From assembly GCA_030247885.1 (NCBI GenBank), contig JAPDRO010000018.1:62001-126000 (forward strand): a stretch of DNA of 64,000 nucleotides, read 5' to 3'. The stretch's first letter is position 1. Each line of letters starts with the position of its first letter. Both the position numbers and the translations under genes were made by a program. Shown here one piece after another: positions 1-64,000 of the stretch. Below the pieces are notes generated by a model that searched no databases, was not told the origin of the DNA, and saw only the letters and a list, made by a program, of their open reading frames with translations. This DNA comes from Taxawa tesnikishii (nom. ined.) (taxonomy: Eukaryota; Ascomycota; Dothideomycetes; Dothideales).

Positions 1-1983
1 TCCTTGACTGTTGGGAATCGTACGGGAGCAGCAATCCTCGAAGCAAACCTTCCGAGACGACAACGACAACAAAGTAACAGCAGAGCAAACGCAACGGAAG
101 CATCTCACAATACTGTTCATCAAGGAAATGGTTGATACAACTCTATCTGAGACGCAACGTCCAAGTCGTGCGGTGACAGGCAGCCCTGCGTCTTCTCCGT
201 TCATTTGTGCCCACAAGACTAGCCCTCTACTCTTGCAGATACCCTACCCTCGCGCTCTTCCTCCGACCCTGCAACAAAAACAAGCGCCACAACAGACAAC
301 CAAAGAGGAGGCGAACCCGAATTGAGATACTCTGCCAAACATGAGGGAACGTGACGAGGAGAAAGGAGCCCGGCAGCGGATCAGCAACATGTATCGTATT
401 GAATAGAGGACGCCAGTAGTAGTTCTATCGGCTGCGACATAATGGAGGACGGTCGAGCCTAGTGTAACTGCGCGGTGGAGAGAGAGCCAGGGCAAGATCG
501 AACAAGAGTGTCGTGGAAGGGCAGACAAACTAATGAGCCTCACTCCTTAGCCGGCCATCCAGAGCCAGAAACTGAGTGTGGATCGGTAGGGGTTTTCATA
601 CATGGCTTACAAGTGCTGACAGACGCTCGTAGAGAACGATGTGCCTGCCTCGATCCGGCTCGCACTCCGCTTGTTATATTGGTCAAATTGGTTACTGACG
701 AGATCTGTAGAAAATTTGACAAAGGATATGTTCGCGTCGACCTGGAGCACGGTAGAGGTAGCTTCCGACCGCTGTGCTTGCACGTGTTGTCACGAAAACG
801 GATCGTGCCTCGAATGGGGTGAATCATCCTCCTATATACTAGCAGGCGGAGCCAACGAGGGTGGTGAGGCGTCAGCGTGCTGGCAACAACCCTCCACGTT
901 CGCTTTGCGCTGTGTGGAGAAAAGCAAGCAGACGCAGTGGCCCCGTGAGCTCCTTGATGTGTGATCGCTGGTGTGATCCACTTTCACCAGCTTCTTCCGA
1001 CAATCATGCCTCACGTTGTGCGTGTCAAGCTCTTGCCAAATCAGCCTCTGCATGTTGTGTTCGACCTGGATTGCAGACCTCTTGCGGGCTGAGTTCTTTG
1101 GCGCCAAGCCAGGCGGAGAGACATTTTCTGTTGTATCTCGAGTAGCTGTTGAACAGATCGTCAGCATGTTGATACCGTCAGGTACAGGTAGGGAATGTGC
1201 GGATGGCTTAGGGAAATACAGGGTGCTACCCTCGGTAGCATTTTTGCTGCCATCACGTGGAGGTAGGTGTGAAACTGATCTTCTGCTGCTTTTCCTCATG
1301 CCGCCTGACGAGCGCTGACAGCCCCCAATCGCGGATCCAAAGTGATCGCGGCCCGTACATTCGCAAATGCACTCGTCTAGTTTGTTGTGAAAGCGGAAGA
1401 TGCGGAGTGGTGTAAGCTGCTCATCTCCAGGATTGGAGCACCAACATTGATGAGAACTTGGATTTGAGGGTCTTGCTTGTGGAGCTGGTGTGATCGAAAG
1501 AATGACTGGAGAGCAAGCGGCATGGAGGTTCTTGCTCTCACTGCAGGACCAGAGTTCAGGGGGAAGTAGAAGAGGTTGTATGCGGTCCGCGGCAGAGGAG
1601 GAGATTTCTGCCCTCTTGAGCCGGCGAGAACACGATGACAGCGTGCTGGCGGGAGTAGGGCCGAAGGCGACGGAGAGAAGAGCACAGTAGCCGGCTTCTC
1701 GCCTTGGGAGTGATTGTCTGTATCCTCCAGTGTGCTCCTCCGGCTTTGTCAACGCTACCGTAAACAGCATCCACAAGTTTGCCGCTCTCAATCTTAAGCG
1801 CAGCCGATGTATTGACGAGACAGAATTCCCATCACCTCGCATCAGAGGCAACTTCGGATTTGAGATACAGGACGAGAGTTGTTGTGCACGATGCAAGTGG
1901 TTTGGCTCTTGGACGATGGAGAAGCTAATTAAACGTGGTGTTTCTTGGGAACGAACAACGCGTTATTTCGTCGGTATGGATAG
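1..1983. other. Gene-poor left end, no supported gene
   Basis: I see no recognisable gene. A 354-codon open frame on the minus strand (832-1896) has no ATG at its head and no motif I know, and short plus-strand frames overlap it. The stretch may hold decayed coding sequence, because the next 1.7 kb clearly does. Confidence 0.4.
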
Positions 1984-2202
1984 CACCCAATACTAGCTCG
2001 ATTTCGACAGCAAAATACTAATGAAGTCATTGAGCGACTGTATACAGCACTCCGGAAGTCAAAAGCTGGCATGCTCAAGAGATACCCCTGTGAGGACATG
2101 GAGCCCGGTATTGAGGCCTTTGTCCTGGTGTTCAATCTAGAGAAGCACTTCAGTCGAGATGACTTTCGACAGAGAGCAGACCGGATTTCATCACTGGACT
2201 AG
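1984..2202 (+). pseudogene. Orphan open fragment, possibly a decayed exon
   Basis: A 72-codon frame without a start lies between a TAG at 1981-1983 and a TAG at 2200-2202. Its translation looks protein-like, with mixed charged and hydrophobic residues (for example NEVIERLYTALRKSKAGMLK and GIEAFVLVFNLEKHFSRDDF), but I recognise no family. A tactag sequence just upstream could be a splice acceptor. It lies 35 bp before the Ulp1-like relic and may have belonged to the same gene. This is inference from composition only. Confidence 0.3.
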
Positions 2203-2237
2203 TGGGCCGAACCTTGATACAACTACCCTCTCCCTGA

Positions 2238-3653
2238 GCGGGAATACACCGCCAAGGCGCAAGCCGGTCTCCCTCGTTTCGCCCAATCATTAGCGGTGAG
2301 ACACTCACTCAATTAGCCCAACTGAACTGGGTTGCGACAGGTGTTGAGTGTTCCAGACAAAGCAACTTTCTCGATTGTGGGCCAATTTGCGTGGATAACT
2401 GCATCCGGCTACTCCTCGGAGAAAGGCCGCCCGTCATCCAAAACACTGCGCTGCTCGGCTCAGAATCGAGAGCCAGGTATCTGAGCTGGGTGCAAGAATC
2501 CACCCGTCAAGGTGGCAGCCAAGATCCTGGCGAGGACCAAGATGTCGTCGAGGCGATGGAAGGCTACAGAGCGTATCTCTTCCATCCCGTGGAGGTCGAC
2601 ACGCGAATCGGCGAGGATGGTACATACGTCAGAGATGAAGGTTTTTACGGTTATGGCGGCGGAGGCTCCGATTTCAACAATACCGACAATGGTGACTCCG
2701 ACGGAGAACACTTCAACAGTGACTTCATAGAACGTGACGGAGCTGGCCTCGACCACATCAGCGGCACGCTGTTCAGGCAAGACTTGTCAGTCAAGAGGAA
2801 TGATGCAGAGGAAAGCAGAGAGCAGACCGACGAAGAGGAGAAGAAGAAGATTGAGAAGGAGGAAGAGGAGGAGAAGAGAAGTATTAGGGAGATTCGAACC
2901 AAAAAGGCGGAAGAGGCACAGCTTGAGTTGGTGACCAGAATTTCAAGGCTGGAGCGTCGCGCACAGGAGTGTCCCTGCTCCTGGGTCGTGCTCAAGATGG
3001 CAGAACATCTCAGGGCAGGGTTGGCAATGACTGAATATTCATCATTATAAAGCACTGAATAACAACTGAATTTTCAGCATATTCAGTGTATTCAGTTGTT
3101 ATTCACTTCTTTGTAATGTATAAATATCCGTGCATTGCCAACCCTGATCTCAGGGATGAAGCCTGGGTTGCGTTTAACAGTACGTTCCCAAAGGAGGATA
3201 CATCCTATCAACCAACGAGCCACATAGCCACAGTTCGCCAAGGTGCTCCCGGACGCAGCGCACGCGGCTGGCTGCCTTCGCCTACTCGACCTCCTCTGTC
3301 TTGAGCCATCTGAACATGACTTGGAGTCCAATCTTACCGACGATACAATGACTTGGCTCTTCAACTACTACCATACAGACAAGAGAGCGCACTTTGTGCA
3401 ACCCGCACTTATTGTCGACTTTTGCAGGAACACCGCAGACGAGCACACCGCCGAGACTTTGTACGACATCTCATGGGATGTGGCCGAGAGCTTGAGGGAA
3501 ACACTGGAAGAGATCGGCGGAATGGGGCCGAATCCGCGCAGGCTGGACAACCCCTTTGACGAAATGCCGTCAGATGCCACGAGTGCGGACACGTTCGTCA
3601 GAGCCGGGAGCCTTCACTGGGTCCATCTGGAGATGAGCGTTAAGGATTCTTGA
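2238..3653 (+). pseudogene. Ulp1-like (C48) cysteine protease relic, interrupted
   Basis: The frame is open from 2238 to 3050 without a convincing start. It encodes QSNFLDCGPICVDN at 2358-2399, matching the catalytic Gln...Cys motif (QxNxxDCGxxxC) of Ulp1/C48 deSUMOylating proteases. A long acidic and coiled Glu/Lys/Arg stretch follows (about 2800-2930). The frame is then broken by the MITE at 3016-3146. If the MITE and one copy of its target duplication are ignored, the frame runs on to RDEAWVAFNSTFPKEDTS. After a further frame change near 3240 (indel, or an intron using the GT at about 3169) a second piece runs to 3653. It has a C48-like entry motif (LTDDTMTWLFNYY) and an HW dipeptide (3615-3620) resembling the catalytic His. 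So the His half lies downstream of the Cys half, the reverse of a normal C48 domain; this suggests two partial copies. No intact protease can be made. Family assignment rests on motifs I see; function is not claimed. Confidence 0.5.
3016..3146. mobile_element. 131-bp MITE with 9-bp target duplication
   Basis: The ends CAGGGTTGGCAATG and CATTGCCAACCCTG are perfect 14-bp terminal inverted repeats. The arms keep pairing imperfectly to near the centre, with a perfect inner repeat TGAATAACAACTGAAT (about 3056-3071) and its complement. The element is flanked on both sides by ATCTCAGGG (3007-3015 and 3147-3155), a perfect 9-bp direct repeat that reads as a target site duplication. TSD length and the CAGGG terminus fit MULE- or hAT-type non-autonomous elements. 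It carries no coding capacity and sits inside the Ulp1-like relic. Confidence 0.85.
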
Positions 3654-6600
3654 GAGAATGAGAAACCCGTGTGGCCATTGTCGGAACGGTTGCAGCCTGT
3701 CAAAGTCGGGATAGACATCGTTGTTCGTTTGTGAGCGGTAGTCAGCCCAGAGGACAATGGGAATTTGAACAGAGGATCCGGTCGAGAGTAATGCCAAGCC
3801 ATGGATTTTCGGGCGTTTTACATTGAGACAACTGCTTGGGTCGGGGGATGTAGTCGAGACCGTACCGCTCAATTATCGATCTGGAGGATAGCATCTGGAA
3901 CTTTGATTGCTAGGACGAACGGGCGAGTCCTGTGATGTTGTTGGTAGCCGTTGGTGAGAACGGCATGCTGCCATCGTTGGTCGTTTGATAGAGATCAAGA
4001 CCAACAATTAGTATCTGCGTATAGCAAATTGTGGCTCTCGAACGGATGCTTCGTGTTCCGGTCCGCCAGTGAAATGCCATTTCGACCTACCAACCTGTTG
4101 GTCTATGTACACACAACCTGGGTGTGACTGAGTGCCTCTTCTGGGTTTCGAGGTATCAACATGACGGCTTACCAAGTGGCACGCAGCGATTGTGGGGGCA
4201 CTGAGGTCTCACAGAGAGAATAGTAGCCTCAGGGTGTGCAATCTTCAAAGGAGGGCCGACGGGTAGCCGGCCTGCGCTTCCACCGCCCTTGTGCTTCCAT
4301 GCAGATTCCTTGCATGACTAGCGTGCATCCCGATATAGGTGCTGACAATCTAGGAACGCGCGACAGAGGCTGACCGCCAGTTGCTGACGGGTTTCGGGGG
4401 CGCCAGCCTCTGTAACACTACATGCACCTGCTCAGCGCGGAAGTTGGTCACGGCGCAGTGTCGAACAGCTGAGTCCAATGAAGCGCTTCCCGGTGAATAT
4501 AAGGTGCGGGAGCTAAATACTTGTTGGAAAACCCCCATTGGTATGGATTCGCTTGCGATGAGCCCAGACCGTTGCACCACACTAGGTAACTGGCGCAACA
4601 CGGTTGTACAGATTTAGTACGGCACGAAGCGCACAAAGCGCACAAAGCGCCTCAGGGACGGAGCGGCCGTCTTCTTTGATCAAACGAACTGTGGTTTAGG
4701 AGACACAATCTCGCTTGTATGGAACGCGATTGTGCGACAAATGCTGAAATACGCGAATGAACGCGATGCTATATGCAAGTGCACGAATGCAGTGAAAGAT
4801 TGCGGTCATTTTGTCAGCCCATATTGATTATTGGAGAGATCCGTTGTTGAGCACGTGCCAGCTGATTACTCAGCTTCCGAATGCTTAAGCACACCTCCTC
4901 GTATACAGTTATCTACACACTAGCAGCCAGTATTCAACACCACGTTCAGACCCACCTACATTTGGCTCTACTCGGCTGGGCATACTCGGATCACTAGCCC
5001 ACTCAATTGCCAGGTCAAAAGAGGATCACCAAACACCTTGCTGCACACCCTCCCGGGCTTCGGCGTCTCAGGCTTTGGTGTTCGTCGAAGAACAGCAACC
5101 GGGAAGCAGTTTGTGAAGCTTCACCGCGGTGGTCAGCATTCAAGGACAACCACGGGCTGAGCGCAGCAACGGTCGACACCTTCTTCGGAATGAACAAGCC
5201 TCCATTGGGATATGTAAGCTCCGATGTCCGGCGCATTCGGCATGCCAAACGATTGGTGGATGCCATGGGAGTCATTACCCCGGATTATGGCGTTCCAATC
5301 ACTGATTGTTAATCACACGAATGAGTGCAATAATGGCCGACAATGCGGTAACGCAGCAGAGGAAAAGTAGAACTGCGTCGAAGCATGTTGTATTTTGGAT
5401 GATGATGGTGTTTTTCCATCACGGTGTCGCGAAAGCGAGAGTTGAATGTACAGGATGTGCGCGCCAGATGGAAATAACGTTAAACAGCAGGGTACGCAAT
5501 GACCTTGCGATGCAACTGTGGCTTAGCAAGCAGCGTCGGTGAAGACGCTCGTGTATCACCGATCATGTGGAGGCTTAACGAAGCATGATCTGCAGGTAAG
5601 CCCTCAGTTTGCCCTATGGGCAGGATTTTACCTCATGAGGCAGTTGATGTGAGCTTTTAGGCCGTAAGGATACTGAGGCTGACCGCGAGCAGAACCAATC
5701 GTTCCCACAGGGCGCAGGCAGCCTGAACATTGCGAAGTCAGGACGAGACAGCCAATCTGCTGTTGCAACGTTCCTATGAGCTGTCGATAGGGCTCGTCGT
5801 TCTTAGGTCTCGGAGCGGTCGCTGAAGGCAGCCTAGCTGCCAGGAGCCGCGACGCAGTCATTCGTACCCCAGCCCACGTTGCGTTCCATCGCGTCGTACG
5901 TTCGCAACTGGCAAGGCAGCCACATTAACTGTGCCTGACCGCAAGGCTGTCACGGTGCCCATGGCCCAGCGCCCAGCGCCCAGTACGATATGGATGCATT
6001 CCTACCGTCAGGCAGCCTAATGTTCATGCATGTCCTACCTTGTATGAGCTACGCGAAAGGTGGAACAGAGCGTCGTCCGACTTGGCAGCTCTTGAGCGCG
6101 AGCATGAGCGCATGAGCGTACGGCCGAGTCACACGGTCGCGTAGCTTGCGGTGGTCGGACACTGGCAACCCACGACGATGATTCATCCGCTTTGTCTGCG
6201 AGGTGAACAACAAACAGGCAGGCTGCAGGCGGAGAACGGATGGAGATAATTGCTTTGGCATCCGGGAGCCATAGGAAAGTTACATACGCACGGAATTCCG
6301 CAGCAGTGTGTCTCCGCAATAACATGCATCGTCGTTATGCAGTACGTACGACAGGTTACAGGGCGCATGGACGCGCATGATTGATTTGTCCGGCGGTGGA
6401 GTTTGCGAACGGCCGCGTACAGTAATCAGCAAGGGACACCGGAGTGCTGACGAACCGACAAGGAGCATTAGCGTCCAACCCTCGGACTTTTGCTTAGTCC
6501 TCACCGACTGAGCGTTTGGTAGCATGCGGGACTCTCGGCCTTAGCGCGAGCTGACCCAGAAAGCACACTGTTGCAACCTGAAGGCCTGAGAAGATTAATA

Positions 6601-6800
6601 CAACCGTTGGTCCCCCTTCAGTCCAGATCCTATCTCACAATCCAGATCCAACACCAGCAAGCAAACTTCAATATAGCTGTAACAAATACCAAAGGCGCCT
6701 CAAACATAAAGACCGGTGGTGCACGCAACTCTTGCATCAGTACACGAAAACCTTATCCACTTCCCGAACCTACAAGGTCCCGCTTACGCCTCATTGGCTG
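3654..6800. other. Gene-less stretch
   Basis: No gene is supported. A 101-codon frame at 5007-5312 starts with TTG and has no known motif. Short direct repeats occur at about 4625-4650 (cacaaagcg units). The end of this stretch (about 6560-6800) probably carries the promoter and 5' leader of the gene at 6893. Confidence 0.4.
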
Positions 6801-6892
6801 GTGAGTCAATGATTCTGCCATATCGCATCACAGCCAGGCACTGACTCACCCTCAGGCAGAAAAGATAATACAACAACCACTACTTCTTCACA

Positions 6893-7645
6893 ATGCCTTC
6901 CCACCTCAGGATCCAATCTTCCATCGACCCCCAATCCACACAGTCCTTCTACCCAAAGGCCTCGCCGACATCACCACCAGCAAAGAAGCAAAAGATGTCG
7001 CTCACCCAGACCTACTACATCGCCTCTACTGCGAGGACTAAGCTCGGAAAGGAAGCTGGCCGACCCGACCACGATCTCCGCCTGCTTGTGGGTCACGCCA
7101 ACCTCCTCGACTCCCTTATGATTGAGCTCGCAGATGCCGAACGGGAGCAGGAGAGGTGGTTCAACGAGACACTCCACAAGTCACGCAACGATGCACCAAG
7201 GCACGTGCAATGGATGGACACTCTTGCGGAGGAGATGGACGACGACAGCTCGGACAGCGACTCCGACTCTGACATCTACGAGGAGGACGAGGACCTCCCG
7301 GCATCAGCACCACAACGTCGCGCACCATCACCACCACCAGCACAGTACTCAGTCTCCGAAATCGAGTACGATGACGACGAGGACTCAGATTACGAGGATG
7401 ACGAGAGCCTCTCCCTCAGGAGGGTGCCATCTCACCACCCACCAGAGCTGGTGCACGAGCACTCCGACTCCGACTCCGACGATGAGTCTATGCCACCATC
7501 CCCACCACAAACAACGCTCGAATTCACCGAGAAGCAACGGCAAGCAATCGCGACAACATCCCTCTTCGACAAGACAACAACGCAGCTCTTCGAGCAAGAG
7601 CTCCTCATGTCCGAGAGGGTCACCTCAATGATCACAGCCTACTGA
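6893..7645 (+). CDS. Conserved acidic fungal protein, function unknown
   Basis: Single-exon CDS of 250 aa from ATG 6893. A well-formed 5' UTR intron (6801-6855: GTGAGT, CACTGAC, CTCAG) lies just upstream; the upstream exon cannot be coding because its frame hits a stop after splicing. A conserved-looking helical block (RTKLGKEAGRPDHDLRLLVG then HANLLDSLMIELADAEREQE, about residues 47-88) precedes Ser/Asp/Glu-rich acidic runs (about 116-200). Met35 (MSLTQTYY) could be the start in some homologues. Two short motifs, STQSFYPK (15-22) and SLTQTYY (36-42), resemble degenerate PCNA-binding PIP boxes of the p21 kind, but both lack a consensus Gln at the right place, so this is only a suggestion. I recall similar proteins in other ascomycetes, annotated as hypothetical. 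Localisation is not evident beyond a basic KKQK patch (about 31-34). Confidence 0.8.
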   Translation: MPSHLRIQSSIDPQSTQSFYPKASPTSPPAKKQKMSLTQTYYIASTARTKLGKEAGRPDHDLRLLVGHANLLDSLMIELADAEREQERWFNETLHKSRNDAPRHVQWMDTLAEEMDDDSSDSDSDSDIYEEDEDLPASAPQRRAPSPPPAQYSVSEIEYDDDEDSDYEDDESLSLRRVPSHHPPELVHEHSDSDSDDESMPPSPPQTTLEFTEKQRQAIATTSLFDKTTTQLFEQELLMSERVTSMITAY

Positions 7646-8594
7646 GCGCAGTGACCTCTTGTCGTCGATTCTTTGCAGCGTTCCAGCGGGCGAGCATTTT
7701 CAATGTTTTGTTTCAAGATATCCAAAAATCTGTTCTTTTTTTTGTTTTCTGTTTCCCTACTTCGAGGAATCACACTCTTCTCTCTGGCGTTGATGTCGCG
7801 AAGAGCGCATCGGAATGGATGGATGTATGGGATCGTCAGGCGTGCTCTCCCATTGCTGGGCATAAGGTCGAGAACTACCTAAATTGGCTACGAGTAGCTA
7901 CAACCATACTCAATCAGATCTCCAATCTCTACAAACACCATTGCTCCCATCGTTGCCTCTATCAGTTGTGACCTGTGCCTCTTCTGATTGTCTGGATCTG
8001 AATCTGAATCATGCTCCACTAAGCCGCCGATCGCTTACCGCCTTGGACTTGGCGCAGCTAGCGGGCTTCTAGAAAGGGCAAGCCCGAGATTGATCCGCGG
8101 TCGATCACGGAGACTTTTCTCGATCTCTGGGCCGCTTCGTTGCCAATCTCCTCCGCAAGAAAGGTTTCGCTCGGAGTGTCCGGTAACCGGCAACACTTGT
8201 TTCAGCGCTGTCGAATGCGAAGATGGGAATTAACGGTTTCCGCGCCCGTCCCCTCCGTTCGCAGAGATTTCCCTTTGCCTTTCTGTCATAACTTGCGTAA
8301 TCGTGAGTAGCGCGCCCAGGACCGGAGGGATCGGGAGCACGTTTGACCCTTTCCTTTTACTACGGCCGAAATACCACCTCGACAGCACTCCAGACTTGTG
8401 ACAAATCCTACATCAGGGAAGGAGGGTTGCTGCTATTGGTGTCTTCGCTCCTTGCAGGGAATCAGCGAGGTGTCTACAGTACCCAGAAACGAGCCTTGGG
8501 GGCCTACTTTTGTACATGTCCTGCTCGAAGGGATCAGGTCAGGATTACATGGGTTAGCGCACAGTACAGGGCGCAGTTGTTGCATTTGCATGCT

Positions 8595-8637
8595 GGCAGC
8601 CAGGCAGCCAGGCAGACAGGCAGACAGGCAGACAGGC
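8595..8637. repeat. GGCAG(C/A)CA octamer tandem repeat
   Basis: Five 8-bp units: two of GGCAGCCA followed by three of GGCAGACA. Confidence 0.85.
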
Positions 8638-8863
8638 CCTGGCACATCGTCCATGCTCACACAATGATCGTGGCATCAGCAGACATGAAGCCAAGGCATC
8701 AACCATCAATCAGACGTGCATTACACAGTACAAAGTCACTTCTCCCCGCTCTGCTCTATCGGCCCGCCTGATTGCCTCTCACTCCTTCCTCCTTCAACCG
8801 TGTACATGTGAGTTCGGGGCCATGCATCCTGCTTGCTCGTCACCTGCCTCAATCTTATCGCAT

Positions 8864-8907
8864 CAGCAGCAGCAGCAGCAGCAGCCGTCCGTCCGTCCGT
8901 CCGTCCC
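8864..8907. repeat. (CAG)7 followed by (CCGT)n microsatellite
   Basis: Seven CAG trinucleotides run directly into about five CCGT/CGTC tetramers. It is non-coding as far as I can tell. Confidence 0.85.
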
Positions 8908-10523
8908 GCGGCCGGTTTCCGGCCACGCGCGGATGCGCTGTAAACCCGTAAAACCCGAATCCTTCTTGTTTCCCCCGGGGACGAAAGTTTCGTGGACCCT
9001 GACTTTCTGCTTGTTCCCCGCTGTTTTCCCGACAAGAACCTTGGAGACAACGCGGCTTGCTCGGCTTGCTCGGACCCGAGACGCTAGAGTAAGAGCCCGA
9101 CTGGATGTCGACTGTTGTGGTTGATGGTCAACTTCCGGTGGTGACTGCCAGTAGTCAGCGGTTCTCGACTTCGTTCACTGACGTGAGCTTGCGTGCGCAA
9201 GAGTACGCGACGACGAGAGATGCCGAGCGGCCAAAAACAAACCGCCTCTGACATTGATGGGTATGATTGCGTTTTCGTGCAACGTCATCGTTTAGTGTAG
9301 TCGCCGGATCGCTATGGGGATACAGCCATATTGATACCGACTTAGTGGGAAACAGTTGTTCATTGATGGCGGTCGTCGGGGTATGATGTGTGTCGGCTCG
9401 TCTGAAGACTAGCCCTCGAGTTGATGTAGCAAGTGAGGCCGTACGACAAAGAACGAGAGACACGGTGAGTGTGAGGCACAAGAGAAGCGACCACGGCAAC
9501 GAACACTATCAACACAACGCCCGAGAACACTGCACTTGTTTATCCACATGGACTACGCTAGTAAGAGCGGTGAGGTGCATAGCGTGATAAGATATGTATA
9601 CGGTACAGGGCGTACATCGCTCCTACTGGTGTTAGCCTTGCCGCAGCTGCTAAACAAGTCGACCCCGGTCTTCTCTCACGGTCTGAGTAGCATTGTCCTC
9701 TCGGATGCATGTGCAGCCTCCTTCTACTGCTCGCTCTCCCATTGTTCGCTTCATACTACGAACGCTGGAGAGTGAGGAGACGATTCACAGCTCCTCCTAT
9801 GCAAATGTCGTAGTGCGAACGTCGTTACTAAGCTGGTCCTTGAAAGAAGTTTCCTCCAACGTCGACAAGGAACGTCTTTGCGATCTGGTCATGAGATAAC
9901 GGCCAAGAGACTTTCGGAATTGGAGAACGGGGCCTGAACGCGCATGGGCGAAGGAGAAAGCGAAGTCGCCAAGGTGGTATAGAAAGACATGGAGAAAAAG
10001 CTGGACAGGGAACCAGCGTCTTATCTTTGAGTTGTACAATCCGCCACTAGCAAGGACACCGACCTCACTGCCACTCACTACGAGAACACCAGATGCGGTC
10101 TTGTCTTGCGCAGCATTCCCAACTACTTCCCAGTGGTGATGCCTTGATGAGAAGAACTTTAATTGACGAGGGATACTGCCATCTCGATAGTACGTCCTTA
10201 TGCAAAACCTTGTGTCCCGTGTAGGTCCTGCACAGCGTCGTACGAAGTGCTTCGTGAAATTCGGATTTGGAAAGGCATATAGTCCAACACTGAAAATGCG
10301 GCGACCTTCCTCTTGCCCTCTGTAACGCCGGCCCATGCTTATTGTACATCCTCTTCTCTTCCCGCCTACTCGCTAGAATCCACCCCTGGAGAAGTCGTAT
10401 CGTACAAAAATCACAGATGCGTCCGGCAAGCCCAACCGCCCAAGGCTCTCAATGAGGATTTGGTTAGAGGCTGCAACGAAAGTCAGCAGATGCGCGCAGC
10501 TAGCAGTGGACTCTCTGGCCAAC

Positions 10524-10777
10524 TCACGGTGGGAGAAGAATTTCGCTCCAGCTGCTGTGCAGGAATGCAACGCCGGCCTAGAGTATCGTCAGAGAAAACA
10601 CTCTTCTTCGAGCGCAGAGCATGGCACGACACGGTTTCGACTTACGACGAAGAAAGACATGCTGATGACTACGCTCCTGTTCTCGGGCGATGTGAGCTCG
10701 TTGATGATGCTGCGCGCATAGCCCTTGTTCGATTGGTGGCCAGCTGGGCCTCCGATAGCGCGTCCTTTTGGTGGCAT
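10524..10777 (-). CDS. TOM6: Tom6, small subunit of the mitochondrial TOM complex
   Basis: Two exons, 10646-10777 and 10524-10577 (minus), with a 68-nt GTAAGT...CTCTAG intron, give 61 aa. The start MPPKGRAIGG is basic and soluble. The C-terminal half is a single tail-anchor segment, SMSFFVAGVAFLHSSWSEIL, ending LLPP. From family knowledge, yeast Tom6 carries the same FFVAGVAF core in its membrane anchor and stabilises the Tom40 core of the outer-membrane translocase. The intron falls exactly inside that core (SFFV / AGVAF), and only splicing restores it, which supports the model. Length matches the family (about 60 aa). It lies 695 bp downstream of RPB10 on the same strand. No frame problem here. 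Confidence 0.85.
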
Positions 10778-11472
10778 GGTGATGAAATCTGAGAGATGAG
10801 CGTTTGGTTAAGAGGGTGTTGTGGTAGATGATAATAATTCTTTCGCTTTGACGTCTTTGCCAGTTCCTCTGAGCTATGAAAGTCGAAGCTTGGCGGCGCT
10901 GTCATCTAATCTATGGACCACGTGACGTTCACGAGCCGACTACATCTACAATACTAACGACAACACAGTACGAGGCTCAAACAACGTGAGCAGACTAAGA
11001 AATACGAAAGAATAACGAGATCGGAGGGCCCGACGCAAGACATGACGGCTACTATGGAGGACCTGACCCAGTTGCACTCTTGACCGTTGCTCATTCGCCT
11101 TAGGGACGAGTATGAGATACTCGACTGTTTGCCGAGCCTGGCGAAAGGTTGGAGAACGCTTGTTGATAATGAAAGCGAACAGCTACCGCTGACTGGACTG
11201 AGTGGTGCTGGCGACCATAGCTCATCGTTGGCGCAGTAACGAAACCTCACAGCATGCTGGTGGGCTCCTCCAGGAGACCGTGTCTTCCACGCCCTTGTAG
11301 ATACTATACGCATGTCTCATGTCTTTCTGTAGCCTTTGTGCGCGCAAAGATGTTTCGAATCGATCGCAACGCCATTTTTGTATCAACCCAACTCCACGCT
11401 CAAAATCAAAACTCCTGCAGATGCATGTTTTTCGACAGCCTGCTTTACCAGGACGCAGCTGTAAGATCGCGT
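10778..11472. other. Intergenic: TOM6 promoter and RPB10 3' region
   Basis: No coding signal is visible beyond short random frames. The TOM6 promoter must lie here. Confidence 0.5.
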
Positions 11473-11861
11473 TCACCTCTGGCGGATGATGTCGCGCTCA
11501 GCGGGGTTGTAGCTGTTTATCCGGTTAGCAGTCGCTCGCGTCTAGAGGACTGAGCTTTGTGTGGGCATACCGAAGAAGCTTTTCAATGAGATCGACGTGT
11601 GTCATAAGCATACGGCGACAGCAGTAGCGTTGCAGGCCAAGAATGTCCATGGCGTCTCTGTAGTAGGAAGTCAGTCGCCATTCCGCTATCCTCATGCAGA
11701 GGCAACGCACCCATCCGACTTTTCCTCGTTGAGGAGCACCAGATACCTTTCCCACAAGTCCGCGATGACCTGCACCCTTGTGTCAACTATGCGCTCTGGT
11801 CCAACTACTTGTGCATAGTCCTTACCTTGCCGCAAGAGAAGCAGCGGATAGGAATGATCAT
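11473..11861 (-). CDS. RPB10: Rpb10 (ABC10-beta), shared RNA polymerase subunit
   Basis: Four short exons (minus): 11826-11861, 11711-11769, 11571-11657 and 11473-11512, with introns of 56, 53 and 58 nt, all GT-AG. The spliced product is 73 aa, starting [12 protein letters not shown] and containing [20 protein letters not shown], ending [12 protein letters not shown]. CxxC at residues 7-10 and the CC pair at 44-45 are the four zinc ligands of this family. Rpb10 is common to RNA polymerases I, II and III and is needed for assembly around the Rpb3/Rpb11-type subunits. Every junction preserves near-invariant family sequence ([22 protein letters not shown]), so the model is very safe. It is divergent from NAN1 with 272 bp between the ATGs. 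No exon exceeds 87 nt, so ORF-based calling misses it. Confidence 0.96.
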
Positions 11862-12133
11862 GGTGACGGTCGAAGGATGCTGGCTACGATTGCGGTGTTG
11901 TGTACAGAGGGTTTGCGCTCACGCGACAGACGAAAGAGGCCTGAAAAGTTGTTGCTGCGGTTAACGGTGATGGTGTGTTCCTAGTCAAGTTCTTTGGGCT
12001 CGGAAGTGAATGAAAGTTCGCCGCAAAATGCCAAGCCTCTGCCGAAACCTGGGGTTGACGGTAATTTTTCTGAACTCGAACCTCGACTTTCAAGTTGGAA
12101 GGCAAGCTACGACGACTGAGCACTACAGCAGCC
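11862..12133. promoter_or_regulatory. Shared bidirectional promoter RPB10 / NAN1
   Basis: 272 bp separate two divergent ATGs. Both products serve ribosome production (polymerase I/III subunit and SSU processome), so joint control is plausible. I see TGAAAAGTTG (about 11941) and GTAATTTTTCTG (about 12060), which loosely resemble the RRPE element of yeast ribosome-biogenesis genes, but the matches are weak. The ATG of NAN1 lies in a CATG, so a spurious minus-strand ATG overlaps it. Confidence 0.6.
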
Positions 12134-15100
12134 ATGTCCGCTACAGCACCAGTGGATTCAGGAAGACAGCGGAAGCGCAAGAGGACGCACAAAGAGAAGG
12201 AGGAGTCGAAGAAGAGGAGGAGAGATAATGGTGCGAATCAGGAGACTGTCGCCATTGGAGGCTTCGGAAGCCACAAGACCACGACATTTCTCGAGAACAA
12301 CGCTACAACTAGTGCTCACACATTGCATAAAGTCCCTTCAGTCCAAGACGGAACTCCAACGCCATCGAATGCGGACAGCGAGATCCCATATGCGAAAAGG
12401 CACAGGGCAGAAAGGCGAAAGAAGAAAAAGGGAAATCTCTCCTAGCGCAGACTGAGCCTACAACACCTGCAACCCAGGAAAAATCGGAGCCGGAAGCTGT
12501 CTCGGTGTCCGAACAACAGCCTGGTTCTAAGCGCAAGCATGCGAAGCAGGAAACGCTCAAAAAGCTAGAAGAGGAGGATGTTGGACGCATATTAACCTCC
12601 GCAGCCAAAGACCCTGTTTCCTCGGCAAAGAACACAGATGGAGAGCCTGCTCTCACTGAAAGGACTCCCAAGTCGCGCAACAAGAGCAAGAAGGCGAGCC
12701 AGTCTGGCGCTACGCCGCAAAAGCCCTCAACCTTGGCAAGAGACACGTCGTCTTGGATTGTGACAGAGGCAAAAGCGGGCCGTTACATTGACCACGATCC
12801 CATATTCTCGTCAGATGAGCGGTTGGTAGACACGAATTGCTATGACGAACCCAGCTGACAATAGTAGGGTTCTGTTTGCCGCCAACACACGCGAAGTTCA
12901 AGTGCTATCAAACGAGACTTCAGGCGTCTTGCGCACGTTGCCTGCACCAGGAGATGACAGCGTTGCTGCATTCTCACTCTCAGCCGTTGATCCTGATCAT
13001 ATATACATTGCTTATGTATCTGGACATATCGAATGTCGGAACTGGACATCTGGAGCACTTGTTCGCAAGAGGCGTCACGTTCCTGGACAACCCGCTTCCG
13101 TTTCTGTCAGTCTCTCTCCGTCCCAGGAAAGTGATGTTGTATACACAATCTCTCAATCCGCCCACTCTTCACGCATACTCGCCGGAGATCGCGTGCTTTA
13201 TTCATCCAACGAAAGGTTGCACAGTTTGCATGCAGTGGGTCACTACATCGTAGCCGCCCTCCCAGGCAAAATTGTCATAGGCACGTCTCGAGCTTCGGAG
13301 GAGGACGGGAACGACGCTGTTGAATATTCATGGGCTGAAATCAACATCGGCTTGGACGCCACCTGCCTTGATGCTAGGTTGCATTCTAACAACCTTAACG
13401 CCGGAAAGACAAAGAAGAGCAGATCTGTGCCTACAGAAACTCTCTCCGTTGCGATTGGTACCAAGGAAGGTCAAATCCTGTTGTACGACAATCTGCTTTC
13501 TTTGCATCATTCTGTTGGTGATGGGGCGGCCGACGCCTCACTTACGCCGTCGGTTTTGCATTGGCACCGTGAAGCTGTCGGCTCCGTGAAATGGTCTCGA
13601 GATGGTATGCATCTGGCCTATCACATTAGGAAATTCAGACTGACGATCTTCAGGCAACTACCTCATCTCAGGCGGTACAGAGACGGTCCTAGTTATCTGG
13701 CAAATAGAAACAGGGAAGAAGCAGTTCTTGCCTCATCTCACCGCCGAAATTGAGAGGCTCACAGTATCGCCTCGCGGCTCATCCTACGCAGTACAGCTTG
13801 CGGACAATTCCGTGATGGTCCTATCGACTACCGAACTGAAGCCGACGGCGAACTTCCCTGGACTGCAGTCTTCCGTATTTCAGGGTAAGAAAGCAAGGGA
13901 TGAGGTTAGACGTCCTACTCAACCGGTCCTATTGCATCCCGTGCATAAAGATCATCTCTTGTTGTCCGTGCCTGCCTCATCTCTTCGATCAGCAACGGAC
14001 GTGCGGTCCAGATCGTTTCTCGAGGCCTATGACTTGGCAGCCGATCGACACATCGCGCGGCAGGCGCTCACTCGCAACAACGTGACTGATCTCAACAGAG
14101 GACCGGAGGGCAACAAGATTGCAGAGCCTGATGTCTCGATGTTGCAGATCAGCAAGGACGGACAATGGCTTGCGACCTCTGAAGAATGGACGCCTGCAAC
14201 ACCTGACGTGGAATTCCTGGCTGCGGATCGCGCTTCTGAGTCTGAAGAGTCCCGAGCAAGGCGCGAGGTCTACCTGAAAATCTGGCGTTGGAACGAGGAT
14301 AGAAAGCTCTGGATGTTGGAAACGCGCATTGACGGTCCCCACCAATCTGCAGTTGATGCACGACCCGGACGCATCCTTGCTTTGGCCACCGATCCTACTG
14401 AAACAGGCTTTGCCACTGTGGGTGAGGACGGCTGCGTGCGTATCTGGAAGCCAAAGACACGTCTGCGTAACGGCATTGTTGTACGTGGTACGAGATCTGA
14501 GGGACTGACTGACTGGTCCTGTCGGTTCACGATACAGCTGGAAAAGAGTGTCGAGGCTCCAGAGTCGCCAGAAACGGAAATGCAATCTGCGAATTCGCCT
14601 GTCGGCGCTTGCATAGCCTACTCCAACGACGGATCAGTACTTGCAGCCACCCAGGCCTTCCAAGAGCCTGGCGCTGGCTCTACCGTGCACTTCATCAATA
14701 CCGCCACTGGTGAGTTGATGGAGAGCCGAAGCGGTCTGTTCAGCGGAGTGATCAAAGCCTTGAGTTTCCTCGACCGTTACCTCGTCGTCCTATCTTCCAC
14801 AAACATCGGCGTCTGGGACATCGTCGATGATGCGCTGAAGTACAGCAGGGAACTGGAACCATCAACGGCCAGAACCGCAGGTACAGAGCTGCTCGCCGTG
14901 AGCCGCGATGAGGGCATCTTCGCCTTCACTACCCCTATTCAGTACAACAATCAGCCTGCAACGCGCCTGCACGTCTGCAGCCCGAGCTTGGCTAAACCCA
15001 TCACTACGCACCAGATCCCACAGGTCGTCACGGCACTCCTGAGCGCCGAAGGAAGGAGGGGTTTTACTATCCTAACCAACACCGCTGAGATTCGCACCTT

Positions 15101-15506
15101 GTCATCCAGAGCCTCTGTCCGAAAGGCCACCACGCAGCTTGCTGAAGTGGTTGTCACGACCACGGCGGCTGACGCTGAGCTCGCAGTCCAAGGAGCAGCA
15201 GACGAGGATGAGGACGTCGACATGGGCGATGTCGACGTCGATGCCAATGCCGATGACTCAATGTTGGTTGCCATCGAAGATGACAACGAGAGAGCGGTGG
15301 TCCGGCAGGAGCAACTCGCGCAAGTGTTCGACGTCGGACAGAGCTTTGCCTTGCCACCTGTCAAGGACATGTTCGACGCTGTCGTCGGGTTGTTTGGACG
15401 TAAGCCGGCGGATGGCGCGTACAGTCGTACTTCGGAGATGGAGCAGTCGAGCCTGAAGAACGCGAGATTCAACGTGGCGCTTGAGCAGTTGCCGTTTGTG
15501 TCTTGA
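12134..15506 (+). CDS. NAN1: Utp17/Nan1 (WDR75), WD40 subunit of the SSU processome
   Basis: Exons 12134-12821, 12868-13604 and 13654-15506 (introns of 46 and 49 nt) give about 1092 aa once one base is added in the A5 run at 12425-12429; as written, the frame stops at TAG 12443-12445. The N-terminus is a basic, Lys-rich nucleolar-type tail. WD40 repeats follow: SSDERVLFAANTREVQVLSN opens the propeller, and YLISGGTETVLVIWQIETGK (around 13660-13720) is the family hallmark that continues KQFLPHL. A second propeller and an acidic C-terminal stretch (about 15190-15290) follow. The role, from yeast Utp17 and human WDR75, is in the t-UTP/UtpA subcomplex, linking rDNA transcription to 18S rRNA processing in the nucleolus. 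It is longer than yeast Utp17 (896 aa), mostly in the tail. An upstream in-frame ATG/GTG (12095) is possible, but ATG 12134 is better placed. Confidence 0.92.
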
Positions 15507-15935
15507 TGAGGTGGTTGTCGGAGCGACTTGATGTGTATCCATACTAGTATCGTGTTCTTTGAAGGGGCTGCTCTGGTCGTTGAACAGGATGCAAAGACCC
15601 GGTGCTCTCCTGTACGTACGTCGTAGCTATGGTCCGACTAGAACTCCTTGTAGAATGCCGATGTCTACCCTTTTCGTAACCACGTCACAAATCGCTTTGG
15701 CTGCTTGGAACATTGCCTGTACGGTGCTGTTACGCTCCGGACATAGCGCACAGGATCGCAGTATCTGGCAGAAACGTAAAAGAGGATATCATTCGCGACT
15801 TGCGGCTGAACGCAGGACCGCCTAAAAGCACTGCTTTCCCGCCAACCCATCAAAACATTATGAACAACTAGCAGACGCGTTAAAAAGAACTTGCATCCAA
15901 CACTCCCATGAAAGACGCGATATCCGTCATTGCAC
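15507..15935. other. Tail-to-tail spacer NAN1 / NoxR
   Basis: Convergent 3' ends with 429 bp between them. No further gene is seen. Confidence 0.6.
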
Positions 15936-17915
15936 TCATAACTCCTGTATCCAAATCTGGCAAAAGAAACACCGTCAGCAACCGCACACGTAAAAAAAGG
16001 AAGAAAGAAAAAAGAAAGAAAAGGAGATATCAAAAAAAAAAAAAAACTCACCTCCATCTTCCCCATCTCAAGCCTCTCCCTCCCCGCCACCTCCTTGCAC
16101 TGCCCAACCGCCATGTCCAGATCATCCTGATCCCCCATCGTCACCATATCGCCCTCCTCATCCCTCATCTTGCACTTGAACTGCCCCCTCAGCCCGAACT
16201 TGGTCCTCACCTGCGCCACGAAATCCTCGTACGTCACGTCCGGCGCCGTCATCACGTAGCGCGTGTCCTCGGCGTGCACCTTGACGCGGATCTTGCGGAT
16301 CTCGGGACGGCGGGGCGGGGCGCGCGGGGGAGGAGGGCCGCCGGTGCGAGCGTGGGGGATGATTTCGAAGGCCAGGGCGCCGGCTTCGGAGGAGGGCGAG
16401 ATGATGGTGGTGGTGGTGGGGTAGTCTTCTTCTTCTTCCTCTTCTTCTTCCTCTTCTTCTTCGATTGAAACGGGTCGGTTGAGGAGGACGTGGCCGTGGG
16501 ATCTGGAGCGTTGGTGGTATGCTGTTGGTTGCAGTTGTTGTTGTTGTTGTTGTTGTTGTTGCTGGTACGTCGTGGGTTGCAGTTGTTGCGCTTGAGCGGC
16601 CTGCTGGAGCTCTTGCTGGGGCTGGTAATGCTGCTGTGGAGGAGGGTCGTATACGTCCTGTCGAAGCACCGGCTGCTCCTCGCGCAGACTGCGGCGGTCT
16701 GCTCGCCGTGGCTCGTATGTCCGGCCGGGGGTTGCGTACTCGCCTCGTAAGACGGAAGGGCGCTCGGAGGCTGATCGAACGGTGCCCAGACGCGGTTTCT
16801 GTTGCTCTGGAGTAGGGATGAATGCTGCAACGCTGAGGTCGAGTTTCTGCGGTTTCGGCGCCGAGGGTCGCGATTGGTGGAAGCTGTTACTCTTTGTGGA
16901 GCCTGTGCTGTCTGTTGACATGCGCTTGCTGGCAGATGAACCTGGCCGTTCGATGATCTCTGGCGGAGGCGTGGGCGGAAAGACGTTGCGGTGGATGGGC
17001 GGTTCAGACTGCTGGCGCGATCGGCTCACCAGGCCGGGTCTGACGAGATTGAGGGCGGCGTAGGAGAGCTTCTCACCCGGCCGGTCGTCGATTGCAAGGT
17101 TGGCGGCGGCGAGTTGGCGTCTGGCATCCGCGTTTGGAGAGTTGAAATCTTGAGCCGCAATTAATCGTGCTTTCCCCAGGTAGTCTTTGGTCTTGAGGTT
17201 CTTCACTTTGGCTTCATTCGGCCTGTACACTATCCCAACGGGTATCGAGAAGACGGTGTAACCCTTAGCAGGTCAGCATGAATACAAACTTGGAGGAGCA
17301 TGGTTGCCTACTTCCGCTTGTTCTCTTATAGCTTCATCAATCACATCGTGATCCAGTACTGCCTTCTCCTTTGCTGCATAGATGAGATCTTGCATGCCTG
17401 CATCCTTCTGTTGCAGATAGATGTAGCAAAGACCGCGATTGAACAGCACCTCGCAAGAATGCAGTTTGAATTTCAACCCTAATTGATCGTAGTCGATGTT
17501 GTTGTTGCCCCTAAGGTAAAGCAAAGTGTCGTTGAAATTGGCTAGCGCTTCTTCGAAATCGCCCATCAGAAAGTTGGAGACGCCCTGTTGAAAGTATGCA
17601 ATGGCAAGATACTGGTCGAGCTGCACTGCTCGCTGATAGCATTCGACCTGTTTCTTTTGTTAATACCAGACGTTTCTGAAGCTCATTGACGACTTACGGC
17701 TCTGACATGTTCTCCAAGGGTCGCCTGTATAACGCCACAGTTGAACAGGATCTTTGACGTGTCCGCAATGGAACCGAATGCGCGTAACGACTCGTCGAAT
17801 TCATTGTTGTCGTAGTGCGCCAGCGCCGTCACCCATGTCTCAATCTCCTAACCTCGATGTCAGTGATGGACCATTTCTGGTGTCTGGTACTTGAACTTGC
17901 CTGTTTGAGAGACAT
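15936..17915 (-). CDS. noxR: NoxR, p67phox-like regulator of NADPH oxidase
   Basis: Five exons (minus): 17901-17915, 17698-17847, 17312-17647, 16052-17263 and 15936-15956; 577 aa. Exon 1 encodes only MSLKQ and is joined by a GC-AG intron (17848-17900, donor GCAAGT) to EIETWVTALAHYDNNEFDES. No GT donor nearby keeps the frame. TPRs (about residues 5-160) include VQLDQYLAIAYFQQGVSNFL. A fungal NoxR block follows (GIVYRPNEAKVKNLKTKDYL), then Pro-rich HRNVFPPTPPPEIIERPG, a poly-Gln tract (about 16535-16590), an acidic Glu run (about 16425-16462) and a C-terminal PB1 domain (IRKIRVKVHAEDTRYVM to GDQDDLDMAVGQC), ending KMEIWIQEL. NoxR binds Rac and activates NoxA/NoxB for localised superoxide in hyphal fusion, sexual development and infection structures. 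The last intron (15957-16051) carries an A15 run beside its donor. No frame defect. Confidence 0.95.
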
Positions 17916-18924
17916 TGCTGAAGAACAGCGGCGTGGACCGCTTGTTTTGGTTGACTAGCCGCGGTATAGAGCTCAATGGTCCTCTGCGCCGATCGATTAA
18001 TCTAACATCTGCAAGAAGCCGTGCAACTCGATCCTGTCTCGATCTGGCTGTAGAGTGGCTCGTCTTCGGATATGCTTTTTCTTTTGGCGACAATTGGCAG
18101 CTCTACGCAATGGCTCTTGTACGGTGATCACTGTCGGTGTAAACGAGCGGAGGAAAATGCCTATTATTCTTGCTGTATATACCAAACAAAATGCAGAAGA
18201 GAAGGATTCAGGTACAGAACCATGGGGGCGTGTGTAGCTATCTAGTAGTCCGTCTGGTCGGGATGCCCGCTGTGTCGTGCCTTGGGTGGGCTGGCGGCTA
18301 ACGAGTGGTTGTGAGCTGCAGATGCGGCGCCAAGTCATCAAGCCATCTCGGCTCTCCCCACATCAAGCGAGACGAGTGAAGCGAACGCGTGCGAACAACT
18401 GTGAGCGGCCACGGCGCGTATTTGTCTTGCTGTCATTGCACACACCTCACCGCCATGGCTTGATAGAGCGTGCGTCGTGCCTGAACGGCTTGCGTGAGCA
18501 TTCATTGGTTGTGCTGTGTGCGTGCTTGCTCTGCTAGTAATCTGACCTAAGGACTTGCTTTCTACACCTCCTTTCGTCCTTTGCTCGTGAGATTGGACGA
18601 GCCTTTGACAGTTGACGGACAGTCAAATATGGGCTGCTGACGCCTGACAGCATGTGCATGTCCGCATATCGAACTCCCCATGGCTTTCCTTTTCCACCAA
18701 CTCGAGGGCTCGGTAGCCCGGTTCTCTCGAGTGACCACCCGGCGAATTGTTCTGGTCCGATCACAGCTCCCTGGGAGATTGAAAGAGCTGGGGAACATCC
18801 CTTACAGACATGCACGACTCAGATGCTCCCATGATCTGGAGTCTGAGCGTGAGATGTTGGCGACATACGTTCTTGGATGGACATGTCTCTGTTCAATGAC
18901 AGAGAGGGTGCACAACTGCCTGGC
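17916..18924. other. NoxR promoter region and 3' end of the PEX11 gene
   Basis: About 1 kb without coding signal, upstream of NoxR and downstream of the PEX11-family gene (same strand). I recognise no specific site. Confidence 0.5.
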
Positions 18925-19909
18925 CTATGCCGTAACTTGCATCCTTGTCCAGATGTCCTGACCCGCGACGATGGAGCTGATTGTGCTGGCAACGCCGACA
19001 GTCACGGTGTCCGCATCAATCCATCCAACGCTTGAACCGGGTATGACGAGATCGCATATGTCAATCAAGAGCTGCTTGTATACCGTCGTCAGGGCCGTCT
19101 GCGCAGACTTCGAATGCTTAGGTCTCTCCTTGGTAGCCGTCGGAACAGATGCGTGGGAATTCTTCTCATTCAGAGCTGCGCCGTCCGCTTGGTTACCGGA
19201 AGGTCTGGGCTCGGTCTCGCGCGGCTCTGGAATGAACCACGGCGCGGCAAGGTCGTACAAAGAAATTAGAATCGACACAGCGATGGCATAGAACCAGAAC
19301 TTGTTGGCTTCGTTCTGTAGGGCCGGCCCCCAGCTTGGATTTGTTATGCGCATTGCATTCGTCTGTCGTAAGAATCAGCAGCTAAACTCGACATCACCGT
19401 TCTCAACACGCTTTTTCTTCCCCTTCGCCAAAGGATTGGAAGGAAAAACGACAAGGACTTACTATCGTGAACATCTCTAGGAAGAAATACATGCCCAAGA
19501 GGCCCCATTTCCCCAATACCAAGGTATTGCGTACGCTGGAGTCTCCAACTTGCACACATTTCAGCGCTTCAGTCCAGCAATCGATCCATTTGTGCAGACG
19601 AAAGTAACGGCGGGCTTCAACAGTCAGAAAGAAGTGCAATTCACTTCATTTGGGCGCGACGAACCTAAGGCGAACTGAGATCGCGCTTGTTCCCATGGCG
19701 CAGCATCGCCTGGCAACTGCACCAGTCCTACAGCGACTTGACAGAGCGATTGCAACAAGCGCAACGTCTTTTCCAGGCCCGCTGTATGCGCATCCAATAG
19801 ATTAGTCATGTGTCGTGCTTGCTCGCTTCGAAGGGCGGAGGAATTGCATACCAGCGTCGTTGGCGAAACGGGACAAAGAAATGAACATCTTTAGACCCTC
19901 CACTTCCAT
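18925..19909 (-). CDS. Peroxisomal biogenesis factor 11 family protein
   Basis: Four exons (minus): 19852-19888 (or -19909), 19665-19781, 19463-19614 and 18925-19362; 247 aa from ATG 19888 or 254 aa from the in-frame ATG 19909. Spliced landmarks are FANDAAGLEKTLRLLQSLCQ, RRYFRLHKWIDCWTEALKCV, GKWGLLGMYFFLEMFTI and NKFWFYAIAVSILISLYDLA, then a C-terminal segment with DLVIPGSSVGWIDADTVTVG. The AGLEKTLRLLQ...FRLxKW...GMYxFLEM order is characteristic of the second, non-canonical PEX11 type found in filamentous fungi (PEX11B/C-like). These are peroxisomal membrane proteins acting in elongation and division of peroxisomes. Amphipathic N-terminal helices and membrane segments are visible (19470-19500; 19270-19310). 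Donors include GTATGC, GTTCGT and GTAAGT; the second is weak, but the junction gives FALARRYF as expected. No frame defect. Confidence 0.88.
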
Positions 19910-20323
19910 CAGACTACTTCTTCGAGACGAACAACTGAAACCGATGCGTCGTCAGTCTAGAAATTCGTTGGATGGAAAATTACGTTTACGTGATTTGAGC
20001 CCATTAGTCAGCCGTGTTTCATGTGTCGAACCGGACTTCAAAAGGGCCAATGGGTGATAGAGATGAGATGATCTTTCCGCTTGCGGCAGGAAAGCGGTTT
20101 CGACACTCCCGAAACCGACAAAAGGATCTAGGGACTGGATGCGAACGCGCCGGTCGTCCGCTTTCACGGTATGTGTGCGATATGGGATGCAAGTCGTACA
20201 TATTACATAACTTGAGTATGTCGACCTGAAAATCCCCCATCACCCAAGATATCTTATCTACACAGATGCAACATCGTCCCCTTCCATGCACAGCACAGCA
20301 CAGCATAGCATAGCACAGCAAGT
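19910..20323. other. Intergenic spacer, with CAGCA minisatellite at 20290-20321
   Basis: This spacer holds the promoter of the PEX11 gene and the 3' end of CYB2. A run of CAGCA/TAGCA pentamers lies directly after the CYB2 stop. Confidence 0.6.
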
Positions 20324-21982
20324 CTACAGCTTGGCCTTGACCTTCTCAGCCGGGTGGACCAAGGGGTCGTACACACCCAACGCAAGCGTGTCGCTCGGCA
20401 CGGCCGAAGTGTGCATGCTCAAGCCCCTGGTGTCGACGAGCTCAGGACCCAACTCATCGACCGTTCTGCATCCGATCAGACGCATGTTCATCTCCATCTC
20501 GTCCTGTGTGAATGAGTCAGCAAGCGATCCGAAGGTACCATGGTAACGAAAAGGCTCGATTCAAAACATACCTTGAGCAGCTGCATAGCGCGATCCACTC
20601 CCGGCAGACCGTACGCAGACATGGCGTACAAGAACGGCCTGCCGATGCCGACGCCGGTGGCACCCAGGCACAGCGCCTTGATGATATCCGTCGCACGCCT
20701 CACGCCGCCGTCGATGTAGACCTCAAACTTGCGACCGCCGGGCGTCCTGCCATCCAGTCCCAGTCGCCTCAGCTCCGGCATCACCTCCGCAAGCACCTCG
20801 ATTCCGGAGCGTGCGAACTCGAGCTGGCGACCACCGTGGTTGGAGAGGACGACACCATCCACGCCGACAGCGACGGCCTTCAACACGTCCTCGACGCGCT
20901 GAACGCCCTTCAGCAGGATCGGCATCTTGGTAATGGACTGGAACCAGGGGATATCCTTCCAGCTCAGCGAGGGGTCGATGAAGGAGCTGATGGCGCGTGC
21001 GGCACCCTGGGAGCGATCCACACTGTCGCCGCCCGTGCTCTGCACGTTGGATCCGACGTCCGAAAACTTTGACCGCATGTCCTTCTCACGACGGCCGAGC
21101 TGCGGCGCATCGACCGTGATGAAAAGACCCTTGCAGCCACGTGCCTCGGCGTGCTGAACAATACGTTTGGTGATGTTGCGGTCCTTATTCACGTAGAGTT
21201 GCAGCCATTGTACCTGGTCGCCCTCTGCGGCGTCGACGATTTCGTCGAAGGAGCAGGATGCCAGCGTCGGAATCATCTGGATCACGTTGTGCTTCTTCGC
21301 GCCACGGGTCAGGATGACCTCGCCTTCGGGGTTGCCGAGCTTGCCGAGTGCGGTCGCGGTCACGTAGAAGGGGATGGAGACTTTGGTGCCCAGCATGTTG
21401 GTGGAAAGGTCGATGTTCTCAACGTCTTCCAGTATCCGTGGGCGGAACCAGATCTTGTGGAATGCGGAGTGGTTCTCCCTCATGGTCTGGAGGATATCGT
21501 CAGCGACAGCATAGTTAGCAGAATTGCAAGTGCCTTACAATTTCGTCATCTGCGCCACTGCTGTAGTATGCCCATGCGGTCTTCTTCATCACCCTCCTCG
21601 CCACTGCCTCAAAGTCCATGAGGTTGTAGCATTGCTCCAGGATAGGCATTCTCTTGATCCGCTCCTGCCTCTCCTGCTCTTCTGGGTCGTCTTCTTTGGT
21701 CTCTTGCTCCACCGTGTTCATGTCGACCTCTCCCAGATGCTTGCTCTTGTCGAGGAACTTGTCCAGGGTATCTGGTGGGTGGATCGGGTCGTACTCTTCT
21801 GACGCATCCTTGCCAGCGTACTTGAGGATGATCTTAGGACCACCAGGGTGCTCGGGAAGGAACTCGGTCACATCGTAGGCGCGGCCGTGAACGATGACCC
21901 AGCACGACTCTCTGCTGTTGTGCTTTGCGACCTCCTCCCCAGTAAGCTTGACAGCTTGGGTGTCGTTGCTTTCGTGGTTCAT
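20324..21982 (-). CDS. CYB2: Flavocytochrome b2, L-lactate dehydrogenase (cytochrome)
   Basis: Three exons (minus): 21539-21982, 20572-21486 and 20324-20503; 512 aa. An N-terminal cytochrome b5 domain (about residues 10-90) has heme ligands in EFLPEHPGGPKIILKYAG and in DPIHPPD. The FMN-dependent alpha-hydroxyacid dehydrogenase barrel follows: GLFITVDAPQLGRREKDMR, catalytic His in VVLSNHGGRQLEF, and phosphate-binding VYIDGGVRRATDIIKALCLG. It ends VHPAEKVKAKL. It oxidises L-lactate to pyruvate and passes electrons to cytochrome c; the yeast enzyme works in the mitochondrial intermembrane space. The first in-frame ATG lies directly before the b5 domain. The open frame continues about 47 codons upstream (to 22123) without ATG, so no presequence is encoded unless by an upstream exon or a non-ATG start. 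Related alpha-hydroxyacid oxidases are possible alternatives for substrate. Confidence 0.93.
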
Positions 21983-24133
21983 GGCGGCTACTGGCAACGG
22001 ATCTGTATGTACTGTATTGGGTATCGAGCGACGAATGATGGAAGACAAAAAAGGGCGATGCGAAGAAAGAACGTGGACAGAGAGACACAGACTGCGGTGT
22101 CGGGAATAATGAATGGACAGCAACCGCGGCGTGGCGGTGCGGTGTTCGGTACAATGGAGAGGCTCTTGTTCCAGCCATCTGCCGTCCTAGACCAGGATCC
22201 CCACAGTGGAGTTGGGAAAAGCGTGGAGAAGGGTAAATACTCGTGATGTGATTGGGCGAGACTCTACAGCTGGAAGCTCAATCCGCGCCTGTTTATCCCG
22301 ACCCACCGCTACCCACCCGTTACCCTGAACTCAACCTCGCCCGTACCGGGTTTGCAGGGGAGAACACCGAGACTCGGCTCCTTCATCGATCCACTCCCCT
22401 TGTCGCCTCTCACTCGCCGACACGCCTCAGAGTTATACTCCAATCCATGCGCCTTGCACATCCACCGCCGACTCCTCCCAATCCTGCGGACGGAAAGGCC
22501 CGCATACACTCAGAATGTGGTTCGTCCCTGTAATCTCATGTGAGCAGCTTCTCTTGCATTCTTGAGATTCGACGTACCTCTTGGAGGAATACCCCAGAAC
22601 CCTGGATCGTTTCCTGCTGCATCCATATGCATGGGAACCAAACCGTCCAACGTGAAGTACGGACCGCGCTGCATCCTTGTTTCCGCTCATTTGTAGGCCA
22701 CCCTTGGGACGAAGTGTTGCGCCGTGTTGCTACTGTCTCATGAACTACCAAGTCGTGCAAGGGCTCGGAGGCGTGGTTCGAGTGCGGCGGAGGTGGCAGC
22801 GGTTGTGGAGCCGGGAGCGAGGGCGCAAGCAGATGTGGTTGACTGTTCGTATCGGGATAATGGCTCTACGGAGCAAAGAAGATATCGGCAGAGGGTATGG
22901 GATTTAGACCGGCACTCCAAGGAGCCCGGCGATGCGCTACGCGCTGAAGGTGAGTTGGGAGCGTCCAGCCGCGCCAGTGCTTTTCGCTGTCTTGTCGATC
23001 TTTGTGGTTTTGTGCCGCGTCAAAACACGCTTAATGAAGCAGTGCCTTGTTTTGTATGAGGAAGAGACTGGTGTTACCGGAGAAGAACCAGCTACCGTGG
23101 GTGACTGAGACGCTTGAGATTCGGAAAAGTGACACAGTGTTTCACCACCAGGAGTCACAAGAGTATCGAAACAGTAAGCAGTAGGCTTTGACCCCTACTG
23201 TAGCACCTGTTCCGACACCAAAAACCGCTATCAACAACCTCGTAGTAGGGGTTAAAACCTACTAAGTCGGACGGCGGAAAGGCGCTGTCAAGCACTTTGT
23301 AGTAGGGCTTGACGCCTGTTACTTAGTGCGACGGCGCAAAGGAGGAAACGCTGAGCCCGGAGGCAGACAGCGAAAAAGGACGAGCAGGCCACTTGTGAGC
23401 TGGAAGCAACCGGCCGCGCTGGTGCTTGTGTCTGTGTTGTCGTTCTATACGGCCTCGAGGTGGTTAACGGACTGCACTTTGGTGCAGACCGGAGGGGTTG
23501 CCTGAGAGGAAGGAAGAGGAAGAAGTCAGAACGCGGACGGGGGTGGTTTTATGTGCGCCGCCAAGACCTCAAAGGTCATTCACGTCTCACCTCACCCCAT
23601 GTCTGGCCGAGTGACGGTTCTCAAGATTCACGAGTGCTTCACCGTGATCTCATCATTCCGTCGATTCCTCAGTTCGACGACAAGGAGCAGACAGGACGGA
23701 ATCGTAGCAACAAGATAGTATGATTGTTTTCAGCAGAGATGGTTTTCAGTAACAAGTTGCTATAGCAATGCCAATGCAGGAAAGCAGCAGAAGCATGGAG
23801 GACCTGATGATCCATCCAGGTCAGGTGTTCTCATGGGATCAGCTTAGGTTGTGGAACGCCATACAAAAGACAACAGGGTCGTTCTCAAGAACAGCGCTCC
23901 TAGTGGAAAGCAACGCCGAGCGAGCCGGGCAGCTGTAGCACATGAAAAGAGAATATCAAAGCAAGACTCACCTTGTCACACGTACCCAGTCCTGATTGTT
24001 GGGCCTGATATCAGAAGAGCATGCCTGCTCCCGCCATCAGCACCACGCAAACATCTCGGCATGCTAAGCCGCTCTTTCCCCTTTCGGCGGAATCGCACTT
24101 CAGATTGCCGCCATCTCAACCTTCTACCCTTCG
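21983..24133. other. 2.1-kb gene-less stretch with a palindromic repeat cluster
   Basis: This holds the upstream region of CYB2 and of the gene at 24134. No coding region is supported. The repeat cluster at 23179-23346 is described separately. Confidence 0.5.
23179..23346. repeat. Three related hairpin units
   Basis: Three units with palindromic cores: CAGTAGG/CCTACTG (23179-23200), TAGTAGG/CCTACTA (23243-23264) and TAGTAGG followed by an imperfect partner (23300-23322). The second and third are direct repeats over about 43 bp, both followed by a GACGGCG(G/C)AAAGG tail; the first is the related sequence in inverted orientation. No coding content. Possibly a decayed MITE cluster. Confidence 0.7.
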
Positions 24134-25087
24134 ATGCTTCGTTCTCGACCACCATCCCAAACATCGTTCCCCTTGGACATGAGCTATTATTCCTCACAAC
24201 CCGAGCGTGCCATCATGCCGAGCCCAGCACGCAGCACCGTACGCCGCAGAACCGTCTCTCCCGCACCTACCGAGACACCGCCCAAAGCATCCAAGCGAGC
24301 CAGTACCGACTCACCACGCGGTACCGCCTTGAAACGGAAAGCCCTTCACCAAGCAAGCGCCGAACACGCTTCCATTCCACCTGCTCCAGCATCAGCCGCA
24401 GCCCCTACCCCAACGCTAACCTTCGTCTCTCCTCTTCGACACCATGCCGCGCAAGCTAGGGCACAACTACGCAGCCGACCCTCGCCCAAAGAAAAGGAGA
24501 CGCGCTTCTCGACCGTAATGTCACAATTCGACCTCCCCTCCCTCCTCATCACCGCCCCGACCGCAGAACAGTCAAAGGACCCGGAGCTCGCAAGCACACC
24601 CAGCGGCGCCGAATCCGAAAAGCGCCAACACGACAACAGGCACAGAGCGTTCCCGCGGCTGGGAATCTTCGCTATTCGCCTGTTCAGGCCTTGGAGGTGG
24701 GGGCACGGGCCGCCGCCGCCGGACGAGAGGAGGAAGAAACCCAGGAAGCCAAGGACTCCGTACTCTCCGCCAGCGAAACCCACGCCTTGCCCTCCGCACG
24801 CGGAACCGACGACTGCTGCGGCTGTGACCGTGTCGTTGCCGACTGAGAGTAGCCTGCCGGTGCCTGCGCCTGCGTCGTCGCCGACGGATGCTCGCGTACC
24901 GATGTCTGCGGCCGATGTGCCGTCGAGAACCCAGACGCCAGTGGAGATGCAGACACCGGACGCGGTTGGGGACTCGGAGGAGGACGGGAAGGAGAAGCAC
25001 AAGAAGTGTTTGGTGGTGAAAGCGAAACCCAAGAAGGGTCCCAAGGTTCCTGTCGGCGTTCGGATCGTGAGGAAACACGCAGGATGA
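24134..25087 (+). CDS. Pro/Ala/Ser-rich orphan protein
   Basis: Single open frame, 317 aa from ATG 24134; ATG 24179 (MSYYSSQPERAIMPSPARST) is an alternative start and may be better. Low complexity and presumably disordered: Pro-, Ala- and Ser/Thr-rich with basic patches (DERRKKPRKPRTPYSPPAKP) and a strongly basic end (KAKPKKGPKVPVGVRIVRKH). One short ordered-looking patch, FPRLGIFAIRLFRPWRWG, lies around residues 170-187. No family is recognised. An unmodelled intron is possible. It is convergent with the FGGY kinase gene 236 bp away, and its stop is followed by an A11 run. Confidence 0.6.
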   Translation: MLRSRPPSQTSFPLDMSYYSSQPERAIMPSPARSTVRRRTVSPAPTETPPKASKRASTDSPRGTALKRKALHQASAEHASIPPAPASAAAPTPTLTFVSPLRHHAAQARAQLRSRPSPKEKETRFSTVMSQFDLPSLLITAPTAEQSKDPELASTPSGAESEKRQHDNRHRAFPRLGIFAIRLFRPWRWGHGPPPPDERRKKPRKPRTPYSPPAKPTPCPPHAEPTTAAAVTVSLPTESSLPVPAPASSPTDARVPMSAADVPSRTQTPVEMQTPDAVGDSEEDGKEKHKKCLVVKAKPKKGPKVPVGVRIVRKHAG

Positions 25088-25323
25088 CGGTCGTCAGCTC
25101 GGTTCGCTGGCGGAGGATGCATCACTATCGGCTCTTGAAAAAAAAAAAAGAAAAGAAACTCAGCATGAATTCCGGTAGAAGCGAAAGGTCTGGGAGTATG
25201 GGTTCAATCGAGTTCTTTTCTCAGCGAAAAAACTTTCTATTCATGACCGTCCGTGACAGCGTGCCCTCTTTCCTACTCTCATTACTCACACAACACCACA
25301 CCGGACTCGTACACGCTCTTCTC

Positions 25324-27296
25324 TTATGAGCTCTTTCCCCAACCCTTAACCGCATCATCGATGTCCTTCCTGTACTGCCTCTGCTGCTCGCACTGTTCCA
25401 GGAAGACCTTGTACTTGGCCTTCAACAGCTTCTTTTCATTCTCGTCCTCGCTCGGGTAGACTGCCTTTCCAGGCTTGCTCATGCGGTCCATGATATCCCA
25501 CAAGGGCTCACTCTTCCCATCCTTGTCGGTGCTGGCAGCCTTGGCACCGAGCATGGCGGCGCCGTGCACGACGGCCGCGTGCACGTAACGCGGGATCAGG
25601 ACGGGCATGTCGCACGCCGTCGCCATCAGCTTCATCAAAATGTCGTTCTGGCACTGCGAGCCGCTCATGAAGATGCTGGAGATGACGTGGCCGCTGTTGT
25701 TCATGCGCTCGATGATCTGCTGCGTCTGCAGCGCGATGAACTCCATGGTCGCGTAGTAGTAGACGGCCAGCGCGTCGAGCGACTTGTCGGACGAAATGCC
25801 GATGATGCTGCCCTTCATGTTCGGGTCCGCGATCGGGCTGCGGTTGCCGAACAGGTCGCCGTAGAAGAAGAAGTGCCGGCCCAGGTACGAGATGGCGGGC
25901 GCGTCGATCCTCTCGGCCATCTCCCGTAGGTGCTCGTTCAGGTAGTCGTAGATGTTGGTGTTGAACGTCTCGGCCACTGACAAAGCTTCGTTGAACGCGG
26001 GATGCGTCTCCAGCACGTGCTTGAGCAACTCGCCCGTCGCGGACTGTCCGCCTTCGGCCATCCAATAGTCGGGAATCAGCACGTCTCGGTACGGTCCCCA
26101 GACGCCGTCCACGAATACGGGCTTCTCCGACATGGCCAAGTGGCACGTCGAGGTTCCGGCCACGGCAGCGAGACGGGTGAAGGCTTGTGAGACGTGGTTC
26201 TTGGGCGCATCGCTGTCGAGGGCATCGCCCGGCAGACGCACCTTTGCGCCCACGGTGCCGATCCAGCCAGCATAAGCGTCAATGACTCCGGAGCCGACTG
26301 CTATGCCTGCCGGAAGACCCATATCGGCTGCCGCACGCTCGGAGAGGGTGCCAATCAGCTCACCGGCGGTGAGGTACTTGCCATTCTGTGAAAGTGGTCA
26401 GCTCAGGTGGTGCTCCGGAAATGAATCATGATGAAAAGGTATGTACCACCCCGTTGACGCCGCCCATGCGCTTGAAGTTGTCTTCGCACAGATCCTCGAG
26501 GCCAATCTCCTTCAAAAGTCCTCCTGCCAGCCCTTCACACTGCCATCAACGCCCACTGGCACGTATCCCTGCTTACAGACGACGCTGCAGAAGCTCCTCG
26601 TCTCGCTCCCGGTAGCAAGGTGGGTGAGAGCGTCGGTCAAATCGTAAAACTTGCAGCGCTCGAACAGCTCCTTGGGCATGTTGTTCTTCAGCCAGAGCAC
26701 CTTTGGAATCTCCATCTCGATGCTCATCTTGCCTCCGACGTAGCGCAGCAGGTTGTGGTCGGTCGCGTTGATCTTGTCCGTCTCCTTCTCCGGCCTGTGG
26801 TCCAGCCACAGGATCACGTTGCGGTCGTTGCCGTCGGCGTTGTCGAACTTGGGGCCGGTGACGGCGATGGGCTCGTCCGTGTCGTGCGAGAAGACGGCCA
26901 GGGAGCAGGTCGCGTCGAAGCCGATGCCGCGGACCGTGTTGCCGTCAATGTTGTGCTGGTCCATTGCACGTCGGATCGAGGAGCAGATGCATCGCCAGAT
27001 GTCTGTTGTGGATTGTTCCTGCGCGAACATTCGAGTCAACGTCTACAGTCGAGCACTGCCGGGTCGAGGGAGAGATAGCTTACATAGTATCCGGTCTGAG
27101 GCTGCCAGAGGCCAATGTTCTCGCTCGCCAATCCCACAATGTCTCCGTTACCGTTCATGATACAGGCTCTCGCGCTCCCGGTACCGACGTCGATGCCGAT
27201 GTAGTGGTCGACCTGCACATGCAGCTCGTTGTGCGGATCGACGGACATCTGGCGCGACTGCTGCCTGTACGGCTGGCGGAAGGGCATCGAAGTCAT
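25324..27296 (-). CDS. FGGY-family carbohydrate kinase (D-ribulokinase type, Ydr109c-like)
   Basis: Exons (minus) 27084-27296, 26447-27018 and 25324-26385 (introns of 65 and 61 nt) give 615 aa after adding one base at the A4 run 26514-26517; as written the frame hits TGA directly after KGWQEDF. The N-terminal ATPase motif is DHYIGIDVGTGSARACIMNG; the FGGY signature region follows WLDHRPEKETDKINATDHNL. Sugar-site and C-terminal motifs include GVIDAYAGWIGTVGAKVRLP, AAVAGTSTCHLAMSEKPVFV and SSIFMSGSQCQNDILMKLMA. In yeast Ydr109c and human FGGY the reaction is ATP-dependent phosphorylation of D-ribulose, viewed as metabolite repair; the cytosolic location here is inferred from the absence of a signal. 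The start is ATG 27296 (upstream GTG 27332 rejected). The donor of intron 2 may be GTACAT (chosen) or the GT three bases upstream. The break is most likely a sequencing deletion, because both sides are otherwise intact. Confidence 0.9.
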
Positions 27297-27913
27297 GATG
27301 GGCAGTCGATCAGTCTCTTTGTATTCTCTCACTCTGCAAGGGGTATCGTGTGGCCTCGTGCGGTATGTACAGAAGGAAGAGGTCGAGATGAGGGGTTGAG
27401 GGGTAAAGATTTCTTGGATTTGGTAGCGGAGAGATGAGAGGACTGAATTGAAAATTGGTTACTTGGTCGGTTGTGTCCATCTGCTCTTGGACGGACCCGA
27501 TCGGCCTGCGGTTGAGCCCACGATGTCATCGCACAGCCTGTCTTTGTTGGAAAACACCGTGCCCGGGGTGGATCTCTTCGACCGCAGTCCTCTTCCCCGC
27601 GGTCGCCGGTGGGATTTTGTTGGAGAGCTGCTCCAGGGTCTCGATGACTCCCAGCCAGTGGCATTGAGGTTGATCCCTGTTCCATCAGTCCCTTCGTTCT
27701 CACTCTTTCTCCGAGTGGAAGTCTGTGACTACTACACGATGCTTGGCCATAGCTATCACGAGCCTGCTTTGCTCTGTTGCACGCAGCTTCGCCAGCGAAC
27801 ATGGTCTCTTCAGCACGACGACTGGATGAATCCACTCCGGCCGGTGGCTCGCGATTCCAATGACAGCATTGACTGCTCCACACCGACGCATCTGTGGCTG
27901 ACGGGTTGCAGCT

Positions 27914-28087
27914 CAGCTAAGGTAGGAATTTAGTGAGCTAAGGTAGACCCACAAAAGCTCGGCAAAACTCGGCTTAGGTAGGGTTAGCCGACTACTTTAG
28001 CGAGGTTCTACCTTAGGTAAAGTAATGCTAAGAGTTTATAGTAAGTGCAAATTCCTACCTGTTTTGACTAAATCTCTACCTTAGCTG
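27914..28087. mobile_element. 174-bp MITE-like inverted-repeat element
   Basis: The left end CAGCTAAGGTAGGAATTTAG pairs with the right end CTAAATCTCTACCTTAGCTG with two mismatches. Inside, the CTAAGGTAG/CTACCTTAG motif recurs several times in both orientations, including a perfect pair CTAAGGTAGA (about 27938) and TCTACCTTAG (about 28006), so the element folds into nested hairpins. I find no convincing target site duplication, so the exact borders are uncertain. No coding capacity. It sits about 190 bp upstream of the EMC10 start. Confidence 0.7.
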
Positions 28088-28191
28088 ACCTGCGTGCCCT
28101 GTGGCTGAACTCGACGCAAAGAGGCAGGCCGAGCTACCCCTCGCTTCGCTTTCGCTCTCGGTCTCGGCGAATCGTTGCGCCGCTTGCATGT

Positions 28192-28215
28192 GCGCGCCCG
28201 CGCGCCCGCGCGCCC
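28192..28215. repeat. (GCGCGCCC)3 octamer repeat
   Basis: Three perfect 8-bp units, 66 bp before the EMC10 ATG, probably in its 5' leader or promoter. Confidence 0.85.
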
Positions 28216-28280
28216 TACCAACTTCTACTCCATCCAGTACAGCCAGCAAGCCAACACTATAGATAGTAACTGCCGCAGCA

Positions 28281-28982
28281 ATGTCCATCTTCACTACTCT
28301 GCTAGGAGCCCTGTTCTTCCTGGCCCCTACAGCCGTCTCCGCATCCACCCAACACATCGTCGACATCCACGCCTGGCCTGTTTCCTCTACTTCGTCGCAG
28401 CCTCTTGCACGCATCACCTACACCCATCCCTCCCTCAATGCGACCGTAAAATCATACACCTCGCCCTCCTTCTCCTCAGACGACATCGTCCGTGTCGGTT
28501 TCTACCGCTCCGGTTCCGAAGATGCAAGCCAGTGGTCTGGCGTTGCAACCTCCGCGCTGAACTTCGCTCCCGAGCTCGAGAAGACGCTGCGACTGCATGT
28601 TGACGACAGCGGGCGATTGTACCATGTAGGATTCCGGGCACGAGACGCTACCACGGACAAGACGAAGGCATCGTCGAAAACCGCAAAGACTGTACCACCA
28701 CCGGCGGCGAGAAGTGCGGAAGGGTTAAATGTCGAGGTCGTGCAGATTGAGCAGGGCCCGCAGCCGCATCTGAACAAACCCGTTGTGCTGAACCCGGAAG
28801 GAAAGGTCGAGGGTAGTGAACAGGAGCAGAAGACGTTCTTGCAGAAGTGAGTTTGCACCCTCACCCCACGATTCCAAGGATGACGGAGGACATGTTAATC
28901 TGAGTTTACAAATAGGTACTGGTGGGCCATTGGGCTGTTCTTACTTATACAGGTCGTCATGGGCGGCGGAGGTGACAAATAA
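28281..28982 (+). CDS. EMC10: Emc10, ER membrane protein complex subunit 10
   Basis: Exons 28281-28846 and 28916-28982 (69-nt intron, GTGAGT...AAATAG) give 210 aa. A signal peptide (MSIFTTLLGALFFLAPTAVS, residues 1-20) leads to a lumenal beta-sandwich-like domain with ITYTHP, DDIVRVGFY and GRLYHVGFRA. A Pro/Lys-rich linker and one C-terminal membrane segment (YWWAIGLFLLIQVVMGG) follow. The KTFLQK/YWWA junction is formed only by splicing and is characteristic of the fungal family; an unspliced reading stops two codons into the intron. Emc10 is a peripheral or single-pass subunit of the EMC insertase in the ER. No frame defect. Confidence 0.88.
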
Positions 28983-29389
28983 AGACGCGGTAAATGCTAT
29001 GAAAACTTTCTTTGCATCACAATCAGTCCCACAGTATGAGCATGTCTTGAGGGTTGTGATGTCGCACGAATGGCTCTCCGGGAAAGATACTGAGACCTAT
29101 AAGGCGGTCCCTTCCTTGGAGTGCAACTGTTCCATTCGGCGGCGGGGTGGGCCTCCATCGACTGTGCGGGGCGGATTCAGGTAAAGGCGTGAATCGTAGA
29201 CGGTATCAGGCAAACATCTCTCAAACTCTTGATCGCGGTTCGCTGGTCACATGCGTCCTCTAGAATGTTGCCTTATGCCGCAACAGAGCGGCATCTCTCA
29301 CCTCTATCAACCCCCTACGCGCCACCGTTCCACCAATATCAGTCACGCCCTCACCAGTCGCGCCCCCGCAGGCGCAGTCCGCCGCCAGC
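28983..29389. other. Intergenic: EMC10 3' end and promoter of the gene at 29390
   Basis: 407 bp with no supported gene. Confidence 0.5.
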
Positions 29390-30966
29390 ATGTGCATCTG
29401 CCTATACGATGTCACGCTATACTCCTGCGGGCACACGCTGGCTCGCATCAACCAAACGGAGCCCTGCTCGCGCGCCGGCTCTCCAGGGCACCTTCGCTCC
29501 AACAACGTCTCCGGCACATCCGTCCTCCAGAATTCCACCAATCTAGTCCTAGATAACGTAAGATGTCCGGATCACGGCAGAAGAGCTCGCGTCGGTGGCC
29601 AACACCTGTTCGAGGTAGCGGTGGCGCTGGGCCGCCTACTGCAATCGTTCAAAAGGAGTGTGGAACAGCTCGCGCTGCTATACGCGACTTCGACCGGCGT
29701 TACGGTCCGCCGGCAGGAGCCGAGCCATACCGTCCTCACCACCATCAACCAGCTCGGAGGCAAGTGGGAGAGCAGCATGGACAAGATTGCTTTTTTGCGC
29801 CCGTGGTTGCGATGAATGCAGTGATTCAACGCATCCGGTATGCCGCAGACCGTCCTGAGCGCTGGCATGGAGAGACGATTCCGGGATTCGCGAGGGCGGT
29901 CAGTGCGAAGAATGATCTGGATGCGAGGTTTGGGACGCTTCGACGTCAGGTTGAAGACGCGAGGGTGCAGATGGGATTACAGAGACCTGCGTCGACTATC
30001 AATAAGGTCGCGCTTGATGTGGGAACACATACGGGAGCAACAAACGGAGCGAACGCGGCCGTAAGATCACCATTGTCGATAGAAGCGCACAAGCCTGTCT
30101 TTGCGGGTCCGGTAACGAAGGATCAGGCTCGTGACTCCGAGTTCACTCAGAGGCTGAGCTCGCCGTTGGATAGCCTGTGCGGAGACTTTGCGAAGCTCCA
30201 AACGCCATCTGGCACCGCAAGAGGTCAGCAGAAGCCGGTCGATAGGGCCGGTCTCAACATCTTCAACGTCCAACAGGCCATGTATGACCGCTCGGAGCTC
30301 AACCCTCATAGCGATAGCTTCCGGCCGTCCTGTCCTCAGGGCCAACACTTCACTCCTCCGCCCAAGGCGGAGCACCAACAACACGATCTCCAACGCAAGC
30401 TTGCTTCCCGGTCGCCTTCCAGTCTTGATCCTACCCCTGCCCAGATCCCTGCTCGCTCCAGCGCGGAGGTGAGGACAACATCACCGGCCCCCAGAAAGGC
30501 TCTCTCACAAGAACCGACGGTGTTTGAAACCCCTCGGCCACATACGGAGGGTTCACTCCATGAAAATCCTGATACCGAAAACCTCCGCACGATGGTATAC
30601 GGGCACGGCGCGCCCGACATCGATCCATTCAACGGTCGTCCCCAGCCGTATCATCCGCACGGTGTGAAAGGCGCTCCTTCAGGCTCACAGCGACTCCATT
30701 CGCTAGTTTATGGACGTCCGCCGGCATGGATGCGGAGTCCACATCACACGGAAGAGCGAGATGGTGCGACCGCCCCGCCGACCAATACGACGCCCGACTT
30801 CTTCCAGGCCCGCGCATGGGCCGCACTGGAGAGTCCGGGGCAGACGTGGTGCCAGCCCGACCATAAGGTGCGAGAATTGAAACGGATCTGGGACAGGCTG
30901 CCTTCGACGCAAGGAAGGCTCGGGAAGGATTTGATTGCTGAGGGCAGCCCGCCCCGCCCTCCTTGA
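29390..30966 (+). CDS. Orphan protein with Cys/His-rich head
   Basis: One continuous CDS of 525 aa is obtained by adding one base to the T6 run at 29791-29796. As written, ATG 29390 gives 141 aa ending PWLR and a second overlapping frame covers the rest. The head MCICLYDVTLYSCGHTLARI, then EPCSR and VRCPDHG, has a Cys/His spacing seen at the N-termini of many fungal zinc-binding proteins. A helical block follows (RLLQSFKRSVEQLALLY, INQLGGKWESSMDKIAF, IQRIRYAADRPERWHG). The remaining 350 residues are Pro/Ser/His-rich and disordered-looking, with repeated LVYG/MVYG motifs (LRTMVYGHGAPDIDPF, LHSLVYGRPPAWMR). I do not know the family. The paired frames and shared style argue for a single protein. 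Confidence 0.7.
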
Positions 30967-31450
30967 CGGCCCCGCAATATCAAAGCTCAATTTACGGTTC
31001 CACGTAGCGGGACGTGGTTCTGAAGCGTGTGCCAATGCCGACGTGGAGAGGGATGTGGTCTAGTCAAGCGTCGGTCGGAAAATCAGCCGAATGCTACTCG
31101 CCCGCAGCCGTAGCGGTCCGTCATAGGGATGAGCGAAGTGGATTCTAGGGTGGCCAGGGCCGCGGACGGGCGGGCATCCGCATTGGCATAAGCGTCTTAA
31201 CGATCTTGTTGCGATGGAGTGCGAAAGAGGTGGTATCAGACCAGCGTTGGTTGGCCAGACGGAAAGAAGCCCTTGATTCTGCGCATTCTAGACACTGTTT
31301 CGCAATGGGACCATGTTTCCCAATCGATGTTGGGCAGGCCTGGTAATGTTCTCTTTATTATAAAACTTCTCTTCGCAGAGAGCCGCTACAGAGTTGCAAT
31401 GGAAAGCAAATCAAGTCCTCTACGAATACCGCTTCTCTCCCGCCTAGACC
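30967..31450. other. Tail-to-tail spacer
   Basis: 484 bp between convergent genes. Nothing coding is supported. Confidence 0.5.
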
Positions 31451-32781
31451 CTATCTTCTACCCAGATCAATGTTCAAGACTTCGACCATCTTATCGGATC
31501 CTTGACTTCCCTCCGTCTGACCCAACCCAAAGAACGGCTTCACACCAACCTCTACCGTCTCCTCGAACAACCCTTGCACGATACCACTCAGCGCATCACC
31601 AGTCTGCTTGAAATCCGGAAACGCGTTGATTTCCAGCAACCATGCATCCCCGTCCGCATCGACCAAAAAGTCGACTCCGTAAAGCTCAAACCCATTGGGA
31701 AGGGGCTGGAAATGCACCATCATGCTCCTGGCAGCCGCCTCGAAGACTTCTCCAGTGATCTCGCAGATCTGACCGAAGACACCCTCCCTCCAGTCCCGCG
31801 TCTTCAAGTTTGACAGCTCCGAAGGGAGAGACCAAAACGCGTGCACGCTGCCCTCGCGCTCGCCGCTTTGCAGGCAAGTATTGGTCAGGTGCGAACTCAA
31901 TTCTTCATTCGGATCGCCCGACTCCGAGGTCCAAGGTGCGGTATAGGCGCTGGCGGCAAACAGCGCCAGCATGGGCTTGTAAACGTAGACCTTGAGCGCG
32001 CCGACTGCGAGGACATACGTCCGGATGTGAAATTTGCGGCCTGCAGAAGGAAAGGGTTCCGGCAGAAGCAGTGGGGGATGGATGTACGGCTGCGCAATGA
32101 AATGTCGAAGTTGCGACGTGATGATGCCGTTCGAGTCGTCGTCCCGCTCGATCGCATCGTCTTCGCTGCCTCTGATCCGGGTGCCGTCTTCGTCGCCAGA
32201 GTGCTCGGCGTCGTCGTCGGAATCCGGAAGATCTTCTTCCCATTGCTCGAAGATGGCGGTGAGCTCCTCCTCGCTACTGAAGAGCCGGATTCCCTGCCCG
32301 CGATCACTCATGCCGGGCTTCAGGATCCACCATTCGCGCTCTGCTTCCGCCAGGCCCTCGTTTCGCTCGAAGCTTTCCCGTAACTCGAACGCTTCGACCA
32401 AGGCATCGTCCAGAAACTCTGCATAGTCGACTTCGAACTCGACGCTGGGCTTTACGTGTTTTTTAGCGTGCTGTTCGGATTCTTAGTCAACCAGTGGGCA
32501 ACGGTGGTGGAGAGGTAGTGTTTTCGGATCAGGGCTTTGCGGATAACGTAGGAGTTGATCAGATTCGTATCGGAACGAAGAGCAGCTCCCTCCAGATCTA
32601 ACGACTCGTATTGTCTCCATTGGAGTAGACGGGTGTCTGAGGAGGGTACTGCGGAAGTGGACTGGATCAACACAAGCAATTCGGATGGCAGGCGAGCTTT
32701 GAGTGCGGCGGTGATGAGTGGCTGGACGTAGTCGTCCTCGTAGTCAATCAGCGCATAAACCTTTGTGTTTGCGGTGGCCAT
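31451..32781 (-). CDS. Tubulin-tyrosine-ligase-like protein (Pby1/Ybr094w type)
   Basis: Single exon on the minus strand from ATG 32781; 443 aa after adding one base in the T6 run (A6 on the coding strand) at 32459-32464. As written the frame ends after about 109 codons. Start: MATANTKVYALIDYEDDYVQ. TTL domain motifs: WWILKPGMSDRGQGIRLFSS (ATP-binding lysine and glycine loop), FIAQPYIHPPLLL, GRKFHIRTYVLAVG, SSHLTNTCLQ and GVDFLVDADGDAWLLEINAF (metal/ATP-binding E-x-N). An acidic loop (about residues 185-215) interrupts the fold, as in fungal members. Mammalian TTL ligates tyrosine to tubulin; the yeast homologue Pby1 is linked to P-bodies and its substrate is unclear, so I do not claim tubulin modification. 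793 bp divergent from the gene at 33575. Confidence 0.88.
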
Positions 32782-33574
32782 TTTGCGTCTCTGTGCTCTT
32801 CAGTCTATCATAAAGCAACAGATAGCTGGGAGATCCTTGTCAGCAAAGACTATAGTACACAAAAGATAGCAGCGGATGTTCAACTGTCTTTAGTCTCATC
32901 GCCTATATCAAACATTTTCTCCATGCGAGCAGAAGTGCATTATAAAAGGCTTGGCGCGGGTTCACGAACTGTTTGAAATGATAGGACCTTGCGCTCTCAA
33001 AAGCTGCCTCGCCGAGACGATGAGGTGCTAATGATGCTACAGCATTTTCATGCATATCACTGGTTACAAGTTTGTTGCCTTATGTCAAAAGGTGCTTCTA
33101 CAGCAGAAAAAGATCCAGTATCAAAGGAAATAAGGAACGACTTGGACTTGTAAAGACAACTTAACATCATTACAACCCCTACCTGCTCCACTTCGCACCT
33201 TTGTTGCCTGATGGCCCACCGGTTCCAAAACACTATTCCTACTTCCTACACGTGTATCCATTGGTTCACACTTCCACTATGTCCGAAACGGGACAAGATG
33301 TGTTTCGTACCAGAGTTTTAGAAAGCATACGGGCTTCGTTCCAAGGTCTGGAAAAAGTATACGGGCTTCGTTCCAAGGTCTGAGCAAAGTCTATCAGAGT
33401 TAGGGGAAAATGTATAAGAATCGTGCTCATTCCACCTTTCTCTCTTCCCGTCTTCTCAAAATCACACACAGAGGGTTGCATCTCAGCCACAACCTTCAGA
33501 GCACACCGAACCTCCCAAGCAATACAAACACGCTTTGAGAACAGTCTCGGCTTCCGAGCCATTCATCTGGACAA
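32782..33574. other. Divergent promoter region
   Basis: 793 bp between divergent starts. Contains the tandem duplication at 33327-33382. A pyrimidine-rich leader lies just before ATG 33575. Confidence 0.5.
33327..33382. repeat. 24-bp direct tandem duplication
   Basis: Two identical 24-bp copies beginning ATACGGGCTTCGTTCC, at 33327-33350 and 33359-33382, separated by an 8-bp spacer (32-bp period). Confidence 0.9.
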
Positions 33575-34732
33575 ATGTCCACCGCTATCATGCCGACAGC
33601 ACCAACCTTGTCCAATCTGGGCACACTCGCATGTCTGCCACAGGAACTGCGAGATGACATCTGGCAACTCGCACAACAAGACATGTCGAGAGAAACCAAC
33701 CACGGGTACAATCTTGGCCGTCTTTCGGCTTACCGCTTCCGCGTCTTCAATCCGGACTCACAGCGTGGGCCGTGGTGCGAGGACTGCTGCATCCCCATCG
33801 GTAACTGGCTCGAAAGCTTTCCCGGAGCCAGCCGCAGAACCTTGCACGAGGTAGCGAAAGTCACAGATCTTTTTCCACCACCGTCAAAGGAGTTGCGCAT
33901 TCAAGTGGACGACAAGGGGTGGAAACTCAACTGCACGCCTCTCGCCTTCTCCCGAAGCAACACCCAACCCGATTTCACCAGGTTCCAGTCCATTGCCATA
34001 GACATCCTGCCTCCAAGACCAGACAGGGAACAACTCCTGCAGACGCGAAGCCATCTTATCAAGCTAGTAGAGATGTTACGGAACGCTCCTCGATTGCCGG
34101 CGGTCGAAATAAACCTATCGAACCCGAGTCCGGACCCGAGCGACGGCGGTCGAACCTGGTACAGCGCCAGAGCCACCTCCGCTCCCGGTGCGCACGAACC
34201 AGAAGCGCAGTCAGATGTCTTCTTTCCGTCCAACTGTTACGGCGACACACTGCAGCGCAGCGTTGCGATTCGCGATGCAGCAACCAGCTCTATTCTGGGC
34301 TTCGACTACTACCTTTCCGACATGGAGATCATACTCCGACCTCTTCTCCGCCTGCGCAACTGCGCCCGCGACCAAGCATCTGCTCTGCATGTTGGAGCGC
34401 GACCATGGAGGAGTGCCCCGGGAGTCCTGGACATCTGTTGGCGAGAATGGCCCTGGTTTGTGACTCGTCGTGCCCCAGTGGTGTTTCTGCTGGACGCGGT
34501 CAGTGAGAGGATGGCATCCTCCTCTACACCGATGGGAGACGACGTTGAGAAGGACTGTGCATTGGGCATCGAGACCGGGGAGGTGAAGGCCGCGGAGGTG
34601 GAACATATCGAAGATTGGATGGGGATTGACAAGGAAGAGGAGGATGCGCTTTTTGGTGAATTGTATGGCTACAGTGGAAGCAGGTACTTCGCCAATGACG
34701 ACGTACCAGATGGATTGGGTGGAGACAAGTAG
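33575..34732 (+). CDS. 2EXR/F-box-like domain orphan
   Basis: Single open frame, 385 aa. The N-terminal motif LACLPQELRDDIWQLAQQ (residues 18-35) has the LPxELRxxIW pattern that opens the 2EXR and F-box-like domains common in Pezizomycotina. The middle includes FQSIAIDILPPRPDREQLLQ and ILGFDYYLSDMEIILRPLLR, a layout seen in large families of unannotated filamentous-fungal proteins. An acidic C-terminal tail follows (MGIDKEEEDALFGELYGYSG). If F-box-like it could bind Skp1 in a ubiquitin ligase, but the match is short and I do not assert this. No frame defect. Confidence 0.75.
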   Translation: MSTAIMPTAPTLSNLGTLACLPQELRDDIWQLAQQDMSRETNHGYNLGRLSAYRFRVFNPDSQRGPWCEDCCIPIGNWLESFPGASRRTLHEVAKVTDLFPPPSKELRIQVDDKGWKLNCTPLAFSRSNTQPDFTRFQSIAIDILPPRPDREQLLQTRSHLIKLVEMLRNAPRLPAVEINLSNPSPDPSDGGRTWYSARATSAPGAHEPEAQSDVFFPSNCYGDTLQRSVAIRDAATSSILGFDYYLSDMEIILRPLLRLRNCARDQASALHVGARPWRSAPGVLDICWREWPWFVTRRAPVVFLLDAVSERMASSSTPMGDDVEKDCALGIETGEVKAAEVEHIEDWMGIDKEEEDALFGELYGYSGSRYFANDDVPDGLGGDK

Positions 34733-36906
34733 ACAGACGTTTGAGTTCTTGCCTGTACATACTTCGCACGGAAACCTACAGCCTTGTGCTGAACCCCTTA
34801 ACTTGGTACTCTCCGCCTTCGACGTGTTTATGTCCTGGTGACGATACCGATGGCACTTCGCCATAGAACGATAAGATGGCCGTCAGGGTCTCGAAAGTCC
34901 TATCGCTCCCGTTTCCGCTGGCGGGCCGTCTGTTTAATCTCCTTTGCATCCTTCATCAAGTCTTCAGACCTTCATGGTATAGCTTTCGATTGGGTTCCTG
35001 CATTGGCAGCTAATCTCTCTGAAGGAAGGCTTGGTTAACTCGCCGCAAGAACTAGGTAAGAAACCCGAGTTGCGTAGTATGGCGCGAGCGGCTCCGCAAA
35101 CATCCTCAACAAACAGTACTCACCCCCACGCGATCTTTATCAACAACCGTCGGCAAAACGCCGGGCAAAACGCCGACGGCTATTGATAGAGATCGCGCGA
35201 GGGTGAGTGGTGAAGGGGCTGCAGAAGCGGGATAGCAAACAGCAGTGCGGAAAGATTGCGCTGCGCTGGTGCAATATAAAGTTTCTCGATGGAGGAGAGG
35301 CGGGATCTATTGGAAGGGGCCGATGGGCATGTGCATAGGCAGATGTTCTCACGGCACGCCAAATGCAGGCCGCGCGTGCGACGAGTGGGACGCCTGAAAA
35401 TGGGAAATGCCCTTTTCAGAAGACGGTAACGGCAACGGCTACGGAACGGATGAGAGAAGGCCCGCGCGTTTATCCGATCGATCTTTACTACCGCTTCCCG
35501 TTTCGCCAAGCCGTTGTAATTAGGTATAGATGTGAGACAACTCTGCGTCGCACAAACGGTTGTCGCAGTGAATAGTTGCTCAACATGAACGTCCGAGTAG
35601 TGCGGGACGCAAACACGCTCTGCATCACATTGATTCGATAACGTGTTCGTGGACAACTGAACCTAGTCGGTCAACGTGCAGACCAGCAACGGCGAAAGCT
35701 CCAGAACGCCGTCAGGACTCAGACCAAGGTTTGCTGCTCGAGGCCTGCAGTAGCGCGAGGACGGGGTGTTTTGACTTCAACGCCCTCAAACATGCACGTC
35801 TTCGTTGAACAGTTCCGGATCGCCGAGCGAAGACGCCCGTGGTTGCGGTTGCGGTTGCGGTTGCGTGAGGACTTGGCAGAGGATGCAGATGACTCGCAGC
35901 ACGATCGTCCACAGCAAGGCATGTGAATATGGCGCACTCACAGGAGCGATTGAGATGCGAGTTATCGCACGGAGGCCCCGACATCAACGGCCTTGCCCCG
36001 GAACGTGCCTTCGGCAGCCATCGAGCGCAGGGGCCGCTGCTCTTATGCCGCTTCGCTTCCCTATCGGATGTCTGAGCCATGTGTTGCCGGCACGCTCATC
36101 GACACTTAGCGCGTCTTGTAAAATCTCGTGATTCGCTCCCTTCGGACAGTTTACTATCTAAGCTCCTCTTTGGGCTACGCAGACCCTGAGATCCAGCCAG
36201 AAAGCCCCAGCAAAGACCCAAAACCTACCTATCCTTGAACTCGCATAACGTTGCCACTTTTTTCCTCCTTCCGAAACACCATTCACACACCAGTTTCTGC
36301 GAGAAGACTAACGTTTGTTCTTATCCTTATTGCGTCCGCTGGCAGGTGCAAGTCCGTTCGCTCCAATTGCTGTTCCAATTGCATCTGTAGCGCTCTCCCA
36401 AGTCTCCCCCAAGAACTTCCCTCGCCACATATCGAGCCGCCAAGACACCTTCTCCTGACGCCCCAAGCCTCGTCGACACTCGAGGAAGCGGCACAGTGAC
36501 CCCTTTCGCAGCTCTGGGTTCCATTGGCACAGCCATTGAGCTCTGCAAAACTCCGCTGCCGAGTCATTGACAGCTTCCCCACCGCCAGAGCTGCCGCTGC
36601 CACAGCTGCCCCCTACTTTTCCGACGACTGCACACAACTCTGCCGAACACCGAGCTCGATATCTGGGCCGCATTTGACCGACCGTCTGCGGAAAGGACAT
36701 GCTTGGAGGGGGTTGGGAAAGAACAAGAACAAATAAAACTGACAGGAAAAATAAGACAAGAGTCGAGGGCAACAGTGGAAGCAAGTGGTACAGCATCGCA
36801 TCTGGAGCCAATACGTCCCCGTCCTGCGTAGCATCTATCCCAAGGCATATACATCTCTTCGCAAAGGAAGCACACGCAGCATCCCCCTGCGCATTGTTAT
36901 TTCCAA
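34733..36906. other. 2.2-kb gene-less stretch upstream of the HSF-type regulator
   Basis: A long promoter or 5' leader region for the SFL1-like gene. The last 700 bp are pyrimidine-rich in places. Contains the palindromic element at 35118-35208. I find no gene. Confidence 0.5.
35118..35208. mobile_element. 91-bp palindromic MITE-like element
   Basis: Two 37-nt arms (35118-35154 and the complement of 35172-35208) start ACTCACCC and pair along their full length around a 17-nt GC-rich loop. The arms differ at five positions, all transitions (C/T or A/G). No obvious target site duplication. No coding capacity. Confidence 0.7.
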
Positions 36907-38872
36907 ATGGCTACCCTGGGAGAATCCCTCCGTCACAGTCCCTTCAGAGGTGCAATCAAGGATATCCCGGTTCTCCCATCTACTGCACCCTCATCGCTCT
37001 CTCCCGGCGACCCTATGGACGTTATGTCGCCTTCGTCCTCGATGGGCCCACCAAATGGCAACAGTCCCAGCGCAGACCGACAACAAGCTCCCGTGGGGAC
37101 TACTCCCGAAGGGGAGGTGCTGGTCAATGGAACACCTGCGCAGCCTGTAGGTGCTGCAGCAGTGGCGCAGCAGCCGAAGGTAGTACAGACAGCATTTATC
37201 CACAAGCTCTACAGGTAAGCGCCTTCTGCATCGACTCGATCACACGCATTCCTGACCAAGGTTCCAGCATGCTCGAGGATCAGAGCATCCAGCATCTGAT
37301 CTCCTGGTCGCAGAGTAATGAAGGGTTTGTCATGTCTCCTTCGACCGAGTTTTCCAAAGTCCTTGCGTAAGTGATTCGGTTTACTTGTGGAAGCGCCTCG
37401 TTAACCCTCTTAGATCTTACTTTAAGCACACCAATATATCTTCTTTTGTTCGTCAACTTAACATGTATGGTTTCCACAAGGGTGAGTGGAGCCAACCGAG
37501 CCGAGTGGCCGCGTGCACGTCTAATCATCTGTGCAGTCAGCGATGTCTTCCATACTGGAGCGCCAGACGCGCCACTCTGGGAATTCAAACACGGCAACGG
37601 CAACTTCAAGCGTGGCGACTTGGTTGGGCTGAGAGAAATCAAACGACGCGCATCCCGTCACACGCTCATCCACCGTGATTCTTTCTCGGGCGCACCCAAG
37701 ATGCCGGCCGTTCCCGTGCCTCCTCCGCCGGCACCGGTACCCGTGATGGAACCTCCGCAGGATCCTCTTGAGGCACGCCTCAGCTTGTTCGAGCACCACT
37801 TCAACGATCTCTACTCGCGCCTGGCACGCACCGAAGACGCTCTTGCGAACCTTAACAGCAAGCATCAGATGCTTTCGGAGAGTGTCACACGTTGCCACCA
37901 GTACAGCAGTGAATTGTCGTCGCAGATACTTCGTCTCATTCCAGATCAGGAGAACCCAATCCACAAAGACGGTAAGGACCCCGCATTCACCGAACAATCC
38001 TGTGCTGATCGTCTTTAGTGTTTTCTTTGCGGTCCGAGATCGTCAGACAGGTTGATCTCCTTAGGGGCCAGGACAGCCCTCCCGAGTGCAGCGTTCCTGG
38101 AAGACAATCCTACCTGCCGCCTGCTTCCTCATTCGATACAGCACAACCCGTTTCTCCTAGACAGCCGATGTACGATGGATCAAGGCGACCTTCACTTGCG
38201 GCCACTTCTAGACCACCCTCTTTCCGAGCAAACATCCCGCCTCATCTGACGGTCTCACCACGCCGCTATGGATCCTTCTCTAACGGCCCGTATTCTCCCT
38301 CATCGTCGCGGCCAGGACAAGGATATGCACCGGCTCCACTGCCACCTCCACCGCCACAAACCCAACAACCGCAACCGCAACCGCAACATCCCTTGGCGTC
38401 CGCATCATCACCGTCTGGCAGTCTTTCCCGGCGTCACACATCCGCAGACATCCGTCTCCAGGGCTGGCAAGGCCAAGTCCCACTCGGCACACACGGCGGG
38501 TCGCCATACGCCTCAGGCCAGAACTCTGGCCAATGGCCCTCGTCGCCCTTCCACCAACCCCTCGATGCTAGCGGCCAGCAGTTGCGTGACACGCTCGCGG
38601 CTTACGAGCTGCCTCGTGCCGCACACAACATGAGCCGCCAGGCCACTCCTCCACCGCCCGAATCCGTTCCCAGCTATGCCAACACCAGCAATGAGCCCGG
38701 CTGGCAGCTGCCGGGACCACGGTTCCCATTCAGGGGAATCGACACGGGACCACCAACCCGTCGCAGCAGTATGGCGAGCAACGTGCACTCGCTCCTGAAT
38801 CCGGCAGAGACTGCGGAAAGAGAAGGCGAGGATGAACCGCCGGAGGAGAGGAAGAGGAAGAGACTGGTTTGA
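36907..38872 (+). CDS. SFL1: HSF-type transcription factor, Sfl1-like
   Basis: Five exons: 36907-37214, 37268-37366, 37414-37481, 37537-37971 and 38019-38872; 587 aa, introns 47-55 nt. The HSF DNA-binding domain (about residues 92-215) is spread over exons 1-4: KVVQTAFIHKLYSMLEDQS, HLISWSQSNEGFVMSPSTEF, SYFKHTNISSFVRQLNMYGF (recognition helix) and LWEFKHGNGNFKRGDLVGLR. A coiled region follows (RLSLFEHHFNDLYSRLARTE) with a Pro/Gln/Ser-rich C-terminal half ending ERKRKRLV, a likely nuclear localisation signal. Sequence around the domain matches Sfl1-type rather than Hsf1 or Skn7 factors. In yeast Sfl1 represses flocculation and stress genes; in plant pathogens its homologues affect stress tolerance and virulence. 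Exon 3 is only 68 nt. No frame defect. Confidence 0.88.
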
Positions 38873-39287
38873 GACGGGGACGGAATGCATTGATCATGTC
38901 GATCATTTATTTTCTTTGATACCCGAATTTTTGATGCGGATATACATTCGCTGTATAGCGTCTTTCTGTCCATAGTCTTGCAATTGGAGTGTTTGCGGAT
39001 CGTGTCTCTTTTGCAATATCGTGGAGCAACAAGGTGGAGGAACCGCCGTCGTACAAACAGCTGCGCGCTCAGGGCTCCAACAAAACGCGAAGTCGACGTC
39101 ATAGCACAAACAACGTGACATGGGGGTGTAAGCTATTTGTTCCGTTCATGAGTACCTACTTACTCGAGTACATCGACGTCTCTTGGTTTAGTCCATTGAA
39201 ACACAGAAAGAAGACTCATTCCGACCTACCTGCATACCTGTCTCACCACCACTTCCACCCAAAGTCAATGCTGAGCAGTGAGTTATA
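38873..39287. other. Intergenic spacer
   Basis: 415 bp between two plus-strand genes. No gene seen. Confidence 0.5.
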
Positions 39288-40686
39288 ATGGGAGAAGTTG
39301 CAGGAGCTCTGTATGGGGTTGAGACGTTCATCGAAGGTGCTGTGGCATTAGCCAAGGGCATATATGACCCTACGTTGCCTTTAAAGGCAACCCTTGCCCC
39401 CATCTCTGACCTGAGCTTGCCGAGAGCCTATCATACCCTCTCGGTAGTCAAAGGCCGAGCCTACATCTTTGGTGGGAAAATCACCGGAGAGGATGGTGAA
39501 GAGGTATACCGGTTCCAAACTCCGCAGTACATTTTCCAGGAAGCTGACGGCTCTCCCAGACCCTCGCCGACAATGCGATGCACATTGTCATCCTCCCATC
39601 GTCGGGAGTCGAGTCCACAGACTACAAGAAGATAGAGCCAACAAAGAACACGCCTTCTCCTAGATTCGGCCATTCCGCTGCCGTAATAGATGATTGCATC
39701 TATGTATTCGGCGGGAGCAGCGCCTCAGAAGAAGACCCTTTGAGTGAAGATGGCTGTGTCTGGGTATTCAATACGACTACGGACAGCTGGTCTAGCCTGA
39801 AGCCTACAGCAGGAGGCGACAAGCCAGATGGCCGTATCTACCACGCTTCCACAGCTTCAGACCAACCTCAACCAGTATTTCATCGCACAGATGAAGGGAC
39901 AGCGCCTCAGTTGCCGCCCGACCCGGCCAAATACGTTCCTGAACCGCCAGCGCCAAACACGTACGGCACTGTTGTAGTGTACGGGGGACCTCTGGCAAAG
40001 GCGAGACTCTTTCGGACCTCTACGCTTTCGATGTCGCGTCGAAAACCTGGTCTGATCTGCCAGCCCCTCCGCCTGCGGCCAGCACCACGGCCAGTAGCCC
40101 AACTTTGGCAATGGTCGAGAGCCGCTTGTACACATTCTCTTCCGGACACACTCACTACCTGGATCTGCACAAAGCTCCCTTCAACGACAAAGACGGGAAC
40201 AGCGCTAGTGGCATCAAGCCTCTTGGACCATGGTCTCCAATCCCATCTGGCTTACACCCTGACAAGCCGGGCCCTGGCAACCGTACAGGAGCAACGCTTC
40301 TCCCAGTAACGACTGGCCAGGGACGTAATTACTTGCTACTCGTTGGCGGCGAGTCAAGCACCGGACAGAGCTCTCCATCCGCCCACAGTGACGTCTGGGC
40401 TCTGCAGCTTAATCCTGAAAAGGGCACGGCAGCGAGCGTCAAGGATTCGGTACGGACGGCCATCAAGATGTCTACTGATGAGGATGAGTGGGCTGAGCTG
40501 AAGTACTACAACACCGACGGGGTCGAGATTAAGGAAGGCCAATTTCAGAACGGTGTTGGCAAGCGCAAAGGATATGCTGCGGCCAAGGGCACCGAGGTCG
40601 ATGGATGCAGCGTGCTGGTTTGGGGTGGCTTCGGGGAGAGTGGGAAGGCTCTGGGAGACGGACTCATGATTACGGTCGAACGATGA
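39288..40686 (+). CDS. Kelch-repeat protein
   Basis: Exons 39288-39503 and 39560-40686 (56-nt intron, GTATAC, GCTGAC, CCCAG) give 447 aa after adding one base to the G5 run at 39983-39987. With it the frame reads VYGGTSGKGETLSDLYAFDV, an ordinary kelch blade; without it the frame is lost. Kelch units are LPRAYHTLSVVKGRAYIFGG, SPRFGHSAAVIDDCIYVFGG, GRNYLLLVGGESS with SDVWALQL, and SVLVWGGFGESGKALGDGLM at the end. It is a beta-propeller scaffold; no catalytic domain is visible and I cannot name the partner. A short amphipathic head (GALYGVETFIEGAVALAKGI) precedes the propeller. 370 bp upstream of the ADCK2-type gene on the same strand. Confidence 0.85.
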
Positions 40687-41056
40687 TCGTTGGCGAGCTA
40701 AGCTCTGCAGTTTGCTTGTCACGCGTTTCTCTATACAAAACGAAAACATCTGTACAAAACATCAGAAGACTACCTTTTGCCGAAGTGAATGCTTTGTTGC
40801 ATGTGACTACCCGCGATGACGTCGCGTTTCCCGCCTTCCATCGACTCGGGCGCAACTTTCGGAGATCCTGTTGCGCTGCAGTGTGTCGCCATAGCTGGTC
40901 CAATACGACAAACCAATCGCGAAACACACGGAATACTACAAGCAAAGGGGATACAAATCTCTTGCCCTTCCTACCAAAGAACCGTAAGGCCATGGACGCG
41001 CGCATTCCCCGGTGACCTTGGATCTATACCCACACATCCCTAGATCTATATCTAGA
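40687..41056. other. Intergenic spacer
   Basis: 370 bp, presumably the promoter of the ADCK2-type gene. Confidence 0.5.
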
Positions 41057-43331
41057 ATGCGAACCACGTTCCTCCTCGCCCAAACATGTCTCAGGCGAGG
41101 AGCACAGCAGTCGAGTCGACACACCTTCCGCCATGGTGCGCGAGCCTTTACATCGACGCGCGCGAACCACCGAAGTGACTTCTTCCACAATGCCAGGACA
41201 TTCTTCCGGGCGCCTCCGCCGCCTGTCAGGGAGGGACGGCGTGCCTCGCCGCAGCCGCACTGTCACCAGCGGCCTTCATACAGCTGAGCGAAGAGGACAA
41301 TGGCGACGAGAAGACAGGAGAAGAACACATGCTGGAGGCATCAAGGGCAGAATTGGAGGAGTACGTGCCTGAGTCATTGCGAGGATCTAAGACAGTACGG
41401 AGGAGCATTTGGAGGTTCGTGACCGCGTACATCGTCGAACCTATCGCGACCGGTCTACGGTTCTTGCACTTGGTTATCATATTCGTACCGGTTATAGCGG
41501 CTGTGCCGGTGATATGGCTCGGTTCGAGACAGAAGGACAGAGATAATGAGCGCAGCGGCACGCTGTGGTGGTACGGCTTCTTGGTGCGCTCGATGGAAAG
41601 GGCTGGCGCTGCTTTCATCAAGGTAGGGAACTACAATCGGGAGATCTGTCCTGGATACTGACGGCTGTTGTAGCTGGGACAATGGGCAGCATCAAGGACA
41701 GACATCTTCCCGACCGAGATGTGTAACATAATGTCGACTCTGCATTCAAACGCTCCCGCACATTCGCTCCGTGTCACAAAACGAACGATCGAGAAGGCCT
41801 TTGGAATGCATTTCGACGACATCTTTGAAGAATTCCAGGAAACGCCGTTGGGTGTCGGTGCCATAGCACAGGTTTACAAAGCCAAGCTAAAGCCAGATCT
41901 CGCGGTTTCAGAGGATCCCGACCTGAAGCAACAACCACAGACTTTGCGTGCTACAGTCAGGAGGAGTGTGGATAGTGCTCTCAAGAGCACGCCGCAGAGG
42001 GTACCCTCCAGCTACGTTGCTATCAAGGTCCTTCACCCCAACATCGAGAAGATTGTGCGGAGGGATTTGAAGATCATGGGATTCTTCGCCGCGATAATAA
42101 ACGCGATACCGACCATGGAATGGCTGTCATTCCCTGACGAGGTGAACCAATTTGCAGAGATGATGCGTCTGCAGCTCGACTTGCGTATCGAAGCGGCCAA
42201 CCTCACCATCTTCCGGAAACACTTCCTCAACCGGACCACCGCCTGGTTCCCCTACCCGTACACCCAGTACACGACACGCCAGGTCCTCGTTGAAGAGTTC
42301 GCGCATGGCGTCCCGCTCGAGCACTTCCTCCAAAACGGCGGCGGAGTCTTCCAGAAGGAAATAGCCGATGAAGGACTCGATGCGTTCTTGCACATGCTTC
42401 TAATCGACAACTTCATCCATGCAGACCTGCATCCTGGAAATATCATGGTGCGCTTCTACCAACCTGTGCGCATGGACGTCGGTGGGAGCCTACCCACTTT
42501 CCACTACCGCGAAAAGCCAGACCCCAAGTCCTCCAAGGACGTCACCGACGACGTGCTACAGCGTCTCCAACCCTGTCGGCACGACAAGAAGAGATGGCTC
42601 GCCACCCTCGAAGAGATTGACCAGCAGGGCTACCGGCCGCAACTCATCTTCATCGACACGGGTCTCGTGACCGAACTGAACAACACCAACCGCCGCAACT
42701 TCCTCGACCTGTTCAAAGCCATCGCGGAATTCGACGGCTACCGTGCGGGCAACCTGATGACGGAGCGCTGCCGCCAGCCGAGCGCGGTCATCGACAAAGA
42801 CGTCTTCGCCCTCCGCATGCAGCACCTGGTGCTCGGCGTCAAGAGCCGCACCTTCGCGCTCGGAAACATCAAGATTGGCGATATCCTGAACGAGGTGCTG
42901 AGCATGGTGCGCCAGCACCACGTCAGGATGGAGGGCGACTTCATCAACGTCGTGCTGAGCATCCTGCTCCTCGAAGGCATCGGCCGCAGCTTGGACCCCA
43001 ACCTCGATCTCTTTTCTGGGTAAGTTGTAACGCGGGCGGGTGGTGGTACCACCCCTTCCCCCCCCCCCCCCCCCCCTCCTCCGCCTCTTTTGCGCGGCGG
43101 CCCTTTGATCCAATCTTTCCAACTGTTCGGCGGCTAACTGAGAACCCCACACACAGCGCGCTTCCGATCCTGAGACAGCTGGGTGCACAGGGCGGCACGA
43201 GCATGCTCCGTAGCGGCGACTTGTCCATGGTCAAGGTCTGGGCCGGCCTCGAGGCGAGGAAATTCCTGCAGGCGAGCATCGAGAGCGTGGAGGCGTGCGT
43301 CAAGTACGATCAGCTGTCGCCCAATGTCTAG
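41057..43331 (+). CDS. CQD1: UbiB/ABC1 atypical kinase, ADCK2/Cqd1 (Ypl109c) type
   Basis: Exons 41057-41622, 41674-43019 and 43157-43331; 695 aa after adding one base in the G runs at 41229-41235. The N-terminus is a mitochondrial presequence (MRTTFLLAQTCLRRGAQQSS, basic, ends before RAFTSTR). A membrane segment (LHLVIIFVPVIAAVPVIWLG) precedes the UbiB signature KxGQ in AAFIKLGQWAASRTDIFPTE. Kinase-like motifs follow: GVGAIAQVYKAKL, VAIKVLHPNIEK, catalytic NFIHADLHPGNIMV and metal-binding LIFIDTGLV. In yeast Cqd1 is an inner-membrane protein facing the intermembrane space that influences coenzyme Q distribution and phospholipids; human ADCK2 is the relative. Between HADLHPGN and the DTG motif there is a family-typical insertion. 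The last intron (137 nt) contains a run of 19 C. The frame break lies between the presequence and AAAALSPAAFIQLSEED. Confidence 0.9.
43058..43076. repeat. C19 homopolymer in an intron
   Basis: Nineteen consecutive C, within the last intron of the ADCK2-type gene. Its true length is doubtful given the homopolymer losses elsewhere in this sequence. Confidence 0.8.
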
Positions 43332-44003
43332 GTTTGGGGTTTTCCCCTTCCGTGCGAGTGCATCGGGGTTTCGATGGGGGCATTGTCTGCACGCGAACGG
43401 CGTTCGGGAGCATGCCGGGATGTTGGATTATGCCTTGCTGGTGTTGCGTTTTTTTTCTGTTAGGAAGAAGGAGAAGTCGGAATCGATACGTGTGAGAGAT
43501 GGGGTTTGTGTGAGTTGTAGAGGGATGCTGTGGCCGCTTTCCGCTCGGAATAGCAACAACACATGAGAACGCCTCGAGACTTTGTCTTGGGGGATTTACA
43601 TGGTGAGAACCGTTGACCATGTGAATGGAGCAATTACTGCCTGCAGATGATGTGGTAGGATGGGTGCAAACATGACTACGGAGGGGAGCAGGGGAGCAGA
43701 AAAGGTACGGTGGCGCTTGCTTGACACATACCAAAAATCAAGCATCGGTCACTCTTCAACACGTACACATCCGGGTTCATCTTGGAACGGATGATATTTG
43801 TCATCAACGCGTCAATGATCACGCGTGAGCTATCTCAGCAACTAAGAAAAAAGGGTCGAAGAAGCACGCCATCGCCATCCTACTTCCTCCATGGGGCTAA
43901 TAGAACAGCTGAGCATAACATGCTACCGAACCACGTCCATCCCATCCATGCACGTGACATGTACACCTCCTCATTTGCGCCCATGGAACACCACCGGAGC
44001 CTC
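43332..44003. other. Tail-to-tail spacer ADCK2-type gene / NST1
   Basis: 672 bp between convergent stops. No gene seen. Confidence 0.5.
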
Positions 44004-47000
44004 CTAGAACCCCGGACTAGCCATGGCCCCCAGACTGCCGAACCTGGGTCCCAGAGCGGGCATGCTGTTTCCGGGCATCGGGCTTCCGATCTCGCCCACG
44101 TGCGTCGGCGCGCTCGGCGTTGCCGCGTCCGGCTCGAACTTGACCGCGAACACGCCCTCTCCGCCCTGGTGCCGCACGTGCAGCAGACCACCGCCGTTCT
44201 GCGCATCGCCTTCCGTCTCGCAGATGTCCTCAATCTCCTTGAGAGTGGGGGAGCGTCCAGGGCTGCGAGCGAGCGACTGACATCCATCTGGCGCAACAGG
44301 GCGTGGATGTCGTGGTAGTTGTCACTGCTGTTCAGGTTGGTTTTGGTCGCGTTGAGCTGCTTGCACGCGTCGCAGACGGCGCGGCGGATGGCGAGGGGTC
44401 GGTTGGCGTTGGATGGACGAGTGGGCCCGCCTAGAGGTCCGAAGGCGTTTGCTGGAGGCCATCCGGGAGTGTTGAGGCCGCTGCCCCAGCTCTGAGGGCC
44501 GCTGAGACCGGGCGGTCCGAATGTCATGCTGGGAGAGTTCCAGCTGCTGCTCGGGTTGCCAAAGGAGTCCATGCGTGGTTGTCCTGGTGGATACATGGGT
44601 GAGCCAAAGCCGATGGGTCTGGACATTCCTGGAGGGACGACAGTGCTCTGTCGACGAGGTTCCACAGCGCTGAGTGGTTCTGGCTCAGCATCGTCATTGA
44701 GCGCACTGCTGCCGAGGTGCTTGGTAAGAGCGTCGGTATCGGGATCGCCGGACTGCTTTCGCTCCTGGCTGCCTTCATGTGGCTTGACGCTGGAAGGCCG
44801 TTGGATAGGTCTCGGAGGGGTCCAATCGGCTGTGCTGGGAAAGAGGGATTGACAGTCTCCAGGCCTGACTTATCTGAGGCAGAGTGCTGTCTGGAATGAG
44901 AGGGCATCGTATCCCGGATAACGCCAAATCCTGGCGTCACGCCTGGCGGGCCTACAGGAGGCATCTGCTGCGGAAATCCTGGCGGTGCGTCCATCGAGAA
45001 CCCACGTCCATGTGGCAACAAGCCGAGCCCGTTCATGCCAGGTGGTGGCCCACGCATGCCGTTCGAGGGGTGGAATGGACCACCGAACTGTCCACCGATC
45101 GGACCTTGCTGAGGATACATCGGCATCTGTTGGCGCTGGTTCATAGCATGCATCATCGGAGCTGACGGATTGGGAAAACTGGAAAACCCAACAGGCGGAA
45201 AGCCACCACCGAATCCATGATTGTGGTGAGGTGGATGTGGCATGCCAGGCGGAGGAGGGTGAATGTGATTCATGTTGATTGGTGATGTGGGCTGCGGGTG
45301 ATGCACAATCGGAGGTTGCTGGTTCTGCGGTTTCTGCAATATCGTCTTAGGCGTAACGGCTGGTTGCTGCGAACCGGGAGCACCAGCGCCGATTGGAGAT
45401 GTGGTTTTACTGGCCCCGGTAGAAACGTTAGGAGTTTTGGGAGAGGTGCCATGGGAATGCTGTCGTGAGCCCTGTCTTGGCCTGGCAGGAGTCGGTGCCT
45501 TTGGTAGCGCGGGTGTCGCGACTGACACATGTGGAGAGGAAAAACTCGAAGAACTCTGCTTTGGATGCAATCCAGGAGGTACTGCCACCATTCCAGCTTG
45601 TGACGGGCGCTTGACGATTTGAGGAGGTTGAGGAGGTTGTTGCTGCTCCTTTTTTCGCGTTCCATGGCCTCCTTTTCCGCTTTCGCTTTGGCATCCCTTT
45701 GCTTCTTCTCTTTTTCCTCCTGGACTTTCTTCTCTCTAGCTTCTTTCTCCCGTACCTGCTTTTCCTCGAGTTCTTTTTCCGTGCTTCTTCTCGCTGGCGC
45801 TTCTCCTGAGCTTTCTGCTCACGGGCTTTCCGCTCGGCCTCCTGTTGACGCTCCTTTTCCTCGTTCTGCCTCTTCAGCCGCTCAGCTTCCTTGCGCTGCC
45901 TCTCTTCCTCCTGCGCTTTTCGCTCGGCTTCCTTCTTCTTGCGCTGTTCCTCCTTCTTGCGCCGTTGCTCTTCCAACTTCTTCTCCTCGGCGGCTTTGGC
46001 AGCAGCTTCCTCGGCGGCCTTTTCTGCCTCACGCTTGGCCTTCTCCTCCGCTTTGGCTTGCTTCTGAGCGAGCTTCTTGCTCTTTTTCTTCTCGGCATCC
46101 CTAGCCTTCTTCGCTTCACGCTGCGCATCCAGCCTAGACTCATCTTCGAGCTCCTCCAATAGCTTCTGCTGTCTCTCTGCGGCGACCTTCTCTCGATATG
46201 CCGTCAAAACCCGCTGTTCAAACATCCGTGCAGCGAATATCTGAAACATTCTCCGTCCCTCCCGCATCCTATCATCCTCTGTCAAGCCACTCTGCGAATG
46301 GTTAGCCTGCGACACAGTACCTGAAGGCATGTGATCAGAGGGTACCATCTCATCCTCTTCTTCCTCGTCGTCGTACTCATCCTGTGAATCGTACTCTTCC
46401 TCATCCTCGTCATACTCGTCGTCCTCCAGCTCGTGACCACCATTAGCGTAACCGTGCGACGGTTGTGACGCAGCATATTCTGCTTCTTGTTCTCGCCGCA
46501 TTCTGCGTTCCGCTAGTTGTTCCATCATCTCGATGAATTTTTTGCCGTCGTTTTTGAGCAGATCATCCGCGACGGTTAGTATGCCGCCTGAATCACTGTT
46601 CAGCCTTCCGAACCAGTATGCCACCGTCTCTTGTAGGCAAGACCTACCTTTCACAGTGAGACTGTTGCCGAAGTTGAAGAAATCCACCCCCATGTTGACA
46701 GGTATCTCCTCGTCGGGCTCCTCCTCATCGCTGTACAGCTCATCATCGTCTTCATCATCGTCCTCTTCATCGCTGTACTCGTCCTCCTCGTCGCTGAATT
46801 CTGCCTCACCCTCGTCCAGAATCTCATGAACCCTACTCGTACGATGCTGCGGATTACCCGTACTGAGTGGTAACGGAACCGCAGAATTCGGCCGCATGTG
46901 GTTGGTGGGCTGGGGGAAGCCTCGGGGTGGCGGTATGATAGAATCTCCAGGCTCTCCGGGATGTTGGTGGTTGGCGTACTGCTCCAGCTCCTCATAGTAA

Positions 47001-47776
47001 GCGTCATACAGCACCTCCAGCTCTTCCTCAATAGCCGTGCGCTTGCGACCACACACGGTGCAACTACATGCATGCTTTTGCTGTTCCTTCATCTTACGGA
47101 GAACGGCTTCCTTCTCGATCTTCAGCAGAGATTTGCGCTCTTCTTCACTGAGCTGAAGCCAGAATTCCTTGATCCGTTCTCTCTCTTCCTGGGTAGAGGT
47201 ATTCCAGATACGGTCCTGCTTTGCGCTTCGCTGCACTGACCGCAAGGCAGCGGCTGACATAGGTGGGGGTGGAGGTGAACGGACAGCGGAGAAGTCGTCC
47301 AAGCCGTGACCGTTATACGACTGACTCCGACCCTGTGTGCTCCTTCTCTTTTTCTTGTTCTTTCGCCTGGATGTGGAAGGTTCGGGTGCGCCAGCATAGG
47401 CTCCATTCGGACTGGCGTAGTCGTTCCGGTATGCGTCTTCCTCGTCCTCGCTGTAATACTCGTCCAATCTCTCCTGCGGATCAAAGTTGTTTGGGTCGTC
47501 ATAGTCTGGATCGTCGTATTCCGCCTGCGCGTCTGAGGGTTGGTGGTATGAGATGGTGCTCTCGCCCTGGGGTACCTGTCCGTTTCGCGCACTTATTTCG
47601 GCCGTTTGGTTCGGTTCCACCAGACCCTGCTCAGCTTGCCGGGCAGCCAGCTTTGCACGCCTCTTCTGCTTCTTGCGGTTGCCTCCTACGACTCCCCGCG
47701 TGTTCGGTGCTATGACACCTCCGTTGGAGGACGTGGTCGGCGGAAGATGGGGCGTGGACTTGACAATTTGCGCCAT
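44004..47776 (-). CDS. NST1: Nst1, stress-response protein
   Basis: Exons (minus) 46648-47776 and 44004-46587 (60-nt in-frame intron) give 1238 aa only after adding four single bases: T5 45774-45778, T6 45650-45655, G4 44817-44820 and G5 44247-44251. Landmarks in order: [18 protein letters not shown]; an acidic region with [40 protein letters not shown]; the zinc-like [40 protein letters not shown] across the intron; a very long Lys/Glu/Arg coiled coil (about 45660-46160); a Pro-rich region; [29 protein letters not shown]; and a C-terminal block with [20 protein letters not shown]. Nst1 is a fungal-specific protein first tied to salt tolerance in yeast and more recently to P-bodies. The ORF start at 47785 is TTG; ATG 47776 is used. 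Four breaks in one gene with both flanks conserved each time argue strongly against real decay. Confidence 0.9.
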
Positions 47777-48737
47777 GACGGTCAAAAACTTTCAGTGCGC
47801 AGTCAGTATGACGAAGGATGGTAGTTGTTGTGAGGGTTGCCGAGCACGTTGGGTGAGCAAGGTCAGAGGTGAGGATTTGGTTGGTGGCAGGTGCAATCAG
47901 CCCCTCCAAAAAGCGTGCCGTGCCTTCCCTTTGGGTTTCGTAACGACGTGGTTTTCGTTGAGGCAACACGTCCAGCCGTCGCAAAGAAAGAAAGGCGGTT
48001 TGCTGTCGCCGATTGGAGGTCTGGACTGTGAAGTTACTGCCCTTCACACGATTGGAGGTACGCGGTACGTAGTGGTAGGACACACGGCAACCTCCGGCTT
48101 CGGCAAACCAAGTCCGTGTGTGGAGGAGTGTTGGAGTCTGGGATACTCGCGCATCTCGCGGGCAATGGGAACTCGCGTCTTGCATCTTCAACAAACAACC
48201 CACAGGTCATTGTGTACAACAACATCACATCGTGATCAACTCTTTGACCGTGACACCCCACACGAGACCCAGACGCTACTGGAAGCCTCTTAATCAGTCA
48301 AATCCTCCTGCGCCGCCGCAGAAGGCGAGTAGGCTCACGGCCTGAAACGTACTATCTCAACCGCTGGCTGTATCAGACCAAGAGGAGGCTTTGAGCATTC
48401 CTTACGCCGCCTTCTTCCTCCAACAACCACTCGGCCTCTTCTTTCTTCACACTTGAGCACTGGACACAACAACTCATCGTCGAAAAACTCCGCTCGATTG
48501 CACATCCGACATACCTCAACATATTTTCCGCTACGCACGTCACCAATAGCACGATCCATACGCCAACGTTACGCTTCATACGCGGCACGACCACACAAGC
48601 AAAGAGCTAGCATTGAAATACTGAAGCATTGGAGGGCTGTAGTCGTGCTGCAGGCTGAGTCCAGTCAAACACTAGCTTGATCTTCCCAACCGCTTCTTTG
48701 TCCGACCTCTAGTCGTGGTGCGACTACCACACGCAGA
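47777..48737. promoter_or_regulatory. Divergent promoter region NST1 / RHO2
   Basis: 961 bp between divergent starts. No third gene is visible. I recognise no specific factor site. Confidence 0.5.
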
Positions 48738-49717
48738 ATGGCACCTGAAGATAACAGTGTGATGCGGAGGTGAGTGTGTGCGATCTTTTATATTCCCAAT
48801 CTTTCAATCAATTCTCCGCTTACTGCGCCGTGGATCTGCAAGGGTGCTGTTCACGCAGATTACTGTGAATAACCACCTCGTTCCTTTCTTTCTGCATCTC
48901 ATACCTTCAGACTGTCGTGCGACAACACAGATTTCATTTGACATCACAGTATCCGCGCGTTTTGTTCTAGCTTTGGCCAAAGCCCGCCAATCCCCCACAC
49001 TTCTCTGCACATCATACCACATTCGTCACGAGGAACACAGGTCCAGCTTCCGCACATGGCTTCCCCCTGCAGATCTTGACTATGTTTTCTATGCCTTACT
49101 AACTCATACTGTTCTAATCATTGAGACCGCGAAGCTGACATTACTTTCCAGGAAGCTTGTCATTATCGGCGATGGTGCATGCGGCAAGACAAGTTTGCTC
49201 AGCGTATTCACACTGGGCTATTTCCCACACGATATGTGCCCACGGTTTTCGAGAATTATGTGACAGACTGCCGCGTGGATGGCAAGTCTGTCCAACTCGC
49301 TCTCTGGGATACCGCCGGCCAAGAAGACTACGAACGTTTACGACCGCTAGCATATTCTCAAGCACACGTTATCTTGATCGGCTTCTCCGTCGACTCGGCA
49401 GACTCGCTGGAAAACGTAAAGCACAAGTGGGCGGAAGAGGCCCAGGAGCGGTGTCCTGGAGTGCCTATCATCCTCGTCGGACTCAAAAGGATCTCCGGGA
49501 CGATCCCCTGGCGCAAGAGGAGATGCGGAAACGGAGCCAAAGATTTACGGCTCGGAAAGCCGGCGAGGACATGAGAGAGGAGATCGGAGCGCGGAAGTAC
49601 CTCGAATGCAGCAGCTTGACAGGTGACGGCGTGGATGACGTGTTCGAGGCTGCCACGAGAGCAGCGCTCCTGGCCGTCGACAAGCGGGATCCTGCCGGAT
49701 GCTGCGTCATTTTGTGA
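48738..49717 (+). CDS. RHO2: Rho-family GTPase, Rho2 type
   Basis: Exons 48738-48769 and 49152-49717 with a long 382-nt first intron give 199 aa after adding two bases (C3 at 49224-49226 and A4 at 49485-49488). [11 protein letters not shown] joins [20 protein letters not shown] (P-loop). Switch I is [20 protein letters not shown] and switch [22 protein letters not shown]. The guanine-specificity motif becomes [13 protein letters not shown] once the second base is added. [20 protein letters not shown] and a C-terminal CCVIL, a CaaX box ending in Leu and so probably geranylgeranylated, follow. The C-terminal block resembles fission yeast Rho2 more than Rho1, Rho3, Rho4 or Cdc42. Rho2 signals at the plasma membrane to cell-wall synthesis and the cell-integrity MAPK route. 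Both breaks fall in catalytic motifs of a conserved gene and are therefore probably errors. Confidence 0.92.
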
Positions 49718-51259
49718 GAGCGTTCAAGCGCGCTGTGGAAAGCGTTGGCTGCGTTTGGTGCGGTGCCAGAGCAGAGCGAAGCGGGCAGGTCCACTGCCAA
49801 GAGTTTATGTGCATCTGGAACGGCGTACACGGCGAGAACACGGCGCCTACGGGACGAACGCCGTCATTTTCTGGGAGGCGTTGAAAAGCTGAGCCGAGCC
49901 TCTTGAAAGGCTTGATGCACGTGGGAGATTGGTGAGAGCAGTAATGGGAGGACGATATACCCTCTGTCACACTCATTTGACGATTTTCTGTTCCGAAGAT
50001 TCTCTCTTTCTTTCTTTTTTTCCTTCTAGTTATATACCAGAGTTTTATGAGAACAAAGCGCGCTCTTCTGGCCGCCATCGCTGTATCATGTTGTTTTGCA
50101 AGGCCTCGTCGAGGCGCTCAACTTGGGAAGGCGCAACCGGGTGCTCAGCCTCGCACTCGGCCCCCACCACTTCATCACTCTTCTCGGAACCAATACTGTT
50201 GTTGAAAAACAATACCTTTTCCCCTTCTAGAAGCTTGCTCCGAAACTGGCGACTACGGACGTACCGGTGTGGCATATCTTCCTAAATGCTCTGATGTTTA
50301 TGGTGTGCGTGAACAGGGTCAAAAGAGACGCTGTCGCGTGGTGTAACCCAAACAAAGAATAGAGGAGCAACGTCCGTAGCACTTGAGTATTCCGCTCGAG
50401 GGCCTCCCAGTTGAATGACGTACTGCTCAGCTCAAGACGAAAGCGAAAACCCCTCGAGTTCTGCGTGGAAACGGTTTCGTCCGGATGGCTTGTAGGGTGC
50501 AAATAATACCGATCTGATGAGCATTCGCGCTCCAAACCAATAGCCGCCAACGTGCTGTAGGAAGGCATAGGGTCTCTCGACAAGGCGCTCCGATCACACA
50601 CATGTTCTCAAGGATTCGTATCCATTCGTCCGACTTCACCGATCTAGAGGCGGAGCCAGGCTGCATTGGATGTTTGTCCCGACCCTCAGCCGTCCCTCCT
50701 ATATCACCATGCCAAGCATCGTGTGGAGAAGATCTGAGTCTACGCCTAATCGGGCAACACGCTAACCTCCTGTCGTATTCAGGATCCTTCAATGCGATTC
50801 CACAGACTGGGCACACTCTTGCTATTTGAAACGAGACGCTTGCGTCAGTAGGATAGAGAGGCTCCATCTCTCTCGTCACGGACATTCCGGCCCAGGTGGA
50901 GATTTTGCATTAGTCCCGATCGGGTAATACGCTAACCTCCTGTCGTTCCCTGCGCGCCTCATGCGACTACATTTCACATCGGGAGGATACCTTTGCCGCC
51001 TCCGACACGAATTGCTGCAGAATGCATCATCAAAAGATAGTCTTGCCATCGGCTCCAACGGCGATATGTCTATTTAGAACTAATCTCCGTCACGACCTCT
51101 GCAATACCCCTCGCCGTACGCAGGTATTTAAGGGGAGTGTGTAGTCGCTTTTCTGTTGGGTTATCATCGCATACTCAACACTGTTCCTAGCAGTCAGTTC
51201 CAGACTTCACTACATACCAACTCAATCAAGAGCTCCCTTCCTTCTCTACTGCATTCGTC
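49718..51259. other. 1.5-kb stretch with a diverged repeat, no firm gene
   Basis: An ATG-started minus-strand frame of 152 aa (50427-50885) carries CPVCG and YDRRLACCPIRRR; another frame (to 51049) carries NDRRLAYYPIG, because both overlap copies of the same DNA repeat. I do not recognise the protein and treat it as doubtful. A direct promoter for the NmrA-like gene lies at the right end (about 51100-51250). Confidence 0.4.
50749..50946. repeat. Diverged direct repeat, 170 bp apart
   Basis: A 28-bp sequence containing ACGCTAACCTCCTGTCGT occurs at 50749-50776 and 50919-50946 with only a few mismatches (overall start ATCGGGCAACA versus ATCGGGTAATA). Weaker similarity continues for about 30 bp to the right of both copies. 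Confidence 0.8.
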
Positions 51260-52311
51260 ATGGCATCTCAGAACCGCATTCAGAACGTTGCTGTTGTCGG
51301 AGTACGTTCCAAAGACGTCTTCACGTAGTACCTGTTCGCTGACCAAGCTCGCACCAGGCAGGTGGAAACGTCGGCAAGTACATCGCCGATGCTCTTGTCG
51401 CAACCGGCAAGCACAAAATCACAGCCATCACCCGTGTCGACAGTACGAGCAAGCTTCCTCCGGGTCTTGAAGTCAAGCATGTGGACTACAACGACGAGTC
51501 CTCCCTAGTTGAAGCACTCCGCGGCCAAGATGCTTTAGTCATCACACTGGGTGCGCATGGACTCTCGCAGGAAGTCAAGCTCGTGCAAGCAGCGGCAACA
51601 GCCGGCGTGCCCTGGATCCTGCCCAACGAGTGGGGCTTCGACACCGGCAACAAACAACTGTCCAGGGATGTCATGCTCGCCGGACCGAAGGAAAAGACAC
51701 GCGACCTCATCGTCCGTCTAGGCAAGAGCTCTTACATCGCTGTCTGTACTGGATTCTGGTACGAGTGGAGTCTTGCTATCGACGCCGCGTACGGCTTCGA
51801 CTTCGCCAATCGCTCTGTGACTTTCTTTGACGATGGAGAGCAGAAGATCAACACCTCCACATGGCCGCAGGTTGGTCGCGCCGTCGCCAGTTTGCTGAGT
51901 CTCAAGGTCGAACCAGAAGGGGATAACGACGACGAGCCTTCTCTCGCCAAGTACAGGAACAAGCACGTTTACGTCTCATCCTTCACCGTGAATCAGAAGG
52001 ACATCTTGGAATCGGCCATGCGAGTGACGAAGACGAGCGAGAAAGACTGGACTGTCACGCGCGAACCATCCCACGAGCGCTACCGTGGCGGTGTTGAACA
52101 CATGCAGAAGAACGGGTATGGAGTGGGCTTCGTGAAGTTGTTGTACACCAGAGTGTTCTTCCCAGACGGTGCCGGCAACGTCGAGAACACCAAAGGATTG
52201 CTGAACGAGACACTTGGTCTTCCCAAAGAGGATTTGGATGAGTACACCAAGATTGCTATCCAACGTGCTGAACAGCTGGGCGGCAGCTCGGCGTACCTCA
52301 AGCACGACTAG
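51260..52311 (+). CDS. NmrA-like / isoflavone-reductase-like NAD(P)-binding protein
   Basis: Exons 51260-51301 and 51358-52311 (56-nt intron, GTACGT...CACCAG) give 331 aa. The N-terminal Rossmann motif NVAVVGAGGNVGKYIADALV is assembled across the splice, with the intron between VVG and AGGNVG. Then HDALVITLGAHG-type beta/alpha units (GQDALVITLGAHGLSQEVKL), PWILPNEWGFDTGNKQL and YIAVCTGFWYEWSLAID follow, typical of the NmrA/PCBER subgroup of atypical short-chain dehydrogenases. Substrate unknown: members range from redox-sensing regulators to reductases of aromatic or secondary metabolites. A promoter with tatttaagg lies about 130 bp upstream. It is tail-to-tail with the Zn2Cys6 gene (106 bp), a pairing that might hint at a joint role but is not evidence. 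No frame defect. Confidence 0.88.
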
Positions 52312-52417
52312 AGGATGTTCATGCTTGTAGTAATGTATTGAGTTAAACTGCTGATTCGCTTCATTCCTCATCAAATGAACAATTCTTGTGTCCATTGCGG
52401 TTGGTGCTGCTGGTCTT

Positions 52418-53809
52418 TCAACACGTGCGTAGATTCGTGGTGAGGTTCCGAAGCAACAATTGCCCTATCTCGAGACTGTCGGAGCCGGTATCTGCTATAG
52501 CAAGTTCTTCCAAAAATGCTTGAATCGACGCATCGTTAGCACAATGGCGATCAAGAAAGGTCCATATCGCTCGACGCGTCAAAGAAGCTCGGGCAGACAT
52601 CCACCACAAGGCAGCCGGCTCGACCATAGAATACCAAATTGCCATCAGCAGCAGAGCACGGGGGTCGCGATTCTTGAGCAAGGCTTCGAACTCCGGTTCC
52701 ATTGTGTTGGCGAAGGCCAGATACCGAAACGACCCTTCGAATTCACTCGTTTCGCCAAACAGCGTTGACAAAAGCCGCACAGCTGAGTGATATGGATTGT
52801 TGGTTGCGTTTGAAGATGAGTTGAGATCGTACAATTTGACAAATGCCGACGCGATGCCTTCGATACCTGGTTGTGGGGAGGCAAGCCTAAGCAACGCTGG
52901 TGTTTGTGGAATTTGTTCAGCTGGAACATGCTGTTCTGGCGATGGTTTCCGAACATGCTCCAGAGCGCTCGTAGTCCCTTTTGCATCTCCAGCCAGTCAA
53001 GGTCCGAAGTTGACGCCGGGCAAAGAGGCCATACATGCTCCGGGTCGTCTGTCTCGACAGCGAACAGCGCTACCCAGCTCATTGTCCCAGCTGTCATCCA
53101 CAACGCGTCTCGATTGCAGGTCTGCAGGTCCTGCGACAGCTCGTAGTTAAAGAGGCGTAGAGCTGTAGCCCAGTGAAAGCACTCGGACGGAGTGCGCCTC
53201 ATGTGACCTTGCAGAATTAAGTGTCGGTCGTGCATGGCAGTGAGGGTCAGCGCAACATGCAGGAGACACGGATACTGGGCAAGGCTGTCAGCAATGAACC
53301 TCGGAATTAGCTGCGACACTCACACTCCCCATTAATCTGAGCGATTCTTTCCGAAATGTTTCCTGCACTATAGGAGGGGTAGATGCAACCAGCGTCCTGT
53401 TCAGAAACCTGGATAAGCGCGCCAGGTTCACCATGTCTAATTGGTATGGGTTGATCTCGACGGCGTTTTTGTTGTATGCCAGACGCAACGCTTCGTTCAT
53501 GCTGTGCATGATGGCCTCGTTGTTCGAGCATTTCTGAGGATACAGCGGTGCGGAGGTTGCCGCTCGTTCGTATGAGCTCTGCAAAGGAGTCGCTTGATGC
53601 GAGTAATTGCACACAAGACCATTCCTTTGGCAACCGTGACAATTCGGCTTCGTCTCATCGCACTGTCGTTGCCGACACTCAGCACGAACTGCGAGGCGAG
53701 ATGGATTCGCATGAATGACGCACCCTCACTCTACGCAGCTTGCAGTTACAGCATCCTGCTCTTGATTTTTGTGTGCTCTTCTGACACGTCCCTGTTGCGA
53801 CGAAGACAT
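52418..53809 (-). CDS. Zn2Cys6 fungal transcription factor
   Basis: Exons (minus) 53724-53809, 53324-53662 and 52418-53274 (introns of 61 and 49 nt) give 427 aa after adding two bases: one in the T5 run at 53766-53770 and one between about 52895 and 52975. Start MSSSQQGRVRRAHKKSRAG. The binuclear zinc cluster GCCNCKLRRVRCDETKPNC plus HGCQRNGLVCNY has exact CX2CX6C spacing, but only when exon 1 is corrected and the first intron (GTGCGT...CGACAG) is removed. The middle homology region has YPCLLHVALTLTAMHDRHLI and DLDWLEMQKGLRALW; the C-terminal part has AFVKLYDLNSSSNATNNPYH and DPRALLLMAIWYSMVEPAAL, the layout of C6 regulators with a fungal-specific domain of the sterol-uptake-control type. It should be a nuclear DNA-binding regulator; targets unknown. 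The second missing base is not in an obvious long homopolymer. Confidence 0.85.
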
Positions 53810-54307
53810 AGTGAAGCGCTGACAATCTCAAGGCGTGTTCTGGCAACTGTCTTAGGGTCTGTTCGAATCGGCTTTGTATTATGAAGGCTCCCTGAAGCGA
53901 ACCTCCTAGGAGATGCCCAGCTCACGATGGTATGGCGCTACAATGAAGCAGGTAGCCAAGTGAACATTGCTGCAAGCAGGCAAGGGTTAAGTTGGAGTGA
54001 TTCGAAGGATCCGTCGTCGTCTCAGCGGCGCTATTGCGCGGGAAGTCCCGCGCCATTTACCGCGGCTGAAGATGATCGACAAGAGTTGCAGCACTGCTTG
54101 TCACATTTCTGACAACTCAAGAGAAAGTTCGAAAACAAAGATACTTGTGAGTAGCTGTACTACACCTGCTACTGCTTCGGCTTGGCCGCTGATGGCGGTT
54201 TATCAAGTATCCATACCCCGCCTCACGTGATAGCGCGTTCGCGGAAAATTTCCAGCTGCATCTTAGAGTAACATTGCTCCTCCATCCATTGGCTGTGGAG
54301 CTGGCGG
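53810..54307. promoter_or_regulatory. Divergent promoter region Zn2Cys6 gene / TRM1
   Basis: 498 bp between divergent starts. A GTTCGAATC stretch at about 53861 recalls a tRNA T-loop, but no tRNA fold surrounds it. Confidence 0.5.
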
Positions 54308-56530
54308 ATGAGTTTATCGTTGGTTTTTCGCAGGGTCAATTCCATCTTCCGGTCCTCTGATCAACGCTTGGTCATTAAAGCGGGACAATATCGCATCCGG
54401 AACGGAATGGCCGAACTATCGCAATCCCCAGTAAATCTGGATGCGCAGCCAAAGGAAGGCCAGCTCGTAACTCACGAGGGCACCACCTATAATACGATCA
54501 AGGAAGGACTGGCGTACATTCTGGTTCCGCCGAACGCGCGTACATCGACAGATCCGCAAGCAAAGAACAACAAGGACAAGGATGACACCGAGCAAGCGCA
54601 GAGCGTCTTCTACAACCCAATCCAGCAGTTTAATCGAGATCTTAGCGTTCTTGCTATCAAGGCATTTGGCGAAGACAGGTGTGAGAGAGCAAAGAAAAGC
54701 TCGAGCAAAGAGCTCAGTTGAATAAGAAGAAAAACGAAAGGAAGAAGAACAGGCAGGAGAACCAGGAAACGGACGGTCAAAACGGCGCAAAGAGGAGGAA
54801 GGGTAACGATGGTTCTGTGATTGCTACAGGAAACAGTTCTGAATCCGCCACAGAAAATGTGGCCGCGAATGCGCAACCTGCTGAGTCTACGGCATCTGAG
54901 GCACAATCACAGCAGGATGCGACCGTGCCAAGTTCAAATGAGAACGGACCAGAGGGTGTAGCACAGAACGGCAGGACAGAGACAAAGGTCAATGATACAC
55001 AAGAACAAGCGGCTCCCCGACAGCCCAAATTCCGCATCCTCGACGCGCTCTCAGCTAGTGGACTACGCGCGCTACGCTATGCGCACGAAATTCCCTTTGC
55101 AAGCTCCATCACTGCAAACGACATGTCACCAGCTGCAGTAGAGTCCATTGCCCTCAACGTGGCTTACAACAAGCTTTCACTCAAAATCGTTCCCTCTGCG
55201 GCCAATGCGATCGCTCATATGTACACGGCGGCCTTTGCACAGCCCGGTCAGCTTCCGGCAACGGACCCGGCAGCCCCAGGGAAGTACGATGTGATCGACT
55301 TAGACCCTTACGGAACAGCTGTGCCATTCTTGGACGCTGCTGTTCAATCTATCAGTGACGGCGGACTTCTCTGTGTAACTTGCACTGATGCCGGAGTGTT
55401 CGCGTCATGTGGATATCTGGAGAAGACTTACTCCCTTTACGGTGGATTGCCAATCAAGGGTCCGCATTCGCACGAGGCTGGGTTACGCCTCATCCTTCAC
55501 TCTATTGCCACGACAGCGGCCAAGTACGGGGTCGCGATCGAGCCGTTGCTTTCTCTCTCCATCGACTTCTATGCACGTGTCTTTGTGAGAGTCAGAAAGA
55601 GCCCGGCAGAAGTGAAGTTTCTGGCCGGGAAGATAATGCTTGTGCACCAATGCGATCATGGTTGCGGCGCTTGGAGCTTCGAGACGTTGGCACGCAACCT
55701 AGAGCAGAAAGGAAAGAAGGACACCATGTACTACAAGCATGTCGCGGGACAAGGCACCGTCGATCAACTATGCACGCATTGCGGGTTCAAGACGCACGTG
55801 GCTGGACCCATGTGGGCCGGTCCGATACACAATCCATGGTTTATCGAACGAATTCTGAAAGGGCTGAAGGATCTTGACAAGTCGACATACGGCACGACGG
55901 AACGTATAGAAGGTATGCTTACCAGTGCTCTTGACGAGTTGGAAGTGATTACTGCATTTGACGGCAGTAAGTCCAAGGGTGAAAAGGCAGAAACCATCCC
56001 TTCGGTTGATGCGCACGTCACCGACCCGCATCCTTTTTCTTCATTCCTTCGGCGCTCGCAAAAGTCATTCACTGCCAGGCGCCTGCGGAGGCAGCGATCA
56101 AGGGTGCTCTTCGCCATGCTGGATACCGTGCTACACGCAGTCATACTAAGCCCGGGACCATCAAGACGGACGCTTCGTGGGATGCTATCTGGACAATCAT
56201 GTGCGAATGGGTGAGACAGAAGGCTCCTTTGAGGGAGGGTGCCGTCAAGGAAACGGCGGCGGGCTATCGTATCCTAGCCAAGATGAGGAAAAAGGATCAA
56301 GGCGAAGCTACAGAAGCGGGGGTGGAAGAAGCAGCAAACGGGGAGAAGGAGAGGAGAAAGGAAATGCAGAAGAAGAGAGTGCAAAGAACAAGGACGGCCT
56401 GCCCTCGCTGAAGAAGGTTGTGTTCGACGAGGTGCTGGGGAAAGACAAGCTAGGAAAGAGGCTGCTTCGGTACCAGATCAACCCGAGGGACAACTGGGGT
56501 CCGATGAGCAGGGCAAAGGGAAGAGAGTAG
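54308..56530 (+). CDS. TRM1: Trm1, tRNA (guanine26-N2)-dimethyltransferase
   Basis: Single exon, 741 aa after adding three bases: A4 at 54695-54698, T5 at 56034-56038 and one between 56345 and 56382. The basic head (MSLSLVFRRVNSIFRSSDQR) looks like a mitochondrial presequence; an internal ATG (codon 34, MAELSQSP) could give a nuclear form, the dual-targeting known for yeast Trm1. Core: THEGTTYNTIKEGLAYILVP, VFYNPIQQFNRDLSVLAIKA, a charged low-complexity insert (about 54700-55020), the SAM-binding RILDALSASGLRALRYAHEI, catalytic YDVIDLDPYGTAVPFLDAAV, and the zinc-binding pairs HQCDHGCGAW and LCTHCGFKTHVAGPMWAGPI. The end KLGKRLLRYQINPRDNWGPM is typical. It makes m2,2G26 in cytosolic and mitochondrial tRNAs. 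The large low-complexity insert is longer than in yeast (570 aa total). Confidence 0.93.
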
Positions 56531-57416
56531 CAGGCTGGAAATGGACATGTTTGCAGACACTCCTTGCATCGGACAAGCCGGGTTGGGCACGAAACCATGT
56601 TTTTGTCAATCTTGAAGAAATCCTTCTGAAGCAAGCGCCCAGAGATGCAACTGACATTTGCCAGGACGCACGTGTGAAGACAAAGGCAGCAGCAGATGGC
56701 TTCCATGTGCTGTGTTAGTTTTCTCCATCTGACGCGTTCTTTTCGGAAGATCGATGGAAGGCGTGCATGGATATTTCGGGTACCTGGTCCTTGCCACGCG
56801 AACTAGAGACGCGGGCCGGCTTCATTGGTTTGACAAAAGACCCCTGCGGGCTCGCTTATAATGATGGTAATTGGCGCTCTCAAGCGACGGAAGGCGCGTC
56901 CGGATTTTCCGTCGCAAGGCAAAATGAGTACTGCGGGAGCATCGAAGGCATCCCAGTCCTGGACATTGGGCCTGGTCCGTTGCCTTTCATGCAAGGAGTA
57001 TCTCCAGTATTCGAAGGCAGTGAAACCAGCCAGACCTTAGGTAGCAGTATCTTCGAATTACAACAGTACATGCAACTTACCATCATTATAAACGTAACCG
57101 CATGTGCTGGAACATCGAATCTGAGCACTGAACGCCGTGATAAATATGTTCTGCCCTGTGCATCCTGTTTTTGTACATATCTGCCCCTCCATCCAACTCT
57201 CGGAAAGAGCACCAGCACTACAACCTCCGCCTAGGGGCTACACACACCACCCGCCCTTGCCTTGTTCTTGCACGACTCGCCCTCGACGCCAGTAACACTC
57301 TCCCCCGCGCCGACGCTACGAATTTATTCTCTCATACACGTCCTCGGCGGACCCTGAACGTCTCATAGCACGCTCTTCTGGGGCCCTGGAAGCGTAGCCA
57401 GAAGAAGTTGGCCACT
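56531..57416. other. Spacer TRM1 / importin gene
   Basis: 886 bp. An ATG-started frame of 155 codons (56767-57234) has no motif and a random look, so I do not call it. The promoter and leader of the importin gene lie at the right end. Confidence 0.5.
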
Positions 57417-60400
57417 ATGGATACTGCTGCTCTAAGAGGCCGCATTCAGGCTACCCTTGACGCCAATGCAGACGTTCGCCGTCAGGCCGAGATTGACTTG
57501 CGAAATGTACCGCTATACTGAGTCACTAACCGTGACATGCTAAGCAGTGCTAACCCGACAACAGGCAGAGAGCAACCCAGGCTTCTCGGATGCATTGCTG
57601 AACATTCTCGAGGCCGACCAGGATACTGGAGTCAAGCTGTCGAGCGCCGTCTACCTTAAGAACCGTATCACTAAGGGCTGGGAGTCTAGTGAAGGTTCTC
57701 CGAACGTCAAGTTGCTACCCGACACCGAGAAAGCGACGATCAAGAACCGCATTGTACCCATTCTTGCACACTCCATATCCCAGGTCCGCGCGCAACTTAC
57801 TACCATTCTTCAGAAGATATTACACTACGACTTCCCTGAGAAGTGGCCCGACTTTTGCAGCTCACCATCCAGCTGTTGAACGCCCAGGATGCAGGGTCAG
57901 TCTTTGCAGGACTGCAGTGTCTGTTGGCGATATGTCGGGTGTACAGGTACAAGATGGGGAAAACAGGTCGGACTTTGACAAGATCGTCGAGATGACATTC
58001 CCACAACTGCTCAGCATCGGAAACAACTTGGTCAACGAGGAGAGCTTGGAGGCAGGAGAGATGCTTAGGACCGTGTTGAAAGCATACAAGCACGCCGTCT
58101 ACTTTGAACTGCCAGTGCCGCTCCGGGACCACCGGGCCATGGTGGGTTGGTGCACTCTATTCCTCACGGTTGTCGCAAAGCAGCCACCGGCGAACTCGAT
58201 GCCTGATGACTTGGAGGACCGGGAAACAAACCACTGGTGGAAGTGCAAGAAATGGTCGTATGTCAATCTCAACAGACTGTTTGTGCGATACGGAAACCCG
58301 CAAAACTTGTCCAAGGGCTCTGATGAAGATTACTCCGAGGTGGCAAAGACCTTCATCAAGGATTTCGCGCCGGAGATCCTCAAGGGATATTTGCAGCAGA
58401 TTGAGAAGTGGGTGGGCAAGCAGACTTGGCTCAGCAAGCCTTGCCTGTCCTACACTCTGGCCTTCTTGGACGAGTGCGTCAAGCCAAAGTCCATGTGGGA
58501 CCACCTGAAGCCACACATGCAGATTTTGATCGAACACCTCTTGTTCCCGGTTCTGTGCCAGTCTGATGAAGACATCGAGCTGTTCGAGACCGATCCGTCT
58601 GAATACCTCCACCGCAAGCTCAACTTCTACGAGGAAGTTTCAGCACCCGATGTCGCTGCTACGAATTTCCTGGTCACTCTCACCAAGGCACGTCGTAAGC
58701 AGACGTTCGCCGTTCTGAACTTTGTCAACGACATCGTCAACAAGTACGAGTCTGCCCCTGACGACCAGAAGAACCCAAGAGAGAAGGAAGGCGCTCTGCG
58801 CATGATTGGTACCTTGTCTAGTGTGATTCTAGGCAAGAAGAGTCCTATCGCCGATCAGGTGGAATATTTCTTCGTGCGACACGTCTTCCCGGAGTTCCGC
58901 AGTCCTCATGGTTTCCTTCGTGCCAGGGCCTGTGACACTTTAGAAAAGTTCGAGGCACTGGACTTCAAGGATCCCAACAACCTGATGATCATCTACCGCA
59001 ATATTCTGGACTCCATGGCTGATTCAGAACTGCCGGTCCGGGTTGAAGCCGCTCTCGCTTTGCAGCCACTGATCAGACACGACGTAATACGCATCTCGAT
59101 GCAGCAGAATATTCCGCAAATCATGCAACAGCTGCTGAAGCTTGCAAACGAGGTTGATGTGGATGCCTTGGCGAATGTCATGGAGGACTTCGTTGAAGTT
59201 TTCGCCGCTGAACTCACCCCTTTGCTGTTGCCCTCAGTGAGCAACTGCGCGACACTTATATCAGAATTGTGAGGGAGCTGATCGAGCGCAATTCCACAAA
59301 GGAAGGCGAACCTGAATATGGTGATTTCTTAGATGACAAGAGCATAACAGCGCTTGGTGTCCTTCAGACCATCGGCACTTTGATCCTTACCCTTGAAAGC
59401 ACTCCCGACGTTCTGGCACACTTAGAGCAGATTCTCATGCCCGTCATCGAGCTGACTCTGCAAAACAAGCTCTACGGTGAGAACTCAACACACGCTTTGG
59501 AAAGAGGTCAGTGGACTGACAACTACTAGATCTCTACAATGAAATTTTCGAGATCATTGACAGTTGCACTTTCGCGGCGAAGCGTATCTCACCCACGATG
59601 TGGACTGCTTTCGAGCTGATCCAGCAGACCTTCCAGTCCGGTGCGGAGCTGTACCTGGAGGACATGCTGCCTGCGCTCGAGAACTTTGTCAACTACGGTA
59701 ACGAAGCGCTCGTCCACAACCCACAATACCTCGAGGCGATCGTGGACATGGTGCGCACCATTTTCAAGGACGACAAGGTCGGCGGTGTTGACCGTATCTG
59801 CGGGTGCAAGCTCGCCGAAACCGTCATGCTCAGCCTGCGGGGCCACATTGACAACTACATCCCAGAGTTCATCACGCTTGCCATGACGGTACTGAACAAC
59901 GACGAACTCAAGGTCAAGTCATACAGAATACACCTGATGGAGATGGTGATTAACGCCATCTACTACAACTCAGCGCTCAGTCTGCAAGTGCTGGAGTCGC
60001 ATGGCTGGACCAACAAGTTCTTCAGTGTTTGGTTCTCCAGCATCGACAGCTTTACTCGTGTGCATGACAAGAAACTTTCCATTGCAGCTATCACCTCGCT
60101 TCTGGTACTGCCAGGCTCCTCAATCCCCGTCAGTGTACAACCCGGCTGGCCCAGGCTTCTTCAGGGTCTCGTTCGCCTGTTCCAAACACTGCCAGCGGCC
60201 ATGAAGAACCGTGAAGAGGCTACCAAAGAAGACGACTTTGGCCTCAGCGGTGACTATGACGATGAGGAGGAGGACGAATGGGAAGGCGAGGTTGACTGGA
60301 CAGCGGAAGAGGCTGACGAGAGCGAGGATATTAAGGACGAGAGCGCAACCTACCTTGAATTCCTCAGCCAGCAGGTAAGCTTAACGCCGTGCTCTCACCA

Positions 60401-60719
60401 TTCCCTGTTCAGCGAAGAACTAACCAGTGATATGCAGGCTTCCAAGTTCAACGCTATCAGCGGTGACGACGGGGACGATGACGAGTTGGAAGAGGAATCG
60501 CTCCTGGAAACGCCTCTCGACAAGGTCGAGCCCTACGGCCTCTTCAAGAACTCGATGTTCCAGCTCCAGCAACAACAGCCTGCCCTCTACCAGGACCTGA
60601 TGACCAAACTCAACCCCGAAGAACAGCAGGTCCTCCAGGCCGCCGTACACCAGGCGGACCAAATTGCCCAGCAGGCTGCTGCCGCCGCTGGTGCCGCGCC
60701 CGCCGTCAACGGTTCATGA
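57417..60719 (+). CDS. NMD5: Importin-7/8-type karyopherin (Nmd5/Sxm1 family)
   Basis: Exons 57417-57506, 57565-59476, 59530-60374 and 60438-60719; 1043 aa after adding three bases (T4 57853-57856, G4 57956-57959, T3 59221-59223), which is the family length. The importin-beta N-terminal domain is split by intron 1: ADVRRQAEIDLRN / AESNPGFSDALLNI, then SSAVYLKNRITKGW. HEAT repeats follow, with ETNHWWKCKKWSYVNLNRLF, VSAPDVAATNFLVTLTKARR and HVFPEFRSPHGFLRARACDT. The acidic C-terminal loop (DYDDEEEDEWEGEVDWTAEE) is family-typical. The last intron (63 nt) is in frame without a stop. This RanGTP-dependent receptor imports ribosomal proteins, histones and stress kinases in relatives. Yeast has two paralogues (Nmd5/Kap119 and Sxm1/Kap108); I cannot separate them here, so the symbol is provisional. 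The three breaks lie in conserved sequence (DFLQLTIQLLN, RYKMGENRSDF, LTPFAVALSEQLRD after correction). Confidence 0.92.
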
Positions 60720-62310
60720 GCCTGCCAAAATCCACATGAGTCTGCCGCAATGGTGCTAACATGTGTGATCTGCAGGCCCCTCGAGCGCGCGATTGAGGAA
60801 CCGGAGAAGGGCAAGTCTCGATCGGACGTTCTCGCGGTTGGAGAGGGAATGTGTGAAGGCGGGCATCACCAACGTTTGGTATGATCGGGAAGAGAGAAGG
60901 TCTGAGGATATGCAACATTGAAGCTTGGCGGGAGGCATTGGAAGGGGGTCCTTAATAAAACCGATCGTCTGTTTTGTGTGGTTGCCGCGGCGTAGAATGC
61001 AATGCAATGCAATAGCGAGGGGACAAGGAATCCCGACCTCAACGGGACGTAATCATTCCGTAGAATATATACCAAAGCGCATGAAGCGGGGAATCGCTCA
61101 TATATTTTCGCAGGGATCCTTCCGTCCTTGTTTTTGGAAATCCCATTGTGGTGTCTGCGAGATTGACAGCCCCCGAGGATACGGTTATATGGCTTTTCGC
61201 GCAGTGTCGGTGGTCTTTTGCAGCCATGATCCGTATTGGTATATGGGATAGAGTCAGGACTCACAACTACACCCATTTCTCCGTCGGTCACTGTGGCTTC
61301 GACTGGTTAACCAACCACGCGGGTCTCCATCACTCATGTTGCACCAGGCCCCGTCTCTTCTCGCACAACTAGTACAACCTCTCGCTTTGGCATCTATCAA
61401 CTAAACGCCAACGTCTGTTCCAACTACACGGCGCTGCCTTTCTTTGGGGACAATGACCAAATACGTCAACAGTACGCTCGTTGCCAACCTCACGAACAAG
61501 GAATGCATCAGAAGATGCAGATCTACAGGGTTCGTATGCACGTTTCCGAATGTGCTGCTGCTGAGCAACGTGGAGCGCAAGCCGCGATGATTCTTGCCAT
61601 AAGCAAAGGTGCCAGTTGGAGCAACGAGACCGACCCCACGGCATGGGTTTCTGGCCACTACGTCCGGGGTACTCCGGAAGCGCTTTCACGTGCAGAAGAC
61701 TGGATGGTATACGGGACACCGATCGCTTGTTGCCTGGCGCGTGTGGTTAACAACCAGCCTTGCCAGGGACATTGCTGCTCGATGGGCAATTGAGTCGCCG
61801 AGTTCCCGCAGGAGGGGGAGAAGTACGGTTGATCGGGCAAGGAATGGACTGTCGTCGGCTCATCGTGGACAATGGACTGGCGGTGCCTTCGTTGGCCTGA
61901 TATTTGACTTTGTTGTGTGTAAGGGAAGACCAGCGGGCGGCGGCCGCAAGGTCGCTACAAGACAATTTCGTATGAGGGCCTGTGCACTGTACAATGCGTT
62001 GCAGACGTCCTGCACAAGAGATATCGAGAAGAAGAGCAAGTGTGACTTTGTCGAAACTCATGTAGAATGCAGGCAAAGTCTTCACTTCCAAGCATCACCG
62101 GGGTAGTCCATGCTCGACCAATCATCATCACTACTTCGTCCACTGACCGTTGCGATTCTCAAGGCACATTGACCCTCCGCGATAGAAAAAACTGGCTATT
62201 GATACATGCGCACCGTGACTGTAAGCGGCAACAAACGCACAGGCCGTCAAGTGAGCTCATCCCTTAAACGCTCTTACCTCGCCTCCCTAACTCTTCCAAC
62301 CTCAGCCTTT
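60720..62310. other. 1.6-kb tail-to-tail spacer, no firm gene
   Basis: An unusually long gap between two convergent genes for this region. Several 60-165 codon frames overlap on both strands (61369-62106), none with ATG plus a recognisable motif. An (ATGCA)n micro-repeat lies at about 60998-61012. It may hold a relic or an unrecognised small gene. Confidence 0.4.
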
Positions 62311-64000
62311 TTAATAAGCCCCTACATCTCCACCCACTCTAGCCAAGACTTCAAACACCCTAGGCTGCAACTTGTATCTAACTAGCCCCGCAAAAACCAT
62401 TGTATCCTTGGCCGCCTGCAGCAATTCCTCGGCCACGGCTTGCCTCTCCGGTGTCGCGAACTCGCTTTCGAGGAGCAGTTGGCGCTGGTTGCCGCAGCAG
62501 GTGAGGGACCAGACGAGCAGGTTGCCGACGTTACGGCTGAGGACGGGCGGCAGGTTGTTGAAGACGGTTGCGCGGTCGCGGATGAGGGATATGTTGCCGC
62601 GTGCGGAGAGCGGGAGGAGGGCGAGGGCGTGGATTTTCTGCGAGGCATGCGTTAGCGGGTGGTTTGGGAGGCCAGACGGGTGGTGAGGGGGCTTGGGACT
62701 GCGATAGCACGATAGGGTTGGGGGTCAAAGGGCGAAGGGAAGAAGGGAGGGAGGGAGGGGGAGAGATGACTGGATACATACATCCAAAGCGAGGGCCCAC
62801 CGTCCTTGTTCGACAAACGTCTTGGCCTCGGCCGTGATCAGCAGCATGCTGCAGGCGTCTCTGTTGACCTGCTTGATCTTCCTCGCAGTCATCGCGTTGC
62901 TCTCATACAGTTGCCGCATGTTTCTCGTCAACTGCACCGGATCCTCGACCGCGGTCAGAGACAGACTTCCGCCGATTCCCTGCTGTTGCTGCGCCTGCCC
63001 CTGCTGAGCTTCGTCACGGGGTTTCAGCGGCTCCAGCCTGACGGGTGTATCGCCAATCTCTACCGCAATGGCATCGCTGACTGCACGGTTGCAGATTTCA
63101 ATCACTTTATCGTACTCCTCTGCGAGGTGGAACAGCAGAACCGCATCCGTGACCCTGCCGTTCTCCTCTGCGATCTGCGCCGCCGCGATCGTGATCTGTC
63201 TCAAGAAGACCTCTTCGTTCTCGATCCTAATCAATGGCAATCTTTGCTCGATGGCGCCCTTGATGCGCTGGCCGTCGGAGCGAATGTCGCCGAGCAATTG
63301 GGCGAACTCGCGAGTTTCGAGGACGAGCTCGCGGAGGGCTTCGTGGCAGAGCGAAAGCTGGCGCTTGCCGGACTCGTCGGGCAGATCGGCGTTTAGGGCG
63401 ACGAGGCAGAGGTAGTCGGCGGCGGAAGTGGCGTGCGAGGAGCGGAAGTCGCGCGTGTAGTAGCCCAGGAGATGGCCAAAGGACAATTGAGGCTGTTGGC
63501 GAGTTGTGTATGTCACTGCTGTAGAGTTAGTATTGATCGAAATATGGGGTTTGGAACTGCACTTACGGAGATCATCGCCACCGTTGAAATCATTAACTCT
63601 GAGGAGACCGTAGAAGTTCAGCGCGACGGCGAAGTGCGTAGCGGTGAGGTAGTTGTGCGGATAGAGCCAAGCGATAGCACTCTCGAACTGTCCGGCCAAG
63701 ATCTGTAGGAAGAAGTAGGTGCCGTAAGCTCCGGTACCTTCGCCTGATTGCACGAAATGTCTCTGTCCGATTTCGTGAATGACATTGCGGACGTCCTCCA
63801 GGGCAAAGACCTCGGCAGCAGTCTCTTCGACTCTATTGACCTCTCTCGCCAGGGCGAACTGCAACCAAATCCAATCTTCCATGCTCTGATTGACACCCTC
63901 CAAGCTCCTGCGGCTCAGCTCGCACCGCCCGACAATCTTGTAACACGCCATCCGGTACGGATCGAGCGAGTTCTCGGGCGCGATTCGGGAACGCTGAGAG
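62311..64000 (-). CDS. NIC96: Nic96 (Nup93), linker nucleoporin, 5' end outside window
   Basis: Partial gene on the minus strand: exon from beyond 64000 to 63567, then 62782-63515 and 62311-62637 (introns 51 and 144 nt). The visible sequence starts inside the protein (SRIAPENSLDPYRMACYKIV) and continues GRCELSRRSLEGVNQSMEDW, SAIAWLYPHNYLTATHFAVA, LRVNDFNGGDDL/LTYTTRQQPQLSFG (splice acceptor GCAG at 63516-63519), AADYLCLVALNADLPDESGK and LLPLSARGNISLIRDRATVF, ending FEVLARVGGDVGAY. It is the alpha-helical scaffold nucleoporin that anchors Nsp1-Nup57-Nup49 and links the inner ring of the nuclear pore complex. The first visible intron is 51 nt and in frame without a stop; the second holds a G-rich (GGGA)n stretch (about 62740-62765). 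No frame defect in the visible part. Confidence 0.95.

Follow-up and report, generated by a model that had tools for sequence, protein, structure and literature searches.

The window, by which we mean the whole 64-kb stretch analysed (positions 62001-126000 of contig C10), holds eleven genes whose reading frames are interrupted: a NAN1/Utp17-like gene, an FGGY kinase gene, gene 29390, a TTL-like gene, a kelch-repeat gene, an ADCK2-type (ABC1) kinase gene, NST1, RHO2, a Zn2Cys6 gene, TRM1 and an NMD5-like importin gene (Table 1). These frame changes are present in the deposited letters. The genome analysed comprises 29,367,862 bases in 34 contigs and belongs to JES_119, a desert-crust fungus named Taxawa tesnikishii (nom. 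ined.; Dothideales), whose genome is described as 29,383,553 bp in 38 scaffolds (PMC11195213). The taxonomy entry for the species agrees.

An earlier sequence-only reading had proposed twenty single-base losses in these eleven genes. Homologous proteins place 12 of the 20 (three each in TRM1 and the importin, two in RHO2 and one each in the FGGY kinase, ADCK2-type, TTL-like and 29390 genes), the other eight being read from open frames or a motif; the count of two for the Zn2Cys6 gene is tentative. The five runs for which coordinates had been given (the A5 of NAN1, the T6 of gene 29390, the T6 of the TTL-like gene, the G5 of the kelch gene and the T5 of TRM1) are all present as written.

Table 1. 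Frame changes in the window, with the bases at each site and the evidence for it (window coordinates)
Gene or site	Position	Strand	Frame change	Evidence
NAN1/Utp17-like gene	12425..12429	+	A5 run, one base short	Open frames only
FGGY kinase	26513..26517	-	A4 run (+ strand letters), one base short	2/2 homologs (P0134, P0175)
Gene 29390	29791..29796	+	T6 run, one base short	Same-species P0241 (other assembly) reads through
TTL-like gene	32459..32464	-	T6 run (+ strand letters), one base short	3/3 homologs, other species
Kelch-repeat gene	39983..39987	+	G5 run, one base short	Kelch domains in two frames and three-frame view
ADCK2-type (ABC1) kinase gene	41229..41231	+	GGG, one base short	4/4 homologs (P0129, P0153, P0165, P0148)
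NST1, fourth (approximate place)	44242..44243	-	One base short	HMM and open frames
NST1, third (interval)	44527..44869	-	One base short	Open-frame overlap; HMM near 44,858 at loose penalty only
NST1, second (interval)	45273..45735	-	One base short	Open-frame overlap
NST1, first (interval)	45431..45818	-	One base short	Open-frame overlap; HMM near 45,770 at loose penalty only
RHO2, first	49221..49229	+	One base short	2/2 homologs (P0348, P0357)
RHO2, second	49485..49488	+	A4 run, one base short	2/2 homologs
Zn2Cys6 gene (approximate place)	52871..52890	-	One base short	Open frames only
Zn2Cys6 gene, second junction	53310..53370	-	+1-equivalent change	Open frames
TRM1, A4 run	54695..54698	+	One base short	4/4 homologs incl. 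same-species P0002
TRM1, T5 run	56034..56038	+	One base short	4/4 homologs incl. P0002
TRM1, G4 run	56340..56343	+	One base short	4/4 homologs incl. P0002
Importin (NMD5-like), first	57853..57857	+	T4 run, one base short	4/4 homologs incl. same-species P0121
Importin, second	57955..57964	+	G4/A4, one base short	4/4 homologs incl. P0121
Importin, third	59217..59223	+	C4T3, one base short	4/4 homologs incl. P0121

Sign and sequence context of the frame changes

Homologs were aligned with a purpose-written protein-to-DNA aligner that accommodates introns as well as single-base losses and gains, with equal penalties for losses and gains. Four proteins each were used for TRM1, the importin and the ADCK2-type gene, two each for the FGGY kinase and RHO2, three from other species for the TTL-like gene and one, from the same species, for gene 29390. 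All 39 frame changes called in these seven of the eleven genes are one base short, with no gains: each homolog yields three losses in TRM1 and in the importin, two in RHO2 and in gene 29390, and one in the ADCK2-type, FGGY kinase and TTL-like genes. The second loss in gene 29390, shown by P0241 near 29,353, adds to the single one claimed earlier at the T6 run, and lies upstream of the start that the earlier reading seemingly used. For the NAN1, NST1, kelch and Zn2Cys6 genes, no usable protein from outside this assembly stood among the matches listed (120 of 2437), and homolog alignments are therefore confined to the other seven genes.

Domain matches provide a further view of several sites. 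The FGGY kinase site is flanked by Pfam FGGY_N upstream and FGGY_C downstream, the Pfam Ras pieces of RHO2 sit in different frames, one Pfam domain of TRM1 runs on into another frame, and a Pfam TTL match lies in the frame that follows the TTL-like site. The three TRM1 homologs other than P0002 place the A4 loss with a variation of up to 6 nt and the G4 loss with one of up to 12 nt. For the kelch gene, a PDB search gave weak matches only. In NAN1, the frame of a later exon matches Utp17 of 5oql, and the N-terminal frame just past the site has a weak Utp17 match in the PDB (E 0.42).

Judged from open frames, the single change in NAN1 and the four in NST1 have the same sign every time. In the Zn2Cys6 gene, the frame appears to change by a clean loss near 52,880, whereas explaining the second junction takes either two losses, a single gain or an intron; a 58-bp GTGCAG...CAG stretch at this place could serve as an intron. 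The claim that no site requires the removal of a base agrees with every homolog call, albeit one Zn2Cys6 junction would fit a gain.

The sites had been described as lying at short runs of equal bases, and this description stands. A run of at least four (lengths 4-6) is found within 6 nt of 10 of the 12 homolog-located sites, versus 10.2% of the coding positions of the window (P ~7e-9, with a single position per site, taken from one homolog).

Spread of the losses over the genome

A self-trained HMM in which gains and losses cost the same was applied to the window and to twenty 10-kb stretches taken from eight other contigs (264 kb in all). In 117,231 decoded coding bases, it called 26 losses versus 2 gains; 7 losses fall in the window, and 19 losses and both gains (in L012 and L019, called by the HMM only) in the other 200 kb. 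With 7 calls per 64 kb versus 21 per 200 kb, the density is therefore the same in and outside the window. In synthetic genes with 240 planted changes of each sign, it found 223 of the losses and 230 of the gains, with two false losses and two false gains in 240 untouched genes; since both signs are recovered similarly, the HMM has no preference for losses. Its sensitivity is lower on real genes, at about 6 of the 20 sites noted earlier, and it is weak for single genes. At the working penalty, six of the seven window calls lie at or near those sites (one of them 143 nt off), and the seventh lies at 2,876. A looser penalty, applied region by region, added two gains, in TRM1 near 56,520 and in NST1 near 45,619. 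The former is unsupported by all four TRM1 homologs; the latter falls in the second NST1 interval, where open frames suggest a loss.

Pairs of adjacent matches to one domain (Ras, TCP1, Pkinase, HSP70, tRNA-synt_1, AA_permease and UCH) were also compared for frame elsewhere in the genome. All eight pairs that leave no room for an intron, on eight contigs, are one base short, with no gains. Where the gap between the pieces is intron-sized, 28 pairs are short, 27 have an extra base and 25 keep the same frame, as expected of a fair test. Two more pairs, both short, had 30-40 nt in excess and were not counted, being ambiguous. The first run used 73 of the 141 Pkinase rows, chosen by eye for having neighbours, and a repeat with all 141 returned the same three Pkinase pairs. 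Nine of 323 candidates of the sugar transporter family were scored, and those nine rows were excluded from the pair test. In this sample of 20 stretches on eight other contigs and eight domain pairs on eight contigs, the losses are spread regardless of gene.

A second assembly and the origin of the losses

Proteins from another assembly of this species (the second assembly) cover 7 of the 20 sites and, judged at the protein level, are uninterrupted at all seven. P0002 runs through the three TRM1 sites with 738 of 738 aligned codons identical to the window, P0121 through the three importin sites with 657 of 658 identical (the exception being the start codon) and P0241 through the site in gene 29390 with 565 of 565. 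P0002 and P0121 are each on a contig listed as 31,822 bp, and P0241 is on one of 14,960 bp. Both ends of P0121 fall inside introns, which indicates that it was translated directly from genomic DNA. We take the source tag of this assembly, lgn, to denote Logan assemblies of SRA reads, and it was probably built from accurate short reads. A gene caller that corrects frameshifts could in principle have produced such proteins, a point that counts against reading the losses as errors.

According to the accessible text of its description, JES_119 was assembled as a MaSuRCA hybrid from Nanopore (194.58x) and Illumina (25.38x) reads, with Nanopore base-calling by Guppy 3.4.4, and Table 2 of that description puts BUSCO completeness at 97.4% in the Illumina row versus 92.9% in the Nanopore row (PMC11195213). 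In that text, no word begins with pilon, medaka, homopolymer, frameshift or error, and "polish" occurs once only, referring to Exonerate. A literature search by species name, with most subscription journals outside its scope, returned this description alone, and its accessible text leaves the frame problem unmentioned.

We conclude, with a probability of about 97%, that the sites reflect errors in the consensus of the deposited assembly, due to Nanopore under-calling of homopolymers, and that the genes are intact in the organism. Homopolymer under-calling had been favoured from the start; it is supported by the sign, the runs, the genome-wide spread, the Nanopore-based method and, above all, the second assembly at 7 of the 20 sites. 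In such a scheme, Nanopore reads (about 195x, Guppy 3.4.4) would make runs of identical bases come out too short, and many of these losses would have passed uncorrected into the MaSuRCA hybrid with 25x Illumina. The remaining sites probably share this cause, and missing short-read polishing is the step likely to be at fault. Some observations sit less easily with an artefact. The affected runs are short (3-6), while runs of C19, A15 and A12 are retained in the window. Nanopore sequencing is expected to fail more often at long runs. Moreover, 2 of the 28 HMM calls are gains, slippery-like heptamers are in mild excess, and the one-sided sign is not universal, over-prediction of run length being commoner in Nanopore assemblies of Drechmeria coniospora, as far as the accessible text tells (PMC7500977).

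Programmed -1 ribosomal frameshifting, genome-wide or gene-specific, would give the same sign. Thirteen located sites (the 12 placed by homologs and the loss near 29,353) were searched for an in-frame X XXY YYZ heptamer, which occurs near four: the TTL-like site (A AAA AAC, with a stop 8 nt on), the first RHO2 site (T TTC CCA), the third importin site and gene 29390 at 29,790. The background is 20 of 4132 codons (0.5%) and the run-matched expectation 1.2 sites (P ~0.016), an excess that mildly favours recoding. Thus, as stated earlier, no single heptamer is common to the sites, but slippery-like sequence is not rare among them. Nevertheless, nine of the thirteen have no heptamer, so that the sites are not slippery as a class, and the second assembly reads straight through two of the four that have one (the third importin site and gene 29390), as it does through all seven sites that it covers. 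Furthermore, X XXY YYZ consists of two adjoining runs and is itself a likely place for base loss, and the distance from a site to the first stop in the old frame ranges from -1 to 191 nt. We therefore regard recoding as very improbable, and it is just as hard to credit that one or two sites outside the second assembly, such as those of TTL-like and RHO2, are real -1 recoding hidden among errors.

True mutations, whether real deletions in the strain or decayed copies with intact genes elsewhere, would account for the broken frames and for nothing further. The genes are conserved, the sign is one-sided and the density is the same on other contigs; a 100-bp TRM1 probe matches only itself genome-wide, so the broken TRM1 is not a spare copy, and the second assembly is intact at seven sites with codons otherwise identical. 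Mutation is accordingly an exceedingly unlikely source of these losses. Unrecognised introns deserve hardly more credence, even though deposited models do bridge sites with short introns and one Zn2Cys6 junction could be an intron. The aligner was free to place introns and did so in the importin (three), ADCK2-type (two) and FGGY kinase (two) genes, among others; at the 12 sites, no homolog led it to place one, the exception being the deposited TTL-like model P0242 (NCBI), which aligns without a frame change because it lays a 53-bp intron (32,502-32,450) across the site. P0002, P0121 and P0241 are continuous across their sites. The frame changes are therefore most likely a sequencing artefact in ordinary fungal genes rather than biology.

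Consequences and comparison with known systems

Under-calling of homopolymers means that deposited proteins of Taxawa tesnikishii are incorrect at such sites. The top protein match of the TRM1 piece is the NCBI protein P0001, from Taxawa tesnikishii and 100% identical, which carries a 79-residue stretch near its C terminus in place of 102 residues of the intact P0002. In the deposited importin, TTL-like and ADCK2-type models, the losses are skipped through false short introns or a shifted start. The proteome, intron statistics and apparent gene losses of this species should be used only after correction of the assembly with Illumina reads. Such reads exist for JES_119 under BioProject PRJNA631111, according to the accessible text of the description, which also mentions an Illumina-only assembly (PMC11195213).

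With -1 programmed ribosomal frameshifting, the sites share the direction of the frame change and, at 4 of the 13 located, a nearby heptamer; they differ from it in having no common site, in the nine without a heptamer and in the second assembly, uninterrupted at 7 of 20. A closer likeness is offered by the Nanopore consensus of Drechmeria coniospora, in which, as here, errors that sit mostly in homopolymers throw conserved fungal genes out of frame, BUSCO can still accept genes whose introns are improbably short, and run lengths were corrected by short-read polishing, according to the accessible text (PMC7500977). In contrast to that fungus, with its commoner over-prediction, losses dominate in Taxawa tesnikishii. 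Although they concern bacterial rather than fungal genomes, bacterial Nanopore assemblies are reported, in the accessible part of that study, to show likewise mostly homopolymer-associated indels among their errors, 96% in Flye assemblies (PMC11232133).

Additional calls of single-base losses and gains

Alignment with the same-species protein from a second assembly (P0241) places one additional base loss at window position 29353, upstream of the apparent start of gene 29390 in the sequence-only reading. Therefore, either losses affect non-coding sequence as well, or gene 29390 begins further upstream. The self-trained HMM, in which gains and losses carry equal cost, called a further loss at position 2876, within a gene absent from the list of the sequence-only reading. 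The sole two gains that it called, L012 and L019, both located outside the window, may be real gains, assembly errors of opposite sign, or false calls.

Long runs and deposited gene models

Whereas short runs drop bases, three long homopolymers are retained in the same assembly; one of them, the C19 run, falls within the ADCK2-type gene, in its final intron. In the deposited models P0242 (TTL-like), P0001 (TRM1), P0122, and P0123, losses are bridged or avoided through short or odd introns or a shifted start, which will distort the intron statistics of the annotation.

Coordinates of long runs, affected model stretches, and recurrent Pkinase matches
Feature	Sequence	Position	Strand
C19 run	window	43058-43076	
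A15 run	window	16032-16046	
A12 run	window	25138-25149	
Stretch in deposited models	window	32450-32502	
Stretch in deposited models	window	41197-41673	
Stretch in deposited models	window	57843-57893	
Stretch in deposited models	window	59239-59266	
Stretch in deposited models	window	56211-56277	
Pkinase match, first example	C2	413883	+
Pkinase match, first example	C2	810272	-
Pkinase match, first example	C2	878577	-
Pkinase match, second example	C2	446460	+
Pkinase match, second example	C2	965342	-

Recurrent Pkinase matches on another contig

On contig C2 of the whole T. tesnikishii JES_119 assembly (G000), Pkinase matches of similar size and identical profile range are repeated in both orientations, a recurrence that points to large duplicated segments, a mobile element, or an assembly error.
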